DNA of 64,000 bases from Thalassospira australica (GTDB taxonomy: Bacteria > Pseudomonadota > Alphaproteobacteria > Rhodospirillales > Thalassospiraceae): positions 1-64,000 of the forward strand of contig NZ_JRJE01000004.1 in NCBI RefSeq assembly GCF_000763295.1, in the 5' to 3' direction. The notes beneath the pieces were generated by a model, which was not told the origin of the DNA, searched no databases, and saw nothing but the letters and a program-made list of their open reading frames with translations. Positions 1 to 64,000 of the stretch are shown piece after piece. The number at the start of each line of letters is the position of its first letter. The stretch's first letter is position 1. The position numbers and the translations under genes are program-made.

Positions 1-652
1 CCCCGTCCCGGCCGCCCCGCGTCGCCCAATCGTTGGCGCCGCACTGCGTCGGTGGAGGCGGGTTATAGGGCCCTAACTCCGACCTGTAAACACCTTTTTC
101 CCAAAAAAATGCATTTAATCGCGTTTTTTCCAAATTCCATTGAATTTCAATGACTTATGATTATTTGGCCATCCAACCATAACAATCAGATACCAATGGG
201 CAGCAGACCACGGGTTGAAAAATCATGCCTGCGGCGGTCACACGTCCCTGAAACCGTAGGCTTTTACGTGATCAGATACCTTGAGAAGATTGAAAATGAT
301 TCGGACTGAGACCTCAAAAAACTAACAAATCGGACAAGGCGTTCTGCAAATCACTGTCGCCTCGACTGATTTGATGCAATGCGACACGTTGTGTTCACTA
401 TATATAGCAAAGGCGCAAGCCGCCCTGCGCGGTTGCGATATCCGGACGCGGTTGGAAAATGCTGCAAAAGCAAAGATGTGAACCTTTCCTTTACATTATC
501 ACCCGATTATAGGGTGAGATAGTCAGCCCCCTCGTGAGGCGCATGACTTATTAAGTTGGTTTGAACGGTCTCTCGGATTTGTGCGGATATACGCATCTAA
601 CCACGTAATAAGCCATGATCCTAAAAGATGGGCATCAGGGGACCGAAGGAAG
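1..652. other. Left-edge stretch with no supported gene
   Basis: No open frame here has a start, ribosome site and composition that I would call a gene. The first ~70 bases are GC-rich and could be the tail of a neighbouring gene or a promoter region cut by the window edge. The rest is AT-richer. An imperfect GC-rich hairpin near 412-437 lacks a T-run, so I do not call it a terminator. The last part must hold the promoter of the lipoprotein gene that starts at 653, but I cannot place a clear -35/-10 pair. Confidence 0.5.
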
Positions 653-1093
653 ATGATGAGACTGCGACAATATCTTATATGTGCCGCCGCAATTGCAGGG
701 CTTTCTCTTGCAGGGTGTTCAGGCACCAGCCTTGTACCCAATACAAGTCAAGGCAGCGACGGCAAAAACGGCCAACCGGGACCGTCATTCACCCAGTTCA
801 CCGATATTCCAATGCCGTCCAATTCATCACTGGATATGGACCGCAGCATTATCTTTGGGGCGTCTGATGCCTGGCATGGGCGGCTTGTTCTTAACACCGG
901 CGGCTCGCAAGCGCAGATGTATGACTTTTACGAACGCGAAATGCCGAACTTTGGCTGGAGCAAGGTAACGGTTGTCCGCGCCGATATTTCGGTATTGGTC
1001 TATGACCGTGAAAACCGCGTTGCCACCATCAAGCTTACAGGCGGTTCGTTTGCCGGATCGATTGTTGATATCACGGTATCGCCGAAAGGCTGA
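653..1093 (+). CDS. Small putative lipoprotein of unknown function
   Basis: A 146-residue protein. The start at 653 (ATGATG) is preferred over upstream frames because a GAAGGAAG purine run sits just before it and it gives a clean lipoprotein signal peptide. Two Arg lie near the start, followed by a hydrophobic stretch ending in the lipobox LAGC, with Cys about residue 22. The mature part begins with a Ser/Thr/Asn/Gly-rich linker and then a compact domain of alternating strands and helices. I recognise no family with certainty. By inference it is an outer-membrane-anchored envelope protein. It is monocistronic and converges on upp across a shared hairpin terminator. Confidence 0.7.
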   Translation: MMRLRQYLICAAAIAGLSLAGCSGTSLVPNTSQGSDGKNGQPGPSFTQFTDIPMPSNSSLDMDRSIIFGASDAWHGRLVLNTGGSQAQMYDFYEREMPNFGWSKVTVVRADISVLVYDRENRVATIKLTGGSFAGSIVDITVSPKG

Positions 1094-1131
1094 TCACACC
1101 GGGCCTCAAAGCGGCAAACAACACAGTAAAA

Positions 1132-1161
1132 AAGAAAGGGTGCCAAATGGCACCCTTTCTT
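1132..1161. terminator. Bidirectional Rho-independent terminator between lipoprotein gene and upp
   Basis: A perfect 13-bp inverted repeat (1132-1144 with 1149-1161) has a 4-base AAAT loop. A-rich bases on one side and T-rich bases on the other give U-tracts in both directions, as expected between convergent genes. Confidence 0.85.
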
Positions 1162-1189
1162 CGTAGGCAATTCGATAAGGCGCGACAGA

Positions 1190-1840
1190 TCAGCGCGTAC
1201 CGAACAGTCGGTCCCCTGCATCGCCAAGGCCCGGAACAATGTAAGCCTTTTCATTGAGCTTCTCATCAAGGCCGGCGGTATAGATCGGTACATCGGGATG
1301 GGCATCCTGAAACACCTTGACCCCTTCTGGGGCTGCGACCAGTGCCATAAAGCGGATGTCCTTATCAGCAACACCATACTTATTAAGGGTGTCAATCGCC
1401 GCCACTGCCGAATTCCCGGTTGCCAGCATCGGGTCCACCAGAATGAAGGTGCGGCCTTCGACTTCGGGCAGCTTGACCAGATATTCGACCGGCATGTGGG
1501 TTTCGGGATCACGGTACAGGCCGATATGGCCGATACGAGCAGACGGCATGAGTTCAATCAGGCCATCAGCCATGCCAGAACCGGCACGCAGGATCGGCAC
1601 GACGGCAAGTTTACGGCCCTGAATGACCGGTGCCTTCATCGGGCAGATCGGAGTTTCGATTTCTTCGAAACTGACCGGCAGCTCACGGGTGATTTCATAG
1701 CCCATCAGCAGCGCAATTTCCTTAAGCAACTGGCGGAAGGTCTTGGTCGATGTATTCACCTTGCGCATATGGCTCAGCTTATGCTGGATCAGCGGGTGAT
1801 CAAGAATATGAAGGTTCGGGAAATCCTTGTGCGTGCTCAT
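1190..1840 (-). CDS. upp: Uracil phosphoribosyltransferase
   Basis: Makes UMP from uracil and PRPP in pyrimidine salvage in the cytosol. The start at 1840 ([10 protein letters not shown]) gives 216 residues, close to the family's ~208, so a longer frame to 1885 is not used. Family features seen are [12 protein letters not shown] near the N-terminus, [15 protein letters not shown], and the PRPP-binding loop [12 protein letters not shown]. The C-terminal [12 protein letters not shown] matches the uracil-binding end of bacterial UPRTs. It appears to be a single-gene unit. Assignment is firm. Confidence 0.96.
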
Positions 1841-2012
1841 GTTACTACCGGCCATCCTGTCTTGCGGGGCAACCATCGCGACCATGCGGTTGCCTGTCTA
1901 TTGGGTACGGACGTAGCGCGTAGCGCCTTTGCCCAAGAATGGCAAGTAGAATGCCCCAATCAGCAGACAAAAACAAACCCGATAACCAAGAAACCTTCGA
2001 TTACGCAAACGC

Positions 2013-2045
2013 AAAACGGGGTGGAACATCACTGCCCCACCCCGT
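2013..2045 (-). terminator. Probable terminator downstream of the SPOR-domain gene
   Basis: A 9-bp inverted repeat (2016-2024 with 2037-2045) with a 12-base loop is followed on the minus strand by TTTT. It lies 54 bases past the stop of the minus-strand SPOR gene. The short U-run makes it a weak or moderate terminator. Confidence 0.55.
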
Positions 2046-2098
2046 CATTCTGTCTTTATATATATGTGATTTATATGTGTCCCGAAACAGGGTCAGGG

Positions 2099-3196
2099 TC
2101 AGTCAACCACCCGGTCATTGGGTTCTGCGCGGACCGGGAAGCCATCCAGGGAATGCTCGGACTTGATTTTCGCCGCATCGTCACGCGCATCAGCCAGGCT
2201 TGCATAAGACCCGATGCGCACATAGTACCAAGCGCCTTCTTCTTCTGGCCCGCGTACGACAACTGCGACCTCAAGCCCCTCTTTGCGCAGCTCTTCAGCG
2301 CGCTGGCTTGCATTTTCATGCACCTTGAATGCACCAACCTGAACCGAAAACGGTTTGTCACCATCCGTTGCAGCAGGAGGCGTGCTTTCGGTAGCAAGAG
2401 TCTCTGGTGCTGCGTCCGGGGTCGTGGCAGCGGTTTCTGTTGCCGCGGTTTGCTCTTCGGCTTCGACGGCTGGTGCTTGCTCAGCGCTTTCAGCGGCTTC
2501 ATCAGCAGCGGTTGTTTCCTCAGCCTCGGTTGCGGCGGGGGCTTCGGGAACCTCTGGTGCATCCGGGGCGCTGGCAACGTCGCGAATTTCCGGTGCGGCG
2601 ATTCCTGCATCCGGTTCTGCGGCCTTCGTTTCAGCCATTTCAGCCGGGTCAGAAGCGTTCGCATCATCTTCTGTTGCAGCATCGGTTTCCGAGGTGCCCG
2701 GAGTTTCTTCTTCCAACGCTTCGGTGCGCTGGGCAATCAGATCGCCAACCGGGTCTGTGCTGTCGGCACTGATTTCCGGGGCTGCAACCGTGGTTGACGG
2801 CTCGGTCACCGGTTCTTCCATGACAGCGGGTTCATCGGGGACCGATGCCAACGTTTCGACCTGGGCTGGTTCGGATTGAGTTGTGCTTACGCGTTCGTCG
2901 GAATCCATAAACAGGCCTGCGCCGACCAGCATTCCGGCAAAGAACAGGACAAGCCCAAGCATGCCTGCGCCCGTAATCAGGCCAAGAAGGGTTTTGCGAT
3001 CCATATCTGCTATCCGTGAATTAAAATTTTGCCGATCACCGGTGCGAGGTCCCCCGCGTCCGTTGCCATCACCTTGCCCGTCCCGACCATATATAAAGGC
3101 CGGTAATGGTGCATCCTTTTGTGCGGATTCCGGATCGGTTTCCGTTTCAGGGACGGCACGCAGATCGGATTTAGGGGTGTGGTCTTCGTCAGCCAT
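2099..3196 (-). CDS. SPOR-domain envelope protein with long acidic linker
   Basis: A 365-residue protein. It has a ~65-residue cytoplasmic N-terminus, one membrane segment (about 70-95, rich in Gly/Leu/Ala), a ~185-residue periplasmic linker very rich in Ala, Glu, Thr and Pro, and a C-terminal SPOR domain (about 285-358, beginning PFSVQVGAFK and containing WYYVRIGSY). SPOR domains bind denuded glycan strands of septal peptidoglycan, so a role in cell division or septal wall remodelling is likely. The linker would span the periplasm. It is transcribed away from the next upstream gene behind a ~650-bp gap. The domain call is solid and the exact role is inferred. Confidence 0.85.
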   Translation of the reverse strand: MADEDHTPKSDLRAVPETETDPESAQKDAPLPAFIYGRDGQGDGNGRGGPRTGDRQNFNSRIADMDRKTLLGLITGAGMLGLVLFFAGMLVGAGLFMDSDERVSTTQSEPAQVETLASVPDEPAVMEEPVTEPSTTVAAPEISADSTDPVGDLIAQRTEALEEETPGTSETDAATEDDANASDPAEMAETKAAEPDAGIAAPEIRDVASAPDAPEVPEAPAATEAEETTAADEAAESAEQAPAVEAEEQTAATETAATTPDAAPETLATESTPPAATDGDKPFSVQVGAFKVHENASQRAEELRKEGLEVAVVVRGPEEEGAWYYVRIGSYASLADARDDAAKIKSEHSLDGFPVRAEPNDRVVD

Positions 3197-3344
3197 GGAT
3201 TTGGCTATCCTTCACGACATCAAAGTTACCCTGCATTTGTAACCACCAGCACGTTTATAAAACGCTAAAGCCCCAAACCCCGTGTATAATAGGGTTGGCA
3301 CATCAGTGCTTTGCACTCTGTTCACGCCGGTTCTGAGTATGTCC

Positions 3345-3540
3345 GTAAGGATAAAAAAAGGGGGACTGGTATGTTCCCCGGCATTGTCCCGCACAATAAA
3401 CCGGATACCAGTCCCCTCGAGTGAGAGAGATCGACCTTCGGGGAGAGAGAGTCCCGAAGATAGAGATCATCAGGTACGCCATGTCAGCCTGATGACCAGT
3501 CACAAACGACGTTGTCGTCTGCATTTGACAAAAACAGTCA
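3345..3540 (-). ncRNA. Candidate small RNA with three hairpins and intrinsic terminator
   Basis: The gap between the SPOR gene and the chemoreceptor contains, read on the minus strand, three successive perfect stems: 8 bp (3495-3488 with 3474-3467), 7 bp (3459-3453 with 3442-3436) and 12 bp (3416-3405 with 3372-3361). The last is followed by C and seven T residues, a textbook intrinsic terminator. Inside the 12-bp stem are further CCGG/CCGG and ATTGT/ACAAT pairings. A possible promoter lies upstream (TTGCAA, 17 bases, TATGAC), overlapped by an AT-rich GCAATTGC/TGATAAT motif. No convincing protein frame is present, although an 82-codon frame crosses the region. A ~190-nt regulatory RNA is the simplest reading. 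Confidence 0.55.
3351..3416 (-). terminator. Strong Rho-independent terminator of the candidate small RNA
   Basis: A 12-bp perfect stem (3405-3416 with 3361-3372) with extra internal pairings is followed on the minus strand by CTTTTTTTAT. It is far from any protein stop codon: the SPOR gene in this orientation starts downstream at 3196. It therefore ends an unannotated transcript. Confidence 0.75.
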
Positions 3541-3551
3541 TAGAGCATCAA

Positions 3552-3590
3552 AATCGCAATTGCAAACGATTATCACACACATTCGCATAA
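3552..3590 (-). promoter_or_regulatory. Possible Fur-type operator and promoter of the candidate small RNA
   Basis: On the minus strand the segment has TGATAAT (half of the classical 7-1-7 Fur box) followed by CGTTTGCAATTGCGAT, which includes the palindrome GCAATTGC. The run TGATAAT-N-GTT recurs at 36645-36655 upstream of a small gene. The motif overlaps a plausible -35. The Fur assignment is inference from similarity among the iron-type loci of this window. Confidence 0.35.
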
Positions 3591-3848
3591 TTTTTATTAA
3601 AAAGATCAAACCGATACCTTTAAACCCACCGAAAACATCCCGATTTGCAGGCCAGAACCGCCGTTTTGCCAACGTGATATTTTTGACCAAACCGGCAGAT
3701 TTCCAACGATCAGAGTAACTAAATGATTGTTTTCCGAATTAAGCTCTGTTTGGATCAGGAAAACTACTCTTGAGAAGTAGAGGTGTGCGGGAGCGCAACG
3801 CCGAGACAACTGATAAGAAAAAACACGGTTTGCTCTGGAGTAAAAAGT

Positions 3849-6167
3849 ATGACGGGAGACAAAGCCGCGAAGACGGCTATTTCAGGAGGTTTTTCCGGCC
3901 TTCTGACGTTACGGCGCATTTTGCTTGTAACAGGGTTACTGGTCTCAGGGGCAGTAACATGGATGCTTTTATGGACCGGCGATACATATCGTAATTTCGC
4001 CGTTGAAACGCTTAACGATTCAGTCAGCGGGACAGTTAACTTCTTTGTCGGGTCGCGTGTCGCCACCGACTATGCTGACAAAATCACACCGATTGCCAAC
4101 GAATGGTCGCGCCTTGGCAGTCTGGTTAAAAGCTATCAGGAAAACGACCAGACCCGCATGCAGGCAGAACTCAACATTCTATCGAACGCCCGCGAAGTGG
4201 TTCAGGGCGAGCTGCAACTGATTGACGCGGTCGCCTATGATCAGGAATTCAATCAGCTTGCGACGTCTGAAGCCGATCTTGGGGCCAACGTCACAGATGA
4301 TCCTGACGTCAAGGCCTTCCTTGCCGGACGGAGCAAAGGTGAAGCCCGCAAACCGGCAAGCTTCATGTGGCAAACACCAGATGGGCGTCCGGTCTTTAGC
4401 CTGATCCTGCCGGTGGGTGGTTTCAGGGCTGTTGGCTATTTGGAAGTCATCACCGATCCCCTGCCCCAGCTTGAAGGCATCGGCAAGGTTCTGGGCGGGA
4501 ACTTCCAGATTCTCGATAATTCCGGTGGGGTTCTGTTTGAAAGCCTTGAAGGCAACGAAGCGGCAGAAGCTGCTGCGCCCGAAACACCACCAGCACCCAA
4601 CGAAGGCGGCGGAGAAGACGGTGGCGAGGCAGCCACCGCAACACCGGAAGATACCGCTGACGTTCCCGCAGAAAACACAACCACCCACCGTGCTGCCGTT
4701 GATGTCACCATCGGCGACGGGCGTGGCGGGATTTGGGCGCAAGCGCGTTTCGACCGCGATATCACGGATTTCTATGCCCAGACCAATGACCTGAGAATAC
4801 TGTCCATCGAGATCCTGATCGGGGTTTTGCTTGCGGCATGGGTTACGGGCTGGGTTCTGTTGCGCACGACGGTATTTCGCAATCTGCGGTCATTTGCTCG
4901 TGCAATGACCTCGATCTCAGAGGGCGATACCAATGTGAACCTGCCCACGGTTGGCGGGGATGAAATCGGGGATATGAAAAAGGCCCTGATTGCATTGCGC
5001 GAATCTGTACGTCAGGCGCTGATCTTGCAAAACATGGTTGAGAACACACCAACCATGACGGCCCTGATTACATCAGACGGAACGTTAAGCTACCTTAATG
5101 CCAGTGCGCAGGAATACCTTGGCGGAACGACAAGCACAGTTTCCGGTGATTTCCTGAAACTGGGTGCGGACTTTCAGGCCAAGCTTTCCAACCCTGACAA
5201 CCTGCCCTTCTCAGAGGTTATCAAAACCGATCGCGGTTATCTTGATGTTCTGGCCGCCCCGGTGCGCGACAAGGACAATACGCTTCTGGGCACCATGTTG
5301 GCGTGGAATGACGTCAGTCAGCGCGAAGAAAGCAAAATCGCGGTAACCGACATGATGGCAGAGGTCGCCCGCGTGGCGCAATCGGTCACGGAACAGTCCG
5401 AAGGTTTGCTAAGCCTTGCCAACGAACTGACAAGCCAGTCGGAAAATACCGTGCAGCAATCTGGCAATGCTTTGGATGTATCGCGTGATGCGGCATCCAA
5501 CACCCAGAATGTTGCCACCGCCGTCGAAGAACTTTCGTCTTCCATCGCGGAAATCAACCGACAGGCGACCGAGGCCTCGACCGTGACCGGACGGGCACGT
5601 GAAGAAGCCGAGGAAAGCCAACGCAATATCGGATCGCTTGAAAAGGCCAGCTCCGAGATCGGATCGATCATTGATCTGATCAACGATATCGCACACCGCA
5701 CCAAGCTTCTGTCGCTCAATGCAACGATTGAGGCCGAACGTGCCGGTGAACTTGGCAAGGGCTTTGCCGTGGTTGCCAACGAGGTCAAATCACTTGCCGA
5801 TCAAACGGCAAATGCCACCGGCCAGATTGGCGACCTGACGGCTGCCATTCAGCAGGAAGTCCAGAAAGCCGCGCATTCGATCAGCACGGTTGGCGAGGTT
5901 ATTCATCAGGTTAACGACATCCAGTCGACCATCACCCATTCGGTGGATGAACAACGCCGCGCCACCAGCGAGATTTCCGAAAACGTTCAACGGATCGCCG
6001 CCGGTGCGGGTTCGATGGATGAAATGATCACCTTTGTGAATGACGGGGCACAGGGCACCGGGCGCAACGCCCATGACCTGAACACCGCCAGCCACAAACT
6101 TTCGGAAGTGGCACACAACCTGTCAGAAAAGATGCGCGAGTTTAGCGAACGCATGAAACTGACCTGA
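3849..6167 (+). CDS. Methyl-accepting chemotaxis protein with periplasmic sensor, HAMP and PAS
   Basis: A transmembrane chemoreceptor of 772 residues signalling to CheA/CheW. The ATG at 3849 is chosen because GGAG lies 8 bases upstream; an upstream GTG at 3783 lacks such a site. Order: first membrane segment (about 20-42), periplasmic domain with an acidic Ala/Glu/Pro/Gly-rich insertion (about 235-285), second membrane segment (about 316-342), HAMP, a PAS-like domain (about 395-505) and a cytoplasmic signalling hairpin with its tip near 614-660. The tip reads [21 protein letters not shown], where most receptors have [19 protein letters not shown], so it is divergent at normally invariant positions. 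Ligand unknown. It is a lone gene ending at a terminator. Confidence 0.9.
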
Positions 6168-6197
6168 TCAATCGATCAACGCGGCACATCAAAAACG

Positions 6198-6231
6198 AAG
6201 GGCGGCATCAATGCGATGCCGCCCTTTTCTT
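6198..6231. terminator. Terminator between chemoreceptor and pepN
   Basis: A perfect 12-bp stem (6198-6209 with 6215-6226) with a 5-base loop is followed by TTCTTT on the plus strand and preceded by an A-run that serves the convergent minus-strand gene. Confidence 0.88.
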
Positions 6232-6259
6232 TGTTCATTCCCGATGTCTGTTTTGCCAC

Positions 6260-8899
6260 TCAGGCGGCAGCAGACTTCGAGGCGATTTCATACAAATCAC
6301 GGGAAATTTCCGGTTTCGCCAGAATCCGATCCAGAGCGGCCTTCATCTTGTCAGCACGACCGGCATCATATTTCGCCCATTTGCCAAGCGGTGCGCACAG
6401 GCGGGCCGCCACTTGCGGGTTGATATCATCAAGTTCGATCAGGCGATCAGCATAGAATTCATAGCCCGATCCATCCTTGGCGTGGAAATGGCGCGGATTG
6501 CCCATGGCGAACGCCCCGATCAACGCGCGTACCTTGTTGGGATTGCGCATGGTAAAGGCCGGATGGCTCATCAGGTCCTTGACCCTGGCAAGCGTATCAT
6601 CACGCGATGACATCGCCTGAAGCGAGAACCATTTATCAAGCACGACGGCATCCTTGGCAAAGCGTTGCTCAAAATCAGCCAATGCCGTTTCGCGGCCCGG
6701 ATGATCAAGATTGTTCAGCACCGAAAGGGCCGCCATCTGATCGGTCATGTTATCTGCCGTGCCATATTGCGCCACCGCCACATCGGCATATTCGTTCTCA
6801 CCGCTTGCCACCAGGTAGGACAGTGCCGTTGCCCGCAAGGCCCGCTGCCCTGCGGACGCCGCATCCGGGGTGAAGGCCGCGTTTGAGGCGTTCTGGTGAT
6901 AGGCATTGGCGAAATCATCGCAAAGCGCCTGCCCGATGCGTTGGCGCAAGGCGGTACGCACCTGGTAGATCGCCTCGGGATTGGCCGGGCTGCGTTGTTC
7001 TGACAGGAATGCTTCCCCCGGCAGGACAAGCGCATCGGCACGAAACGCCTTATCAAGATCATCATTGATCAGGGTCGCCCGCATGGCCGCAACAAAGGCA
7101 TCGACACGGGCCTGTTCGGCGGCAAAGGCCGCATCAACATCCCCACCGTTTTCTTCAAACGCGGCAATCGCAGACAACATCAGACGGGTTGCGTATTTCT
7201 GTCCGGCTTCCCAGCGGTTAAAGGCATCAACGTCATTGCCCATCAAGAAGACAAGTTCGTCATCGGGCTGATCGGTGGTGATGTTGACAGGGGCAGAGAA
7301 CCCACGATTAAACGACACAACCGGCTGTTCGGACACACCATCAAACACAAATTCCTGCTGTACGTCGGTAAGCTCAACAGTTTGCGCCACGATATCCGTG
7401 CCATCCGCACCCAAAAGCCCGATTGAAATTGGCATATGCAGCGGTTTCTTGTCTGGCTGTCCCGGGGTCGGGTCGGTTTTCTGCCAGATGGTCAGACGAT
7501 ATTGTTTGGCATCCGCATCATAATCGCCCTGCCAGGAAAGCTTCGGCGTGCCTGCCTGCGAATACCAGAGCTTAAGCTGTGTGAAATCAGCACCATTGGC
7601 ATCTTCCATCGCCTTGGCAAAATCATCACAGGTCACCGCCTGCCCGTCATGACGATCAAAGTAAAGATCAATGCCCTTGCGATAACCATCCGGGCCAAGC
7701 AACGTATGCATCATGCGGATCAGTTCCGCGCCCTTTTCATAAACGGTCGCGGTATAGAAATTGTTGATTTCCATATAGCTGTCCGGACGTACCGGATGGG
7801 CCAATGGCCCGCCATCCTCGGGGAATTGCGCAGCACGGAGCGCCTGTACATCCTTGATGCGCTGTACCGGACGCGAACGTTGATCGGCGGAAAACTCCTG
7901 ATCACGAAATACCGTCAGGCCTTCTTTCAGCGACAGCTGGAACCAGTCGCGGCACGTTACGCGGTTGCCCGACCAGTTATGGAAATATTCGTGCGCAACG
8001 ATGGATTCAATGCGTTCATAATCAACATCGGTTGCGGTATCCGGGCGGGCCAGAACGAACTTGGCATTGAAAACATTCAGACTTTTGTTTTCCATCGCCC
8101 CCATATTGAAGTCAGACACGGCCACGATATTAAACAGATCAAGATCGTATTCGAGGCCATAAACCTCTTCATCCCATTTCATCGAACGTTTGAGGCTGTC
8201 CATCGCATAATCACAGCGATCTTCATTACCATGTTCGACAAAAATGCGCAGCGCAACGTCGCGGCCGGACATGGTTTTGAAAGTGTCTTCGACACAGGCC
8301 AGGTCACCGGCCACTAGGGCAAACAGATAGGATGGCTTGGGGAACGGGTCTTCCCACACGGCGAAATGACGCCCGTCGGCAAGGTCACCGCTATCAATCA
8401 GGTTGCCGTTTGACAGCAATACCGGGCAGGTTTCCTTGTTGGCATTGATCGTCACCTTATAGGTCGCCATGACATCCGGGCGATCCGGGAAATAGGTGAT
8501 ACGACGGAAACCTTCGGCTTCGCACTGGGTGCAAAAGGCACTTTGCGAAACATAAAGCCCTTCAAGGCGGGTGTTATTGGCCGGTGAAATCTGCGTTTCA
8601 AGCTCGGCGACAAATGTGCTTCCCGGTGCGGTGAAGCGCAAACCTTCGTGATCGACATTGAAATCACTTGAGGCCAGGCGGGTATCATCCAGCGTTACGG
8701 ACAGAAGCTTCATTTCCTCGCCATGCAGGAAAACTTCGTCACCCTTGCCAGTACCGCGCACAGGATTCGCAGCCATAAACAGGCGTGATTTGACATTTGT
8801 GACCTCGCGATCAAGGTCAAAAACCAGTTCGACCTTTTCGACAATAAAGTCAGGTTCCTTATAGTCTTCGCGGCGAATCACCTGCGGCTGTTCAGACAT
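6260..8899 (-). CDS. pepN: Aminopeptidase N (M1 family zinc metallopeptidase)
   Basis: A broad-specificity cytosolic aminopeptidase that removes N-terminal residues from peptides. Its 879 residues match the bacterial PepN length. Hallmarks are the substrate-recognition motif GAMEN, the zinc motif HEYFHNW with the downstream third ligand in the KEGLT-containing stretch, and the PepN-type immunoglobulin-like and helical C-terminal domains. The start at 8899 (MSEQPQVIRR) fits the family. It is divergent from the response-regulator gene across ~430 bp and converges on the chemoreceptor gene. Assignment is firm. Confidence 0.96.
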   Translation of the reverse strand: MSEQPQVIRREDYKEPDFIVEKVELVFDLDREVTNVKSRLFMAANPVRGTGKGDEVFLHGEEMKLLSVTLDDTRLASSDFNVDHEGLRFTAPGSTFVAELETQISPANNTRLEGLYVSQSAFCTQCEAEGFRRITYFPDRPDVMATYKVTINANKETCPVLLSNGNLIDSGDLADGRHFAVWEDPFPKPSYLFALVAGDLACVEDTFKTMSGRDVALRIFVEHGNEDRCDYAMDSLKRSMKWDEEVYGLEYDLDLFNIVAVSDFNMGAMENKSLNVFNAKFVLARPDTATDVDYERIESIVAHEYFHNWSGNRVTCRDWFQLSLKEGLTVFRDQEFSADQRSRPVQRIKDVQALRAAQFPEDGGPLAHPVRPDSYMEINNFYTATVYEKGAELIRMMHTLLGPDGYRKGIDLYFDRHDGQAVTCDDFAKAMEDANGADFTQLKLWYSQAGTPKLSWQGDYDADAKQYRLTIWQKTDPTPGQPDKKPLHMPISIGLLGADGTDIVAQTVELTDVQQEFVFDGVSEQPVVSFNRGFSAPVNITTDQPDDELVFLMGNDVDAFNRWEAGQKYATRLMLSAIAAFEENGGDVDAAFAAEQARVDAFVAAMRATLINDDLDKAFRADALVLPGEAFLSEQRSPANPEAIYQVRTALRQRIGQALCDDFANAYHQNASNAAFTPDAASAGQRALRATALSYLVASGENEYADVAVAQYGTADNMTDQMAALSVLNNLDHPGRETALADFEQRFAKDAVVLDKWFSLQAMSSRDDTLARVKDLMSHPAFTMRNPNKVRALIGAFAMGNPRHFHAKDGSGYEFYADRLIELDDINPQVAARLCAPLGKWAKYDAGRADKMKAALDRILAKPEISRDLYEIASKSAAA

Positions 8900-9330
8900 T
8901 TATGTGTCCTTTTTTCCTTGGACTGCGCGGTTTTGGAACGGATTGTATAAATTCGCCAATTTTGCAGCGCAGTGTCATGTGTCAGAACTGAATTTCGGTC
9001 ATTGATCACACTGATAAGACAAAATGCATTTTTCCTCAAATGCGGAGTTTACGACACGGATTTTAATGGGCATACTCTCAAACGGTGGCGCGAGGGGGGC
9101 CAGAGTTTCACATTTCGTGGGGCGAGAGTGATCTTTGGTTTCCCTCACTCCTTCTGCCGGTTTTTCCATATAAAAACACCTTCTGTGCAGATCGGCGTCT
9201 ATCGGGTCGCACCTAATCAAAATCAAAAATATCCCATCCTTTTCTCACCTAATAATTTGTGAGTTCCGATTGATCGGGATAGAATACGCACGACCTGTCG
9301 GGGAAAATAACTTTCAGGGAAAATTCGTCT
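8900..9330. other. Divergent intergenic region, pepN / response regulator
   Basis: About 430 bases between divergently transcribed genes. It must carry promoters for both, but I see no clear operator, long inverted repeat or coding frame. The small frames here lack ribosome sites and read as chance. Confidence 0.4.
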
Positions 9331-10002
9331 ATGTCCGAGACCTTCCAAATTCTGATCGCCGATGACCATCCACTTGTGCGCGGCGCGCTCAAGCAGGCTT
9401 TATCAACAGAACTGGAAGATGTATCGGTGCTTGAAGCGGGCAGCCTGTTTGAAGCCATTGATCAGGTCGAAGCACACAAGGGCGATATCGACCTTGTTCT
9501 TCTTGATCTGCACATGCCCGGCATGAATGGCTTTACCGGCCTGTTCAGCTTGCGCGCATCCTATCCCGACATTCCGGTTTCCATCGTTTCAGCCAGTCAG
9601 GAATTGCCCGTGGTGCGCCGTTCCATCGAATATGGCGCATCGGCCTTTGTTCCGAAATCGGCCCCCGTAGAACAGATCGGCCTTGCGGTAAGAACCGTTC
9701 TTGATGGCGGCATGTGGATGCCCGACTGGGCACGTGATGCCATGGAAAACGGGCCGGCCGATGACGAAGCCACCCAATTGGCCGAAAAGATCGGTCAGCT
9801 CACGCCACAGCAGTTGCGTGTTTTGAACATGCTGACCGAAGGCAAATTGAACAAACAGATTGCCTATGAGCTTGATGTGACCGAGGCGACCGTCAAGGCC
9901 CACGTATCAGCCATCCTGCGCAAACTGTCCGTCCATAGCCGGACACAGGCCGTGATCATCGCCCGTGAATTGCAGCTTCAGGAACCCGCGATCGAGACCT
10001 GA
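9331..10002 (+). CDS. LuxR/NarL-family response regulator
   Basis: A two-component transcription factor of 223 residues. The receiver domain (1-120) has the acidic pair D11-D12, the phospho-acceptor D59 in LVLLDLHMPG and the conserved K109 in FVPKS. The C-terminal LuxR-type helix-turn-helix (about 155-215) includes LTPQQLRVLNMLTEGKLNKQ and the recognition region TEATVKAHVSAILRKL. No kinase gene is adjacent. Hybrid SSS-type sensor kinases such as the one at 14721-18689 are often found with LuxR-type regulators of this kind, but pairing here is only a guess. Target genes are unknown. Confidence 0.92.
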   Translation: MSETFQILIADDHPLVRGALKQALSTELEDVSVLEAGSLFEAIDQVEAHKGDIDLVLLDLHMPGMNGFTGLFSLRASYPDIPVSIVSASQELPVVRRSIEYGASAFVPKSAPVEQIGLAVRTVLDGGMWMPDWARDAMENGPADDEATQLAEKIGQLTPQQLRVLNMLTEGKLNKQIAYELDVTEATVKAHVSAILRKLSVHSRTQAVIIARELQLQEPAIET

Positions 10003-10103
10003 CGTGCGCGGCACGTATCGGGAACTTCCACGGCCATCAACCGTTACATGCATATACCTTAAAACTCTGCAGGCGTTTTGCCCTGCCCGTCGGGAGTCCA
10101 TGC

Positions 10104-11312
10104 ATGTCGGCCAGAAGCACAGCGCATTCGTCTGAAACACCCCCTGCCTTATCTGAAAATCCATCAACCGATCTTGATGATGCCACCACGCCCCCCATCG
10201 CCAAGCAGCGCATGATTGCGCGTGCACTGGTATATCGCCGTGCCCGGACGATCTCGGTGATTGGTACATTTATGGTTTTGCTGCTGGGCTGTCTTTATGT
10301 GGCGCAAAGTCTTTTGCTGCCTGTGTTTCTGGCGTTTTTGCTGTCGCTTGTGTTTTCGCCACTTGTCCGCACCCTGGCACGGTTTCGCATTCCCAAGGCC
10401 GTTACGGCCTTTGCGGTTGTTCTGGCCCTTACTGCATCGGTCATTGCCGGGATTTATGGCCTGAGCGGGCCGGTATCGGGCTGGATTGACGAGGCCCCCA
10501 ACATCGAGCGGCAATTGCGCCTGCGTCTGGCTGATCTGAGCGAGCCGCTTGATAAACTGCGCGAAGCCCAGCAACAGGTATCAGAAGCCACCGAACAGGA
10601 TAACGGCAACGAAGATGTGCAAAAGGTCGTGGTTGCCGAACCCAACCTGATCAGCCGGGCGGCCCAGGGTGCGCCCGATATCATGGCGGGGATCATGTTG
10701 ATGCTTGTTTTGTTGCTGTTTATCCTTTCGGGCGGGGATCGCATTTATGAAAAGCTGATCCGGGCACTACCAACCTTTGGCGATCGGCGCAAGGGCGTGC
10801 GTATTGCCCATGATGTCGAACGCGAAGTGTCCCGCTATCTTGCAACCATCACGGCAATCAACATCTTGCTTGGCATTGTGGTTGGCAGCCTGATGGCGAT
10901 TGTCGGCCTGCCCAACCCGGTTTTATGGGGGATTGCAGCCGCGATCCTCAATTACGTACCGATCCTTGGTGCGCTGACCGGCGTTGCCATTGTCGCCGTG
11001 GTGTCCCTTGTTTCGATGCAAACCACCGGACAGGCATTGATCGCGCCCGCGCTCTATCTGGCCTGCACCGTGATCGAGGGGCAATTAATCACCCCGGCCC
11101 TGGTGGGCAACCGGCTTAAGATCAACTCGATTGCCATTGTCCTTGCGATTGCGCTTTGGGGGTGGCTGTGGGGCTTTGTCGGCGTTCTGGTCGCCGTGCC
11201 GCTTCTGATCGTCATGGGGGTGATATCCAAACATGTCGAAGGCCTTGGCGGCCTGCGCGAATTGATCGGCCCGCATCGGGAAAACCCGCGACTGCCAATG
11301 GACAAGACATAG
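10104..11312 (+). CDS. AI-2E family (PerM-like) membrane permease
   Basis: An inner-membrane protein of 402 residues. After a ~50-residue polar N-terminus come paired hydrophobic helices (about 52-85 and 98-120), a soluble acidic/Gln-rich segment, and a block of membrane helices (about 195-215 and 245-370). It includes a GIAAAILNYVPILGAL-type stretch typical of the AI-2E/UPF0118 family. Members have been linked to autoinducer-2 export or to Na+/H+ antiport, so the substrate cannot be stated. The C-terminus is short and polar. It lies 100 bp after the response regulator on the same strand and could be cotranscribed. Confidence 0.85.
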   Translation: MSARSTAHSSETPPALSENPSTDLDDATTPPIAKQRMIARALVYRRARTISVIGTFMVLLLGCLYVAQSLLLPVFLAFLLSLVFSPLVRTLARFRIPKAVTAFAVVLALTASVIAGIYGLSGPVSGWIDEAPNIERQLRLRLADLSEPLDKLREAQQQVSEATEQDNGNEDVQKVVVAEPNLISRAAQGAPDIMAGIMLMLVLLLFILSGGDRIYEKLIRALPTFGDRRKGVRIAHDVEREVSRYLATITAINILLGIVVGSLMAIVGLPNPVLWGIAAAILNYVPILGALTGVAIVAVVSLVSMQTTGQALIAPALYLACTVIEGQLITPALVGNRLKINSIAIVLAIALWGWLWGFVGVLVAVPLLIVMGVISKHVEGLGGLRELIGPHRENPRLPMDKT

Positions 11313-11408
11313 ACCCAAGCTGGTTACCCGGACCAGATTGCGACGTTGGACATCAGCAACCACCAGCAACCAATTGCCAAACAGGCTTTATCCTGCCACC
11401 TTTAAACC

Positions 11409-12242
11409 ATGTCGCAGGATCAGGTTCATATCGTTGCCCATGATTGCGCGGGTGTTGAGGCCGTCATGGCCCAAACCCGCCACAGCTTTGCCAAACACAC
11501 CCACGAGGCGTTTGGCATCGGGCTTATGTATTCCGGGGCACAAAAATCCGCATCCGGGCGCGGCATGGTCGAAGCCGGGGCCGGCAACATCATCACCGTC
11601 AATCCCCGCGAAGTACATGACGGCCACCCGATTGGCGAAACGCCGCGTGGCTGGAACATGTTGTATTTCGACCCGGCGCTTATTGCCGATACCGCCAAGG
11701 ACATGCAGGACGGTGCCAGCGACCAATATGAATTTACCCGCCCGGTGATGGATAGCCCGGCGGTCACGACCTGCTTTGGCGCATTGTTTGATGCAATCAC
11801 CACGGGTACGGATCGGGCCGCAAGACTGCGCCGTGACGAGATGCTGTTTTTACTGCTTCATCACGCGCTGATCGCGTCCGGTGACATGACCCCGCATAAC
11901 AACAGCCGCACGGCCGTTGCCCATGCCCGGATCAAACAGGCCAAGGCCCTGCTTGATGATGCCCCGGAAATATCGCACAGCCTTGACGATCTGGCGCATG
12001 CAGCACGTTTGAGCAAATTTCAAACACTCCGCGATTTCACCCGTGCCACCGGCCTGACCCCGCATGCCTATCTGATCCAGCGGCGCATTGATGTCGCACG
12101 TAATCTGATCCAGTCGGGCAAACCGCTTGCCGATATTGCCCACGCCACTGGCTTTGCCGATCAAAGCCATCTTAACCGCCATTTCGTGCGTGCCTTTGGC
12201 CTGACACCGGGCCGCTATGCCCGTGCGGTTCGGGCAAACTGA
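11409..12242 (+). CDS. AraC-family transcriptional regulator
   Basis: 277 residues: an N-terminal cupin-like sensing domain (about 10-140, with HTHEAFGIGLMYSG and a PREVHDGHP motif) and a C-terminal double helix-turn-helix (about 185-275). The second helix-turn-helix holds the family signature IAHATGFADQSHLNRHFVRAFGLTPGRY. The inducer is unknown. The LysE-type exporter gene downstream on the same strand makes regulation of that exporter likely; AraC/LysE pairs of this kind are common in Proteobacteria. Confidence 0.88.
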   Translation: MSQDQVHIVAHDCAGVEAVMAQTRHSFAKHTHEAFGIGLMYSGAQKSASGRGMVEAGAGNIITVNPREVHDGHPIGETPRGWNMLYFDPALIADTAKDMQDGASDQYEFTRPVMDSPAVTTCFGALFDAITTGTDRAARLRRDEMLFLLLHHALIASGDMTPHNNSRTAVAHARIKQAKALLDDAPEISHSLDDLAHAARLSKFQTLRDFTRATGLTPHAYLIQRRIDVARNLIQSGKPLADIAHATGFADQSHLNRHFVRAFGLTPGRYARAVRAN

Positions 12243-12263
12243 GGTCCCTCAAACCGACTATTC

Positions 12264-12424
12264 GTCACTCCCGCGAAGGCGGAAATCCAACGCAGCCGCC
12301 GCACTTTCCAGCCAGTTGTCATTCCTACGCAGAGCCTGTGCCCGCGAAGGCGGGTACGGGAATCCATCTTTGTTTCAATGCGCTATGGATTCCGGGTCTG
12401 CGCTTCGCTCCGCCCTGAATGACG
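12264..12424. repeat. REP-like palindromic repeat cluster (BIME-like)
   Basis: Contains CCCGCGAAGGCGG at 12270-12282 within the GTCA-start unit 12264-12288, a longer variant at 12318-12364 and an oppositely oriented end at 12385-12424 that finishes in GAATGAC. The same core occurs at 41341 and 41488. Such GTCATTCCCGC...GCGGGAAT palindromes are scattered between genes in many alphaproteobacterial genomes. The cluster separates the AraC regulator from the LysE-type exporter. Confidence 0.7.
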
Positions 12425-12517
12425 AATTTGGCAAATTCATCCTGCAATTTCGTTCAAGAATGCCCTGCTCTTCCTGCTTAAACTTCGGGGCAACAGCATT
12501 CAACGAACGGACACACC

Positions 12518-13132
12518 ATGATCAGCCTCGATTTCCTGATAACCTCGCTCATCATCGTCGCCCTGCCCGGCACGGGTGTGATTTATACCCTCGCACTCGG
12601 ACTGGGACGTGGCATAAAGGCCAGCATCTGGGCAGCCCTTGGCTGTACGCTTGGCATTGTCCCGCATATGGCCGCCAGCATCCTCGGCCTTGCCGCCCTG
12701 CTCCACGCCAGTGCGGTTGCCTTTGAAATCGTCCGCTATCTCGGTGTGGCCTGGCTGCTTTATATGGCCTGGGGCATGTGGCATGGCACCGGTGCAATGA
12801 AAGTCACCGCCAATGAAACCACCACCGGCGTTCTTAAAATCATCCGCGACGGGATATTGCTCAACCTGCTGAACCCGAAACTTTCCGTCTTCTTCCTCGC
12901 CTTCCTGCCGCAGTTTGTTAGCGCTAACACGCCCGATACGACTGGCGACATGACGATCCTTGGTTTGATCTTCATGGCAATGACGTTTGGGGTGTTTGGG
13001 GTTTATGGGTGTTTTGCGGGTGCGCTTCGAAGCCGCATCATCGAACGCCCGAAGGTCATGGCATGGATGGGCAAGGGATTTGCCGGTGCTTTTGTCCTGA
13101 TGGGCGCGAAACTTGTGCTTTCCAATCGCTAG
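12518..13132 (+). CDS. LysE-family amino acid / small metabolite exporter
   Basis: 204 residues with about six membrane helices. The N-terminal segment carries the RhtB/LysE signature PGTGVIYTLALGLGRG, and the middle contains LGVAWLLYMAWGMWHG and LLNPKLSVFFLAFLPQFV, typical of the family. It exports amino acids or related compounds across the inner membrane; the substrate cannot be read from sequence. It sits behind a probable AraC regulator and a REP-like cluster. Confidence 0.9.
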   Translation: MISLDFLITSLIIVALPGTGVIYTLALGLGRGIKASIWAALGCTLGIVPHMAASILGLAALLHASAVAFEIVRYLGVAWLLYMAWGMWHGTGAMKVTANETTTGVLKIIRDGILLNLLNPKLSVFFLAFLPQFVSANTPDTTGDMTILGLIFMAMTFGVFGVYGCFAGALRSRIIERPKVMAWMGKGFAGAFVLMGAKLVLSNR

Positions 13133-13195
13133 AACAACATTGTGCCCCAACCACTGCTGTATGGTAATCTATCCTTGATTGAAGGAAGCCTAGCC

Positions 13196-13375
13196 ATGCA
13201 AACAACCTATGCCATCAAGACCAAAACTGACTATGACGCAGCAATGGAACAACTTGAAAACCTTTGGGGTGCCAACCCCGGCACGCCTGAGGCCGATCAG
13301 ATGGAGGTGCTTGGCATCCTGATTGACCAATATGAAGCGCAACAGTTCACGTTTGCCGCACCCGAAGCTGTTTAG
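13196..13375 (+). CDS. Short HigA-like antitoxin N-terminal domain, apparently truncated
   Basis: 59 residues. The ATG at 13196 follows GAAGGAAG by a suitable distance and is preferred to the earlier frame start. The sequence (KTKTDYDAAMEQLENLWGANPGTPEADQMEVLGILIDQYE) closely matches the N-terminal helical segment of HigA-type antitoxins, which normally continue with ~60 residues of Xre-like helix-turn-helix. Here the frame stops after FAAPEAV. No HigB-like toxin gene is adjacent. It is either a remnant of a toxin-antitoxin pair or a standalone short paralogue. Two tandem REP-like motifs lie ~80 bases downstream. Confidence 0.7.
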   Translation: MQTTYAIKTKTDYDAAMEQLENLWGANPGTPEADQMEVLGILIDQYEAQQFTFAAPEAV

Positions 13376-13456
13376 GCCATGCTGTTTTACATGGAACCAA
13401 ACGGAAATGCCTGGAACATTCTAGCGGATAGATTGATTCAGCAGGCTCGGACAGAA

Positions 13457-13500
13457 AATAAATCTGTCCCCTTTTCTGAATAAATCTGTCCCCTTTTCTG
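13457..13500. repeat. Exact 22-bp tandem direct repeat (AAATCTGTCCCC motif)
   Basis: Bases 13457-13478 and 13479-13500 are identical and directly adjacent. The core AAATCTGTCCCC recurs in reverse orientation near 44321 (one change) and 45277. Similar motifs are widespread in Proteobacteria near mobile or toxin genes; here they sit between the HigA-like remnant and an AT-rich orphan gene. Confidence 0.8.
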
Positions 13501-13554
13501 TGTGTACATATAGTTGCTTTGTAATTTCCAAATCCGGCTAAACAATGCGATAGC

Positions 13555-14640
13555 TTAAGAACCAGTATCTGAAGTCTTCGGGATGCCTGAAGTATGTAAA
13601 AAGAGCACAGAACGGCAGTAGTCGTACTCCTCAGAACTCATCATTTTTTCCTGAAAACCCTCTACAGACAACGTGCTCTTGCAGTGGAAATCCTGATAAA
13701 AAGCGGTGCGATAGCACAGGTTTAGGTTGACCGTTTGATTCGCATCGCACCACAAAAGCGGGTTATCTGGTTGAGACGATTTATAGCGTTTCACCCATTC
13801 GCTTACGATAACAGGAATTTCAGAAGCATCATACTGGCTTGCATTGGCGCGCAGTTTATCAACTGACAAACTGTGCTCATTCTCAATTTCCCAATGGTGC
13901 ATCAATGCCGTCAAAAAGAAGTCTGATATCGGTGCAGGCTCAAGCTCATTGTTTGAGATAAACTTCTCCACATGCTCGCATTCATTTTTGCGCAACAGGA
14001 CGAGCATTTGAGCGAACTCGGGTGCTAACCAAAAGTGCTCTAGGTCAAGCGGCTCAGGTGCGGGTGGGTTCTTGCTCGGGAACATCTTCGAGTAAAAACA
14101 AACAGTGTTCAGGTGATTGATTAGCTGCTTTACCGCACTAAAGTGCGCGTCGCCCAACGGCGTTAAATTCTGGACGAATTTTCCTGCCCAATCCCAATCA
14201 TTAAAGAGGCTCGTGTAAGTAAAATAAGCGCTTCCGTACAGACTCCCCCGTTTTGCACTTTCACCAAGATATGAATACGTTCTTCGGGCCTCATCGCCCG
14301 AATTCATAGCTCCCTCGATCAATGCCTTGCGTATGAAGAAGGCCTTGAAAAAGCTATCGGCAGAACGCGCGGCATCTGGAAGCCCCAATTCAGCAATGAT
14401 TTCCTCTGGCTGCTCATGAAATGTCCCCAAAAGCGCACTCTGGAGATACGAGTGCCCCAACGGTTCATCGATACAATCAGCAGCGAACTCTGCAGCTTCA
14501 TACACATCTGTATCAGGTGTAAAGATTAACGAAGACAAAGCTGAGCAGTCTTTCGCAATTGGTCTCTCTGCACCCAACACTGATATGGCAGACAACAGTG
14601 ATAGATAGACCGCGAGGCGGGAGATAGAAAACAATGCCAT
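13555..14640 (-). CDS. Secreted hypothetical protein, AT-rich orphan
   Basis: I do not recognise this protein. The start at 14640 gives a standard signal peptide (MALFSISRLAVYLSLLSAIS, cleavage near VLGA-ER) and 361 residues. A longer frame to 14697 would place a charged leader before it and is less likely. The mature protein is helical, contains about ten Cys, and could form a periplasmic repeat-type helical fold. Base composition is AT-richer than neighbours, suggesting transfer. It lies between the repeat-marked region and the sensor kinase gene. Confidence 0.6.
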   Translation of the reverse strand: MALFSISRLAVYLSLLSAISVLGAERPIAKDCSALSSLIFTPDTDVYEAAEFAADCIDEPLGHSYLQSALLGTFHEQPEEIIAELGLPDAARSADSFFKAFFIRKALIEGAMNSGDEARRTYSYLGESAKRGSLYGSAYFTYTSLFNDWDWAGKFVQNLTPLGDAHFSAVKQLINHLNTVCFYSKMFPSKNPPAPEPLDLEHFWLAPEFAQMLVLLRKNECEHVEKFISNNELEPAPISDFFLTALMHHWEIENEHSLSVDKLRANASQYDASEIPVIVSEWVKRYKSSQPDNPLLWCDANQTVNLNLCYRTAFYQDFHCKSTLSVEGFQEKMMSSEEYDYCRSVLFLHTSGIPKTSDTGS

Positions 14641-14720
14641 GTTCAAATTCAACTTTCGTTTTATTCGTTTCGTAGAATAGGGTCGGGCCAACCACACTTA
14701 TTGTAAAGAATACTAGGTTC

Positions 14721-17700
14721 TCACTCCGCCGCATCACTCCCCAACCGGTTCAGCGCCCGCGTCATCAACGCCCGCAATTTTGCTGGCCGGAGTGGTTTAT
14801 TCAGCAACGAGAATCCCTGCTCCGCTATCAGGTCGGCGGTTTCAGTTGAGCGGTCAGCAGTGATTATGACGCCCGGCACGTTAACGCCGTGAACATCGCG
14901 GAGCCGCATTAAGACATCAAGGCCGGTCTGGCCGGAATCAAGGTGGTAATCGGCAAGGATGATGTCCGGGGCAAAGGGGGCTTTGCCGTCAATTGTCTTG
15001 GTCAGGACGTCTTCGGCGGCGGTGCCTGACTGGGCCGTTGCCACAACGCAATCCCAGTTTTTCAGCATTGCACGCATGCCATCGAGGATATCGGGTTCGT
15101 TATCCATGCACAGCACACGAAGTCCGCCCAATTCGCCGGCCATGCGGCGTTTGGGTTTGGGGGTCGCGGCGGTATCGGCAACGCCAAGTGGCACGTCCAC
15201 CGAGAAGACTGTGCCACGTCCGGGGCGGGAGCGTACCGAGATCGTATGACCAAGCGACTTGCCAAGACGGTCCACAATCGCAAGGCCAAGGCCAAGCCCC
15301 TTTACATCCGTGGTTTCCGGGCCTTCAAGACGATGGAATTCGCGGAAGATGATTTTCAGTTTGTCTTCGGGGATGCCCGGCCCGCTATCCCAGACTTCGA
15401 GTTTCAGTGTATCGCCGCGCACACGGCATCCGACCACCGCCCCGCCGGTGCGGGTATAGCGCATGGCGTTGGATATGAAGTTCTGCAGGATACGCCTAAG
15501 CAAGCGACTGTCACTGCGCACCCAAAGATCGCGCTTATAGACCTTGAAGCTAAGCCCCGCATTTTCGGCAATCGGGCCAAATTCGGTTTCAAGTGCGCCC
15601 AGCACATCATTAATGGCAAAGTCACGAATGGTCGGCTGCATCGCGCCTGCATCGAGCTTGCAGATATCAAGCAGTTCATTGAGCAGTTCCTCAACCCCCT
15701 TTAATGACAAATCAACCTTGCCGACCAGATCAAGCACGTCTTCAGCCAGACCCTGCTTGCCACCCAAGGCGACCGTGAACAGACGCGCAGCATTTAGTGG
15801 TTGCAGCAGATCATGGCTGGCGGCGGCAAAGAAGCGGGTTTTGGTGTCATTGGCGGTTTCGGCCTGTTCCTTGGCGTCTGACAGTTCGGAATTAAGCACC
15901 TCAAGCGCGTGGGTCCGTTCGGTCACGCGCGCTTCAAGGCCTTCGTTGGCTTCCTTAAGCGCCTTTTCGGCCGTCTTGCGTTCGGTGATGTCGTGGTAAA
16001 TGCAGAAATAGCCAAGCACTGCGCCGGTTTCGTCAAAGTGCGGGATATAGGTGCCTTCGGCATAGCGGCCTTCGCGCACGCCCTGGATACCGCGTTCGTC
16101 ATTGCGATTGCGCGTGATCGCCGGAAATTCGATTTCAAAGCTTTGTCGATATCCCTGCAGGACCAGATCAATCATCGGGGCGAGATGAACAAAACGTTCC
16201 TCGCCCACCGCTTCGCGGACCGACATGCCGTGTGCCTCGACGCGCCGCAGGCCAAACATCCGTTCATAAGGCCGGTTGGTAAAGCGCAGGCGCTGATTTT
16301 TATCGGCATAGGCGATCATCACCGGAATATTATCGGTATAAATCCGAATGTTGCGTTCGCTTTCGCGGAGCGCCTCTTCGGTGCGCACGCGCGCGGTGAT
16401 ATCGGCAATGGTGGCAACAAACCCGCCATCAGGCATCGGGTTGGTCCGCACTTCAAGCACCATGCCATCAGCACGTTTGCGTTCATAGGTATGGGGCAAG
16501 CGGCGCATCTGCGGGGCGGCATTCCGGCCCAGCAAGATATCAATATCAACCGCCCGGTTGCCGTTTTCTCGGCAAATATGAACCAGTTCGGACAGGGGCA
16601 AGGTCACCTGAATGTCACTGGTGGAAATGCCCAGCAAATCAATAAAACGGTGGTTCCAAGTCGCAAGCCTGAGGTTCTGGTCAAACACCCCCACCCCTTG
16701 AGAGATGTTTTCAAGCGTATTGAGCAAAAGATCACGGTTGAACTTGATCGCCTCGGAGGCTTCGTCAAGCAGTTCCATCGCATCACGGCGTGATACCGCC
16801 TTGTCAGGCAGCAACAGCGCCATGACCACCCGCGAAGATGCCGCCCCCACCGCACCGGACAACAGATGTTCGGTAAAGTTCGCGGCATCGACATCGGCAA
16901 TATCGGATCGTTTGGTTTCGCCGTCACGCGATTGCAAATAATTGCGAAAGGCGCGCTGCGCCCAGTGTTTGCCAAGAAACCGTGCGGCAAGGTCTTCAAG
17001 GTCGCCAAGGGTCACCCGCCCCGGCCATGTATCATTGCGCGCCTTGGTGTCCTTGCGCCAGATATCGACAAAAACCTGTGCCTGACGGCGTTGGGTAACG
17101 CCCTGCACCCCAACGGCAGAACCGACAAACATCAACACAAAATTCATGCCAAGCGACCAGACCACCCCATGGGTCAGATGATCTTCGATCCCGACCCCCA
17201 AAAGGGCTTGGGGGTTCAGAATGCCAATGCCAAACGGCCCATTGACCAGGATCGACGGCGGTAACAACCCACCCTGCACAAAGGCCGGCACCAGCAGCGT
17301 ATAACCCCACAACACAAAGCCCGATATCAGGCCAAGCCGAACCCCGGTGCGATTGATGTTTTTAAGGTAGATCGCGGCCAGAACCGCCGGGCCAAATTGC
17401 GCCATGGCCGCAAAGGACAACATGCCAATATCGGCAAGCGCATAGTTATCGGCCAAAAACCGATAGAACCCATAGGCCAGAAACAAAATCAGGATCACGG
17501 CCGCCCGGCGGATTTTCAGCAGCACCTGACTGACATCGCCCGACATGCGTTTTTGCAAGCGTTCCGAACGCAGCAAAAGCGGCATCACCAGATCATTACA
17601 TACCATGGTCGATACCGCGACACAGGACACAATCACCATCCCGGTACTGGCCGACAACCCACCAATAAAGGCCACAACAGCCAGCCAGTTCTGTTCGCCA

Positions 17701-18689
17701 AGCAGCGGCAGAGTCAGAACAAATGTATCGGGATTGACCGTCGGGTCATCGCCAAACATGAAAAGCCCGGCAATCGCAATCGGCACCACAAAGATATTGA
17801 TCGCAATCAGATAGGCCGGAAACAGCCAGCGCGCACTGATCAGGTTGCGGCTGTCATCGTTTTCAACAAAGGTCACATGGAACTGACGCGGCAGACAGAA
17901 AATGGCAAACCCCGCCAACAGGGTCGCAACAAAGAAGTTCGATGTCAGCCATGTATCGGGAATGAACATTTGCCGTACGGTCGGGTCGGCCATCGCCCGG
18001 TTGTTGATATCAACAAACCCGTCAAACATGCCGTAAACGACAAAGAACCCGACCATCAAAAGGGCGGCAAGCTTAACCAGGCTTTCAAACGCAACTGCAA
18101 GGATAAGGCCATCATGATGTTCGGACGCATGGATATAGCGCACCCCGAACAGGATCGCGAAGGCCGCCATCAGGATGGTAACGTAAAACGCGGTATCCTT
18201 TGAAAAATGGTCTTCGGAATGACGCACAACCTGCTGCCCAAGATCACCGATCAGCACATCAAATGAAAGCGAAACGGCTTTGAGCTGCAGCGAAATATAG
18301 GCCAGAACCCCGACCACCGCGATCAGGGCAACCAAAGCCGCCAGACTTTGGCTTTTGCCATAGCGCGACCCCAGGAAATCAGCGATCGAGGTGATGTTTT
18401 GCTTGTGACAGACCCGCGCGATTTTGGTCATGACGCCAAAACCGAAAATCATCATCAGGATCGGGCCGATATAAATCGGCAGGAACGCCCACCCCCCGGT
18501 GGCCGCCGACCCGACCGAGCCAAAGAACGTCCAACTGGTACAATAAACCGCCATCGACAGGGCATAGATCGTCGGTTTAAGCCGGGATCCGCGCCATTGA
18601 TCGGCATATTTGTCGCCATAATGGGCAATGGCAAACAAAAGCCCGATATAGGCCATGGCAACAATAAAGATCAGTCCGCCCTGAAGCAT
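14721..18689 (-). CDS. SSS-transporter-type hybrid sensor histidine kinase / response regulator
   Basis: 1322 residues. Residues 1-~560 form a sodium:solute symporter-like unit with about 12-13 membrane helices (for example TSIADFLGSRYGKSQSLAAL). Then come a first PAS-type region (about 660-765), a second PAS/PAC region (about 775-885), a coiled coil, a HisKA domain with phospho-acceptor H959 in SHDLLQPLNAARL, an HATPase domain with DSGPGIPEDKL and GLGLGLAIV, and a C-terminal receiver with D1247 in ILADYHLDSGQTG. Such CbrA/PutP-like kinases couple nutrient sensing, possibly transport, to gene expression. The partner is not encoded adjacently. Its promoter region is shared with the divergent small gene at 18828. 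Confidence 0.93.
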   Translation of the reverse strand: MLQGGLIFIVAMAYIGLLFAIAHYGDKYADQWRGSRLKPTIYALSMAVYCTSWTFFGSVGSAATGGWAFLPIYIGPILMMIFGFGVMTKIARVCHKQNITSIADFLGSRYGKSQSLAALVALIAVVGVLAYISLQLKAVSLSFDVLIGDLGQQVVRHSEDHFSKDTAFYVTILMAAFAILFGVRYIHASEHHDGLILAVAFESLVKLAALLMVGFFVVYGMFDGFVDINNRAMADPTVRQMFIPDTWLTSNFFVATLLAGFAIFCLPRQFHVTFVENDDSRNLISARWLFPAYLIAINIFVVPIAIAGLFMFGDDPTVNPDTFVLTLPLLGEQNWLAVVAFIGGLSASTGMVIVSCVAVSTMVCNDLVMPLLLRSERLQKRMSGDVSQVLLKIRRAAVILILFLAYGFYRFLADNYALADIGMLSFAAMAQFGPAVLAAIYLKNINRTGVRLGLISGFVLWGYTLLVPAFVQGGLLPPSILVNGPFGIGILNPQALLGVGIEDHLTHGVVWSLGMNFVLMFVGSAVGVQGVTQRRQAQVFVDIWRKDTKARNDTWPGRVTLGDLEDLAARFLGKHWAQRAFRNYLQSRDGETKRSDIADVDAANFTEHLLSGAVGAASSRVVMALLLPDKAVSRRDAMELLDEASEAIKFNRDLLLNTLENISQGVGVFDQNLRLATWNHRFIDLLGISTSDIQVTLPLSELVHICRENGNRAVDIDILLGRNAAPQMRRLPHTYERKRADGMVLEVRTNPMPDGGFVATIADITARVRTEEALRESERNIRIYTDNIPVMIAYADKNQRLRFTNRPYERMFGLRRVEAHGMSVREAVGEERFVHLAPMIDLVLQGYRQSFEIEFPAITRNRNDERGIQGVREGRYAEGTYIPHFDETGAVLGYFCIYHDITERKTAEKALKEANEGLEARVTERTHALEVLNSELSDAKEQAETANDTKTRFFAAASHDLLQPLNAARLFTVALGGKQGLAEDVLDLVGKVDLSLKGVEELLNELLDICKLDAGAMQPTIRDFAINDVLGALETEFGPIAENAGLSFKVYKRDLWVRSDSRLLRRILQNFISNAMRYTRTGGAVVGCRVRGDTLKLEVWDSGPGIPEDKLKIIFREFHRLEGPETTDVKGLGLGLAIVDRLGKSLGHTISVRSRPGRGTVFSVDVPLGVADTAATPKPKRRMAGELGGLRVLCMDNEPDILDGMRAMLKNWDCVVATAQSGTAAEDVLTKTIDGKAPFAPDIILADYHLDSGQTGLDVLMRLRDVHGVNVPGVIITADRSTETADLIAEQGFSLLNKPLRPAKLRALMTRALNRLGSDAAE

Positions 18690-18827
18690 CGACGCAAACG
18701 CCCTTGTTTTCGCCGCCTGTCGAGGCGGTCACAATTATCTATTATCTGGGACTATACCACGGCGACCATATTGTCTAAAACGACGCAAATCTCGTTGCGA
18801 CCAAAGACCAAGGATAGAGTGGTTCAA

Positions 18828-19220
18828 ATGGCTTCTGATTATGGCTTTTACGCCGGTATCTTGCGCTTTGTTGCCAAGAAAACCGAAACCGAAGATCCGG
18901 AAATCCGCGTCATGATGGGCCATCTGGCCGGTATTTCCGACGCGATTGAACAAGCCGGCCGTTTCATGGTCGAACGCAACAATTGCGAAAGTGCCGCGCG
19001 CGCATTCGCCGGTGTTGCCAAGTTCCTGCAGGAACGCATCCTGCCAGAGGCCCTAAATGCCGGAAACGAAGGTGCTGTCGAGCAGCTTAAATGGGCAATT
19101 GAAACATCGCTGGTGCTGGCTGCTGAACTGGTCAAACGTGCTGCCAACGAAGAGCTTAAAGATCAGAACAACTTCACCTTTGATTTGCCCGCAGCACCGA
19201 ACGCCCCGACCGTGCACTAA
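18828..19220 (+). CDS. Small helical protein of unknown function
   Basis: 130 residues from the ATG at 18828. A GTG at 18819, closer to the AAGGA run, is an alternative and would add three residues. It is predicted all-helical and slightly acidic, with no membrane segment or signal peptide. It reads MASDYGFYAGILRFVAKKTE and later VEQLKWAIETSLVLAAELVKRAA. I recognise no named family; clean composition and a following terminator support a real gene. It is divergent from the sensor kinase with ~140 bp between starts, so shared regulation is possible. Confidence 0.75.
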   Translation: MASDYGFYAGILRFVAKKTETEDPEIRVMMGHLAGISDAIEQAGRFMVERNNCESAARAFAGVAKFLQERILPEALNAGNEGAVEQLKWAIETSLVLAAELVKRAANEELKDQNNFTFDLPAAPNAPTVH

Positions 19221-19253
19221 TACCGGCGTCATGGCGACATAGCCCAATACCAC

Positions 19254-19286
19254 AAAAGGCCGACACCCGAGGGTGCCGGCCTTTGT
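19254..19286. terminator. Bidirectional terminator, small gene / TRAP binding protein
   Basis: A 14-bp stem with one mismatch (AAAGGCCG-CACCC with its complement) and a short loop lies between convergent genes, with T-rich or A-rich flanks. Confidence 0.8.
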
Positions 19287-19306
19287 CATTTGATGGGCCT
19301 TACGGC

Positions 19307-20407
19307 TTAGGAATTGCGATTGGCAAAGACATTTGCGCGCTGGTTTAGCGCGGTTGCCTCGAATTCCTTGCCATAGGGGGCGGCCTTTTTGGCAAACTCC
19401 ATCAGCGATGCATAGATGCGGCCATTCAGATCATTTTGACCTGCGATCTCTTCGACCGCGTCCTTGGCGGCACCGGCAAAGGCATTGATCAGATCATCAT
19501 TGAAGTGACGGATCTCGGTGCCTTTTTCAAGGATCGCCTGATAGGACTGAACGTTGTTAAAGGTAAAGTCCGACAGGGTCTGTTCGACATTGGCCTGTGC
19601 GGCAACTGCAACGATTTCCTGCAGGTCTTCGGGCAGTTCGGCGAACTTGTCCTTGTTGATGAAGACTTCGATGCCCGAACCCGGTTCAGCGAATGCCGGG
19701 GTGTAGTAATATTTGGCAACCGATGCCAGACCAAAGGCATAATCGTTCCACGGGCCAACCCATTCGGCTGCATCAATTGCGCCCGACTGCAAGCTTGGCA
19801 GGATTTCAGACGCCGGCAGCAGCGACGGGGTTGCCCCCAGACGACGCATGGCTTCGCCGCCGATACCCGCATAGCGGACTTTAAGACCCTGAAGGTCTTC
19901 AACAGAATTGATTTCCTTGTTGAACCAACCACCGGCCTGAAGACCGGTATTGCCTGCCAGGAACGGCTTTACGTTGAACTGGGCATACAGTTCGTCCCAA
20001 AGCGCCTGACCACCGCCAAAGCGCAGCCAACCGGAAAGTTCCCATGCCATCAAACCAAACGGAATGGTGGTAAAGAAGGAAACAGCCGGATCCTTGCCAA
20101 ACCAGTAGTACGGCGTTGCATGCGCCAGATCGGCAACACCCTGTTCAACCGCATCCATGCATTCAAGGGCCGGGACGAGTTCACCTGCACCATAAACAGT
20201 GATGTTGAGGCGACCGCCCGACATCTTGTTCACACGCTTGGCAAACAGTTCACCATTGGCCCCAAGACCCGGGGTACCTTTTGGCCAGGGCATGACCATA
20301 CGCCAATTGATGGAATCACTGGCTTTGACGATGGACGGTGCAGCGGCTGTGGCGGCAAATGCACCGGCAGCAACACCTGCACTGCTCAGAAAATCACGAC
20401 GTTTCAT
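19307..20407 (-). CDS. TRAP transporter substrate-binding protein (DctP family), copy 2
   Basis: A 366-residue periplasmic binding protein for a tripartite ATP-independent transporter. The N-terminus MKRRDFLSS with an Ala-rich stretch is a Tat-type signal, implying export in folded form. The DctP-like fold is indicated by WRMVMPWPKGTPGLG, LNITVYGAGELVP, LKVRYAGIGGEAMRRLG and SGAIDAAEWVGPWND. The conserved Arg of VRYAG would bind the substrate carboxylate. It is a close paralogue of the next gene and follows it on the same strand with ~280 bp between. No DctQ or DctM membrane genes are present here. Substrate unknown; 2-oxo acids or similar carboxylates are plausible. Confidence 0.92.
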   Translation of the reverse strand: MKRRDFLSSAGVAAGAFAATAAAPSIVKASDSINWRMVMPWPKGTPGLGANGELFAKRVNKMSGGRLNITVYGAGELVPALECMDAVEQGVADLAHATPYYWFGKDPAVSFFTTIPFGLMAWELSGWLRFGGGQALWDELYAQFNVKPFLAGNTGLQAGGWFNKEINSVEDLQGLKVRYAGIGGEAMRRLGATPSLLPASEILPSLQSGAIDAAEWVGPWNDYAFGLASVAKYYYTPAFAEPGSGIEVFINKDKFAELPEDLQEIVAVAAQANVEQTLSDFTFNNVQSYQAILEKGTEIRHFNDDLINAFAGAAKDAVEEIAGQNDLNGRIYASLMEFAKKAAPYGKEFEATALNQRANVFANRNS

Positions 20408-20612
20408 TGTGGGGCTCCCAATTCGGTATTGGTAAAATTTTGCGTCAAAATATCACGAAGGTAATTTCGTAACTCTGCATGGGCGTGAAGTTACGGTTTT
20501 TGGCGCACCCAACAATTCATGATTGCGGGATGCTGCATCGCACGGACTGCATGACATCGACATTTCATCAACAAATCTTCACCTTATGGTTCAAGCCCCC
20601 CTTCCCACTCCC

Positions 20613-20646
20613 AAAAACAAAAAGGGACCGCCCGAAGGCAGTCCCT
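20613..20646 (-). terminator. Terminator after TRAP binding protein copy 1
   Basis: A 10-bp stem (20623-20632 with 20637-20646, one wobble pair) closes on a UUCG tetraloop on the minus strand and is followed by TTTTTGTTTTT. It separates the two paralogous TRAP genes, so they are probably independently transcribed. Confidence 0.88.
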
Positions 20647-20690
20647 GATCACCGTGCGAACCCGATGGGTTCGAATAGTTGTTGTCTGGC

Positions 20691-21782
20691 TTAGTAGCCC
20701 CAGACCTTTGCACGGTGCAGAAGGCCGGTTGCTTCGAACTCCTTGCCGTAACGTGCGGCTTTTTTGACCAGATCGAGATAGCTTTCGGCAATCCGGCCTG
20801 CCAGATCGTTCTGAGCAGCAATTTCATCAACAGCAGCCTTGGAGTGTTCGGCAAGCGCCATGATGACTTCATCAGGGAACTGACGAACTTCAACACCCTT
20901 GTCGATCAGCGGCTGATAGGACTGCAGGTTATTGAAGGTAAAGTCAGCCAGCGTGTTTTCAGCAATCGCCTGGGCTGCAAAGCGAATGATCGCCTGCAGG
21001 TCCGGTGACAGCGCATCGAACTTGTCTTTGCCGATAAAGATTTCAAGCCCCGGTCCCGGCTCGTGGAAGGCCGGGGTGTAGTAGTATTTGGCAACCTGAT
21101 ACAGACCAAATGCCAGATCGTTCCATGGGCCAACCCATTCGGCTGCGTCAATCGCACCCGACTGCATGGCCGGCAGAATTTCGCCCGGCGGGATCATGGT
21201 GGCATTGGCACCGGCACGACGCATTGCTTCGCCGCCAAGACCGGCATAACGCATTTTCAGGCCCTGCAGGTCATCAAGGGAATTGATTTCCTTGTTAAAC
21301 CAACCGCCCGCCTGCATGCCGGAGTTACCGGCATAGAACGGCACAACATTGAATTCTGCGTAGGCTTCTTCCCACAATTTCTGACCATCGCCAAAGCGCA
21401 GCCAGCTTGAAAGTTCCCACGCGGTCAGACCGAACGGAATGGTCGAAAAGAAGTTAAGCGCCGGGTTTTTGCCCTGCCAGTAATACGGGGTGCCGTGCGC
21501 CATTTCGACCACGCCCTGCTCGACCGCATCCATGCATTCAAACGGCGGCACAAGTTCGCCAGCGCCATAAACAGTGATGTTCAGGCGGCCATTTGACATT
21601 TCCTTGACCATACCGGCGAATTTTTCGGCATTGGTGCCAAGGCCCGGCGTGCCTTTCGGCCACGGCATGACCATGCGCCAATTCATGGTTTCCTGTGCGG
21701 ATACAACGGCAGGTGCTGCAACCGATGCGGCAACCGCACCGGCACCCATACCTGCCCCTTTTAGGAACTGACGACGTTTCAT
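20691..21782 (-). CDS. TRAP transporter substrate-binding protein (DctP family), copy 1
   Basis: 363 residues and highly similar to copy 2, sharing WRMVMPWPKGTPGLG, NITVYGAGELVP and AIDAAEWVGPWND. The N-terminus MKRRQFLKGAGMGAGAVAAS is a strong Tat signal (RRxFLK). The Arg of MRYAGLGGEAMRR is the likely carboxylate ligand. The gene has its own terminator. Side-by-side paralogues without permease genes suggest either a permease encoded elsewhere or a sensory role. Differences around the ligand region (FYAGNSGMQ against FLAGNTGLQ) hint at divergent ligand preference. Confidence 0.92.
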   Translation of the reverse strand: MKRRQFLKGAGMGAGAVAASVAAPAVVSAQETMNWRMVMPWPKGTPGLGTNAEKFAGMVKEMSNGRLNITVYGAGELVPPFECMDAVEQGVVEMAHGTPYYWQGKNPALNFFSTIPFGLTAWELSSWLRFGDGQKLWEEAYAEFNVVPFYAGNSGMQAGGWFNKEINSLDDLQGLKMRYAGLGGEAMRRAGANATMIPPGEILPAMQSGAIDAAEWVGPWNDLAFGLYQVAKYYYTPAFHEPGPGLEIFIGKDKFDALSPDLQAIIRFAAQAIAENTLADFTFNNLQSYQPLIDKGVEVRQFPDEVIMALAEHSKAAVDEIAAQNDLAGRIAESYLDLVKKAARYGKEFEATGLLHRAKVWGY

Positions 21783-21947
21783 TTAGACCCCCTTTTGAAT
21801 TCTTGTGTGTTGGTGGATTTTTGCGCAACCACCAATCTCGAAGGGGGATTTTGGCCAAAACAGCCGTCATTTTCCACTAATTTTGCTGTACTCGCGAAAT
21901 ATTTTTCTCTGACGCTACGGAATGCTGATGTCCGGGCAAATTCTGCG

Positions 21948-22451
21948 TCAGGATGACGTCAGGTAGTGATTGTAATCGGCCACAAACTGTTCAACCGTCC
22001 CGGCCCCCTGTGGGGTGTTGTAATATTGCTTCCAGTATTGGGCGAGCGCATTGACATCATTTGGGTCGGTCGGCATTGCCGTCGGAGCGCGATAATAGCG
22101 GATACGACACAGCGCGGTTGCATAGGCCAGATTGGTCGCCAATTGTTTTTCCTTGTCGGGCGTGCCATCTGATTGGGTTGGCTGGGGGGCCAGAAAGCCG
22201 TCCACCTTGGCCTTCAGATCTGCGCGGTAATCGAGATAGTTGGCATAGCAATCATGCAAGGTAGCGGGTTCCATTTGGAAAATTCCAAGAGCCGGGCCAC
22301 CGCCGACCTGTTCGATGTAATCGCCCAGATGACTTTCATGGGCGGCCGTCCCCATGATCAGGTTTTCGGCAACATCCTTTGCGGGAAGTTGCAGGGCGGC
22401 CAGAACCGGCTGAACAACAAGCTTTCTGAGCTGCGTAGCATTGATGGGCAT
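21948..22451 (-). CDS. Lysozyme-like / phage-type protein of unknown function
   Basis: 167 residues from the ATG at 22451, chosen because GGAGG lies 5 bases upstream; an adjacent ATG is too close and the longer frame is unsupported. The segment AAHESHLGDYIEQVGGGPALGIFQMEP resembles the N-terminal active-site region of goose-type or phage muramidases, with Glu as a possible catalytic acid and GIFQ as the usual GxxQ element. There is no signal peptide. I infer a peptidoglycan hydrolase-like fold, possibly of phage origin. Activity is unproven. Confidence 0.6.
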   Translation of the reverse strand: MPINATQLRKLVVQPVLAALQLPAKDVAENLIMGTAAHESHLGDYIEQVGGGPALGIFQMEPATLHDCYANYLDYRADLKAKVDGFLAPQPTQSDGTPDKEKQLATNLAYATALCRIRYYRAPTAMPTDPNDVNALAQYWKQYYNTPQGAGTVEQFVADYNHYLTSS

Positions 22452-22694
22452 CATCGCCTCCATTTTCTCATAAGGGATCGTCTTGCTATGACGCAGCCAA
22501 ACCGAACTTGAGAAAAAATATCCCGCAAAGCGCCCCTTCCCCATCAATAGAGCCCCCCTTCCTTATAGGCTCCTCTCCTTACAGGGGCGAAAACATATAC
22601 ATACGCATAGTTTTACGGATGTATTCCATGCCAACCTAAAGTCCAGAGGCTTGTTTTTGCCCTGAAATCACGTGCCGACATTTTGGAGGACACT

Positions 22695-24020
22695 TTGAGC
22701 ATACATCCGGAATTAAAACGCCGTCTTGACTTCATCGGGCTCGACGATGCGAAAATCAAACAGCTTAAACGGGCCTGGCCGGTGATTGAAAAGCACCTGC
22801 CATCGATGTTGGACGAGTTTTACCGGCGCGTGATGAGTGACCCTGCCCTGGCCAGGATTATCGGCGATCCGTCAAACATCGAAAGTTTGAAAAATGCCCA
22901 GCGCAACCATTGGGCAAAACTGTTTGATGGCGCATTTGACCAGTCGTTCTATGACGATGTCCGGCGGATCGGCAAAGCCCATGAACGTATCGGCCTGACC
23001 CCGGAATCCTATGTGTCGGCCTATAACTTCATGCTGGGCGAAATCACCACTGTTCTGTGCAAAAACTTCGCACGAGACTCAAAGCTTTCGACGATGCTGG
23101 TTGGTAGCACCAATGCCCTGCTGATTGATGTCGAAATGGCGATCACGGTGTATTACGAAGAAACCGAGAAAACCTATGCCCGCAAACTTCAGGATATGTC
23201 GCAGGAGTTTGAAACAACCATCGGGACGGTGGTATCGGCTGTGGCAAGTTCCGCAGAAGACATGTCACATGCCTCTGACACGCTGATGTCAAGCATACAA
23301 GAAACCCAAAGCGAGGTTGAAAAAGCCCGTGGGGCAGCAGAACTGTCAGCCGACAATGCCACAACCGTGGCCGGTGCGGCCGAAGAACTTGACGGTTCCA
23401 TTCGTGAAATATCAAGTCAGGTATCGCGGGCTTCGACCATCTCGACCGAAGTCGAAGATTCCGTTCGCCAAACATCCGATACCATCGAGACCCTGAACAC
23501 AGCCGCCGAACAGATCGGCACTGTGGTGGACCTGATCGACAAAATCGCAAGCCAAACCAATCTTCTGGCACTCAATGCAACGATTGAGGCGGCGCGCGCA
23601 GGCGAAGCGGGCAAAGGGTTTGCCGTGGTCGCAAGCGAGGTCAAAAATCTGGCCAATCAGACAGCCAAGGCTACCGGCGACATTACCGAACAAATCAACA
23701 ATGTGCAGCAAAGCACCGTGGCCGCCGTAAACGCTATTCACAGCGTTGCCGGACAAATCAGCAATATCGTGGATTCCGTAACCGCGATTTCCGCAGCCGT
23801 TGAACAGCAGGCCGCAGCCACCACCGAAATCAGCGGCAACATCAATGCCGTGTCGTCAGCAAATCAGGACGTTAATCACAGCCTTGAAACCGTGAATGGC
23901 ACGGCCACGCGAACCGGTTCGGTGGCGTCAAATGTGCTTGAAGCATCCCAGAAGCTTAAACAGAACTCCGAACGGCTTCGTACTGATGTCGATGCCTTCA
24001 TCACCAAACTGACGTCATAG
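22695..24020 (+). CDS. Globin-coupled methyl-accepting chemotaxis protein (aerotaxis-type)
   Basis: A soluble chemoreceptor of 441 residues. The start is TTG at 22695, since GGAGG ends 5 bases before it; the frame also reads back to another TTG at 22683, which sits inside that ribosome site. Residues 1-165 are a globin-coupled sensor domain with the likely proximal haem ligand H96 in [11 protein letters not shown]. Residues ~180-440 are the signalling helices, with the conserved tip [20 protein letters not shown]. There are no membrane helices. HemAT-type proteins sense oxygen, so an aerotaxis role is expected. Confidence 0.9.
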
Positions 24021-24053
24021 AAACAACAGGATCGCCCCGTCCACCAAACGAGC

Positions 24054-25091
24054 CTAGCGGTCGCGTGCTTCGGACGGGGTGATGCCGAAAACGCGTTTGA
24101 ACGCTGTGGCAAAATTGGCCGGGCTTTTATATCCGGCCATCCAGGCGGCCTGGGCGATCGTGATGCCATCTTTTTCCATGGCATCACGCGCAGCAACCAG
24201 ACGGCTTTCGCGAATGAAATCTTTTACCGTCATGCCATAGGCATCCTTGAAGATGCGCTGCATGCTGGCAACACTGATCCCGATGGCAGTTGCGATCGTT
24301 GACAAGGTTTGCTGATCGGGCGCGCTTTCGAGAATGTAATTGCGAATTTCGCGGGCACGATAATGACGATCAAGTGCGTCCGGTTCCGATACTTCCTGTG
24401 CGACCAATGTGTTCGCAGTACTGCTTTGGATGGCTGACAGGGCCTCGGCCAGAATTTCAAGACCGCGGCTTTCTTCATAGAGTTCGCGCACAATCGGGTC
24501 GGATGCATGCGGATAAATCAGCTGATCGGCCAGGGCAAGAACCCGGCGCGACGGCTGCCAGGATCGCACAGAGGTACCGGATGTGAAGAAATCCATGATT
24601 TCGCGGTACCGCGCTGGCGACTTTCCCAACAATTGCTGCACAACCCAGTCATAGTGCGCAGAGATCATCACCTTGCTGATCTCACTGCCTTTGTGGATGT
24701 AGCGGCGCACCATGGATGGGCGCGGCACTGCCCAGATAAAACCGACAGGATGATCGCGGGCATCAAGATCAATGGGCACACCATCAAAGTCGGCCTGCAG
24801 GCGCCCCTTCAACACGATGGCGACCTTGACCGCCGCCCCGACCTCGTAACTGGCAACCGCGTCCTTCATTTCCATCGTGTCTGATGTGTGAATATCAAGA
24901 AATGACGGCGTGTCGCTAAAGGACATGCGTCCACTCATTAGTGATCCCCTGCCGGACAGCGGACCTGCTGTGCCGCTGACACGGGTTCCCAGTTCTTCTA
25001 GCTGGCTCCTGGTAATAGAGTCACGCCGCGTTACCTGTCGGTGCGCTGTTACCCCCACAAACCTCTCCTGAGTTTTGATCTTCCAAAGCAT
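24054..25091 (-). CDS. AraC-family regulator next to a TonB receptor (PchR-like)
   Basis: 345 residues from the ATG at 25091; other in-frame starts exist upstream and downstream. The N-terminal two-thirds is an effector domain with no recognised ligand motif. The C-terminal double helix-turn-helix contains LSTIATAIGISVASMQRIFKDAYG and QAAWMAGYKSPANFATAFKRVFG. Domain layout and position, divergent from a TonB-dependent receptor, match PchR-type regulators that turn on siderophore receptor genes when the ligand is taken up. Control of the neighbouring receptor is therefore the best inference. Confidence 0.82.
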   Translation of the reverse strand: MLWKIKTQERFVGVTAHRQVTRRDSITRSQLEELGTRVSGTAGPLSGRGSLMSGRMSFSDTPSFLDIHTSDTMEMKDAVASYEVGAAVKVAIVLKGRLQADFDGVPIDLDARDHPVGFIWAVPRPSMVRRYIHKGSEISKVMISAHYDWVVQQLLGKSPARYREIMDFFTSGTSVRSWQPSRRVLALADQLIYPHASDPIVRELYEESRGLEILAEALSAIQSSTANTLVAQEVSEPDALDRHYRAREIRNYILESAPDQQTLSTIATAIGISVASMQRIFKDAYGMTVKDFIRESRLVAARDAMEKDGITIAQAAWMAGYKSPANFATAFKRVFGITPSEARDR

Positions 25092-25205
25092 CATTGGACA
25101 AACGCGCAAATGGCATCGGATGGCCGTTGCGCAAACATGCTGACGATTTCGCAAACATATCCGGCGATCTGGCAAACATCATTCCTGTTGCCTTCCTGCG
25201 TCAGA

Positions 25206-25240
25206 AAATAATACTCACAATCATTCTCATTTGCAAATTT
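25206..25240 (+). promoter_or_regulatory. Probable Fur box upstream of TonB-dependent receptor
   Basis: Bases 25215-25229 read, on the minus strand, TGAGAATGATTGTGA, matching the 7-1-7 Fur consensus TGATAATnATTATCA at 11 of 14 defined positions. The motif lies ~30-45 bases before the receptor start codon, in an AT-rich promoter. Iron repression is inferred from this match and the gene content. Confidence 0.6.
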
Positions 25241-25258
25241 AATTCTCAGGGAACAGAC

Positions 25259-27277
25259 ATGCCACAATCACCCTCGCAAATCTCATCCCCACGGGTCAGC
25301 AGCTTGCTGTGCTCTACCCTGCTTGCAGGTGTTGCTCTTTCGGTTTTGCCGACCGTCGCACTTGCCCAGACGGCAGACACTGATGAAACTGAAACGGTCA
25401 CCCAGCCCATCGAAGTTACGGCATCGGCCGGGGCCGCATCGGGGCTTGCAGGTGGTGTTTCGATTGATCAGGAAGAAATTGATCGTCAGAACCCGCAAAC
25501 CATCAAGGATGTGTTTGCAAACGAACCGTCGGTGCAATCGGGTGGCCCAACTGCGATCTCGCAAAAGGTCTATATTCAGGGCATTGAGAACACCAAGCTT
25601 AATGTACAGGTTGATGGTACGCGTCAGGTTGATTCAACCTTCCATCACATTGGCACGGCCATTATTGATCCGGCCATGCTGAAATCGGTCGACGTCGAGT
25701 CCGGCGTTTCACCAGCAGATGCGGGCCCGAACGCGCTTGGCGGTTCGATGTTCTATGAAACCCGTGATGCCCGCGACATCCTTGAAAATGGCGAGTCATT
25801 TGGTGGCTGGGCAAAGCTGCAATACAACTCAAACACCCAAGGTTTTGCTGAATGGCTGACCCTTGCCGGGCAACACGAAAACGTCGAGGCACTGGCATAC
25901 ATCAAGAACAGCAATCAGGGGAACTACGAGGATGGTGACGGCAACGAAGTCACCGGCACCGCCGACGGCAGCGAAAGCGGTCTGGGCAAGCTTGCCTTTA
26001 CCGGAAATGACGGTGGCCGCTTCGAAGTATTCGCCAGCCACCTTGTCGACGAAGGTGTCCGCCCGGTACGCCCAAACTTTGCATCCCTTCCGGGCAGAAC
26101 CACCCAACCGCAATGGCTTTCCTATACCGATACGTCAGTTGGCATCAGCTATGTTGATGAAATGCCAACGGACATGCTCGCACCAGAGTTCAGCCTGAAT
26201 TACAGCAAAACCCATCTTGATGTACCGAAGCTTGACGACACCACGCACATTGAATCGGAAATTGAAACCCTGAACGGCAAGGCTGCAAACACCTTTGACG
26301 TTGGCATGGGCGATTTGACAGCCGGTGTAGACTTCTATCACGATGAAGCCACCGGCGGCGGCGACACTGCGCGTTCTGCGGGTCAAGCAGGTCGCTTTAC
26401 AGAGACATCAACTAATATTGGTGTTTTCTCTCAGGCGCGGTTGTCACTGACTGATCGTTGGCGCGTTTCGTTTGGCGGTCGTGGCGATCAGCAGTGGTTT
26501 GAAGGCATCGACGGCACCGATTTCAGCGAATTCGGCCTGAGTGGTAATGCCAATACCGAATTTGACGTGACTGATAACGTCATGGCCTATGGCGGTTTCG
26601 GCACGACGTTTGGTGGCCTGCCACTTGGTGAATCGGCGATCTACAACTATTCCGCCATCTGGGATTACACCGGCTTTAGCCCATCGCGGTCATACAATGC
26701 GAAACTGGGGTCGCGCGTCACGTTGCAGGATTGGGCATTTGACGGAAATCTGTTCTACAACCTGATTGACGAATCTCATGATCTGTCGACGTCAGATCGA
26801 AATACCACCGTCGATCTCGATACACGTGGCGTGAATCTGTCAGCGACTTATACCTATGGTCCGGGATATGTCCGGGCGGGCTATACGCATACCAATGTCA
26901 AATCGGATGGCGCTGTCCCTGTCAGTACATCAGCTTCTTATCAAGGTGTGATTGTTGGTGACATCATCAATATTGATGCTGCACACAGCTTTGACGCCTA
27001 TGGCGTACGCGTCGGAGGCAACTCAGAACTGGCATTGTCTGATGATAGCCCTGAGGACAACGGCAGCGACGAACTCGATACTTACTTTGTCGCCAACCTC
27101 TATGCCGAGTGGGTACCTGACACCTTGAACAACGCCGTTACCCTGCGCGTTGATGCCCTGAACATCTTTGATCGTGATTATGTCGCCCGCACCACAACGG
27201 GTTACGACAACAGCAATGTTGAGCCGTATCACGAACCGGGTCGGACTTTCCTGGTATCGGCAAAAGTTGATTTCTAA
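25259..27277 (+). CDS. TonB-dependent outer-membrane receptor
   Basis: 672 residues. The ATG at 25259 gives a signal peptide ending near TVALAQ and has AGGGA just upstream; a longer frame from 25094 is unlikely. The N-terminal plug domain (about 40-160) contains VEVTAS-like and IKDVFANEPSV segments and YIQGIENTKLNVQVDGTRQ. The rest is a 22-strand barrel ending in Phe (VSAKVDF). It imports a metal chelate or haem-like ligand using TonB-ExbB-ExbD, encoded ~500 bases downstream. The ligand is not identifiable, though the iron-type operator and DUF2218 neighbour favour iron. Confidence 0.9.
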   Translation: MPQSPSQISSPRVSSLLCSTLLAGVALSVLPTVALAQTADTDETETVTQPIEVTASAGAASGLAGGVSIDQEEIDRQNPQTIKDVFANEPSVQSGGPTAISQKVYIQGIENTKLNVQVDGTRQVDSTFHHIGTAIIDPAMLKSVDVESGVSPADAGPNALGGSMFYETRDARDILENGESFGGWAKLQYNSNTQGFAEWLTLAGQHENVEALAYIKNSNQGNYEDGDGNEVTGTADGSESGLGKLAFTGNDGGRFEVFASHLVDEGVRPVRPNFASLPGRTTQPQWLSYTDTSVGISYVDEMPTDMLAPEFSLNYSKTHLDVPKLDDTTHIESEIETLNGKAANTFDVGMGDLTAGVDFYHDEATGGGDTARSAGQAGRFTETSTNIGVFSQARLSLTDRWRVSFGGRGDQQWFEGIDGTDFSEFGLSGNANTEFDVTDNVMAYGGFGTTFGGLPLGESAIYNYSAIWDYTGFSPSRSYNAKLGSRVTLQDWAFDGNLFYNLIDESHDLSTSDRNTTVDLDTRGVNLSATYTYGPGYVRAGYTHTNVKSDGAVPVSTSASYQGVIVGDIINIDAAHSFDAYGVRVGGNSELALSDDSPEDNGSDELDTYFVANLYAEWVPDTLNNAVTLRVDALNIFDRDYVARTTTGYDNSNVEPYHEPGRTFLVSAKVDF

Positions 27278-27304
27278 GGCGCAAGCGCACCACAGATTTG
27301 AATT

Positions 27305-27339
27305 CGAAATGGGCGGCACAATGCGTGCTGCCCGTTTCG
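27305..27339 (+). terminator. Probable terminator after TonB-dependent receptor
   Basis: A long stem (CGAAA-GGGCGGCAC paired with GTGCTGCCC-TTTCG, one mismatch) lies 28 bases past the receptor stop. The T-run is weak, so termination may be partial and allow read-through into the DUF2218 gene. Confidence 0.55.
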
Positions 27340-27408
27340 TCATTTCAACATGTGCTTCGCAATAATCACCCGTCAAAAGACAAGCCCGCAGAACGAGAGA
27401 TCATATTG

Positions 27409-27708
27409 ATGTTTACCACAAAGGGATCGGTTAAAACCGGCAATGCTGCCAAATACCTTGTGCAGATGTGCAAGCATTTTGCCCATAAGGTCGAGGTGGA
27501 TTTGGGCGAAACCCGCGGGGATGTAAGCTTTCCCATGGGACCATGCGTTATCATCGCCCTGGACGATCAGCTTACCATTGAAGCAAAATCGCACAAGGCC
27601 GAAGGCATCGAGAAAATAAAGGGCATTATCATTGTTCATCTTGATAAATTTGCCTGGCGCGAAGCGCCGCTTGACTATCACTGGGATGATGGACAAGAGC
27701 AGCCCTGA
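27409..27708 (+). CDS. DUF2218 family protein
   Basis: 99 residues from the ATG at 27409; the upstream frame to 27298 overlaps the terminator and is not used. The pattern KYLVQMCKHFAHKVEVDL, then SFPMGPCVIIAL and IVHLDKFAWRE, is typical of the DUF2218 family. Members are small cytosolic proteins often found beside TonB receptors and iron-uptake genes; their function is not established. Conserved His and Cys residues could bind a metal, which is speculation. It is followed by a terminator shared with tonB. Confidence 0.85.
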   Translation: MFTTKGSVKTGNAAKYLVQMCKHFAHKVEVDLGETRGDVSFPMGPCVIIALDDQLTIEAKSHKAEGIEKIKGIIIVHLDKFAWREAPLDYHWDDGQEQP

Positions 27709-27713
27709 AACAC

Positions 27714-27740
27714 ACGCCAGCCTCTCCGGGCTGGCGTTTT
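27714..27740. terminator. Terminator between DUF2218 gene and tonB
   Basis: A 9-bp GC-rich stem (27714-27722 with 27729-27737) and a short loop, with TTTT on the plus strand. It lies between convergent genes. Confidence 0.75.
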
Positions 27741-27750
27741 GCGTTCTGTT

Positions 27751-28764
<1,014 letters not shown>

Positions 28765-28765
28765 A

Positions 28766-29173
28766 CTATTTCTGCTCCGGCTCGATGGCCGTCATGAGCT
28801 GGACTTTTTCGACGCCAAGTTCCTGAAGACGCCCAAGCAGGGTAACAACTTTTGCGCCTTCGGTTTCGCGGTCGGCACGGATTTCCACCGGGCGTCCGAT
28901 ATAGTCGGGAGGCAACATTGACGATAATCGATCCAGTCCACCTGTCAGATCATCAATACCGATTTCCCCGTTTGTCCCAAACCAGATCACAATGGTGTCT
29001 TCGGGGCGTGCGTCAGCGGTTTGACTTGCAGGTGGCTCGACGTCAAAGGGACCAAGTTTTTGCAGACTTCCAGCGATCATGAAGAAAATCAAAAGCAAGA
29101 ACACAATATTAATCAGCGGCAACATTGGTTCCTGAACCGGGCCATCTTGGGCAATCTGGATACGGCGTTTCAT
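28766..29173 (-). CDS. exbD: ExbD/TolR-family biopolymer transport protein, second copy
   Basis: 135 residues: a short cytoplasmic N-terminus ([11 protein letters not shown]), one membrane helix with the functional Asp replaced or shifted ([20 protein letters not shown], no acidic residue inside the helix), and a periplasmic domain. It overlaps the first exbD by 4 bp (ATGA type), showing translational coupling. Lack of the usual membrane Asp suggests it forms mixed complexes with the first copy rather than conducting protons itself. Confidence 0.88.
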
Positions 29174-29559
29174 TCGACAAACTCCACATCCGTCACGCCA
29201 CCCCGACCAAGTGTGTCCATTACATCAATCAGGCGCTGCAACTGGGCCCCGTTGACCGGACGTAACCGCACCTTTGAACCTGCATGATCACGTAAAAGCG
29301 TTGCGGCCAGATTGGAAAGCGAGATCGCATTGCCATTGACCGACAGCCCGCCATTCACATCGACCTCGACCGTGACGGGCCGAACGTCGCTTTGGCTGGT
29401 GGAGGCACCATCAGTGATGCTGACCGACATCTCAAAGCCCTTCCAGTCAAGGAAGCTTGAGGCCAGCATAAAGAAGATCAGCAGGATAAAGACAACATCA
29501 ATCAGCGGAGTCAGACCGATCATCGGTGAAGAACCGCTGTTGCGTTCACGCAGTTGCAT
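29170..29559 (-). CDS. exbD: ExbD/TolR-family biopolymer transport protein, first copy
   Basis: 129 residues. The single membrane helix contains the conserved Asp in LTPLIDVVFILLIFFML, which carries the proton in ExbD/TolR proteins. A periplasmic domain follows. It partners with ExbB to power TonB. It lies 24 bp after exbB and is translationally coupled to the second exbD. Confidence 0.92.
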   Translation of the reverse strand: MQLRERNSGSSPMIGLTPLIDVVFILLIFFMLASSFLDWKGFEMSVSITDGASTSQSDVRPVTVEVDVNGGLSVNGNAISLSNLAATLLRDHAGSKVRLRPVNGAQLQRLIDVMDTLGRGGVTDVEFVE

Positions 29560-29583
29560 GGGACGACTTTCGGAAACGGGTTT

Positions 29584-30459
29584 CTATTCAGCGGCGTGGC
29601 GCAGATCGGAAACGTTCGATGCACGCAAGGGGGCCTTATTGGCAAGTTCGCCACGATTGACCACAAGCGTACAGACATCTTCCATCACGGCAGCGACACG
29701 GCCAATCACGCCCTGCATCCACATATGGAATGCCGTCGCCGGGATCGCGACCACCAACCCAATCGCCGTTGTCAGAAGCGCCAGCCAGATGCCGCCAGAA
29801 AGCACAGACGGGTCGATACGGCTTCCGGCCCCTTCCATGCGCTGGAAGGCCTCGATCATGCCCATAACGGTCCCCAGAAGCCCCAAAAGCGGGCTCAGCA
29901 CTGCAATGGCCGACATAATGCGCAGACCACCATTCAAACCATCGATTTCCTTACGCGCACGCGCAGCAATCAAATCCGATGCGGCTTCGCGGTCTTGCGC
30001 ATTGCCAACTGACAAGGACATGCCCGAAAGACCAATCCGGGCCGCCGGATGACGGCGATGTGCCAGAAGCTCTGCTGCCTGCACCTCATCACCGGATGAC
30101 AGATGGCGTTCGACATCCTTAACGAAACCATCGGCAAACACACCACGGCGCAGGAAGCCGACCAGTTTATAAAAGAAAACAACAAGCCCGATCAGGGCCA
30201 TCGCGCCAAGCACCCACCCGACAACACCTGCCTTGTCGATCTGTTCAATCACCGGAAGCGCGGTCAGGCTATCGAAGAAGCCGCCCGACTGGGTACTGGC
30301 CAGTGTATCGACAGGAAGACCTGTATCGGGGTCCACCATCACAGTGCCGTCCGCATTTAGGTTTCCGGTCGCAGTGGCATCATTTGCCGGTGCGCCATCA
30401 GAAGAAAACGGGGCTTGCGCATCAGTCGATGCGGCCGACGAATTAACTGGGTCAGACAT
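29584..30459 (-). CDS. exbB: ExbB / MotA-TolQ family proton channel protein
   Basis: 291 residues. An N-terminal Ala/Ser/Asp-rich periplasmic segment, a first membrane helix (about 75-100), a cytoplasmic helical domain and a second pair of helices (about 190-250) with LSPLLGLLGTVMGMIEAF and GIWLALLTTAIGLVVAIPA, the MotA/TolQ/ExbB signature. With ExbD it forms the motor that energises TonB. It is the first gene of the operon, and an AT-rich palindromic element at 30549-30565 lies upstream. Confidence 0.93.
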   Translation of the reverse strand: MSDPVNSSAASTDAQAPFSSDGAPANDATATGNLNADGTVMVDPDTGLPVDTLASTQSGGFFDSLTALPVIEQIDKAGVVGWVLGAMALIGLVVFFYKLVGFLRRGVFADGFVKDVERHLSSGDEVQAAELLAHRRHPAARIGLSGMSLSVGNAQDREAASDLIAARARKEIDGLNGGLRIMSAIAVLSPLLGLLGTVMGMIEAFQRMEGAGSRIDPSVLSGGIWLALLTTAIGLVVAIPATAFHMWMQGVIGRVAAVMEDVCTLVVNRGELANKAPLRASNVSDLRHAAE

Positions 30460-30548
30460 GTAACTTTCCCGATCACTGAATTGATCATCATCAGATGTCC
30501 TGCTCTGATGACTTTGAAACTGATTTGCATTCCTTACAGGAAATTACA

Positions 30549-30565
30549 TTGCGATGCAATCGCAA
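30549..30565 (-). promoter_or_regulatory. Palindromic candidate operator upstream of exbB
   Basis: TTGCGAT-gca-ATCGCAA forms a perfect 7-bp palindrome with a 3-base spacer, ~90 bases before the exbB start. TTGCRAT motifs also occur at 3552-3563, 25230-25236 and 36664-36675. An iron-responsive regulator such as Fur is inferred from context only. Confidence 0.4.
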
Positions 30566-30691
30566 CCAATGAAATGCGCAGCTTTTTCGTCGATACCCGC
30601 CCCGCGTTGCGCAACGGCCGGTATACAGCTGTTTCAATCGTTTACAGATGATGTGATCGTCGGGAAATACAGCACCAAACCCCAGATATGC

Positions 30692-30725
30692 AAAACCCCC
30701 GGAACTTCTGGGTTCCAGGGGTTTT
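30692..30725 (-). terminator. Terminator of tRNA-Lys copy 2
   Basis: An inverted repeat of AAAACCCC (30692-30699) with GGGGTTTT (30718-30725), with an inner GGAAC/GTTCC pairing, lies 5 bases downstream of the tRNA on the minus strand. Confidence 0.8.
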
Positions 30726-30729
30726 GAAT

Positions 30730-30805
30730 TGGTGAGCCCGACAGGATTCGAACCTGTGGCCAACTGATTAAAAGTCAGTTGCTCTACCAACTGAGCTACG
30801 GGCCC
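30730..30805 (-). tRNA. tRNA-Lys (anticodon TTT), copy 2
   Basis: A 76-nt cloverleaf on the minus strand beginning GGGCCCGTAGCTCAG, with anticodon stem-loop CTGACTTTTAATCAG (anticodon TTT), T-loop GGTTCGAATCC and encoded CCA. Acceptor stem GGGCCCG pairs with CGGGCTC (one wobble). Identical to the copy at 31062-31137. Confidence 0.97.
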
Positions 30806-30823
30806 TCAACGTTGGTGAGCGGC

Positions 30824-30852
30824 GTTTTAATGGCACTGAGGGCATCGGTCAA
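30824..30852 (-). promoter_or_regulatory. Promoter of tRNA-Lys copy 2
   Basis: On the minus strand TTGACC (30852-30847), 17 bases, TAAAAC (30829-30824), ending 18 bases before the tRNA. The same elements and spacing precede the other tRNA-Lys copy. Confidence 0.75.
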
Positions 30853-31020
30853 CCCCCCTTTTTACGCGAAAATGCACATCTGCCATGAAAACAGGTCAAA
30901 TGACGAAAAATTTGCTCAAAACATGCCTTTTGAATTGGCCGCACGCGCACGGCAAAGACCAACCAGCAAGACAACGGGCTTTGTGAAAAAGGGTCAAAAT
31001 CGGATGGGGAAATTCGGGCA

Positions 31021-31059
31021 AATAAAAAGCCCCCGAAACCGGCAAGGTTTCAGGGGCTT
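31021..31059 (-). terminator. Terminator of tRNA-Lys copy 1
   Basis: A two-part stem (GAAACC with GGTTTC, then AAGCCCC with GGGGCTT) is followed on the minus strand by TTTTTATT, immediately downstream of the tRNA. Confidence 0.85.
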
Positions 31060-31061
31060 AT

Positions 31062-31137
31062 TGGTGAGCCCGACAGGATTCGAACCTGTGGCCAACTGAT
31101 TAAAAGTCAGTTGCTCTACCAACTGAGCTACGGGCCC
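31062..31137 (-). tRNA. tRNA-Lys (anticodon TTT), copy 1
   Basis: Identical 76-nt sequence to the copy at 30730-30805, with CCA encoded. It has its own promoter and terminator, so the whole transcription unit is tandemly duplicated (256 bases between the two genes). Confidence 0.97.
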
Positions 31138-31155
31138 TCAAGGTTGGTGAAGCGC

Positions 31156-31184
31156 GTTTTAATGGCACAGGCCCCATCGGTCAA
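31156..31184 (-). promoter_or_regulatory. Promoter of tRNA-Lys copy 1
   Basis: On the minus strand TTGACC (31184-31179), 17 bases, TAAAAC (31161-31156). The spacer sequence differs partly from copy 2 while both hexamers are conserved, which supports function. Confidence 0.75.
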
Positions 31185-31228
31185 CACCTGTTTTCCATAT
31201 TTTGGTTCTTTTTACGCATTCAGCCCTT

Positions 31229-31265
31229 AAAACGCGAAAGCCGCCCCACATCGGGACGGCTTTCG
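31229..31265 (-). terminator. Terminator of the gyrA-coaD-cyclophilin operon
   Basis: A GC-rich stem (CGAAAGCCG-CCCC with its complement, one mismatch) is followed on the minus strand by CGTTTTAAG. It begins ~25 bases after the cyclophilin stop. Confidence 0.8.
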
Positions 31266-31289
31266 GTTGTAAAGGATCGTATTTCGCGA

Positions 31290-31847
31290 TTACTGCGCGT
31301 CGGCAGCAACCTGCATTTTGACGATCTGATCTGGGTCAGCAACGCTACCATTGGCCCACGGCGCACCCTTCTTGATCATATCGACATATTCCATGCCTTC
31401 GGTCACCTGCCCCCAGATGGTGTACTGACCATCAAGGTGCGGCGCATCGGCAAAGACAATAAAGAACTGGGAATCTGCACTGTTAGGATTGGCCGAACGC
31501 GCCATGGAAACACTGCCGCGAACGTGATTCTCGCTGGAGAATTCCGCATCAAGGTTCTGGCCGGAACCGCCGGTGCCATTGCCTTTGGGGTCGCCTGTCT
31601 GCGCCATAAACCCTTCGATCACACGATGGAACTTCAATCCATCATAGAACCCTTCACGGGTAAGTTCCTTGATCCGGGCAACGTGATTCGGTGCGAGATC
31701 CGGGCGAAGCTGGATCACAACGCGGCCATCTTTCAGATCAAGATAAAGCGTGTTTTCCAGATCCTGAGCGACAGCGTCGTTTCCATTGGACATGGTGATA
31801 AATCCTAGTACGAGAGCAATTAGTGAGAATAGACGAATAAGACGCAT
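31290..31847 (-). CDS. Periplasmic cyclophilin-type peptidyl-prolyl isomerase
   Basis: 185 residues. The N-terminal signal peptide (MRLIRLFSLIALVLGFITMS, cleavage near AVAQ) sends it to the periplasm. The cyclophilin domain carries GFYDGLKFHRVIEGFMAQTGDP (catalytic Arg in FHRV), GSVSMARSANPNSADSQFFI and the WGQVTEGM strand. It speeds cis-trans proline isomerisation during protein folding. It is the third gene of a tight operon after gyrA and coaD, 8 bp after coaD. Confidence 0.93.
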   Translation of the reverse strand: MRLIRLFSLIALVLGFITMSNGNDAVAQDLENTLYLDLKDGRVVIQLRPDLAPNHVARIKELTREGFYDGLKFHRVIEGFMAQTGDPKGNGTGGSGQNLDAEFSSENHVRGSVSMARSANPNSADSQFFIVFADAPHLDGQYTIWGQVTEGMEYVDMIKKGAPWANGSVADPDQIVKMQVAADAQ

Positions 31848-31855
31848 GGCCTGCG

Positions 31856-32383
31856 TTATTCCTTTTCTTCTGCCAGCTTTTCGTGCAGTCGGGCAAGCAC
31901 GTTTGCAGGCACAAATTCAGTGACATCCCCGCCAAGACGGGCGATTTCCTTCACAAAGCGCGAAGAAACAAACTGTTGCTTGTCAGACGCCATCAAAAAG
32001 ACGGTTTCAACTTCCGGCGACAGTCGGGCGTTCATGCCCGCCATCTGGAACTCATATTCAAAGTCCGATACAGCCCGAAGACCACGGATGATGGTGCTTG
32101 ATCCGTTTTCCTGGGCAAATTGCATCAAAAGCGATGAAAATGGCTTTACTGAGGTACGGGCGGCAACTTCGCCGCCCGCAGCCTTAAGTGCACCTTCAAC
32201 CAGTGCACAGCGTTCCTCAACCCCGAACATCGGGCCTTTGCCGGCATTGATCGCAACACCGACAATAAGCTGATCGACGATACGGGTCGCACGACGAATG
32301 ATATCCATATGCCCTTGGGTTACCGGGTCGAATGTGCCCGGATAAATCCCGATACGCGATACGGTAGAAGACAGGTCAGTCAT
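31856..32383 (-). CDS. coaD: Phosphopantetheine adenylyltransferase
   Basis: Transfers AMP from ATP to 4'-phosphopantetheine, the penultimate step of coenzyme A synthesis. 175 residues. Seen are the nucleotidyltransferase motif GTFDPVTQGHMDII (T/HxGH) near residue 16, the RGLRAVSDFEYEFQMA segment and VSSRFVKEIARLGG near the C-terminus, which corresponds to the ISSTxVR motif. CoA also supplies the phosphopantetheine arms of the megasynthase encoded at 46163, though no direct regulatory link is visible. It is the second gene of the operon, 11 bp after gyrA. Confidence 0.96.
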   Translation of the reverse strand: MTDLSSTVSRIGIYPGTFDPVTQGHMDIIRRATRIVDQLIVGVAINAGKGPMFGVEERCALVEGALKAAGGEVAARTSVKPFSSLLMQFAQENGSSTIIRGLRAVSDFEYEFQMAGMNARLSPEVETVFLMASDKQQFVSSRFVKEIARLGGDVTEFVPANVLARLHEKLAEEKE

Positions 32384-32394
32384 CGTACTTCCCG

Positions 32395-35205
32395 TTATTC
32401 GTCGCTGTCTGCGTCATCAGATGACGGCGCATCGGATGCATCTTCAGCAGATGCCTCCGCTACGGTTTCAGCGCCATCATTGGTACCTTCGGCACCCTCG
32501 ACCACACCTTCTTCGCCCTCGATGAGTTCATCTTCTTCGTCGCCAAGGTTTGACAGACGTTCCACTGCAACGACTTCTTCGTCCTTGGCAGTACGGAACA
32601 GGGTCACACCCTGTGTCTTACGACCGGCAATACGGATATCGTGGGTCGGCATGCGGATGACCTTGCCACCATTGGTGACCATCATCAGCTCATCGCCCTC
32701 TTCAATCACGAACGATGCTGCGACATTACCGTTACGCTCGGACATCTCGATATTGGCAAAGCCCTGACCGCCACGGCCCGTTACACGGTATTCATAGGCA
32801 GACGTGCGTTTGCCATACCCGTTTTCCGTGACCGACAGGATCAACTGATCGCCATCATAGATTTCCTGATAACGCTCGGCTGACAGCACCTCAAGCGGCA
32901 GATTGTCTTCGGTGATTTCCTCGCGGCGCAATTTACCTGCAATCGACAGGTATTCGTCGCGTTCTTCCATGGTAACATGGTTGCCAAACAGCACCGACAT
33001 GGCGATGACTTCGTCCTGATCGGCCAGACGAATGCCACGCACACCAACCGAATTACGGCCGGTGAAGACGCGAACGTCGGTCACACGGAAACGAATGCAT
33101 TTACCCAGACGGGTCGTCAGCAGAATGTCGTCATCATCGGTACAGGTCTGAACCGCAATCAGCTTGTCGCCACGTTCTTCTTCGAGCTTCATGGCAATCT
33201 TGCCGTTCGATTTCACATTCACGAAATCAGCAAGACTGTTACGGCGTACATTCCCGGTCGAGGTCGCAAACATCACATGCAGGTTTGGCCATTCTTCCTC
33301 ATCAGGAAGCGGCAGGACCGTGGTGATATATTCGCCCTCGGACAGCGGCAGCAAGTTCACAAGCGCCTTGCCGCGTGATTGCGGGGTTCCCATCGGCAGA
33401 CGCCAGACCTTCATCTTGTAGACCATCCCCTCGGAGCTGAAGAACAGAACCGGTGTATGGGTATTGGCCACGAACAGCTTGGAAACGAAATCTTCCTCGC
33501 GGGTGGCCATGCCTGAACGGCCTTTGCCACCGCGACGCTGTGCGCGATAGGTCGACAGCGGCACACGCTGAATATAGCCGCTGTGCGACACGGTCACGAC
33601 CATGTCTTCACGGGCAATCAGGTCTTCGATGTCATGTTCGAATTCGGCTTCGAGAATTTCACTACGACGTTCGTTCGCGAACTCGTTGCGCATCTCGGTC
33701 AGTTCGTCCTTGAGAATCGTAAGCTTGCGTTCCCGCGAGCCAAGAATATCAAGGAAGTCTTTGATCTTCTCACCCAATTCGGTCAATTCGCCCGCGATCT
33801 TGTCGCGTTCGAGACCGGTCAGGCGATGTAGACGCAGCTCAAGGATCGCACGGGCCTGTGCTTCGGACAGGCGATACATACCATCACTGGACCCGATCTG
33901 GTTCGGATCGGCAATCAGTTCAATCAGCGGAACAATATCGCCCGCCGCCCAATCACGTGCCATCAGTTGTTCACGTGCCACAACCGGATCGGCCGCATTA
34001 CGGATCAGCTTGATGACTTCATCAATGTTTGAAACCGCAATACCAAGACCGACCACGACATGGGCACGATCACGTGCCTTTTTCAGAAGGTGGATGGTCC
34101 GGCGCGTGATGACTTCTTCGCGGAATTCGACAAAGGCCTGAATGATGTCTTTGAGGTTCATCAGTTCCGGCTTGCCCCGGTTAAGGGCCAGCATATTCAC
34201 ACCAAACGAGGTCTGAAGTGCGGTAAAGCGGAACAGCTGATTAAGGACAACATCCGAATTGGCATCACGTTTCAGTTCGATCACCATGCGCACGCCTGAA
34301 CGGTCAGACTCGTCACGCAGATCGGAAATGCCTTCGAGTTTCTTTTCACGGACCAGATCGGCGATCTTTTCCATCAGGGTCGCCTTGTTCACCTGATAGG
34401 GAACTTCGGTGACGATGATGGCTTCACGATTGGCACGGATTTCTTCGACATGGGTGCGTGCCCGCATGACAACCGACCCACGGCCGGTCTTGAATGCCGA
34501 ATGGATGCCCGAACGGCCAAGAATAAGCGCCCCGGTCGGGAAATCCGGACCGTGGACAAATTCCATCAGACCTTCGATGGTAATATCGGGATCATCGACG
34601 TAGGCCATGCAGCCATTGATGACTTCGCCAAGGTTATGCGGCGGAATATTGGTCGCCATACCAACGGCAATACCACCGGCCCCATTGACCAGCATGTTGG
34701 GAAAACGTGCCGGGATAACAGACGGTTCCTTGGTGGTTTCGTCATAGTTATCGCGAAAATCAATCGTATCCTTGTCGATATCATCAAGCAGGAAGTGTGC
34801 TGCCTTGGCCATGCGGGCTTCGGTGTAACGCATGGCAGCGGCTTTATCGCCATCCATGGACCCGAAGTTGCCCTGACCATCAATCAGCGGCAGGCGCATG
34901 GAGAAATTCTGCGCCATACGAACCATCGCGTCGTAAATCGCGCTGTCGCCATGGGGGTGATATTTACCCATTACATCCCCGACCACACGGGCCGATTTAC
35001 GGAACGGCTTGTTATAATCGAAACCGTTCTCGTGCATGGCGTACAGAATACGACGATGCACCGGCTTCAGGCCGTCGCGGACGTCAGGCAGTGCGCGGCT
35101 AACGATCACGCTCATTGCGTAATCAAGGTAGCTCCGGCGCATTTCTTGTTCGATGGAAACCGGGAAAATATCGCGGCTCTCGGGATTGGTCTCTTCGGTG
35201 GACAA
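32395..35205 (-). CDS. gyrA: DNA gyrase subunit A
   Basis: 936 residues. Breaks and rejoins DNA to introduce negative supercoils together with GyrB. The catalytic Tyr lies in [11 protein letters not shown] near residue 126, and the GyrA-box QRRGGKG lies in the C-terminal wrapping domain. The quinolone region reads [12 protein letters not shown] with S88 and D92 (E. coli Ser83 and Asp87), the wild-type sensitive residues. The C-terminus is a ~45-residue acidic Ala/Glu/Asp/Ser tail. It heads the gyrA-coaD-cyclophilin operon, an arrangement seen in alphaproteobacteria. Confidence 0.98.
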
Positions 35206-35399
35206 AGGCCGTGACCTCTTAAACGCTTGATCAGAAATGATTCAATCGGCGTGACATGCACCCAGTTTCAGGTTCATGCCGGACCAGAAAGGCGGAAAGT
35301 ATCAGGTTTGTTGCCCACAAACAATATTGACAAATCCTATCCGTCACAGTTGGGCAATAAAGTTCGGTTTTTTACGCAAATTCAGGGCCTTCAAAGGCA

Positions 35400-36392
35400 T
35401 CAAACCCTGTGTGGATCAACGGCCTTTTCCCCGTTTTCGTTGCTTTCGGGGACTTCCATCACCGATGCCATCGGGTCTGACTTTGCACCATCGCCCTTAA
35501 CCGGGCCGGATTTACGGCCAAAACGCATTTGTGACGCGGCAATCCCGCCCAGAATAATTGCCAGCGCGACAAGCGCATTTGGCTGGGGAACTTCGCCCAA
35601 TACAATGAAACTGATCAAAACACCGACCGCCGGCACAAGGTAATTGTTAAACACAAGGAAGCTTGCCCCGGCCACCGCAATCAGTTGCAGGATCAGGAAC
35701 ATGGCAATCCCGGTCGGGAACATGCCAAGATACATGATTGCAAGCGCGCCTTGAAAATCCCAGGCCATGTTCCACGGTTGATCAAGAATCAGGGTAAAGG
35801 GCATCAACATCAGGGCGGCAAAGGTCAGGATCACTGCGGTCGATCCGATGCGCGGCTGATCGCGCAGGTTACGCGCCACCAGCGATGAAATCGCATAGCC
35901 CACCGCAGCAACCAGAATGGCAAGCTGGAACAAAAATTCCCCACCCAGCCCCGATAGTGTTTCCGGCCCGACCAGAACAATCACGCCGATGGTGCCCAAA
36001 ACAACACCGATCACCTTGCCCAGTGACAGTTTTTCATCATCGGTGAAGAAATGCGCGAGAACCACTGTGGTCAGCGGCACGGTCGACATCAGGATCGCGG
36101 CCAACCCGGCATCAACGCGGGTTTCGCCATAGCTGATCAAAAAGAACGGAATGGCATTGCCGATAAGTGCCACCAAAAAGGTTGATGCCCATGCCCGTTT
36201 GCCCTTGGGCATGTCGGACTTGCGGATCAGGGCAAAGCACCAAAGAACAAGGGCGGCAAAGCTTAAACGCCCGCAGGCAACAACCAGGGGGGAATAGGCA
36301 TGCACACTGATCTTGATGAAGGTGAATGAACTTCCCCACATCAGGGCCAGCAACAGCAGCAGTACATATTCGCGCATTCCCGGACGTGTCAT
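35400..36392 (-). CDS. EamA-domain drug/metabolite transporter (DMT superfamily)
   Basis: 330 residues with ten membrane helices in two EamA repeats, the first starting YVLLLLLALMWGSSFTFIKI, the second near ILVAAVGYAISSLVARNL. Exporter of amino acids or other small metabolites across the inner membrane; the substrate is unknown. The C-terminal ~40 residues are polar (GRKSGPVKGDGAKSDPMASV). It is separate from gyrA, with ~190 bp between them. Confidence 0.88.
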   Translation of the reverse strand: MTRPGMREYVLLLLLALMWGSSFTFIKISVHAYSPLVVACGRLSFAALVLWCFALIRKSDMPKGKRAWASTFLVALIGNAIPFFLISYGETRVDAGLAAILMSTVPLTTVVLAHFFTDDEKLSLGKVIGVVLGTIGVIVLVGPETLSGLGGEFLFQLAILVAAVGYAISSLVARNLRDQPRIGSTAVILTFAALMLMPFTLILDQPWNMAWDFQGALAIMYLGMFPTGIAMFLILQLIAVAGASFLVFNNYLVPAVGVLISFIVLGEVPQPNALVALAIILGGIAASQMRFGRKSGPVKGDGAKSDPMASVMEVPESNENGEKAVDPHRV

Positions 36393-36711
36393 CTTGCAAG
36401 CCTATTTTTGCCATACTTGTCTGGTCTTATCACAGGGTCGAAGCCTGACCGGAACCAAACCGGGTCACAGCGTTAAAACCGATCCAAACTTTAATCAAGA
36501 AAATACAACTCACAGGAGTTTAGCCCGGAATTCGGCAAGAAAAACCCGACAAAAGCAGTTTGCGAAAATTTCGCACAAATCGCTTGTTTGAAGACAGATC
36601 AAAGCGTTTTGGGGATTAAATTGAGAAAAGATATCATTCGAACATGATAATTGTTGCGAATGAATTGCAATTGCATTACATTCAGCACAACAAAAAGATT
36701 CGGGATACGAG
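36393..36711. promoter_or_regulatory. AT-rich regulatory region upstream of a small gene
   Basis: A ~320-bp gap without a gene. Near its right end lie TGATAATTGTT (36645-36655) and the perfect palindrome TGCAATTGCA (36666-36675). Both resemble the elements before the candidate small RNA, the TonB receptor and exbB. An iron-responsive operator for the small gene at 36712 is inferred. Confidence 0.4.
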
Positions 36712-36969
36712 ATGATGAGATATGTTGATCAGGAATTGACGGTCGAAGACATGCTTGCCGACCCGATCGTTCAGACATTAATGCGCTATGATGGCGTTTC
36801 TGCCAGTGACGTCCGTCACACCATTGATCAGGCAAGCCTGAATCGTGATGGCGATGCCCCCGAGGCAATGGCATCCGTTTCACCAAAATCGCAAAAAGTC
36901 CCCGTTGCCAAATCACAGACCGGTGCCCCCCGCCCGGTGCGCTCCGGAATACGCAATACCGCGGCCTGA
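36712..36969 (+). CDS. Small protein of unknown function, possibly iron-regulated
   Basis: 85 residues. The N-terminal half (ELTVEDMLADPIVQTLMRYDGVSASDVRHTI) reads as a compact acidic helical unit. Similar xDMLADPIVxxLMxxDGV stretches occur in short alphaproteobacterial proteins of unknown role. The C-terminal half is low-complexity and basic. No membrane or signal segment. The AT-rich Fur-like elements upstream make a link to metal status possible. A 9-bp hairpin without a T-run lies ~35 bases downstream (37004-37032). Confidence 0.65.
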   Translation: MMRYVDQELTVEDMLADPIVQTLMRYDGVSASDVRHTIDQASLNRDGDAPEAMASVSPKSQKVPVAKSQTGAPRPVRSGIRNTAA

Positions 36970-37193
36970 TTGCTCTGAACGCAACGCAGTTCTGTAAATC
37001 TGCGCGCCAATCGTCCCTGCTGTGATTGGCGCTATAACCAGCTTCTCAATCCGGCCCGCCAACAGATCGGACCGATTGGCCCGGACAATTTCCCGCAATT
37101 GGCCCTTACGGTGGTCTATCTGGCCTTTTAGGGTATCGGCAATCCCCGCGCGCTCCTTGCGCCACCCAAGTTTGCCCTGCCAAAAAGGATGTA

Positions 37194-37649
37194 ATGATGC
37201 CCGATGAGTCCACAGAAATTCGCCCGATAACGGCCCCGGACTTCGATGCATGGCTGCCGCTTTGGCGCGGCTATCAAACCTTTTACAAGGTCGATATTCC
37301 CGACGATGTCAGCAAGCAAACCTGGCAACGCTTCCTTGACGCCAATGAACCGATGCATGCGGCCCTTGCCTGGCAAGACGGCAAAGCCATTGGCATGGTT
37401 CACTGGATTTATCATCGCTCCTGCTGGACATCTGGCGATTACTGCTATTTGCAGGATCTTTATGTTGATGAAAAGCTGCGCGGCACGGGTGCTGGCCGCA
37501 AGCTGATCGAACATGTTTATGATGATGCAGGCAAAACCGGCGCTGCCCGTGTCTATTGGCTGATCCAGGATGACAACTTTACCGCCATGAAGCTTTATGA
37601 CCGTATCGCTGACAAGTCCGGCTTCATTCAGTATCGCAAGATGCTCTAG
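37194..37649 (+). CDS. GNAT-family N-acetyltransferase
   Basis: 151 residues, with AAGGA before tandem ATGs at 37194/37197. The acetyl-CoA-binding core is seen in YLQDLYVDEKLRGTGAGRKLIEHV (motif A, R/Q-x-x-G-x-G/A). The C-terminal part RVYWLIQDDNFTAMKLYDRIADKSGFIQYRKML is typical of small-molecule acetyltransferases. The substrate is unknown. It converges on the DUF547 fragment with 23 bp between. Confidence 0.9.
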   Translation: MMPDESTEIRPITAPDFDAWLPLWRGYQTFYKVDIPDDVSKQTWQRFLDANEPMHAALAWQDGKAIGMVHWIYHRSCWTSGDYCYLQDLYVDEKLRGTGAGRKLIEHVYDDAGKTGAARVYWLIQDDNFTAMKLYDRIADKSGFIQYRKML

Positions 37650-37672
37650 ATCAGATTGCGGTGCTGAAATGC

Positions 37673-37982
37673 TTAGCGCCGCACATCATTCAGCGCCCAG
37701 TCATAGTGATACTCATCAACCTCAAACGCAGTAACAGCTGACAACGTGGCTGAAAGCCAAGGCCCGGCAAACTGCGCAAGATGGTCGATGAAATCAGCAT
37801 CACTCTTGCCAAAATCATCGCGATACCAGTCATACAGGCTTGAAAGCACAAACGCGCCGTCTTCGGCCTGAGTCACCGCCCGCGGATGATTGATGAAGCC
37901 GCGTGCTGCCGGATCAAGCTGCGCCTCCAGCTTGTCGGCTTCATAGGCCTCTGGCGCCAGTGCCGGACAGCCAATCGAGAAT
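37673..37982 (-). pseudogene. DUF547 gene 3' fragment (partial duplicate)
   Basis: Encodes only the C-terminal ~100 residues of a DUF547 protein, from SIGCPALAPEAYEADKLE onward. Bases ~37764-37980 are roughly 95% identical to 39578-39793 inside the intact DUF547 gene, while the last ~30 codons differ (ending YDWALNDVRR against YDWALNQLSVD). A frame from 38005 reads across the junction but its first codons belong to the inserted segment. It is the remnant of a second, diverged DUF547 copy cut by the 37983-39483 segment. Confidence 0.85.
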
Positions 37983-37983
37983 T

Positions 37984-38346
37984 CTAGTACAGTGGTACTG
38001 TACAAACTCGGACTTTCCGGTTCTCCTCATCATCCACATCATTAAATGGTCTGGTTGCAACCGAAATAGCCATGAGAGGTAAATCTGTTGGCGGCTTCCG
38101 TTCGCGCAGTGCATCGAGCAAAGCCTCTTGAACTGTGTAGGCGCGCATTTGGGCAAGTATGTAGTTCGAACCAAATTCTTTCTTGCCCTCCTCTGATAGT
38201 GCACGTTTGTCTGCAGCACCAACAAATAGAAGCATTGATAAACGGTTCGCGCTAAGACTGAACTTCGAAGCTGCGGAGACTACACTATTCTGTATTGCAT
38301 CTGTAACTTTAACACTTTCGTCCTCAAATGCAGGCGTAACTAGCAC
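37984..38346 (-). CDS. OmpA-like C-terminal piece, in frame with the upstream membrane gene
   Basis: 120 residues from a GTG at 38346. It is in the same frame as the gene upstream and separated from its TAA (38373-38371) by eight sense codons (NGHDGDET). The C-terminal half (VGAADKRALSEEGKKEFGSN, RAYTVQEALLDALRE, then a VATRPFND...RKVRV ending) resembles OmpA/MotB peptidoglycan-binding domains, with the Asp and Arg that hold diaminopimelate. So this is probably the tail of a once-continuous ~480-residue protein, or a separately translated domain. Confidence 0.55.
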   Translation of the reverse strand: MLVTPAFEDESVKVTDAIQNSVVSAASKFSLSANRLSMLLFVGAADKRALSEEGKKEFGSNYILAQMRAYTVQEALLDALRERKPPTDLPLMAISVATRPFNDVDDEENRKVRVCTVPLY

Positions 38347-38370
38347 AGTCTCGTCCCCGTCATGACCGTT

Positions 38371-39423
38371 TTAACTAGCGGAGTTTGGCCTCACAAACTT
38401 AACAGGCACCCCCGGAAACAAGTCATCCCTGACCCTTTCTTGCCCAACATCAATTAGAATGTCTTCCAGCGCTCTCTTAACGATCCCAGCAACCACTTCC
38501 TGCTCTGCTTCATCAAGCCTTACCATTACTTCTATTGAAGTAGGAATTGAGAACGAGAAAGAGCCTACAGTAAATTTTTCGAAAAAGGTGGAAGAAAACA
38601 AAGTGATACCTCCCACGCTTACAGAAATTACTCCTCGAATAATCTGATAAAATGGACCACGCTGGACAGAAGGCGTTCCAGCAAATTCTGTCGATACTTT
38701 ATTTTCACGTGTGAATGAACTTATTATCGATGGCCAAATTGCAAAAACAATAGCACCGACAATTATCGCCAAGGGAAAAGTGATAATAAATGCGAATGGC
38801 GATAAATCTATTTCTTCTCTGTCTTCACTGAACTGCAGCTCTCCGCCAGGTGAACTTGGCGAGATAGCACTCGTTAAACCTTGCAGTTCTTCTGAATTGC
38901 GCTGAATGCTCCTCGAGTTTTCCTGAATAGTTTTAGCAAGACGCTCCGACCCATTCACTACAATTTCCGCTGCATCAATGAGCTCAGGGTAATCAGGCGC
39001 AATAACCGGTAAATCCGCACCCCGCCATGAGGAAAGAATAGCTTCGGTAAGCGCAGTAAGGTGTGTCGAGTTATCGTCAACCTTGTCAGAACTCTCCCGA
39101 ACAAGCTTACTTAGATTATCAGTCTTTTGAATAAAGTCGTCTGCAGCATTTACCAGCTCTTTGTTTTCTGTAACTGATTTGATGCTTGCTTGGATGGAGT
39201 TAACTTGCCAAAGGACCGTTGAGAGCAGAAAAAAGGCAGCAAATGAGAAGCAGATCGTTGCCCACAAAAAATAGGCTTTTCTGTTTTTCCCCAACAACCA
39301 ACCACGAAGACCAACTACGGACGTACTCCCTCTAGCTTTGATCACCAACCACAGGAAAAGAACCGCCACGAAGCCAAAAAATGCGCTAAGCCAATACAAA
39401 AGAAAGAGAAAACTGTTTTCCAT
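38371..39423 (-). CDS. Membrane protein with coiled coil, unknown function
   Basis: 350 residues from the ATG at 39423; a GTG four codons earlier is possible. Two N-terminal membrane helices (about 5-28 and 50-74), a ~115-residue helical coiled-coil-like stretch rich in Asn/Ser/Glu/Lys (about 75-195), a third helix (about 210-235), another hydrophobic hairpin (about 262-290), then an acidic helical C-terminus ending FVRPNSAS. Unlike its neighbours it is AT-rich. The next frame downstream continues in phase as an OmpA-like domain. Membrane helices plus a coiled coil plus a peptidoglycan-binding domain recall envelope-spanning machines, but I recognise no named family. Confidence 0.65.
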   Translation of the reverse strand: MENSFLFLLYWLSAFFGFVAVLFLWLVIKARGSTSVVGLRGWLLGKNRKAYFLWATICFSFAAFFLLSTVLWQVNSIQASIKSVTENKELVNAADDFIQKTDNLSKLVRESSDKVDDNSTHLTALTEAILSSWRGADLPVIAPDYPELIDAAEIVVNGSERLAKTIQENSRSIQRNSEELQGLTSAISPSSPGGELQFSEDREEIDLSPFAFIITFPLAIIVGAIVFAIWPSIISSFTRENKVSTEFAGTPSVQRGPFYQIIRGVISVSVGGITLFSSTFFEKFTVGSFSFSIPTSIEVMVRLDEAEQEVVAGIVKRALEDILIDVGQERVRDDLFPGVPVKFVRPNSAS

Positions 39424-39483
39424 TGATACCACCACACGCCGCGTTACATACCCCTACCCCCAATTAAAACAATACAACCGAGA

Positions 39484-40314
39484 TTAATCTACCGAAAGTT
39501 GATTTAGAGCCCAATCATATTCATAATTGGCAACGTCAAGCTCCCGGGCATCACCCAAAATGGCCATCAGTTTCGCCCCGGCAAACTGCGCAAGATGGTC
39601 GATGAAATCAGCATCACTCTTGCCAAAATCATCGCGATACCAGTCATACAGGCTCGAAAGCACAAACGCGCCGTCTTCGGCCTGTGTCACCGCACGCGGA
39701 TGATTGATGAAGCCGCGCGCCGCCTGATCAAGCTGCGCCTCCAGCTTGTCGGCTTCGTAGGCCTCTGGCGCCAGTGCCGGACAGCCAATCGACGCACAAT
39801 TAACCACATAATGAATGCGCGGATCGCGCCAGATCGGGCGCAAGATGCGATGTTCGATATCATCAAGGCTAAGCGTCCGGCCCTCAACCGTGATCAGCTT
39901 CTTGCCCCACGGACCGGACGAAAACAGGCCGGGTGAAATATCGATATCGCGAATGCTCTCGACCGGATAATGATCCAGCACCACCTTGACGGTCAGCGCA
40001 TTATAAAGGTTCACCCAATATGCAAATTGCTGATCGCGATTAAGGTTACTCACTGCCAACATGCTCATGGCATCGACATAGCCCGCAACCTGCGCATGGG
40101 CCTCACGCCGGGCTGTCTCGTAATCAAACACGGTTTCGCCGGGTGCAATCACGGTTACATAGCGATCCAGAATATCCTGCCACGCCCCGTGATCGATTAC
40201 CTGTGTGCTACTTGGATCATGGGCTTGCCAATCCGGCCACAGATCGGCCTTGGGCGCAGCATGAGCAAGACCGGGCAAGATCAGGACATATAAAACAACA
40301 AGCAACAGGCGCAT
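39484..40314 (-). CDS. DUF547 family secreted protein
   Basis: 276 residues with a signal peptide (MRLLLVVLYVLILPGLAHAA). The DUF547 core is seen in QFAYWVNLYNALTVKVVLDHYPVES, IEHRILRPIWRDPRIHYVVNCASIGCPAL and the FINHPRAVTQ...YDWYRDDFG segment. Family members are periplasmic or lipoprotein-like with a possible cysteine-peptidase-like fold; function is unknown. It is intact, with a partial copy 1.5 kb away on the same strand. Divergent from the next gene. Confidence 0.88.
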   Translation of the reverse strand: MRLLLVVLYVLILPGLAHAAPKADLWPDWQAHDPSSTQVIDHGAWQDILDRYVTVIAPGETVFDYETARREAHAQVAGYVDAMSMLAVSNLNRDQQFAYWVNLYNALTVKVVLDHYPVESIRDIDISPGLFSSGPWGKKLITVEGRTLSLDDIEHRILRPIWRDPRIHYVVNCASIGCPALAPEAYEADKLEAQLDQAARGFINHPRAVTQAEDGAFVLSSLYDWYRDDFGKSDADFIDHLAQFAGAKLMAILGDARELDVANYEYDWALNQLSVD

Positions 40315-40450
40315 GGCAGGCCTTTTCTCAGATTTTCAAAATGATCGTAACGCCACTTGTCATACCCAAAGTCCGGCACCCCGTCACCTCAAAGCCCCGT
40401 GAAGTCACGACGCAGTTTATATAAACCCGAAGTTGAGCTATAATGCCCCC

Positions 40451-41320
40451 ATGATACAGGCAGGTGCCATACAGGTTATCCCCGGAAGTGGCGGGCAACT
40501 TGGTCAGATCATTGCCACACGCGCCCTGCCCGGCTCCGGGAGCCAACCGCCGACCACCGGGTCGGGCGGACAGGCTGCGTCTGCGCCGCAAACACTTCCT
40601 GCCGCTGTGGCACTGGTCCCGCTTTCAAGCACCATCGCCGCGACCCAGGCGCCTGCAAGCACGCCCACGTCGCGCAACACAGGGACAAGCGATGCGGCAC
40701 CGACCGCATCGCCAACAGGATCGCCATCGCCTGCCCCGACCCAAACCGCACCGGTCAACAGCGCGGCATCGGTGGTTACGATCATCCAGCAGCTTGATCC
40801 GCGCGACATTGATGACGGTGTCCCCGAAGACCCCGACATCCAAAGCCCGACACAGCGTCAGCAACAGGAACGCGAAGCAACACCGGAAAACGCCCGCCAG
40901 CCGACATCCAACCCGGCCCTCCTGACCGCATCAGAACGCGAAATCGTGCAGGAACTGCGCGCCCGTGATGCCACGGTCCGCACAGAGGAAGAAAGCCATC
41001 AGACCCTTGCCGGTGCCAATGCCGGCATGATCAGCTATAGCTATACCGCAGGCCCCGACGGGCGGCTTTATGCCACCGGCGGCAAGGTCAGCATCCACCC
41101 CCTTCAGGGCCTTGAAGGTGTGGCCGCGATTGCCAATCAGGCGGCCATTTCCCGCGCGGCATCCGTGCCGGGAAGCTCGGCGGCTGATTTCAATGTCGCC
41201 AAGGGGGCGTCGATGAACATCTCGACAATGCTGGCATCTCAGGCCAGTGCCGCAGCCGAAAGCTATCGCATGACGCTTGGCCTGAATGCCGCGCCGGGCA
41301 AAGTGGATCTCAGCGGCTAA
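40451..41320 (+). CDS. Metalloprotease-like (SprA/CJM1_0395-type) protein with lost HExxH
   Basis: 289 residues from the ATG at 40451; a TTG at 40433 is possible. The N-terminal ~150 residues are low-complexity (Ala/Pro/Ser/Thr). Then comes LTASEREIVQELRARDATVRTEEESHQTLAGANAG followed by SYSYTAGPDGRLYATGGKVSI, the pattern of the SprA-related putative metalloprotease family. In that family the helix usually reads VRxHExxHxAAGG; here it is VRTEEESHQTLAG, so the first zinc His is replaced by Glu. A degenerate, probably non-catalytic paralogue. Confidence 0.7.
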   Translation: MIQAGAIQVIPGSGGQLGQIIATRALPGSGSQPPTTGSGGQAASAPQTLPAAVALVPLSSTIAATQAPASTPTSRNTGTSDAAPTASPTGSPSPAPTQTAPVNSAASVVTIIQQLDPRDIDDGVPEDPDIQSPTQRQQQEREATPENARQPTSNPALLTASEREIVQELRARDATVRTEEESHQTLAGANAGMISYSYTAGPDGRLYATGGKVSIHPLQGLEGVAAIANQAAISRAASVPGSSAADFNVAKGASMNISTMLASQASAAAESYRMTLGLNAAPGKVDLSG

Positions 41321-41340
41321 CAACCAACCCTCACCACCCT

Positions 41341-41510
41341 GTCATTCCCGCTAAGGCGGAAATCCAGCACGTCGCCCAAAGCAACCAGAGGTCCCAGCGG
41401 CCCCAGATTCCTGCCCGCCGCTGCGCGCCGTCCGGGATGACGGGTTTTGGGCGTAATCAAGACCAACGCCCCACCGACGCGACACCGTCATTCCCGCGAA
41501 GGCGGGAATC
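41341..41510. repeat. REP-like palindromic repeats, two copies
   Basis: One copy at 41341-41367 (GTCATTCCCGC, one base changed in the loop) and one at 41487-41510, whose stem ATTCCCGC/GCGGGAAT (41490-41497 with 41502-41509) is perfect. A reverse-oriented end (CCGGGATGACGG) lies between at 41431-41443. Same family as the 12264-12424 cluster. Confidence 0.75.
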
Positions 41511-41540
41511 TCGCACCACATCGCGCTGCAGCCCCAAAAC

Positions 41541-41569
41541 AAAAAAACGGCCCCGTCGGAGCCGCTTTT
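41541..41569 (-). terminator. Terminator of pyrC
   Basis: A GC-rich stem CGGCTCC/GGGGCCG with a 3-base loop on the minus strand is followed by seven T residues. It lies 24 bases past the pyrC stop. Confidence 0.85.
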
Positions 41570-41592
41570 ATCTGTCTGGGTCAGATGCAATC

Positions 41593-42636
41593 TCAGGCGT
41601 AATGCCAGAACACATCAAAGCCCGGATTAAACACCGTCACCGGGCCTTCATTGGTTTCGATCTTCTCGGCAAACCTGGCGGGTTCGCTGCGTTTTTCCAG
41701 CGTGATCTGATCACCATTGATCGGCAGACCATAGAATTGCGGCCCATGCAGCGAGGCAAAGCCTTCAAGCTGATCAAGCGCGCCTTCTTCCTCAAACACG
41801 TGGGCCAGAAGCTGCACGGTGTTGTTGGCGGTAAAGATACCGGCACAGCCACATGGGCTTTCCTTGCGCTCATCAGTATGCGGTGCTGAATCAGTACCAA
41901 GGAAGAAACGCGTATCCCCCGATGTTGCCGCAGCACGCAGGGCCAAGCGGTGCTTTTCACGCTTGGCAACCGGCAGGCAATAGAAATGCGGATGAATACC
42001 GCCGACCAGAATGGCATTGCGGTTAATGATCAGATGGTGCGTCGTGATCGTCGCACCCAAATTCTTGTCATTGGCTTTGACATACTCGACACCGTCTTCG
42101 GTCGTGATGTGCTCCATCACCACGCGCAGTTCCGGCAAACGCTTGCGCAGCGGATCAAGAACCCGGTCGATAAACACCGCTTCACGGTCAAAGATATCAA
42201 TTTCCGGATCAGTGACTTCACCATGCACACACAACGGAATGCCAAGTTCTGCCATGCGTTCAAGGGCGGGCATCGCATTATCGAAATTGCGAACACCACT
42301 GTCCGAATTCGTGGTCGCCCCGGCGGGATAAAGCTTCAAAGCCGTGATCACACCCGCCTTATAGCCTTCCTCGATATCAACAGGATTGCTGCCCTCGGTC
42401 AGATACAGCGTCATAAGCGGCGTGAAATCGTGGCCCGACGGGATGGCGGCCGTAATCCGGTCACGATAGGCCACCGCATCGGCGGTCTTGACCACCGGCG
42501 GCACCAGATTGGGCATGATGATCGCACGGGCAAAATGCTCGGACGTCTCGCCAATCACACCTTTAAGCATCTCGCCATCACGCAAATGCAAATGCCAGTC
42601 ATCGGGACGGCGAAGGGTAATGCGATTGGTCGACAT
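41593..42636 (-). CDS. pyrC: Dihydroorotase
   Basis: Closes carbamoyl-aspartate to dihydroorotate in de novo pyrimidine synthesis. The ATG at 42636 is chosen because AGGAGAT lies 7 bases before it; it gives 347 residues, matching class II PyrC. Metal site: HLHLRDG near residue 15, the carboxylated Lys in [16 protein letters not shown] near residue 100, and later His in EHITTEDGV and TTHHLI. It is a single gene with its own terminator. Confidence 0.96.
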
Positions 42637-42815
42637 AGGGCGATCTCCTGGCAAGCAATGAACCCGTTTGGGAAATATGGAGCGTTACCTAGCAGATTGG
42701 TGCGGGATTGGGAATGTGAAACTCCCGAGTTCGAATTGCTTTGCTTCTTCACAGCAAATGCTGCGCAACCGTCGGTATAACGCCTATTTTTTTTCAAACA
42801 AAACGAGGAATGACA

Positions 42816-43037
42816 ATGACGCCTTATACAATTCGTTGCACCGACGGCTTTAATATCACCATCTTTCTTGACGATAGCGAGAAGGATACCCTCCCAACCC
42901 TTCAGGTAGACCAAGTCATGATCCTAGAAAACGGCGGAACGATTACGCTGCAGGACGAGGGAGAGTACTACTACAAGAAAGATGGAAAGAACTGGTTCTT
43001 TGCGCAGGACGTAATGTTCGAGGCTCTCGGCCTCTGA
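42816..43037 (+). CDS. Small acidic protein of unknown function
   Basis: 73 residues. The ATG at 42816 is chosen because GAGGA lies 6 bases before it; the earlier ATG at 42810 is directly against that site. The sequence (MTPYTIRCTDGFNITIFLDDSE) is acidic and strand-rich, with a DEGEYYYKKDGKNWFFAQD segment. No signal, no membrane segment and no known family. AT-rich compared with pyrC. It is followed by a terminator. Confidence 0.6.
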   Translation: MTPYTIRCTDGFNITIFLDDSEKDTLPTLQVDQVMILENGGTITLQDEGEYYYKKDGKNWFFAQDVMFEALGL

Positions 43038-43070
43038 TCGCGGCTCAACCAAACGTGCCAAAAAATTGAA

Positions 43071-43101
43071 AAAAGGTCAGGTAGATATGCCTGGCCTTTT
43101 T
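43071..43101. terminator. Bidirectional terminator, small gene / serine hydrolase
   Basis: A 10-bp stem (43072-43081 with 43090-43099, one wobble) between A-rich and T-rich flanks lies between convergent genes. Confidence 0.82.
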
Positions 43102-43122
43102 GCACGCTCTTTGTCGCTATTG

Positions 43123-44133
43123 TCAGGCCAGTGAAAGCACCGCCCCCTCAAGCAGATCCATCAAATCCCCGAAATATCCCCCTGACCGTGCGGGAGAGGT
43201 CGGGTCTGAGGTGATGGCCACCGCCAGATCCTTTTCCGGATGTGCCGCAATGATCTGGCCGCCATAGCCGCGTGCGATAATGAAGCCGCTGCGGCTCAGG
43301 AACCAACCGTAGCCATAATCAAGACCGGAATAAGGTGATCGGGTGCGGGCCTGGGTTGACTGGTCTATCCAGTTGGTCGGAATGATCTGATCGCCATCAA
43401 ACCGGCCCTGGTCCCGCATGAGGGCCGCGATGCGCAACATTCCGCGCGGTGTCAGCGCCATCTGGTTCCCGCCGAAATAATAGCCTTGCGGATCCTGTGT
43501 CCAAGCCGGGATTTCAATGCCAAGCGGCTGACCAAGAACAGCGCGCGCCTGCTCAAGCAGGCTTTTTCCTGTCGCTACCGTAAGCACGGCACCAAGGATA
43601 TGCGTGGTGCCGGTCGAATAGATCATACGCCCGCCGGGTGTTGCTACCATGGGGCGGCGCAGTGCAAAGGAAACCCAGTTCTCGGACGTGACCCATGCGC
43701 CGTAATTGCGCCCTGATGTGCTTTCAAGCCCGGCCCTGAGCGTTACCAGATCTTCGATGGTGAGGTCTTCCACACCGGGGGTGGCATCCGTTGGAATGAG
43801 AGACGGCGCTATTTCACCGATGGTGGCTTTGATTGAGGGGATCGCCCCTTTCGCGATTGCATTACCCGTCAGAAGGCCGATGATGCTTTTCGAACAGGAC
43901 TTGATGTTCGCAACCCGATCCAAACCTGGCCCGCGTGGTGCTTCAGCGACGATGACCTCGTCACCGCGCTGTACCAGGATTGCATGCAACTGCGACATGT
44001 CCGCAACACGCGACCGGATATCGGACGGCGTTTGCGCAAAGGCCCTGCCCGCAAAGGGCGTGGCCATCGCGCCCAGAAGGGCCCCTGAGAAGGCACGGCG
44101 GGTCAGCATTGGAAGGGATCTGAAGACGGGCAT
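43123..44133 (-). CDS. Tat-exported serine hydrolase of the beta-lactamase (class C-like) family
   Basis: 336 residues from the ATG at 44133, with AAGGA 9 bases upstream; a second ATG at 44139 is possible. The N-terminus has the twin-Arg stretch MLTRRAFSGALLGA before an Ala-rich region ending AFAQ, so periplasmic export by Tat is likely. Catalytic motifs are S-x-x-K in IKSCSKSIIGLL and the YSTGTT element. Family members are DD-peptidases, esterases or beta-lactamase-like enzymes; the substrate is unknown. Its extreme 3' end shares ~27 bases with a fragment at 45334-45361. Confidence 0.88.
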   Translation of the reverse strand: MPVFRSLPMLTRRAFSGALLGAMATPFAGRAFAQTPSDIRSRVADMSQLHAILVQRGDEVIVAEAPRGPGLDRVANIKSCSKSIIGLLTGNAIAKGAIPSIKATIGEIAPSLIPTDATPGVEDLTIEDLVTLRAGLESTSGRNYGAWVTSENWVSFALRRPMVATPGGRMIYSTGTTHILGAVLTVATGKSLLEQARAVLGQPLGIEIPAWTQDPQGYYFGGNQMALTPRGMLRIAALMRDQGRFDGDQIIPTNWIDQSTQARTRSPYSGLDYGYGWFLSRSGFIIARGYGGQIIAAHPEKDLAVAITSDPTSPARSGGYFGDLMDLLEGAVLSLA

Positions 44134-44320
44134 ATCCATCAGTCCTTGAAGGTCGGGGTCATATAAAACTATACGCAGTCCATGTGACCGCGGACCGCAA
44201 CGCACAGTTTTCCAGTCAACCGACCCGGAAGTTAACGCGTTCTGTCTTTAATTCCCTTATCAGGAGTTATTTCGTCAGGAATGTGACAGCAAACCACAAA
44301 CAGACAAGATCGAGCATCAA

Positions 44321-44345
44321 GAAAAAAGGGGACCGATTTATTTTT
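44321..44345. repeat. AAATCTGTCCCC-type motif, diverged copy
   Basis: Reverse orientation relative to 13457-13500, with one substitution in the core (CGGTCCCC for CTGTCCCC). It lies downstream of the binding-protein gene (stop 44399). Confidence 0.65.
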
Positions 44346-44398
44346 CCGAGCAGATTGACTTGAGTTTGGGAATATCAACGAGCCGAAACGTTGCGCGA

Positions 44399-45055
44399 TC
44401 ACGTGCCCGGCTTGACCAATGCGACCGATCTGTCAAACGCCTGGACAAAATCGCGCAAGGGCGGGATATCCCGGCAAATCAGGGCGATTTCGGAATATCT
44501 CAACACCGGAAGTTCAGCCGACACGACCACATTGGTTCCGGTCATTGCAACACGCGTACCATCAGCAACAATGACATCCAGTCGACGATTGGCCAAAAGG
44601 TTGACCCCTTGATCAATACTGCGCAATGGGTACCAATCCACCTCACCGGAAAACGGCACATCGGGCTTTGCCATATTGGCTAGCAAACCAATCCTAACGA
44701 CAGGCAGCCGGTTGAGATCAATCCCTTTATACTTAAACAGTTCGACCTGAAAAATCATGCGACGCTGCGCCTTGAAAGTATTTTCCATGGGCCTTTGTGT
44801 TGAAGACAAAACGCAATCGAGCTTTTCCGCGTCAATCAATTCATGCAGCCGATTCTGCGGAATTGTTTCTATTTTGACAGATCGGTTTTGCCCCATAAGC
44901 GCGGCCATGAACTCACGTTGATCTTTCTGCGCATGGATCAACCATTTTGGGGAAAATGAAATTGAAGCCCCTACCAAGACGGGGGCGTCATCTGGCATCG
45001 TGTCTGCCCGCGCTTCGAAAGAAATCGCAGCAACAAGAACGAATGAAGCCAGCAA
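44399..45055 (-). CDS. Periplasmic binding-protein-like (SBP_bac_3 type), start damaged
   Basis: 218 residues from a TTG at 45055. The sequence (PVLVGASISFSPKWLIHAQ, DVIVADGTRVAMTG) resembles polar amino-acid or ABC-type binding proteins in two-lobe form, shorter than usual. The frame continues upstream to an ATG at 45100 encoding MRRILPCGRFSGP, a good signal-peptide start, but is interrupted by a TAG at 45061-45059. Either translation begins at the TTG with a shortened signal peptide, or the gene is a recent pseudogene. The ligand is unknown. Confidence 0.65.
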   Translation of the reverse strand: MLASFVLVAAISFEARADTMPDDAPVLVGASISFSPKWLIHAQKDQREFMAALMGQNRSVKIETIPQNRLHELIDAEKLDCVLSSTQRPMENTFKAQRRMIFQVELFKYKGIDLNRLPVVRIGLLANMAKPDVPFSGEVDWYPLRSIDQGVNLLANRRLDVIVADGTRVAMTGTNVVVSAELPVLRYSEIALICRDIPPLRDFVQAFDRSVALVKPGT

Positions 45056-45276
45056 CCGCTACGGGCCTGAAAAACGTCCACAGGGTAAAATGCGTCGCAT
45101 GAATACTGTCCAAGGAAAACCAGCCAATCGCGTGCTGGAACCGCATTTACGTACATCGACGCCAGACACGGCTGGTTTATAAGCCGTGCGCTATATGTGG
45201 AGCTTGGGATCAGCGTTTCAAGGAACAAGAGCTTCACCCTCTTGATCATCCACTTCGGGTTGACACTATGGTGCCC

Positions 45277-45301
45277 AAAAAAGGGGGACAGATTTAGTTT
45301 T
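45277..45301. repeat. AAATCTGTCCCC-type motif
   Basis: Same orientation as the copy at 44321. The two bracket the binding-protein gene at a distance of ~0.95 kb. Confidence 0.65.
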
Positions 45302-46162
45302 ATGCCACAATCCTGGCAGCCCCGCCTTTTACATACTCTGTGTCGCTTCTGTCAGGCCAGTCGTTCGTAAGTTCGAATCCCTCTCAGGCAAGCTTGGAGC
45401 GATTGATCGACTTTGTCGCTTTGTCGTGGACTAAAACTGGAACACAGCTTTTGAATTTGTCCACAAGGTTTCAGCTCACAATCAAGTTGAAGATCTGAAA
45501 TCTGAAATGTCCGTTAACCATCTTAGTCAACGAATTGAACGCCTTTATACGAGCCTGAATGTAAAACGGCGTCCTTGCAGGCACCCTATAAATGCCCTAC
45601 CCGCCAGGGTCTTCGAGAGTCTGGTCGAAAAATCCAGTTAATTATATCAAAAATGATGCAATCGACCTCCTGACACCGCCATTCCTTGACGTTGTTTTAC
45701 CTTCGTAGTGCTGCCCCACCCAACAGTACCATCGGCTAGACTTATAAGGGTATAGTACCGTTCATCGAACTACAGTTTTTTTTGGGCATAGCGGTGATCC
45801 TGCTTTGAACGGTACTGGCAAGATGACTGCCTCCAAGACACAGAAAAACTTGAACATCGGGCTCAAAACAATACGGGCCTGACCATATCTAACGTCTTAT
45901 TCCACAATAACTACAGCGGGTCTTCGCTTCGCAATTGCGGGATCATACTGCGAGGGAGCCCTCAGATAACCTTGGAAAATACCATCAAAAGTTAACGCAC
46001 ATTTTCGCTAACGCACTTGAAAACAAGGCAGAAAGAAAGGCATAGTCGAAACTGTCGATTGAGGGATCGGTCAAAACACTCAACGCATAAAACCAAACCA
46101 GCACACTATACGGTTGGCTGAGCATCTTGGTTGCGGTTAACAACGTTTGAAGGGACCGGACG
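45302..46162. other. Long non-coding stretch before the megasynthase gene
   Basis: About 860 bases with no supported gene. At 45334-45361 it has a ~27-base near-repeat of the 3' end of the serine hydrolase (TCTGTCAGGCCAGT against TATTGTCAGGCCAGT), followed by a tRNA-like AGTTCGAATCCCTCTC. The rest is AT-rich. It must contain the promoter of the megasynthase, but I cannot place -35/-10 elements with confidence. Confidence 0.5.
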
Positions 46163-49100
46163 TTGCAAGAAGAACAAAGAGATGTCGTGGCAGGGACTGA
46201 CAGCATATTTTATCCCCTAACATCACCACAGGCCGCCATCTGGCTGGATATGGTCCGGGGGCATGATCCGTCACGCTACAATATTTGCAACGTTTTTGAT
46301 TTTAAGGGCGCGCTTAATGTCGGAAAGTTGCGTCAGGCAATCGTTCAGACAGATCACGAAAATGACGCACTTAGACTGTGCTTTGCAGTCCGCAATGGCG
46401 AATTACAGCAACATTTCGCCCCCACCAACCGCCCCATTGAGTTTGAGGTAATTGATCTTCAGTTCGAAGTAGATCCAGAACGCATTGCCCGCCAAAAGGT
46501 CGCGCAGTTTCGTGAACGTGTTTTCGACCTGGAAAATGGCGAGAATTGTCGCCATCAGGTTTTGCGCCTTAGTGAAACCCGTTACTGGTGGGCTCGGGTC
46601 TACCATCACATTGTGTGCGACGGGTATGGCGGCCATCTCATGGCCGAACGCAATGCGGCCATCTACAACGCGCTCAAGAGTGATGAAGCCATCCCTGACT
46701 GCCCTTTCAAATCCTATCGCACGTTCATTGAAACGGACAACGCCTATCCGCAAACTGCGACATATGCACGCGATGTCGCTTATTGGCGTGAACGCCTGAC
46801 CCCTGATAGATCACCAACAAGTTTGACAACACTACCGATCCACGCGCCCCAAAAAGATGCGCAGGTAACGATCCCGCTTTCGACAGAAACCCTTGATGCC
46901 CTTAATGTGACGGCACGCAATGCTGGCACGACGCCCACCGCAATCCTTATGGGACTTTTCGCCATATTCCTTGGCAAGGTCACAGGCGAGCGGGAGCCGA
47001 TGTGGAACTTGCCCATCCTCAACAGATTGGGGCGGGAAGAACGTGAAACGCCGGGTGCGTTTTCCTGCATAATTCCCTACACGGTCAAATTGGATGAACA
47101 GAAAAGCATTCTGGAATTAAGCGATCAGATCTTTAAACAATCACGCGGCGACATTCGCCATGTCCGAATGAGCCCTGTGCGCATGCGTGATGCCGGACTT
47201 GGCCTTCGTAGCCTAACAGCGACCGGCGCCACCTTTAACAGTCTGGACGCAGCAACCGCGATCCATTTTGACGACCTTTCTGTCAGAAGAATCAACGTCT
47301 ATCACGGGCCTGCCGACGATATCGGGCTGGCATTTTTCTCAGAAACGATTTCGCCATCCGAACAAAAGTCCGAGCTGATCTGGCAATATGATGCCAACCG
47401 CATTGACGCCCAGACGACACAGGCATTGACGGCCGCTTTTTCGCGACTTCTTGATATCGTTTTGGCAAACCCGGACCAAAAAATTGGCGTGTTACTTGAT
47501 CAGATTGACATTGATCCCGTCCATGTCGAAGCCCTTCGCCCCAAGGGTTCCAATGAAACCTTTGCCGCACGGCTTGCCACCTATGTGAAGGATGTCTGGG
47601 CTGGAATTCTTGAGATTGATGATCTCGAGATTGATGAGAATTTGATTGTGGCTGGCGCGCATTCGCTTTTGCTGCCGCGGGCGCAAAGCATATTTGCTGA
47701 ACTGGCAGACCGAGTGATCAAGCTTGAGGAAATGCATGAATACCCGACAGCCCAAAGCTTTGCCAACAATCTGATAAAGACCAGCTCGCGTTTGGATGAA
47801 ACACGCCTGAAGGCGGCCATCGACCGTCTTGTCACACATAGTACCAAGGCAAAAACGGCTGCAAAACCAACAGTCCCGCTGCAATGGAAGGATGGCACAA
47901 TTATCTTGCCATTCGCGGCCAGAAGCCGGGATGAGCTTGATAAAAATCTCAGCACGGCACTTCGCCGCCTTGAACAAGGGGCGGCACCGGAAAACCTTGG
48001 TGATCTGGGGCAAGCAACGCCGCATCAGCCTGAAAGCTGCGAACGTTCTGTCATTGTCGGAGTATCCACCGAAAGCATCATCAATTCCCTTGGACGTCCG
48101 GATGATCATGGTCATCTGATAGGGCGCGTTGATGCACCCCAAAATTCTATCGTTCTGCTGTTCCCTGGCCAGGGGGCTCAACGTCCTGGCATGGCTCGCG
48201 CACCTTACGATGCTGATCCCGTATCGGCGCAACTGATTGACGCTGCCTGCAAATCTGTTGTGCGCCACAGCGGCCCTTCTGACTTGCGCGACTTGTTGCT
48301 TTACGCTGATCAAAGCACGGCCAGTATTGAGAAACTCATACGGACCGATTACACCCAGCCTGCCCTGTTCATCACCGAGTATGCCAAGGCAAACTGGCTG
48401 ATGCGCCTTGGCATCAAGCCGACAGCCCTGCTCGGGCATAGCATTGGCGAATATGTCGCTGCCTGTCTGGCAGGTGTCATGCAATTTGATGATGCCTTGC
48501 GACTTGTCGTCATACGCGGCAAATTGATGAGCCAGACCGAGCCGGGCGCAATGTTTGCGCTGTCGATGACAGAAGACGAAGTCGACGAAATCCTGACAAG
48601 GTTTGGTTCGGATTTATCCCTGGCAGCAAAGAATGGCCCCCGACAATTTGTTGTGGCCGGAAGCTTGTCTGTTATTGACGCGGTTGAAGCACATATCGCC
48701 GAGACTGGCAAAAAAGGCCGCCGCCTCATTGTCTCGCGTGCATTTCATTCAAAAATGATGGAACCGGTCCTCGATCGTTTCCGCAATGCTTTCGATCAGA
48801 TCGAATTGCACGCCCCAACGATTGAAATACAATCAAATCTGACGGGCACAGCCCTTCGCCCGGAAGACGCAACTAACCCGGATTACTGGGTTTCCCACCT
48901 CCGAAATACCGTTCGGTTTGCCGACAACATCAATCAACTCAAAACATCCCATCCCGACGCCCTGTATGTTGAATGCGGCTTTGGAAATACCGCAAGCCGC
49001 TTGGCAACCGTCAATGGTATTGCATCAACCCAATGCATTGCCTTGCACACTGATCTTAACGCGGGCGCTACCGATGCGGACCAACAGGCATCCCCTAACC

Positions 49101-52100
49101 CACTGGCCATCGGGCTCGCGAACTTATGGCTACATGGGGTTGGAATTGAGTTTGGCGATGGTTCTGCGGACCCAACCTATCCGTGGGCACAAGTAGAAGA
49201 CGAACGCGGCGCGGTTATTACCTCATTCCAGCCGCATCCTGCGGTCGCCGGTCAGTGGCTCGCGCGTCGTGATCTTCCATCGGATGACAGCTATCACATC
49301 GTTGTCAGTTTCCGTCTGCCTTTTGACACATCGTTCGACGCCCTGAAAACCGCGTTCGAAAAAGTCGTCGCGTCTTATGATTCATTCCGTTCAACCTTCG
49401 TTGAGCGAAATGGTGAACTGCTTCAGCGCGTGCATGAAAGCATGTCGGTCCCAATCAATGTCGTCGAGCATCTTGAAGACATTCGTCATGGGCTTTTTGA
49501 CCTTAAAAACGGACCGCTTCTGCGCGTTGGTTACTTGGCGCAGACGAGTGTTTCGCCACCGATCGTCGTCATTGCGATTGACCATATCTGTTTTGATGGC
49601 CAATCCCTGCCGCTTCTTGAGAAAGCGGTTATTTCAGCACTTGGAAACGATGGGTCAGAATTCCCCAAGCAGAATTCAAGGGAAATCGCGAAGCTTTCTC
49701 TTGAGGCGCTTGAAGGTCAACGCGGGGCGCTTGGTGCTGCGTTCTGGAAAGAACGTAGTGAGCTTTTGTTGGGTCCTTCGCTGCCCAAAAATGCCGAGAC
49801 CAGAGCCAGCAACACGGTAAAACGGTGCTTTGTTCAACTTGACGAAGCCCAGGTAAACGCGCTCGAGACTGTCAGAACCCATCTGGGAACGGCAACACCA
49901 ACCGCGCTTTGGAATGCGTTGGTATTGGCGACGGTAGCACATTACAAAACCGGTAATGCCGCCGTCATTGGGCAGCCGTTTTCCGGACGTGTCGCGCCAG
50001 AAACACGCGAGGCAATTGGGTGTTTTGCCAATGTTCTGCCCATTGCGATCAAACCAGATATGTCAGCCGGGATTGGCGCACTTGCACAGCAAATCAGTCG
50101 CGAAATGCTGTCGATCATGGATGTTCAGGATTACCCGCTGCTACGGATCATTAAGGATCTTTCAGTCATTGAACAGCGACATGTGGACCTTCCGTTCGAT
50201 ATCGTGAGTACGATCGAGATCAATCCCGATCTGTATGAAATCGATGATGTCGACTTTGGCGGCGGCAAGTTCCCGTTGATGGCAACGCTTGCCAAGTTTG
50301 GCGCGGGTACGTTCCTGTCGATTGAGCATTTCACATCCCTTTACAGCGAAAGCTGGGCAGAACGCTTTGCCCATAGTTTGCTTTCACTTATCACATCGCT
50401 GGCGGAAAACCCGGACAAACCGCTAAGCGCTGTTGATTTCTTGCCCGCAGGCGAGCGCAACCGACTGATCAACGAATTCAACGATACCGCATCTGAATAC
50501 CCACGCGATGAGGGACTTGGCAGTTTGCTTGCCAAGCAGATCTCCGATGATCGACAGGCCGACAAAACAGCAATTGACGACGGTAAGAGCCGGATTACCT
50601 ATGCAGAGCTTGGCATTCTATTGTCCGATGTTTCCGGCAAGCTTGCTCAGATTGGTGTCAAATCCGGTGATACGGTCGCCTTTGCGTCTGAACGTAATCT
50701 TGATGCCATTCTGGCGATGCTTGGTATTGTCTGGCATGGCGCGGTTTACTTGCCAATTGACAAGTCGCTACCTGCTAATGCCATCGCAGAGCTGATGGAA
50801 GAATGCGGGGCAACGACACTGCTGTTTGATGCAGCGGAAAAGGACCGTCTGGCACAGCTATCGGATCGCTTCAAAGTCGCGCCATTGCCCAAGGGAGATT
50901 TGAAATCGGGTGTCGAGTTCAAAGCCCCGGACGAACGTCGTGGTGATGACCTTGCCTATGTCATGTTCACATCCGGATCGACCGGCAAACCCAAGGGTGT
51001 TCTGGTGCCCAACCGGGGCATTGTCCGTCTTGTTGTGAACAACAAAACACTTCCGTTCGACGAACATGATGTGATTGCACAGGCCGCATCGCTTGGCTTT
51101 GACGCGGCGACACTGGAAATCTGGGCGGCACTTCTAAACGGTGGGCGGTTGTTTGTACTTGAGAACGACGCCCTGTTTGATCTGTCAGCGCTTGGCGACA
51201 AATTGCGTGATGCAGGCGTTACGACAATGTGGATGACAGCAAGCCTGTTCAACCTGATTGCTGATGTTGCCCCCGAAGCTTTCAAACCGCTAAGACGTTT
51301 GATGAGTGGCGGTGAAGCGCTCAGCCCGGTTCATCTGCGCAAGGTTCGTGCGGCCTGTCCGGATGTTGCACTGATCAACGGGTATGGCCCGACTGAAAAC
51401 ACCACATTCACCTGCACTCACCTGATTACTGAACATGATCTGGAAACCGGGTTGATCCCGATTGGCAGGCCGATTGGCAATACTCGGGTCTATGTTTTGG
51501 ATGATGCCGGTCATTTGGTTCCGACCGATGTCTGGGGTGAGTTGTATGCCGCAGGTGATGGGCTGGCCCTTGGCTATACGGGTGCGCCGGAACGCACCAA
51601 AAAGGCCTTCGTTCAGATCCCGGGTATTGATGAAGAACGGCTTTATAAGACCGGTGACCGGGTGCGCTGGCGTGCGGATGGCAACATTGAGTTTGGCGGG
51701 CGTGGTGATGGTCAGGTCAAAATTCGTGGCCACCGTATTGAGCTGAATGCGATTGAAGAAAAACTGCTTGCCCTTGATGACATCCGCAATGTTTGCGTCA
51801 TGCCGATTGGTCAGGGGGCGGATGCCTTTTTGGGCGCGGCGATTGCTTCTGATCATGATGTACGGGATGCTTGGGTATCGGTTTTGGCGCGCGACTTCCC
51901 CGACTATATGGTGCCTGAACGTTTTGTCGTGCTGGAACACTTGCCCGTTAATGCCAATGGCAAAGTGGATCGCAAAAAGCTTCAGGCTATCCTTGCCGAA
52001 GAAGAACAGGTAAACGCGGCTTCACCTGAAAGCGATAACGCGCTTGAGGCGTTTGTCATCAAACAATTTGGGGTCCTGTTCCCGAACAAGGCAATTACAG

Positions 52101-55100
52101 CTGCGACCGATTTCTTTGCCCTTGGCGGACATAGCCTGATTGCCATGCGACTGGCTGGCATGATTGAGGAAGAAACCGGCTACCGCCCGAAGCTTCAGGA
52201 AATCTTTGCGGCACGTACGCCTGCCAATATGGCCCTTTTGGCTGCCAAGCATCAAACCCAGCCAAAGCAGACCGCTCTGGCAAGCAAGACGGACACAAAA
52301 TTTGCGCTGTCCAGTGGTCAGGCACGTTTGTGGGTTCTGCAGCGTATGGAGCCGGAGCTTGCGGTTTATTCGGTTCCGGTCACGCTTGATATTGCGGGCC
52401 CCGTCGATGCCGCTGCCCTGCAACGCGCACTTCATAAGCTTGAAGAACGTCAGCATGCCTTGCGCTTGCGGTTTAAATCCGATCCCGATCATCCCGATGG
52501 GGTCAGCCAGTATCTGGCACCGGTTGGATCGCTTGAAATGATCCACCATCACATGGATGCGGCAGCAGCCGACACCTTTATAGCCACAGAAGCAGTCCGT
52601 CCATTTGATCTGAACGATGCATCCATGGTGCGCGCGCAGCTGATTACGGTGGCCGATGATCGCCATTGCCTGATGATTACACTGCATCATGCGATTTGCG
52701 ATGGCTGGTCGATGCCGATCCTGCTTTCAGAGCTGACAGAACTTTATCACGCAGAGCTTGCCGGCACGGCAGCGAAACTTCCCAAAATCGAACGTCATTA
52801 CGAAGATTTCGTTTCCTGGCAGCGTGACTATTTGAACGGTCCTGAGGGTCAAGAAGCCCTTGGACGGTGGAAAGAACGTCTGGCACAATTGCCTGAGCCG
52901 CTTAATCTGCCGAGTGATTTCCCGCGCCCGGTCGAACGTAAATTTGCCGGTGACTTCTATGAGTTCGAATTGGGTGCTGCAACAACCCGACTGATCGAGC
53001 AAACCGCACAGAGATTTGGCGTAACCGCCTTTAACACCCTGACTGCACTTTTGCAGGTCTTGCTCTATCGGCATTGCGGTCAAAGCGATGTTGCGATGGG
53101 CATGCTGGTGGCAGGGCGTGAACATTCATCGCTTGATCGTCTTGTCGGGTTCTTTGTGAACACGGTTTTGATCCGTCAGAAACTTGATCCCGATGCACGA
53201 TTTGAAAGCCATCTGGCGCAAACGCAAAAGGTCATTCTGGATGCGGTTTCGGATCATGCCATCCCGTTTGAGGATGTGGTCAACGCGGTGAAGGCGCCGC
53301 GCGATCTGTCACGCAATCCGTTGTTCGATGTTCTGGTAGCCTGGCAAGATAACCTTCCGGGTGGCGCGAAGCTTGGCGATGCCAACGCAACCGTTCGGGA
53401 GATTGAATTCCCGTTCTCCAAGTTCGATCTTGGTTTCTATTTCTGGCGCGATGACAGTGCGCTGTGTGGATCGGTCGAATTTGATACCGGGTTGTTCGAG
53501 CGCCCGACCATCACATCCTTGATCGAGCGACTTGAAACCTTATGCCAATCAGCACTGGGCGACAGCGTGGACGTACCGCTTCGCGAACTTACCATTCTGC
53601 CCGAACGGGAACGCGCGCAGATTGGGTCCTTTAACGCTACACAAACAGACCTTCCGATTGATCGCAGCATCTCCGAACCGTTCTTGGATCAGGTTGCAGC
53701 AATCCCCGAACGGGTTGCGGTTCAGGATGATGTGGAAGCGCTGAGCTATCATCAGTTCGCCCGTCGTGCTGCAGGTATTGCCAAACTTCTGAAAGACAAG
53801 TCGATTAAGCCCGGCGATGTTGTCGGTGTAGCCATTCGCCGGTCGGTCAATATGCTGGCCGCCATTCATGGTATCCTTCTGTCCGGTGCGGCCTATAGCC
53901 CGCTTGATCCCGATCATCCCGAACAGCGCCGCAAGGATATGCTTGATGACCTGGGCGACGGTTGGGTGATCACGACATCAGATCTGGCCCACCTGTTTGA
54001 TGCGGACCGCACCATCCTGGTTGACGGGTCGGAAGATGCCGACATCCCTGCACTTTCAAACGGCCCGAATGATCTGGCTTATGTTCTGTTTACGTCGGGC
54101 TCCACCGGCCGTCCCAAAGGGGTCGAGATCGCCCATCGCGGCGTTTTGAACCGTATTTTGTGGATGCAAGATGAATTCCCGCTGGGTACGGGTGACGTGA
54201 TCTTGCAGAAAACGCCGATCACGTTCGATGTGTCGGTTTGGGAGCTGTTCTGGTGGTCATGGACCGGATCAAAGGTTGTCCTGCCCCCACCGGGCGCAGA
54301 ACGTGACCCGGCTCAGATTGCCGATGCTATCCATGACAACCGCGTCACGACCATGCATTTCGTACCATCGATGCTCTCAGCCTTTTTGACTGCGGTTGAA
54401 AGCGGTATGGTCGATTTGAACAAGCTGGCATCCCTGCGGCGCGTCTTTGCCAGCGGCGAAGCATTGGATGCTTCCGTTGTTCGCCGTTTCAATGCGCTTT
54501 TGTTTGAGCGTTTCGGTACGGAACTTCACAACCTGTATGGCCCGACCGAAGCCACAGTTGATGTCACCTGGCAAGCGTGTTCGCCTCAAACCACGGGTGA
54601 CGTTGTACCGATCGGCAAACCCATTGCCAATACCACGGTGCAGATCCTGAGCAGTGATTTCAAACCGCTGCCGATTGGTGTCGTGGGCGAGATCATTTTG
54701 GGCGGACCGCAAATCGCGCTTGGGTATCGCAACAGGGCCGAACTGAGTGCCGAGAAGTTCCCGGCTGATCCAAGTGATCGCGGTGATCGTCTGTATCGCA
54801 CGGGTGATCTTGGTCGCTGGCGACGGGATGGAACGGTCGAATATCTTGGCCGTATTGATCATCAGGTCAAAATTCGTGGCTTCCGGATCGAGATTGGCGA
54901 GGTTGAAGTCGCACTGGAAAGCCATCCGAAAGTGGAACGTGCGCCGGTGATTGTCGCGTCGGTTGCTGGGCTGAATGAGCTTCATGCTTTCATTTTACCA
55001 TCCGGTAACATTGATGCGATTTCACTGCGCGATCATCTGCGCAGTCGCCTGCCGCAATACATGATCCCTGCCCGGTTCTTTGCCATTGATCACTTGCCGA

Positions 55101-58100
55101 TGACAAGTAGTGGCAAGGTTGATCGCAAGGCGCTCAAAGGCACGCCAATCCGCGCACGTTCGACAAGTGCGGGTGCTAAGGCACCATCGACGGCATCCGC
55201 GACAGCGACCGGGACTGAAAACAGCAAGTCACTTGAAGCTAAAGTCGCGAAGCTTTGGGCAGAAATTTTACCCGAGGTCACGCCAATACGTGATGACGGG
55301 TTCTTTGATATTGGTGGCAATTCGCTGTTGCTGCTGCGGTTGTTTGAAAAATTCGAAGCCAATTGGCCCGGCCGTGTCGGAATTGCTGATTTATTTGCCA
55401 ATCCGACGATTGCCAAGCAGGCAGAATTGATTTCCGAAGATGCCACGTCGCCGTCAAACTTGGGCACACTGGCGTCAGACGCCCCTATTCTTGCCAATAA
55501 TGAACCAATTGCCGTGATTGGCATGGCCGTTCAGGTTGCTGGCGCTGACACCATTGACGGGTTCTGGGATGACATTGCCGCGGGTCGCGACCTTGTGCGT
55601 GCCCTGCCAGAGGCGCGCGAAGCAGATACACGCGAAATCCTGGGCGCGATCGGCAGACCGGTTCCGAACAAGTTCCGCGAGATCGCCTATCTTGATCATT
55701 TGTTTGAATTTGATGCGCAGCGTTTCCGCCTTTCGCCGATTGACGCCGGATTACTGGACCCGGAACAACGATTGTTCATTGAAACAACACTGATGGCGGT
55801 TGAGGATTCCGGTTATGGTGGCAATGCATTGCGTAGCCAGAAAGTTGGCGTCTTTGCCGGTGGTGGCACCAGTCCGATCTGGCGCATGGCGATGGATCAG
55901 ATTTCACCGAGCAAGGCCGAACAAGCCTTCGCGCTAAACGTTCCATCAAACATCGTCACCCGGCTGTCATTCCTGAAAGACTGGCATGGCCCGGCCAATA
56001 TTGTTGATACCGCATGCTCTTCTACACTCGTCGCTGTTCATCAAGCCTGTCAGCAATTGCGCGATGGCAGTTGCACGGTGGCTATCGCCGGTGGGGCGAA
56101 AATTCTGCCCTGCCCGCCGGATGCAGACAGTTCCTTTACGATTGATTCGTCAACTGCCCGCACCCGTGCGTTTGACGCCCATGCCGATGGCACGGGCGTA
56201 GGCGAAGGCAGCGTTGTATTTGTCCTCAAACCGCTTAGCAACGCGTTGCAGGATGGCGATACCATCCACGCCATCATCCGTGGCAGCGCGGTTAATCAGG
56301 ATGGTGCATCAAGCGGGGCCGCAGCCCCCAACCCGCTGATGCAGGCAGAAGTCATTCGTGATGCCGCGCGTGCCGCCGATATCGAACTTTCGACGGTTTC
56401 CTATTTCGAGGCACATGGCACCGGAACATCACTTGGCGATCCGATTGAGATTGACGGACTGACCCGGGCATTCAAGGATCGCAAACCGGCCCAAAACCGT
56501 GCCTTCATCGGATCGGGAAAAGGCAATTACGGTCATCTGGACGGCACAGCAGGGGCACTTGGTCTGGCGCGTGCAATCATGGTGCTGCGCCATGATCAGG
56601 CACCGCCGCAACCTCACTTCGAAGCCCCGAACCCCAAGATCAATTTCGACCATGCACCAGTTGTGGTGACAAACAAGCTGGCCAAGCTTCCCGATCAGGG
56701 AACGCCCCGCCGTGCAGGTGTTAGCTCATTCGGGCTAAGCGGGATCAACGCCCATATTCTGATCGAAGCAGCCCCGGAACGGAGCAAACATTACGAAGCT
56801 GATCAAAACAAGGAAGCAGCCTTGGTCTTTGCCCTTTCGGCAGGAAGTCCCGAAGCGCTCCGAACCTATGCAACCAACCTGCATCACCGAATCAGCAATG
56901 ATGCTAGCCTTTCGCTCAAAGACATTGCCTTTACGCTGGCGACCGGGCGTGATCGGTTAAAATATGGCATCGCTTTTGCTGCGGATCATCGGGCGGACCT
57001 TCTTGAACAGCTGCTTGATATCGCAACCGGCATTACCACACCGAGCATGCAGGCTGAAAATGACGATGCGCCAGTCTGCGAAGTTGTCACGGCAAAGACT
57101 GCAGACGCAGATAAACAGGCAGCACATTATCTGGCAGGTGGTGCGCTGCACTGGCCATCAAACATCAAGGCCCGCCGCCTCTCCTTGCCGCCAGCACCAT
57201 TCACGCGCAAAAGCTTCAAGCCAACCTTTGAAAAGCGCGCCAAAGCCGTTTCAAACGACATGCTTCAAGGGCCAGTTTCAACGCCGAGCGCGCACGTCTT
57301 TAGCGTCGCGATTGATGACCCGCGCTTCTGGCCGTTACAGGATCATAAGCTTAATGGCCAACCGACACTGGTCGGCATGGCGGTCCCTGCCCTGATCGCC
57401 AAAGCGGCCACGAAACTGCGTGCAGATGACACTGCCCCAATCAACATCAGCAATCTGGTCTGGCACACGGCGTTGGTTGCAAACGCGGTACCGGATGGCA
57501 ATGTGAGCCTGAGCTTTGCTGATGACGGCTCCGTCGAGCTTGGCGGACGCCTTAAGAACGGAAAGTGGCGCGTTTTTGCGACGGCCACTTGGCAGTCGGA
57601 TCCTCAGGCAACAGCGCCAAAATCAGGCTTTGCGGACATCCGGGCCCGTGCAAGACTGCAGGTTCCCGTCAATGACTTCAGCGGGAAATACGGATCGATC
57701 GAAATCAGTGATCGCTGGGACTGTAACCAGTCGCTCCATATTAGCAAACGTCAGGACGCGGCGATCAAGCACCTGCGGCTCAAACCCGAATATCGGGGTG
57801 ATTTGGCGGACTGGTTGGTTCATCCGGCCCTTGCCGATGTCGCATGCAGCATTCCGTTGATGACGCTTGATAGTGGATATGTGCCCGTTGGTGTTGATCA
57901 GGTCACCGTTTATGGCGTTCAGAGCAACGAAGTCTATGCCTGCTTCGAGCAGTATAAAAACGGGTACGGAGAGGTCGCGCTTTACGACGTCAAGACAGAA
58001 CAGCTTGTAATGCTGGCCAGTGGTCTTAACTTCGCAAAAAGTGGCGAAAGAGCAGAACAGCTTCGCCCGCAGATTCTTGAAACAGTCTGGCGCATATCGC

Positions 58101-61100
58101 CTGTATCAACTGCCAACATTCAGGAAGACTTCCTGTTCATCACCGACGCAGACGATCCGTCTTGCCAAACCGGCTATCGGACCATCCGCGTAGATCAGAT
58201 CACCAAGGATAGTTTGAGCGGCGTTTCCCATGCCGTCCTGATGCTAAGCCCCAATGAAGACAGTGCGCATCGCACAGCAAACGCCCTGCGAAAGATATTA
58301 CAAAACATGCAGGGTCGCTTGCGCCTGATTGTCGCTGGATGTGGTGCGTATGGGATTGCCGATGATCTGATTGCCATCAATCCGGGGCAATCCGCAGTAG
58401 CAGGTGTGGCACTTGCGGCAGCAAGGGAAGAACCGCAGCTGCAACTGAGCTACCTCGACATTCCGGGCAATGCGTTGTTGGACCAGCTTGGTAAAGAACT
58501 TGCAATCCCGCCTGCCACTGACCCCATCGTCCTTTACCGAAACGGGCAGCGCTATGTGCGTGATCTGACATTGGCAACGAGTGATCGGAAAAAGGAAGAG
58601 ACTAGTTGGCCAACGAGTGGTGTTTGCGTCGTTACCGGTGGTACAGGTGGCTTCTCGATCGCGCTGCTTGAAGAATTTGCCAATAACGGCAAGGTCAGGC
58701 TGGCTCTGCTTGGCCGTCGCGACGAAGATTCCCTCGATGATCCTACCAAAGCCAAACTGACGGACCTGCGCAATCAGGGCCTCTCGATTTCCGTTCATGC
58801 TTGTGACGTTGCCGACGCGGTTTCACTTGGCAAAGCGCTTGAGACCGTTCGCACAAACCATGGTCCGATCCGTGCCGTTGTCCATGCTGCCGGTATTGCC
58901 GATGGTGAATTCCTTGTCCGCCGGGATATGGCAAAGTTTGACAATATCCTTGCGGCCAAAATGGTTGGTGCGCTTAACCTAGACCGTCTGACACGCGATG
59001 ATGCCATTGCGGCATTTGTCATGTTTGGCAGTCTGACGGCAATCAGCGGCGCGCCGGGGCAGACAGCCTATTGCGCGGCCAATGCTTTCCTTGATGGATT
59101 GGCACATCAGCGCAAGGCAGATGGGAAAGCCGCCCTGACGATTGACTGGTGTGCGCTCAGCGAACAGGGCATGGCGGCACGTCATAATGTGCTTTTGGAA
59201 GACGGTGCCTGGATTTCCCCGAAAGATGCTAAAACGATCTGGCGCGACGCCATCCGTTTGACGTCCGCCCAATTGACCGTCGTTGACCCGTCATTGGTCC
59301 AAACACGTAACGCGACTCAATCAGCTGCCACTCGGAAAGTAGCTAAAGGAGCTCCCCAAAGCGTTACCCTCAGTGCCCGACAACAGATCGCTGCGATATG
59401 GGCCGAGGCACTTGGTTATGACAGTGTGGATGCCAACGACGACTTCTTTGCTCTGGGTGGGGATTCCATCACCGGCATGCAAATTGTCGATCGTATGAAC
59501 AACACGCTTGGCACGGAACTGAGCATCTCTGATCTGTTTTCTGCGCCAACAACGGCTGCCATTGCAGAACTCGCTGGTATGCCTGAGACAGGTTTTGTAA
59601 AGCCTCAGCCCGCACCTGCGATGGAACCTACGGCGACAAATTCGCAAGGCGACAAAGCACCATATGCCGCGATCATCGCGATTTGGGCCGACGCACTCGG
59701 CTATGACACGATTGACCCGGATGAGGACTTCTTTGCACTGGGTGGAGATTCCATCACGGGCATGCAGATCGTCGATCGCATCGCCAAGGATCTCCGACTT
59801 GATGTCAGCCTGACGGATCTGTTTGAGCAATCTACGATTAGCAAACTGGCCGCAAAGCTGCTGGACACATCTGAAGCAACACCCCCCGACGTTTCAGGTG
59901 GCATGAATGAAGCACCCACAACATTGACGCCCAAAACGGGCGTCAATGTTGAACCAACCACGATTGATCCGCGCAAGGCGCCGAAACTTGATCGTTATCC
60001 GATTTCGCTAGAGCAACTGTCCGTCCTGAACGCTTCGCAGAAGGGCAATATGGGCACAGCGTTTAACCTGCCGCATGCCTTTGTCATCGACCCGTCAGTT
60101 GACCTGAACCGCCTGAAAGAGGCAATCCGCGAGGTCACCAAACGCGAGAACGTCCTGCGCACGCGCATTATCCATAATGCGTCTGAAGAAAGCTGGCATA
60201 TGGGGATCATCGCGCCCGAGGACGCCCTGGCCAGCCTTGATCTTGATGTTCGCAGGGTTGAAGGATCGCTTAGTGAAGCCTGTGTTGCACAGATACGCCC
60301 GTTTGATCTTGATGATGGTGTTCCGGTGCGCTGGATGCTGCTGCAGGATCAATTTGGAAAAAATGCACTGTTCTTTGATATTCACCATGTTCTCGCTGAT
60401 GGCTTCACAACTGAGCGCATCCTTGGCGAGGTGGTGTATGTTTTCAGCGGCAAAGCGCTGCCACCATTAGGGTATCAACTTAACGACTATGCGTGGTGGA
60501 GCCAAAACGAAGAAAACACCAAACGCATTGCCGCCGCACGCAACTATTGGCAGTCGATCTATGCCGAAAGTCTTCCCAAACTGGATTTGCCATCGGATCG
60601 TCCGCGCCCGGCTTATCACAGCTTTAATGGCGCGATCACATCGCTTGTCATTGATCAGGACCTGCTTGCCAAGGCACGAAAGTTTGCCTCTTCAAATCAT
60701 GTGACGATGTATACCCTTGTGATGGCAACCTGGTTTACGTTGCTTGGCCGTTTGGCAAAGACCAATGACGTGGTCATCAGTGTTCCTGTTGATGCGCGTG
60801 ACGCGACAGGCTTTCGCGATACATTGGGCATGATGGTTTCCCTGTTGCCGATGCGCATGCAGTTCGATGGCACAGAGAATGTGGCGGACCTGCTTGCACG
60901 CATGCAACGACATCATATCGAAGCGATGCGCCACCGGGCCTACTTCCTGGATCAGTTGCTGCATGACCTGGCACCACCCGCGGCACCGGATCGCACCCTG
61001 CTGTCGGAAGTTTCGGTTTCCTATATGAACTTTGAAAGCACTGGTGTCGGGCAAGATATCGTCAAGATTGCTTCAGAAGGCATTGAGGTCCATCGCCATC

Positions 61101-62977
61101 ACTGCAAAAACGACATCTCGATCTTTGTGCGAGATGTTCCTGAACAGATGACCGTGGCTCTCGATTATTACGCCGACATGTTTGATCGCGATTCCATGAA
61201 CGATCTTTGTCGCGCCTTTGCCGAGACACTTGAGCATATGGTGAATTCCGAAACCCGATTGATCCGGGATATCGACTTTGTGTCTGGATCACCGCTTTCC
61301 AAACTGCGCCACTGGCACAATGAGCCCGAAACGCAAGCTGGCGCGATGTCGAGCCCCGCGATATTGAATGCGAATAGCTCAGAAACTGTCAGTGTGATCG
61401 CAGAGATCTTCAGCGAAGTTTTCAAAAAGCAGATCACTGATCCTGCGACAAGTTTCGTGAAGCTTGGCGGCCACAGCCTGCTTGCGATCCGGATCGTCAA
61501 CCGTATTGCTGATCGCACCGGTTCACGTATTAGCATGGCCGATTTCTTTGCCCATCCGACCGTCGCCGGACTTGCGGGACTGATTGATCGCAACCAAGGC
61601 GACGAAACGAACCAACAAGACGCACGCATTCCTATTGCCCCCGACATGGCCGTTTATCCGGCAAGTCACGCGCAGAAGCGCCTTTATCTGTTGTCCGAAA
61701 TGGCACATGACAGTGGTGCGTATGGCATGCTCTATGTCCTGCGCTGTGACGGGACGCTGAAACAAGATGCCCTAAGGACCGCACTGACAAGTTTGGTGGA
61801 ACGGCACGAACCACTGCGTACCGCTTTTGAACAAGGCGATGATGGCATTTACCAACGTATCACCACGGCCTCGGCCCCGGATGTTACGGTTCACAACATC
61901 GCAGTGCAGCCCGATCCGGTGCGCGAAGCCCTTCGTCTTACTCGCGAAGAGGCTGCCACACCGATCGATTTGGATCAGCCGCCGCTTATTCGTGCATCAA
62001 TTATAAACGTCGCGGATGATGAACAGCTTCTTGTCATCGCAACACATCACATTGTCGGTGATGGCTGGTCATCACGCATTCTGGTTCAAGAACTTGGTAT
62101 TTTCTATCAGGCTGCGCTGAACAACCCGGTTGCGGACCTTCCGGCCCTTCCGATCACCTATAAGGACTTTGCCTATTGGCAGTCCCAACAGGATTGGTCG
62201 GATGCGGCTAATTACTGGCGGGAAAAACTGTCCGGTGCGCCAGATCAGATTGCACTGCCGTTCGACCACAAACAGCCTGATGTTCAATCCTACCGCGGCG
62301 CGCATGTACATATGGGGATTGATGATGACGTTCTGGCCGGATTGAATTCACTTGCACGTGCGCACAATGCGACGCTTTCCTCGGTTGGCATGGCGCTGTT
62401 CTCCGCGATGTTGTACCGACTGACGCGTCAGGAAGATCTTGTCATCGGCATGGGTGTTGCGAGCCGCGAGAAGACCGAAACCGAAGGCTTGATTGGCTTC
62501 TTCGTTAATGTATTGCCAATCCGTGTGCAGCTCGATGCCGAGACGGAGCTTGATACCCTGATTGACCACATTCACGTCAATCTGACTGAAGCCCTGGATC
62601 GCCAAGATTATCCGTTTGATGAGCTTGTCCGTGCCGTCGCCCCAAAGCGCAACACCAATAGGCAGCCGCTTGTGAATGTCGTGTTTGAATATCAACGGTT
62701 TGGTGCACTTGGTGGTGAAGAAACAACGCAGCCAGGCTTGCCCATGCTAGCGCCAGATCAACCCGGTATGCTGTCAGACAAAATGGATGCGTTTGTCGAC
62801 AACGCGACGGCAAAACATGATGTGATCCTTTTCCTGCAAGAAGAAGATGGAAAAGCACGCTTCACATTGGAATATGATACTGATCTGTTTGATCATGAGA
62901 CGATGCAGAAATGGCTCGGATTCCTGACAAGATTTGCTGCTGCAGCAGCGCAGAGCCATACGAATAAGAATGCTTAA
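46163..62977 (+). CDS. Hybrid NRPS-PKS megasynthase (C-T-AT-C-A-T-C-A-T-KS-DH-KR-T-T-C-T-C)
   Basis: A 5604-residue assembly-line enzyme. The start is TTG with GAAGGGA 7 bases upstream. Order (approximate residues): C1 (10-440, HHIVCDG at 148), T1 (Ser501), AT (660-985, Ser760), C2 (1005-1430, DHICFDG at 1140), A1 (1440-1940), T2 (Ser1991), C3 (2050-2480, HHAICDG at 2175), A2 (2500-2985), T3 (Ser3054), KS (3115-3545, Cys3285), DH (3715-3990, H3728, D3892), KR (4025-4390, Ser4290, Tyr4303), T4 (Ser4435), T5 (Ser4530), C4 (4610-5030, HHVLADG at 4741), T6 (Ser5105), C5 (5160-5590, HHIVGDG at 5295). Codes predict Val (A1) and Ser (A2). The Ser unit would be extended with malonate and dehydrated. 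There is no AT after the KS and no A in the first and C4-T6 modules. It ends in a C domain, so the peptide passes to the next gene. The thalassospiramide-like logic is inferred. Confidence 0.95.
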   Translation: MQEEQRDVVAGTDSIFYPLTSPQAAIWLDMVRGHDPSRYNICNVFDFKGALNVGKLRQAIVQTDHENDALRLCFAVRNGELQQHFAPTNRPIEFEVIDLQFEVDPERIARQKVAQFRERVFDLENGENCRHQVLRLSETRYWWARVYHHIVCDGYGGHLMAERNAAIYNALKSDEAIPDCPFKSYRTFIETDNAYPQTATYARDVAYWRERLTPDRSPTSLTTLPIHAPQKDAQVTIPLSTETLDALNVTARNAGTTPTAILMGLFAIFLGKVTGEREPMWNLPILNRLGREERETPGAFSCIIPYTVKLDEQKSILELSDQIFKQSRGDIRHVRMSPVRMRDAGLGLRSLTATGATFNSLDAATAIHFDDLSVRRINVYHGPADDIGLAFFSETISPSEQKSELIWQYDANRIDAQTTQALTAAFSRLLDIVLANPDQKIGVLLDQIDIDPVHVEALRPKGSNETFAARLATYVKDVWAGILEIDDLEIDENLIVAGAHSLLLPRAQSIFAELADRVIKLEEMHEYPTAQSFANNLIKTSSRLDETRLKAAIDRLVTHSTKAKTAAKPTVPLQWKDGTIILPFAARSRDELDKNLSTALRRLEQGAAPENLGDLGQATPHQPESCERSVIVGVSTESIINSLGRPDDHGHLIGRVDAPQNSIVLLFPGQGAQRPGMARAPYDADPVSAQLIDAACKSVVRHSGPSDLRDLLLYADQSTASIEKLIRTDYTQPALFITEYAKANWLMRLGIKPTALLGHSIGEYVAACLAGVMQFDDALRLVVIRGKLMSQTEPGAMFALSMTEDEVDEILTRFGSDLSLAAKNGPRQFVVAGSLSVIDAVEAHIAETGKKGRRLIVSRAFHSKMMEPVLDRFRNAFDQIELHAPTIEIQSNLTGTALRPEDATNPDYWVSHLRNTVRFADNINQLKTSHPDALYVECGFGNTASRLATVNGIASTQCIALHTDLNAGATDADQQASPNPLAIGLANLWLHGVGIEFGDGSADPTYPWAQVEDERGAVITSFQPHPAVAGQWLARRDLPSDDSYHIVVSFRLPFDTSFDALKTAFEKVVASYDSFRSTFVERNGELLQRVHESMSVPINVVEHLEDIRHGLFDLKNGPLLRVGYLAQTSVSPPIVVIAIDHICFDGQSLPLLEKAVISALGNDGSEFPKQNSREIAKLSLEALEGQRGALGAAFWKERSELLLGPSLPKNAETRASNTVKRCFVQLDEAQVNALETVRTHLGTATPTALWNALVLATVAHYKTGNAAVIGQPFSGRVAPETREAIGCFANVLPIAIKPDMSAGIGALAQQISREMLSIMDVQDYPLLRIIKDLSVIEQRHVDLPFDIVSTIEINPDLYEIDDVDFGGGKFPLMATLAKFGAGTFLSIEHFTSLYSESWAERFAHSLLSLITSLAENPDKPLSAVDFLPAGERNRLINEFNDTASEYPRDEGLGSLLAKQISDDRQADKTAIDDGKSRITYAELGILLSDVSGKLAQIGVKSGDTVAFASERNLDAILAMLGIVWHGAVYLPIDKSLPANAIAELMEECGATTLLFDAAEKDRLAQLSDRFKVAPLPKGDLKSGVEFKAPDERRGDDLAYVMFTSGSTGKPKGVLVPNRGIVRLVVNNKTLPFDEHDVIAQAASLGFDAATLEIWAALLNGGRLFVLENDALFDLSALGDKLRDAGVTTMWMTASLFNLIADVAPEAFKPLRRLMSGGEALSPVHLRKVRAACPDVALINGYGPTENTTFTCTHLITEHDLETGLIPIGRPIGNTRVYVLDDAGHLVPTDVWGELYAAGDGLALGYTGAPERTKKAFVQIPGIDEERLYKTGDRVRWRADGNIEFGGRGDGQVKIRGHRIELNAIEEKLLALDDIRNVCVMPIGQGADAFLGAAIASDHDVRDAWVSVLARDFPDYMVPERFVVLEHLPVNANGKVDRKKLQAILAEEEQVNAASPESDNALEAFVIKQFGVLFPNKAITAATDFFALGGHSLIAMRLAGMIEEETGYRPKLQEIFAARTPANMALLAAKHQTQPKQTALASKTDTKFALSSGQARLWVLQRMEPELAVYSVPVTLDIAGPVDAAALQRALHKLEERQHALRLRFKSDPDHPDGVSQYLAPVGSLEMIHHHMDAAAADTFIATEAVRPFDLNDASMVRAQLITVADDRHCLMITLHHAICDGWSMPILLSELTELYHAELAGTAAKLPKIERHYEDFVSWQRDYLNGPEGQEALGRWKERLAQLPEPLNLPSDFPRPVERKFAGDFYEFELGAATTRLIEQTAQRFGVTAFNTLTALLQVLLYRHCGQSDVAMGMLVAGREHSSLDRLVGFFVNTVLIRQKLDPDARFESHLAQTQKVILDAVSDHAIPFEDVVNAVKAPRDLSRNPLFDVLVAWQDNLPGGAKLGDANATVREIEFPFSKFDLGFYFWRDDSALCGSVEFDTGLFERPTITSLIERLETLCQSALGDSVDVPLRELTILPERERAQIGSFNATQTDLPIDRSISEPFLDQVAAIPERVAVQDDVEALSYHQFARRAAGIAKLLKDKSIKPGDVVGVAIRRSVNMLAAIHGILLSGAAYSPLDPDHPEQRRKDMLDDLGDGWVITTSDLAHLFDADRTILVDGSEDADIPALSNGPNDLAYVLFTSGSTGRPKGVEIAHRGVLNRILWMQDEFPLGTGDVILQKTPITFDVSVWELFWWSWTGSKVVLPPPGAERDPAQIADAIHDNRVTTMHFVPSMLSAFLTAVESGMVDLNKLASLRRVFASGEALDASVVRRFNALLFERFGTELHNLYGPTEATVDVTWQACSPQTTGDVVPIGKPIANTTVQILSSDFKPLPIGVVGEIILGGPQIALGYRNRAELSAEKFPADPSDRGDRLYRTGDLGRWRRDGTVEYLGRIDHQVKIRGFRIEIGEVEVALESHPKVERAPVIVASVAGLNELHAFILPSGNIDAISLRDHLRSRLPQYMIPARFFAIDHLPMTSSGKVDRKALKGTPIRARSTSAGAKAPSTASATATGTENSKSLEAKVAKLWAEILPEVTPIRDDGFFDIGGNSLLLLRLFEKFEANWPGRVGIADLFANPTIAKQAELISEDATSPSNLGTLASDAPILANNEPIAVIGMAVQVAGADTIDGFWDDIAAGRDLVRALPEAREADTREILGAIGRPVPNKFREIAYLDHLFEFDAQRFRLSPIDAGLLDPEQRLFIETTLMAVEDSGYGGNALRSQKVGVFAGGGTSPIWRMAMDQISPSKAEQAFALNVPSNIVTRLSFLKDWHGPANIVDTACSSTLVAVHQACQQLRDGSCTVAIAGGAKILPCPPDADSSFTIDSSTARTRAFDAHADGTGVGEGSVVFVLKPLSNALQDGDTIHAIIRGSAVNQDGASSGAAAPNPLMQAEVIRDAARAADIELSTVSYFEAHGTGTSLGDPIEIDGLTRAFKDRKPAQNRAFIGSGKGNYGHLDGTAGALGLARAIMVLRHDQAPPQPHFEAPNPKINFDHAPVVVTNKLAKLPDQGTPRRAGVSSFGLSGINAHILIEAAPERSKHYEADQNKEAALVFALSAGSPEALRTYATNLHHRISNDASLSLKDIAFTLATGRDRLKYGIAFAADHRADLLEQLLDIATGITTPSMQAENDDAPVCEVVTAKTADADKQAAHYLAGGALHWPSNIKARRLSLPPAPFTRKSFKPTFEKRAKAVSNDMLQGPVSTPSAHVFSVAIDDPRFWPLQDHKLNGQPTLVGMAVPALIAKAATKLRADDTAPINISNLVWHTALVANAVPDGNVSLSFADDGSVELGGRLKNGKWRVFATATWQSDPQATAPKSGFADIRARARLQVPVNDFSGKYGSIEISDRWDCNQSLHISKRQDAAIKHLRLKPEYRGDLADWLVHPALADVACSIPLMTLDSGYVPVGVDQVTVYGVQSNEVYACFEQYKNGYGEVALYDVKTEQLVMLASGLNFAKSGERAEQLRPQILETVWRISPVSTANIQEDFLFITDADDPSCQTGYRTIRVDQITKDSLSGVSHAVLMLSPNEDSAHRTANALRKILQNMQGRLRLIVAGCGAYGIADDLIAINPGQSAVAGVALAAAREEPQLQLSYLDIPGNALLDQLGKELAIPPATDPIVLYRNGQRYVRDLTLATSDRKKEETSWPTSGVCVVTGGTGGFSIALLEEFANNGKVRLALLGRRDEDSLDDPTKAKLTDLRNQGLSISVHACDVADAVSLGKALETVRTNHGPIRAVVHAAGIADGEFLVRRDMAKFDNILAAKMVGALNLDRLTRDDAIAAFVMFGSLTAISGAPGQTAYCAANAFLDGLAHQRKADGKAALTIDWCALSEQGMAARHNVLLEDGAWISPKDAKTIWRDAIRLTSAQLTVVDPSLVQTRNATQSAATRKVAKGAPQSVTLSARQQIAAIWAEALGYDSVDANDDFFALGGDSITGMQIVDRMNNTLGTELSISDLFSAPTTAAIAELAGMPETGFVKPQPAPAMEPTATNSQGDKAPYAAIIAIWADALGYDTIDPDEDFFALGGDSITGMQIVDRIAKDLRLDVSLTDLFEQSTISKLAAKLLDTSEATPPDVSGGMNEAPTTLTPKTGVNVEPTTIDPRKAPKLDRYPISLEQLSVLNASQKGNMGTAFNLPHAFVIDPSVDLNRLKEAIREVTKRENVLRTRIIHNASEESWHMGIIAPEDALASLDLDVRRVEGSLSEACVAQIRPFDLDDGVPVRWMLLQDQFGKNALFFDIHHVLADGFTTERILGEVVYVFSGKALPPLGYQLNDYAWWSQNEENTKRIAAARNYWQSIYAESLPKLDLPSDRPRPAYHSFNGAITSLVIDQDLLAKARKFASSNHVTMYTLVMATWFTLLGRLAKTNDVVISVPVDARDATGFRDTLGMMVSLLPMRMQFDGTENVADLLARMQRHHIEAMRHRAYFLDQLLHDLAPPAAPDRTLLSEVSVSYMNFESTGVGQDIVKIASEGIEVHRHHCKNDISIFVRDVPEQMTVALDYYADMFDRDSMNDLCRAFAETLEHMVNSETRLIRDIDFVSGSPLSKLRHWHNEPETQAGAMSSPAILNANSSETVSVIAEIFSEVFKKQITDPATSFVKLGGHSLLAIRIVNRIADRTGSRISMADFFAHPTVAGLAGLIDRNQGDETNQQDARIPIAPDMAVYPASHAQKRLYLLSEMAHDSGAYGMLYVLRCDGTLKQDALRTALTSLVERHEPLRTAFEQGDDGIYQRITTASAPDVTVHNIAVQPDPVREALRLTREEAATPIDLDQPPLIRASIINVADDEQLLVIATHHIVGDGWSSRILVQELGIFYQAALNNPVADLPALPITYKDFAYWQSQQDWSDAANYWREKLSGAPDQIALPFDHKQPDVQSYRGAHVHMGIDDDVLAGLNSLARAHNATLSSVGMALFSAMLYRLTRQEDLVIGMGVASREKTETEGLIGFFVNVLPIRVQLDAETELDTLIDHIHVNLTEALDRQDYPFDELVRAVAPKRNTNRQPLVNVVFEYQRFGALGGEETTQPGLPMLAPDQPGMLSDKMDAFVDNATAKHDVILFLQEEDGKARFTLEYDTDLFDHETMQKWLGFLTRFAAAAAQSHTNKNA
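48140..49117 (+). other. Relocated acyltransferase (AT) domain of the megasynthase
   Basis: FPGQGAQ near residue 667, the catalytic serine in GHSIGEYVAA at 760, and RAFHSKM at 862 (the HAFH-like motif of malonyl-specific ATs, against YASH for methylmalonyl). It sits between the first carrier and the Val-module C domain, not after the KS, where cis-AT modules keep it. Confidence 0.88.
50480..51982 (+). other. Adenylation domain A1, predicted valine
   Basis: Core motifs present: FTSGSTGKPKG near 1603, the GYGPTEN core motif and NANGKVDRK at the end. Reading the ten pocket positions by alignment to GrsA gives DALWMGGTFK, close to the valine code DAFWIGGTFK. The alignment was done by eye. Confidence 0.75.
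53660..55117 (+). other. Adenylation domain A2, predicted serine
   Basis: FTSGSTGRPKG near 2644, LYGPTEATVD, and SSGKVDRKA at the end. The pocket reads DVWHFSLVDK, identical to the L-serine code of EntF. A strong prediction, subject to correct by-eye alignment. Confidence 0.85.
55505..59332 (+). other. PKS block KS-DH-KR
   Basis: KS with Cys3285 in DTACSS, HGTGT at 3418 and GNYGH near 3457. A ~170-residue linker without AT follows, then DH with a His in QDHKLNG and an Asp in HPALADVA. KR has the TGGTGGFS nucleotide motif (last Gly replaced by Ser), Ser4290 and Tyr4303. Linker features recall trans-AT type modules. Confidence 0.85.
59360..59887 (+). other. Tandem carrier domains T4-T5
   Basis: Two adjacent carrier domains, both with FFALGGDSITGMQIVDR around the phosphopantetheine Ser (4435 and 4530), 95 residues apart. 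Their near-identity at DNA and protein level points to recent internal duplication. Confidence 0.88.
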
Positions 62978-62989
62978 AGGGACGTATCA

Positions 62990-64000
62990 ATGAAAATCGC
63001 TGATTTTGATTTCGACAGTCTGGAAACGTCCCTGCCCGAAGCCGCAGAAACACCCGCAGCGCAACTCGGAAGCATCATTGATGCTGTCGCCGATGTCGTC
63101 GCCAAGCATCCCGAGCGGATCGCCATCAAGGATGAGGCTCAGGATATTTCCTATGAGGTTCTTGATCGCGAAAGCAACCGGATCGCCAATTTCATCATCG
63201 GTCTGAACCTGCCCCAAGACGCCATGATTGGCGTCATGACCGGACGTAATCATTTCTACATTTCGGCCATCCTCGGCATTCTTAAGGCCGGGCATCCGTT
63301 TGTGCCACTTGATCCGGCAACCCCCTTGATCCGTCGTATTGCCATTGCCAACAATGCGTCCATTCCGCTTGTCTTGGCTGATGCCGAACATGTGGGGGAT
63401 CTTCACCAATTGCAGTGGCGGTGTGATGGCGTTGAACACATTCTGTGCATCGACCGCGAAAATATTGATGCGATCTCGGAAACGCCGGGTTCACTGATGT
63501 CGGTTGAACTGTGGGATCACCTTGCTGGCGATGATGCAGACAACGTTTTGGCCGGTGGGTGGAAAAGCGCATTCACCGGACAACCGATTGCGCAAGAAGC
63601 CATGGACGCATTTGGCGCAAATGCACGTAACAAGATCGCCAATCTGGTATCCAAAGACGCGCATGTGCTTGAAATAGGCTGTGCTTCGGGCTTTACCATG
63701 AAGCATGTCGCACCGGTCGTCGGAAAATATGTTGCAACCGATCTGTCCCGGCGGAACGTTGAACGTACCGAAGAACTTGCCATCAAGTCAGGCATGACGC
63801 ACGTCATGGGCCGCCAGTTGGCCGCGCACGACATTGATGTTTTCGAGGAACAATCATTTGATCTGATCATTCTCAATAGCGTCGTCGAAAACTTCCCGGG
63901 CTTTGGCTATCTCCGTCAGGTTCTTAACAAGGCTGCCAAATTGCTGGCACCGGGTGGTGCGATTTATCTTGGCAATATCTGGGATGCAGACCGCAAGTCG
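62990..64000 (+). CDS. NRPS gene with adenylation domain interrupted by methyltransferase (runs off window)
   Basis: Starts at ATG 62990, 12 bases after the megasynthase stop, with AAAGGGA spanning that stop codon, so the two are translationally linked. 337 codons are visible and open to the window end. Residues ~1-165 are the N-terminal part of an adenylation domain (a2-like ILGILKAGHPFVPLDPATP near 90-106). Then WKSAFTGQPIAQEAMD introduces a SAM-dependent methyltransferase with LEIGCASG at 227-234 and FDLIILNSVVENFP. No a3 SGSTG motif precedes it, so the insertion lies between a2 and a3, unlike the common a8-a9 site. It would activate and probably N-methylate an amino acid for the C5 domain encoded upstream. 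Substrate and rest of gene are outside the window. Confidence 0.85.
   Translation, partial: MKIADFDFDSLETSLPEAAETPAAQLGSIIDAVADVVAKHPERIAIKDEAQDISYEVLDRESNRIANFIIGLNLPQDAMIGVMTGRNHFYISAILGILKAGHPFVPLDPATPLIRRIAIANNASIPLVLADAEHVGDLHQLQWRCDGVEHILCIDRENIDAISETPGSLMSVELWDHLAGDDADNVLAGGWKSAFTGQPIAQEAMDAFGANARNKIANLVSKDAHVLEIGCASGFTMKHVAPVVGKYVATDLSRRNVERTEELAIKSGMTHVMGRQLAAHDIDVFEEQSFDLIILNSVVENFPGFGYLRQVLNKAAKLLAPGGAIYLGNIWDADRKS

Follow-up and report, generated by a model that had tools for sequence, protein, structure and literature searches.

A hybrid NRPS-PKS locus of a marine Thalassospira bacterium, at the end of the window (the whole 64,000-nucleotide stretch of DNA analysed), is, judged from its sequence, a member of the thalassospiramide (ttc/ttm) assembly lines. 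With a probability of roughly 0.8, we consider it a reduced but functioning line, in which A domains are shared between modules and a stray acyltransferase (AT) is used. Thalassospiramides are calpain-blocking lipopeptides. The original prediction was of a line of this class, either a reduced member or a relative, and genome and plasmid matches, domain positions and trees all support it.

Domain order and family assignment

The big gene (46163-62977, + strand) has a TTG start and encodes 5,604 aa in a frame that is uninterrupted in the window copy. Profiles that were seeded with domains of the window itself, then iterated over the same sequence set, identify 17 domains in the order C-T-AT-C-A-T-C-A-T-KS-DH-KR-T-T-C-T-C, exactly as predicted. 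Pfam searches of the two protein halves find Condensation in three and two stretches, AMP-binding in two plus the end of the second (split by the halving), PP-binding in one and four stretches, and Acyl_transf_1, ketoacyl-synt and KR once each; two PKS dehydratase models score slightly above their cut-offs. The Condensation E-values in the two halves (1e-177 and 2e-159) are such that a chance match is no concern, and this gene holds all five condensation domains identified in the genome. Five of the six T domains are detected by Pfam, T1 being seen by our iterated profiles only. The features are as follows.

46163..62977 (+) fused ttmA/ttmB-type NRPS-PKS gene, 5,604 aa (ORF, Pfam, own profiles, position match)
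46208..47494 (+) C1, chain-starting condensation position, HHIVCDG present (best match canonical C1, 47%)
47576..47773 (+) T1, carrier without A domain, AGAHSLL motif common to canonical T1 (own profiles, position match to canonical T1; unscored by Pfam)
48146..49039 (+) AT2, orphan acyltransferase, GHSIGEY and RAFH, KS and T of its own module gone (best match canonical AT2, 65%)
49235..50446 (+) C3 (own profiles, position match)
50534..51988 (+) A3, code DALWMGGTFK, Val (profiles, code, position match)
52043..52237 (+) T3 (own profiles, position match)
52298..53602 (+) C4 (own profiles, position match)
53681..55141 (+) A4, code DVWHFSLVDK, Ser (profiles, code, position match)
55232..55432 (+) T4 (own profiles, position match)
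55502..56776 (+) KS5, DTACSS/HGTGT/GNYGHL, without AT of its own (match to KS5 73%, to KS2 39%)
57251..58090 (+) DH5 (Pfam, own profiles, position match)
58604..59182 (+) KR5, TGGTGG/AYCAAN (Pfam, own profiles, position match)
59381..59860 (+) T5a and T5b, tandem carriers, LGGDSITG in both (own profiles, position match)
59993..61285 (+) C6 of the A-less module 6 (match to C6 55%)
61391..61582 (+) T6, carrier without A domain, 35 residues past C6 (match to T6 75%)
61655..62968 (+) C7 (own profiles, position match)
62990..64000, on to contig position 66493 (+) start of ttmC-type gene, A7 code DGVDVGAVSK (Pfam, profiles, code)

The three-gene ttc line of the CNJ-328 type was represented by seven genomes that have its seven-module plan. 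Each of the big gene's 17 domains aligns with one position of this line; the reference, taken from six of these seven genomes, held ttm domains only, so that the comparison tests domain position and not family. Relative to the three-gene line, A1, KS2, T2 and A6 are absent and the first two genes are fused, while the AT of module 2 stays. The C-T-AT-C order, which had been flagged as unusual, is explained by these positions: A1, KS2 and T2 were lost from modules 1-2, and what was left of them was fused with the following gene. Catalytic motifs are retained in the remaining domains. The codes of A3 and A4 agree with the predicted Val and Ser, on ten code-residue positions and amino-acid readings that we assumed and applied to our own alignment.

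The ttmC-type gene (A-MT-A-T-TE, 1,167 aa) starts at 62990, extends beyond the window and stops at contig position 66,493. As anticipated, a methyltransferase is nested in its last A domain, both by Pfam and by our profiles, which place it as A(35-145)-MT(196-400)-A(432-802). The a3-type stretch YVLFTSGTTGTPKG comes after the MT, which thus lies between motifs a2 and a3, on what we presume to be their placement. A table in PMC11355689 enters TtcC and TtmB with the same a2/a3 interruption. Beyond the window, the contig (330,663 bases) carries two cyclic-peptide exporters, both above the TIGR01194 cut-off, and a type II thioesterase. Downstream genes are shared between the two types of Thalassospira cluster. 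A neighbouring PPTase-like gene scored below cut-off and was not picked up by the ACPS family search. ARAGORN found no intact tRNA at the left edge, and base composition gives no sign of recent import (GC 0.539 in the big gene vs 0.538 in window positions 1-45000).

Family membership is indicated by several lines of evidence. A search of 84,980 species genomes with the DH-KR block returns first the lines of Thalassospira, Fodinicurvata and Oceanibaculum, set in the same surroundings. When KS-DH-KR is searched against 72,556 plasmid records, the Tistrella mobilis ttm gene ranks first (100% coverage, 43% identity) and a Streptomyces PKS at 31% comes next. The best matches are not to an unrelated hybrid NRPS-PKS family, and on these searches that reading was rejected. 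The Val-Ser-KS/DH/KR-Val-(N-methyl amino acid) module series is present in order with TE last, module 6 being C-T only. The A3, A4 and A7 codes are those of the ttc/ttm family and equal those of the three-gene lines, and the 13 Thalassospira loci all share one module-7 code. The locus has neither the A1 domain (Phe/Tyr) nor the complete KS-AT-T set of module 2 that the three-gene type carries; Tistrella mobilis KA081020-065, of a producer genus, is without them too, so that their absence marks a subtype rather than the family.

In trees built under LG+G4, with no mixture model and several long rows, the core domains fall inside the ttc/ttm family and the locus groups with Fodinicurvata; the six reduced Thalassospira loci may or may not form a clade without Fodinicurvata (AU p 0.366). 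A tree of just the last gene fails to bring the reduced loci together: it places Fodinicurvata with T. mesophila and Thalassospira sp. MCCC 1A01428 at 81 and sets the window's group of four apart at 100, the fork joining the two being open. The rpoB and cluster trees disagree, which may reflect transfer or old alleles retained unevenly. In the outermost row, an Acidobacteriota MAG, A1 is present and KS2 absent, and module 2 KS-AT-T may have been either gained or lost at the root.

A proposed working line and its predicted product

The lost parts resemble spare copies, so that those left in place probably fulfil two roles. The line is most likely functional, its Val and Ser A domains also charging the carriers of modules 1 and 6, which have no A domain of their own. 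C1-T1 would start the chain with a fatty acid and Ser or Val, put on T1 by A4 or A3, and modules 3 and 4 would incorporate Val, then Ser. KS5-DH5-KR5 would convert Ser and malonate into the unsaturated gamma-amino acid AHPEA, the malonyl unit being given to T5a/T5b, the ACPs of module 5, by the stray AT or FabD. A3 would charge T6 with Val too, module 7 would incorporate N-methyl-Tyr, and TE would close a 12-membered lactone. The expected product is the series of thalassospiramides that begin with Ser or Val, in which the chain may or may not run through modules 3-5 a second time.

Published work on the family bears on several of these steps. A review (PMC5577590) states that the A1 examined in vitro loads only Phe/Tyr and that Ser/Val at position 1 is proposed to derive from A domains elsewhere in the line. 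In the window locus the first residue, unspecified in the original prediction, is probably Ser or Val, with the charging done by another module. The last two modules of the family add Val and N-methyl-Tyr (PMC3705361). By analogy, the second unspecified residue is most likely Val, and family precedent points to Tyr as the N-methyl residue. A literature look-up on yersiniabactin found no passage stating A-domain sharing.

AHPPA units would need A1 and KS2, both absent, so a product without AHPPA is expected: the predicted output should be thalassospiramide A-type compounds. Short Ser- and Val-started members with a decenoyl tail would give [M+H]+ 728.423 and 740.459, beside thalassospiramide A at 958.550; a further lactone ending in N-methyl-Tyr is expected at 970.586, and other tails would move all these values. 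The full combination is put forward tentatively, as less likely than not: a working single chain with three A domains for five amino-acid carriers, a leftover AT feeding a PKS module ~3,400 residues on, a restricted thalassospiramide series, and the same spare domains shed separately in Tistrella.

Selection and alternative readings

Pairwise dN/dS (NG86, no significance test, one of two methods often failing on short pieces) between the window and Thalassospira sp. HF15 is 0.156 for C1, 0.112 for T1, 0.175 for AT, 0.133 for C6, 0.060 for T6 and 0.047 for TE, and higher for DH (0.331) and T4 (0.222); the window's orphan domains are as low as the remaining ones. Eight of the 12 inter-domain linkers counted lie at 0-0.39 and four at 0.5-1.4. 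Over the whole gene, the values are 0.167 (window/HF15), 0.153 (T. lohafexi/T. lucentensis) and 0.133 (T. mesophila/1A01428). Single T domains exceed 1 in the lohafexi/lucentensis pair, resting on very few changes. A3, A4 and A7 are present in every locus whose region was read, whereas more than one lineage lacks A1 and A6.

The role of the stray AT in module 5 is inferred, and since the Fodinicurvata and Tistrella lines are without an AT, it is dispensable in principle. The AT may instead be idle, malonyl units coming from FabD, as the review PMC5577590 assumes for the whole pathway; this is a serious contender, if short of even chances. According to that review, the pathway appears to use trans ATs of primary metabolism, FabD is indicated for barnesin (PMC13096860), and the Fodinicurvata genome has a single weak AT match (28%, a 370-aa frame, taken for FabD). 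Nevertheless, GHS[IV]GEY and AFH are conserved in 14 of 14 aligned AT sequences, three pairs of reduced loci give AT dN/dS values of 0.175, 0.122 and 0.114, and the AT was kept in all six reduced Thalassospira loci, from which KS2 and T2 are gone.

That the loss of A1, KS2, T2 and A6 broke the line, leaving a decaying, non-producing relic, is unlikely. Besides the four missing domains, it draws on HF15, which is the nearest relative (94.5% across the big gene) and whose copy has an in-frame TAA at codon 5364; the assembler coverage value of that contig is 4.9, so the TAA may be real or an error. The clade also takes in Fodinicurvata, reported as a non-producer (PMC5577590). Against this stand the uninterrupted frame and catalytic motifs of the window copy, the low whole-gene dN/dS in all three pairs and in the orphan domains, and Tistrella mobilis KA081020-065, which belongs to a producer genus and is without the same domains. 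Skipping of C6-T6, giving acyl-X-Val-AHPEA-N-MeTyr as a smaller ring or linear acid, is very improbable: the 35-residue C6-T6 linker without an A domain would suit it, but C6 keeps HHVLADG and T6 LGGHSL, both under low dN/dS, a lactone without the module 6 residue would have 9 ring atoms by our count, Tistrella has an A6 remnant only, and conservation of the 12-membered ring across the family is reported (PMC4350077, PMC5577590).

In the preferred reading of a reduced, working line, domains seem to have been deleted from the thalassospiramide megasynthase more than once, and for each A domain lost, another A domain can provide the building block of its module. Reduced lines therefore offer a natural test both of the A-domain sharing proposed for thalassospiramides and of which domains an engineer could remove. 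The expectation of A-type and no AHPPA-type congeners is a sharp chemical prediction, and a lone AT without its own module bears on the claim that these lines use primary-metabolism ATs.

Comparison with known systems

The three-gene Thalassospira line (CNJ-328 type, seven modules) is like the window locus in 17 domain positions (six genomes), codes and downstream genes; it differs in having A1, KS2, T2, A6 and separate first two genes. The fused gene and stray AT recur in T. lucentensis DSM 14000, T. lohafexi, T. mesophila and Thalassospira sp. MCCC 1A01428 and HF15. Unlike the window locus, lucentensis and lohafexi have two T1-like domains and mesophila and 1A01428 still have A6, whereas HF15 has the window's domain order, plus the stop codon. 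The line of Fodinicurvata fenggangensis DSM 21160 shares the clade and a front of C-T only; it differs in a separate 615-aa C-T frame, the lack of an AT and a kept A6. A cluster was found in this genus with its product undetected, according to a passage of PMC5577590.

The ttm line of Tistrella mobilis KA081020-065 (plasmid pTM1, NC_017957.2) reads C-T-C-A-T-C-A-T-KS-DH-KR-T-T-C-(A remnant)-T-C plus A-MT-A-T-TE, and passages of PMC4350077 and PMC5577590 report thalassospiramide production in the genus. It resembles the window locus in its two genes, C-T start, missing module 2 KS, incomplete module 6 A domain, tandem T5 and A-MT-A-T-TE gene, and differs in having no AT, in the kept A6 remnant and in its divergence (best matches 29-64%). 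Its codes are DALWMGGTLK and DVWHFSLVDK, with DAIDVGAVGK at A7 vs DGVDVGAVSK in the window. It sits on a separate tree branch and would have been reduced on a separate lineage if the full Oceanibaculum line lies between, as in the tree. By published description, the barnesin (brn) line forms a vinylogous amino acid through KS, DH and KR without an AT of its own, with a different module number and product (PMC13096860), and of the syrbactins (syringolin, glidobactin), syringolin carries its unsaturated amide within a 12-membered ring and binds in a similar way (PMC4350077).

A reduced thalassospiramide-type line and its surroundings

The line is encoded by two consecutive genes:

46163-62977, + strand: fused NRPS-PKS gene of 5,604 codons, C-T-AT-C-A-T-C-A-T-KS-DH-KR-T-T-C-T-C (Pfam and iterated domain profiles)
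62990 to contig position 66,493, + strand: next gene, A-MT-A-T-TE (domain profiling)

The domain order originally predicted for the large gene was recovered by Pfam and custom profiles, its first T being detected by the latter only, and the methyltransferase expected in the following gene was also found. Genome-wide, five condensation domains were detected, all of them inside the 5,604-codon gene. The thalassospiramide family ranks first both with DH-KR as query against 84,980 species genomes and with KS-DH-KR against 72,556 plasmids. In an even draw across the class, DH-KR matches at E <= 1e-60 occur in 6 of 385 genomes, and a search with the first 1,000 residues of the large gene took in 60 genomes, the window's own included in both counts.

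With the second gene as query, the locus is found in 13 of 29 Thalassospira genomes, again including the window's own, and domain profiling sorts these loci into two types. Seven are three-gene lines (C-A-T-KS-AT-T, then C-A-T-C-A-T-KS-DH-KR-T-T-C-A-T-C, then A-MT-A-T-TE), here called canonical, and equal the line of strain CNJ-328 in its reported module count of seven (PMC5577590); that of T. xianhensis is in pieces over several contigs. In the six others, here called reduced, a single shortened fusion takes the place of the first two genes; this type comprises the window's locus and those of Thalassospira sp. HF15, T. lohafexi, T. lucentensis DSM 14000, T. mesophila and Thalassospira sp. MCCC 1A01428 (1A01428 below). 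Numbered by canonical module against six reference genomes, the 17 domains of the large gene are C1, T1, AT2, C3, A3, T3, C4, A4, T4, KS5, DH5, KR5, T5a, T5b, C6, T6 and C7, the runner-up being close for T5a and T5b, whereas canonical A1, KS2, T2 and A6 are without counterpart. T1 has the AGAHSLL motif of canonical T1, and because the stretch ahead of the AT can be aligned with the canonical KS-to-AT linker, the odd C-T-AT-C order reads as the scar of deletions and a fusion. The family ranking and these positional matches uphold the predicted thalassospiramide-like class, and the four unmatched domains, with the fusion of the first two genes, its variant of a reduced family member.

Other lines show peculiarities of their own. 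In T. alkalitolerans (three-gene type; locus stretches L035/L036) an extra stretch of about 230 residues interrupts the DH region, unlike in other lines; the last gene of T. profundimaris S25-3-2 (three-gene type; stretch L040, 5813-8845) encodes 1,010 aa and ends within the thioesterase; and T. mesophila (stretch L048, 5085-15368) has another NRPS gene, 3,427 aa long, C-A-T-C-T-C-A-T-C-TE, likewise with an A-less C-T module.

Downstream of the window's line lie a type II thioesterase gene, two exporters that pass the TIGR01194 (cyclic peptide export) cut-off, and a PPTase-like gene whose matches all fall below threshold (Pfam 4PPT_N, 21.4 bits, cut-off 27; NCBIfam HetI, 23, cut-off 370) and which a search with the ACPS family did not find. 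At least the first downstream genes are common to 11 of the 12 other Thalassospira loci, some stretches ending early; in the exception, T. profundimaris S25-3-2, they were not found on the stretch fetched. A diaminopropionate ammonia-lyase-like gene (stretch L006, 14347-15486) adjoins the exporters; on the stretches fetched, nine of the 12 other loci have it too. Upstream, a 216-base stretch is present twice with 97% identity (37763-37978 and 39577-39792), the second copy inside a 276-aa frame, the first in a shorter frame resembling that frame's end, and two further reading frames in between; this looks like a partial gene duplication. Within the 1.1-kb gap ahead of the large gene, GTTCGAATCCCTCTC (45371-45385) resembles a tRNA 3' arm and is possibly an old integration scar; ARAGORN found no tRNA there.

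Binding codes, carriers and product

The binding codes are DALWMGGTFK in module 3 and DVWHFSLVDK in module 4, which we take to specify Val and Ser, the two residues originally predicted. The module 7 code, DGVDVGAVSK, is the same in all 13 Thalassospira loci. The last two modules of the family are reported to add Val and N-methyl-Tyr, with closure of a 12-membered lactone (PMC3705361). By arithmetic, the reported formula of thalassospiramide D is reproduced as decenoyl-AHPPA-Val-AHPEA-Val-N-MeTyr, and the 957.5 Da reported for thalassospiramide A (PMC4350077) fits decenoyl-Ser-Val-ADPA-Val-AHPEA-Val-N-MeTyr, which is one fit and not proof. On the latter reading, thalassospiramide A requires neither A1 nor KS2, and the window's line has all parts for it, provided that A4 and A3 can charge T1 and T6. 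These carriers, devoid of A domains of their own, would thus depend on A domains of other modules; such charging of the module 1 carrier has been proposed for the family (PMC5577590), and a 2026 review states that thalassospiramide studies show intermodular substrate activation (PMC12943608).

The AT has retained both GHSIGEY and the AFH motif. Since KS2 and T2 are missing, T5a and T5b are the only PKS carriers left to it within the line, and KS5, for its part, comes without an AT. Probably the AT is used in lines that have it, yet is dispensable across the family, because domain profiling found none in the two-gene line of Tistrella plasmid pTM1, the Fodinicurvata genome has one weak AT match, taken for FabD, and FabD is indicated for barnesin (PMC13096860).

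Constraint and evolutionary history

Pairwise dN/dS (NG86) of the large gene is 0.167 between the window and HF15, its closest relative, 0.153 between T. lohafexi and T. lucentensis, and 0.133 between T. mesophila and 1A01428, where dS is near saturation. In the window/HF15 pair, the orphan parts (C1 0.156, T1 0.112, AT 0.175, C6 0.133, T6 0.060) are as low as the remaining parts; the highest domain values are those of DH (0.331) and T4 (0.222), and the 12 linkers counted give 0.5-1.4 in four cases and 0-0.39 in eight. Between T. lohafexi and T. lucentensis, values of 1.6 for a second T1-like domain and of 1.0 for T4 come from very few changes. Two observations count against a working line: a TAA at codon 5364 of the HF15 copy, on a contig whose title gives an assembler coverage value of 4.9, and the report of Fodinicurvata as without product (PMC5577590).

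A concatenated cluster tree of 21 loci unites the six reduced Thalassospira lines with Fodinicurvata (100/100) and has the seven canonical lines as their neighbours (100/100); Oceanibaculum and a related MAG branch outside both, followed further out by Tistrella, on a long branch whose position is less sure. The reduced group does not come together in the tree built from the last gene by itself. Oceanibaculum pacificum has a complete front gene, C-A-T-KS-AT-T, plus A6; in an Acidobacteriota MAG, which forms the outermost row, A1 is present and KS2 absent. A3, A4 and A7 are present in all loci with their region read (line G038 ends after C6, with no A-MT-A gene on the stretch fetched, and the contig of MAG SV3-B17.1 begins within A3). 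On the simplest reading, Tistrella and the reduced Thalassospira/Fodinicurvata lineage would each have lost A1 and KS2 independently, and A6 would likewise have gone twice, once in Tistrella and once in the window's subgroup of four, given that T. mesophila, 1A01428 and Fodinicurvata keep A6. In the rpoB tree, T. mesophila and 1A01428 group with T. profundimaris S25-3-2, a canonical-line strain (100/100). This conflicts with the cluster tree, which means that exchange or uneven retention of the two types has taken place.

The ttm-like line of the Acidobacteriota MAG (JAKOTR010000090.1; stretches L063, L113), a case from beyond Alphaproteobacteria, has the order C-A-T-C-A-T-C-A-T-KS-DH-KR-T-C-A-T-C and then A-MT-A-T-TE, module 2 KS-AT-T being absent and the genome having one AT match, FabD-sized.

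Comparison with known systems

The window's line is a known kind of system. A 2016 JBC survey reportedly described several cluster types in the thalassospiramide family, both functional and dysfunctional, with domain loss, and may already list siblings of the fused architecture. New variants and non-producers are credited to that survey elsewhere (PMC5577590); searches of one open-access literature library returned, in the article portions it yielded, no description of the fused C-T-AT-C form.

A protein search of plasmids led to pTM1 of Tistrella mobilis KA081020-065, whose first gene is C-T-C-A-T-C-A-T-KS-DH-KR-T-T-C-(A remnant of about 100-130 residues)-T-C and whose second is A-MT-A-T-TE. 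Since Tistrella is reported, at genus level, as a thalassospiramide producer (PMC4350077; PMC5577590), a producer genus contains a line without A1, KS2 and a complete A6. A truncated A domain has been placed in the first module of Tistrella (PMC5577590); on pTM1 (locus L108, 14766-30413), unlike in that placement, the remnant lies in module 6 and none in module 1. The window's line and that of Tistrella thus both lack A1, KS2 and a complete A6, but the latter, unlike the former, is without an AT and retains a remnant of A6.
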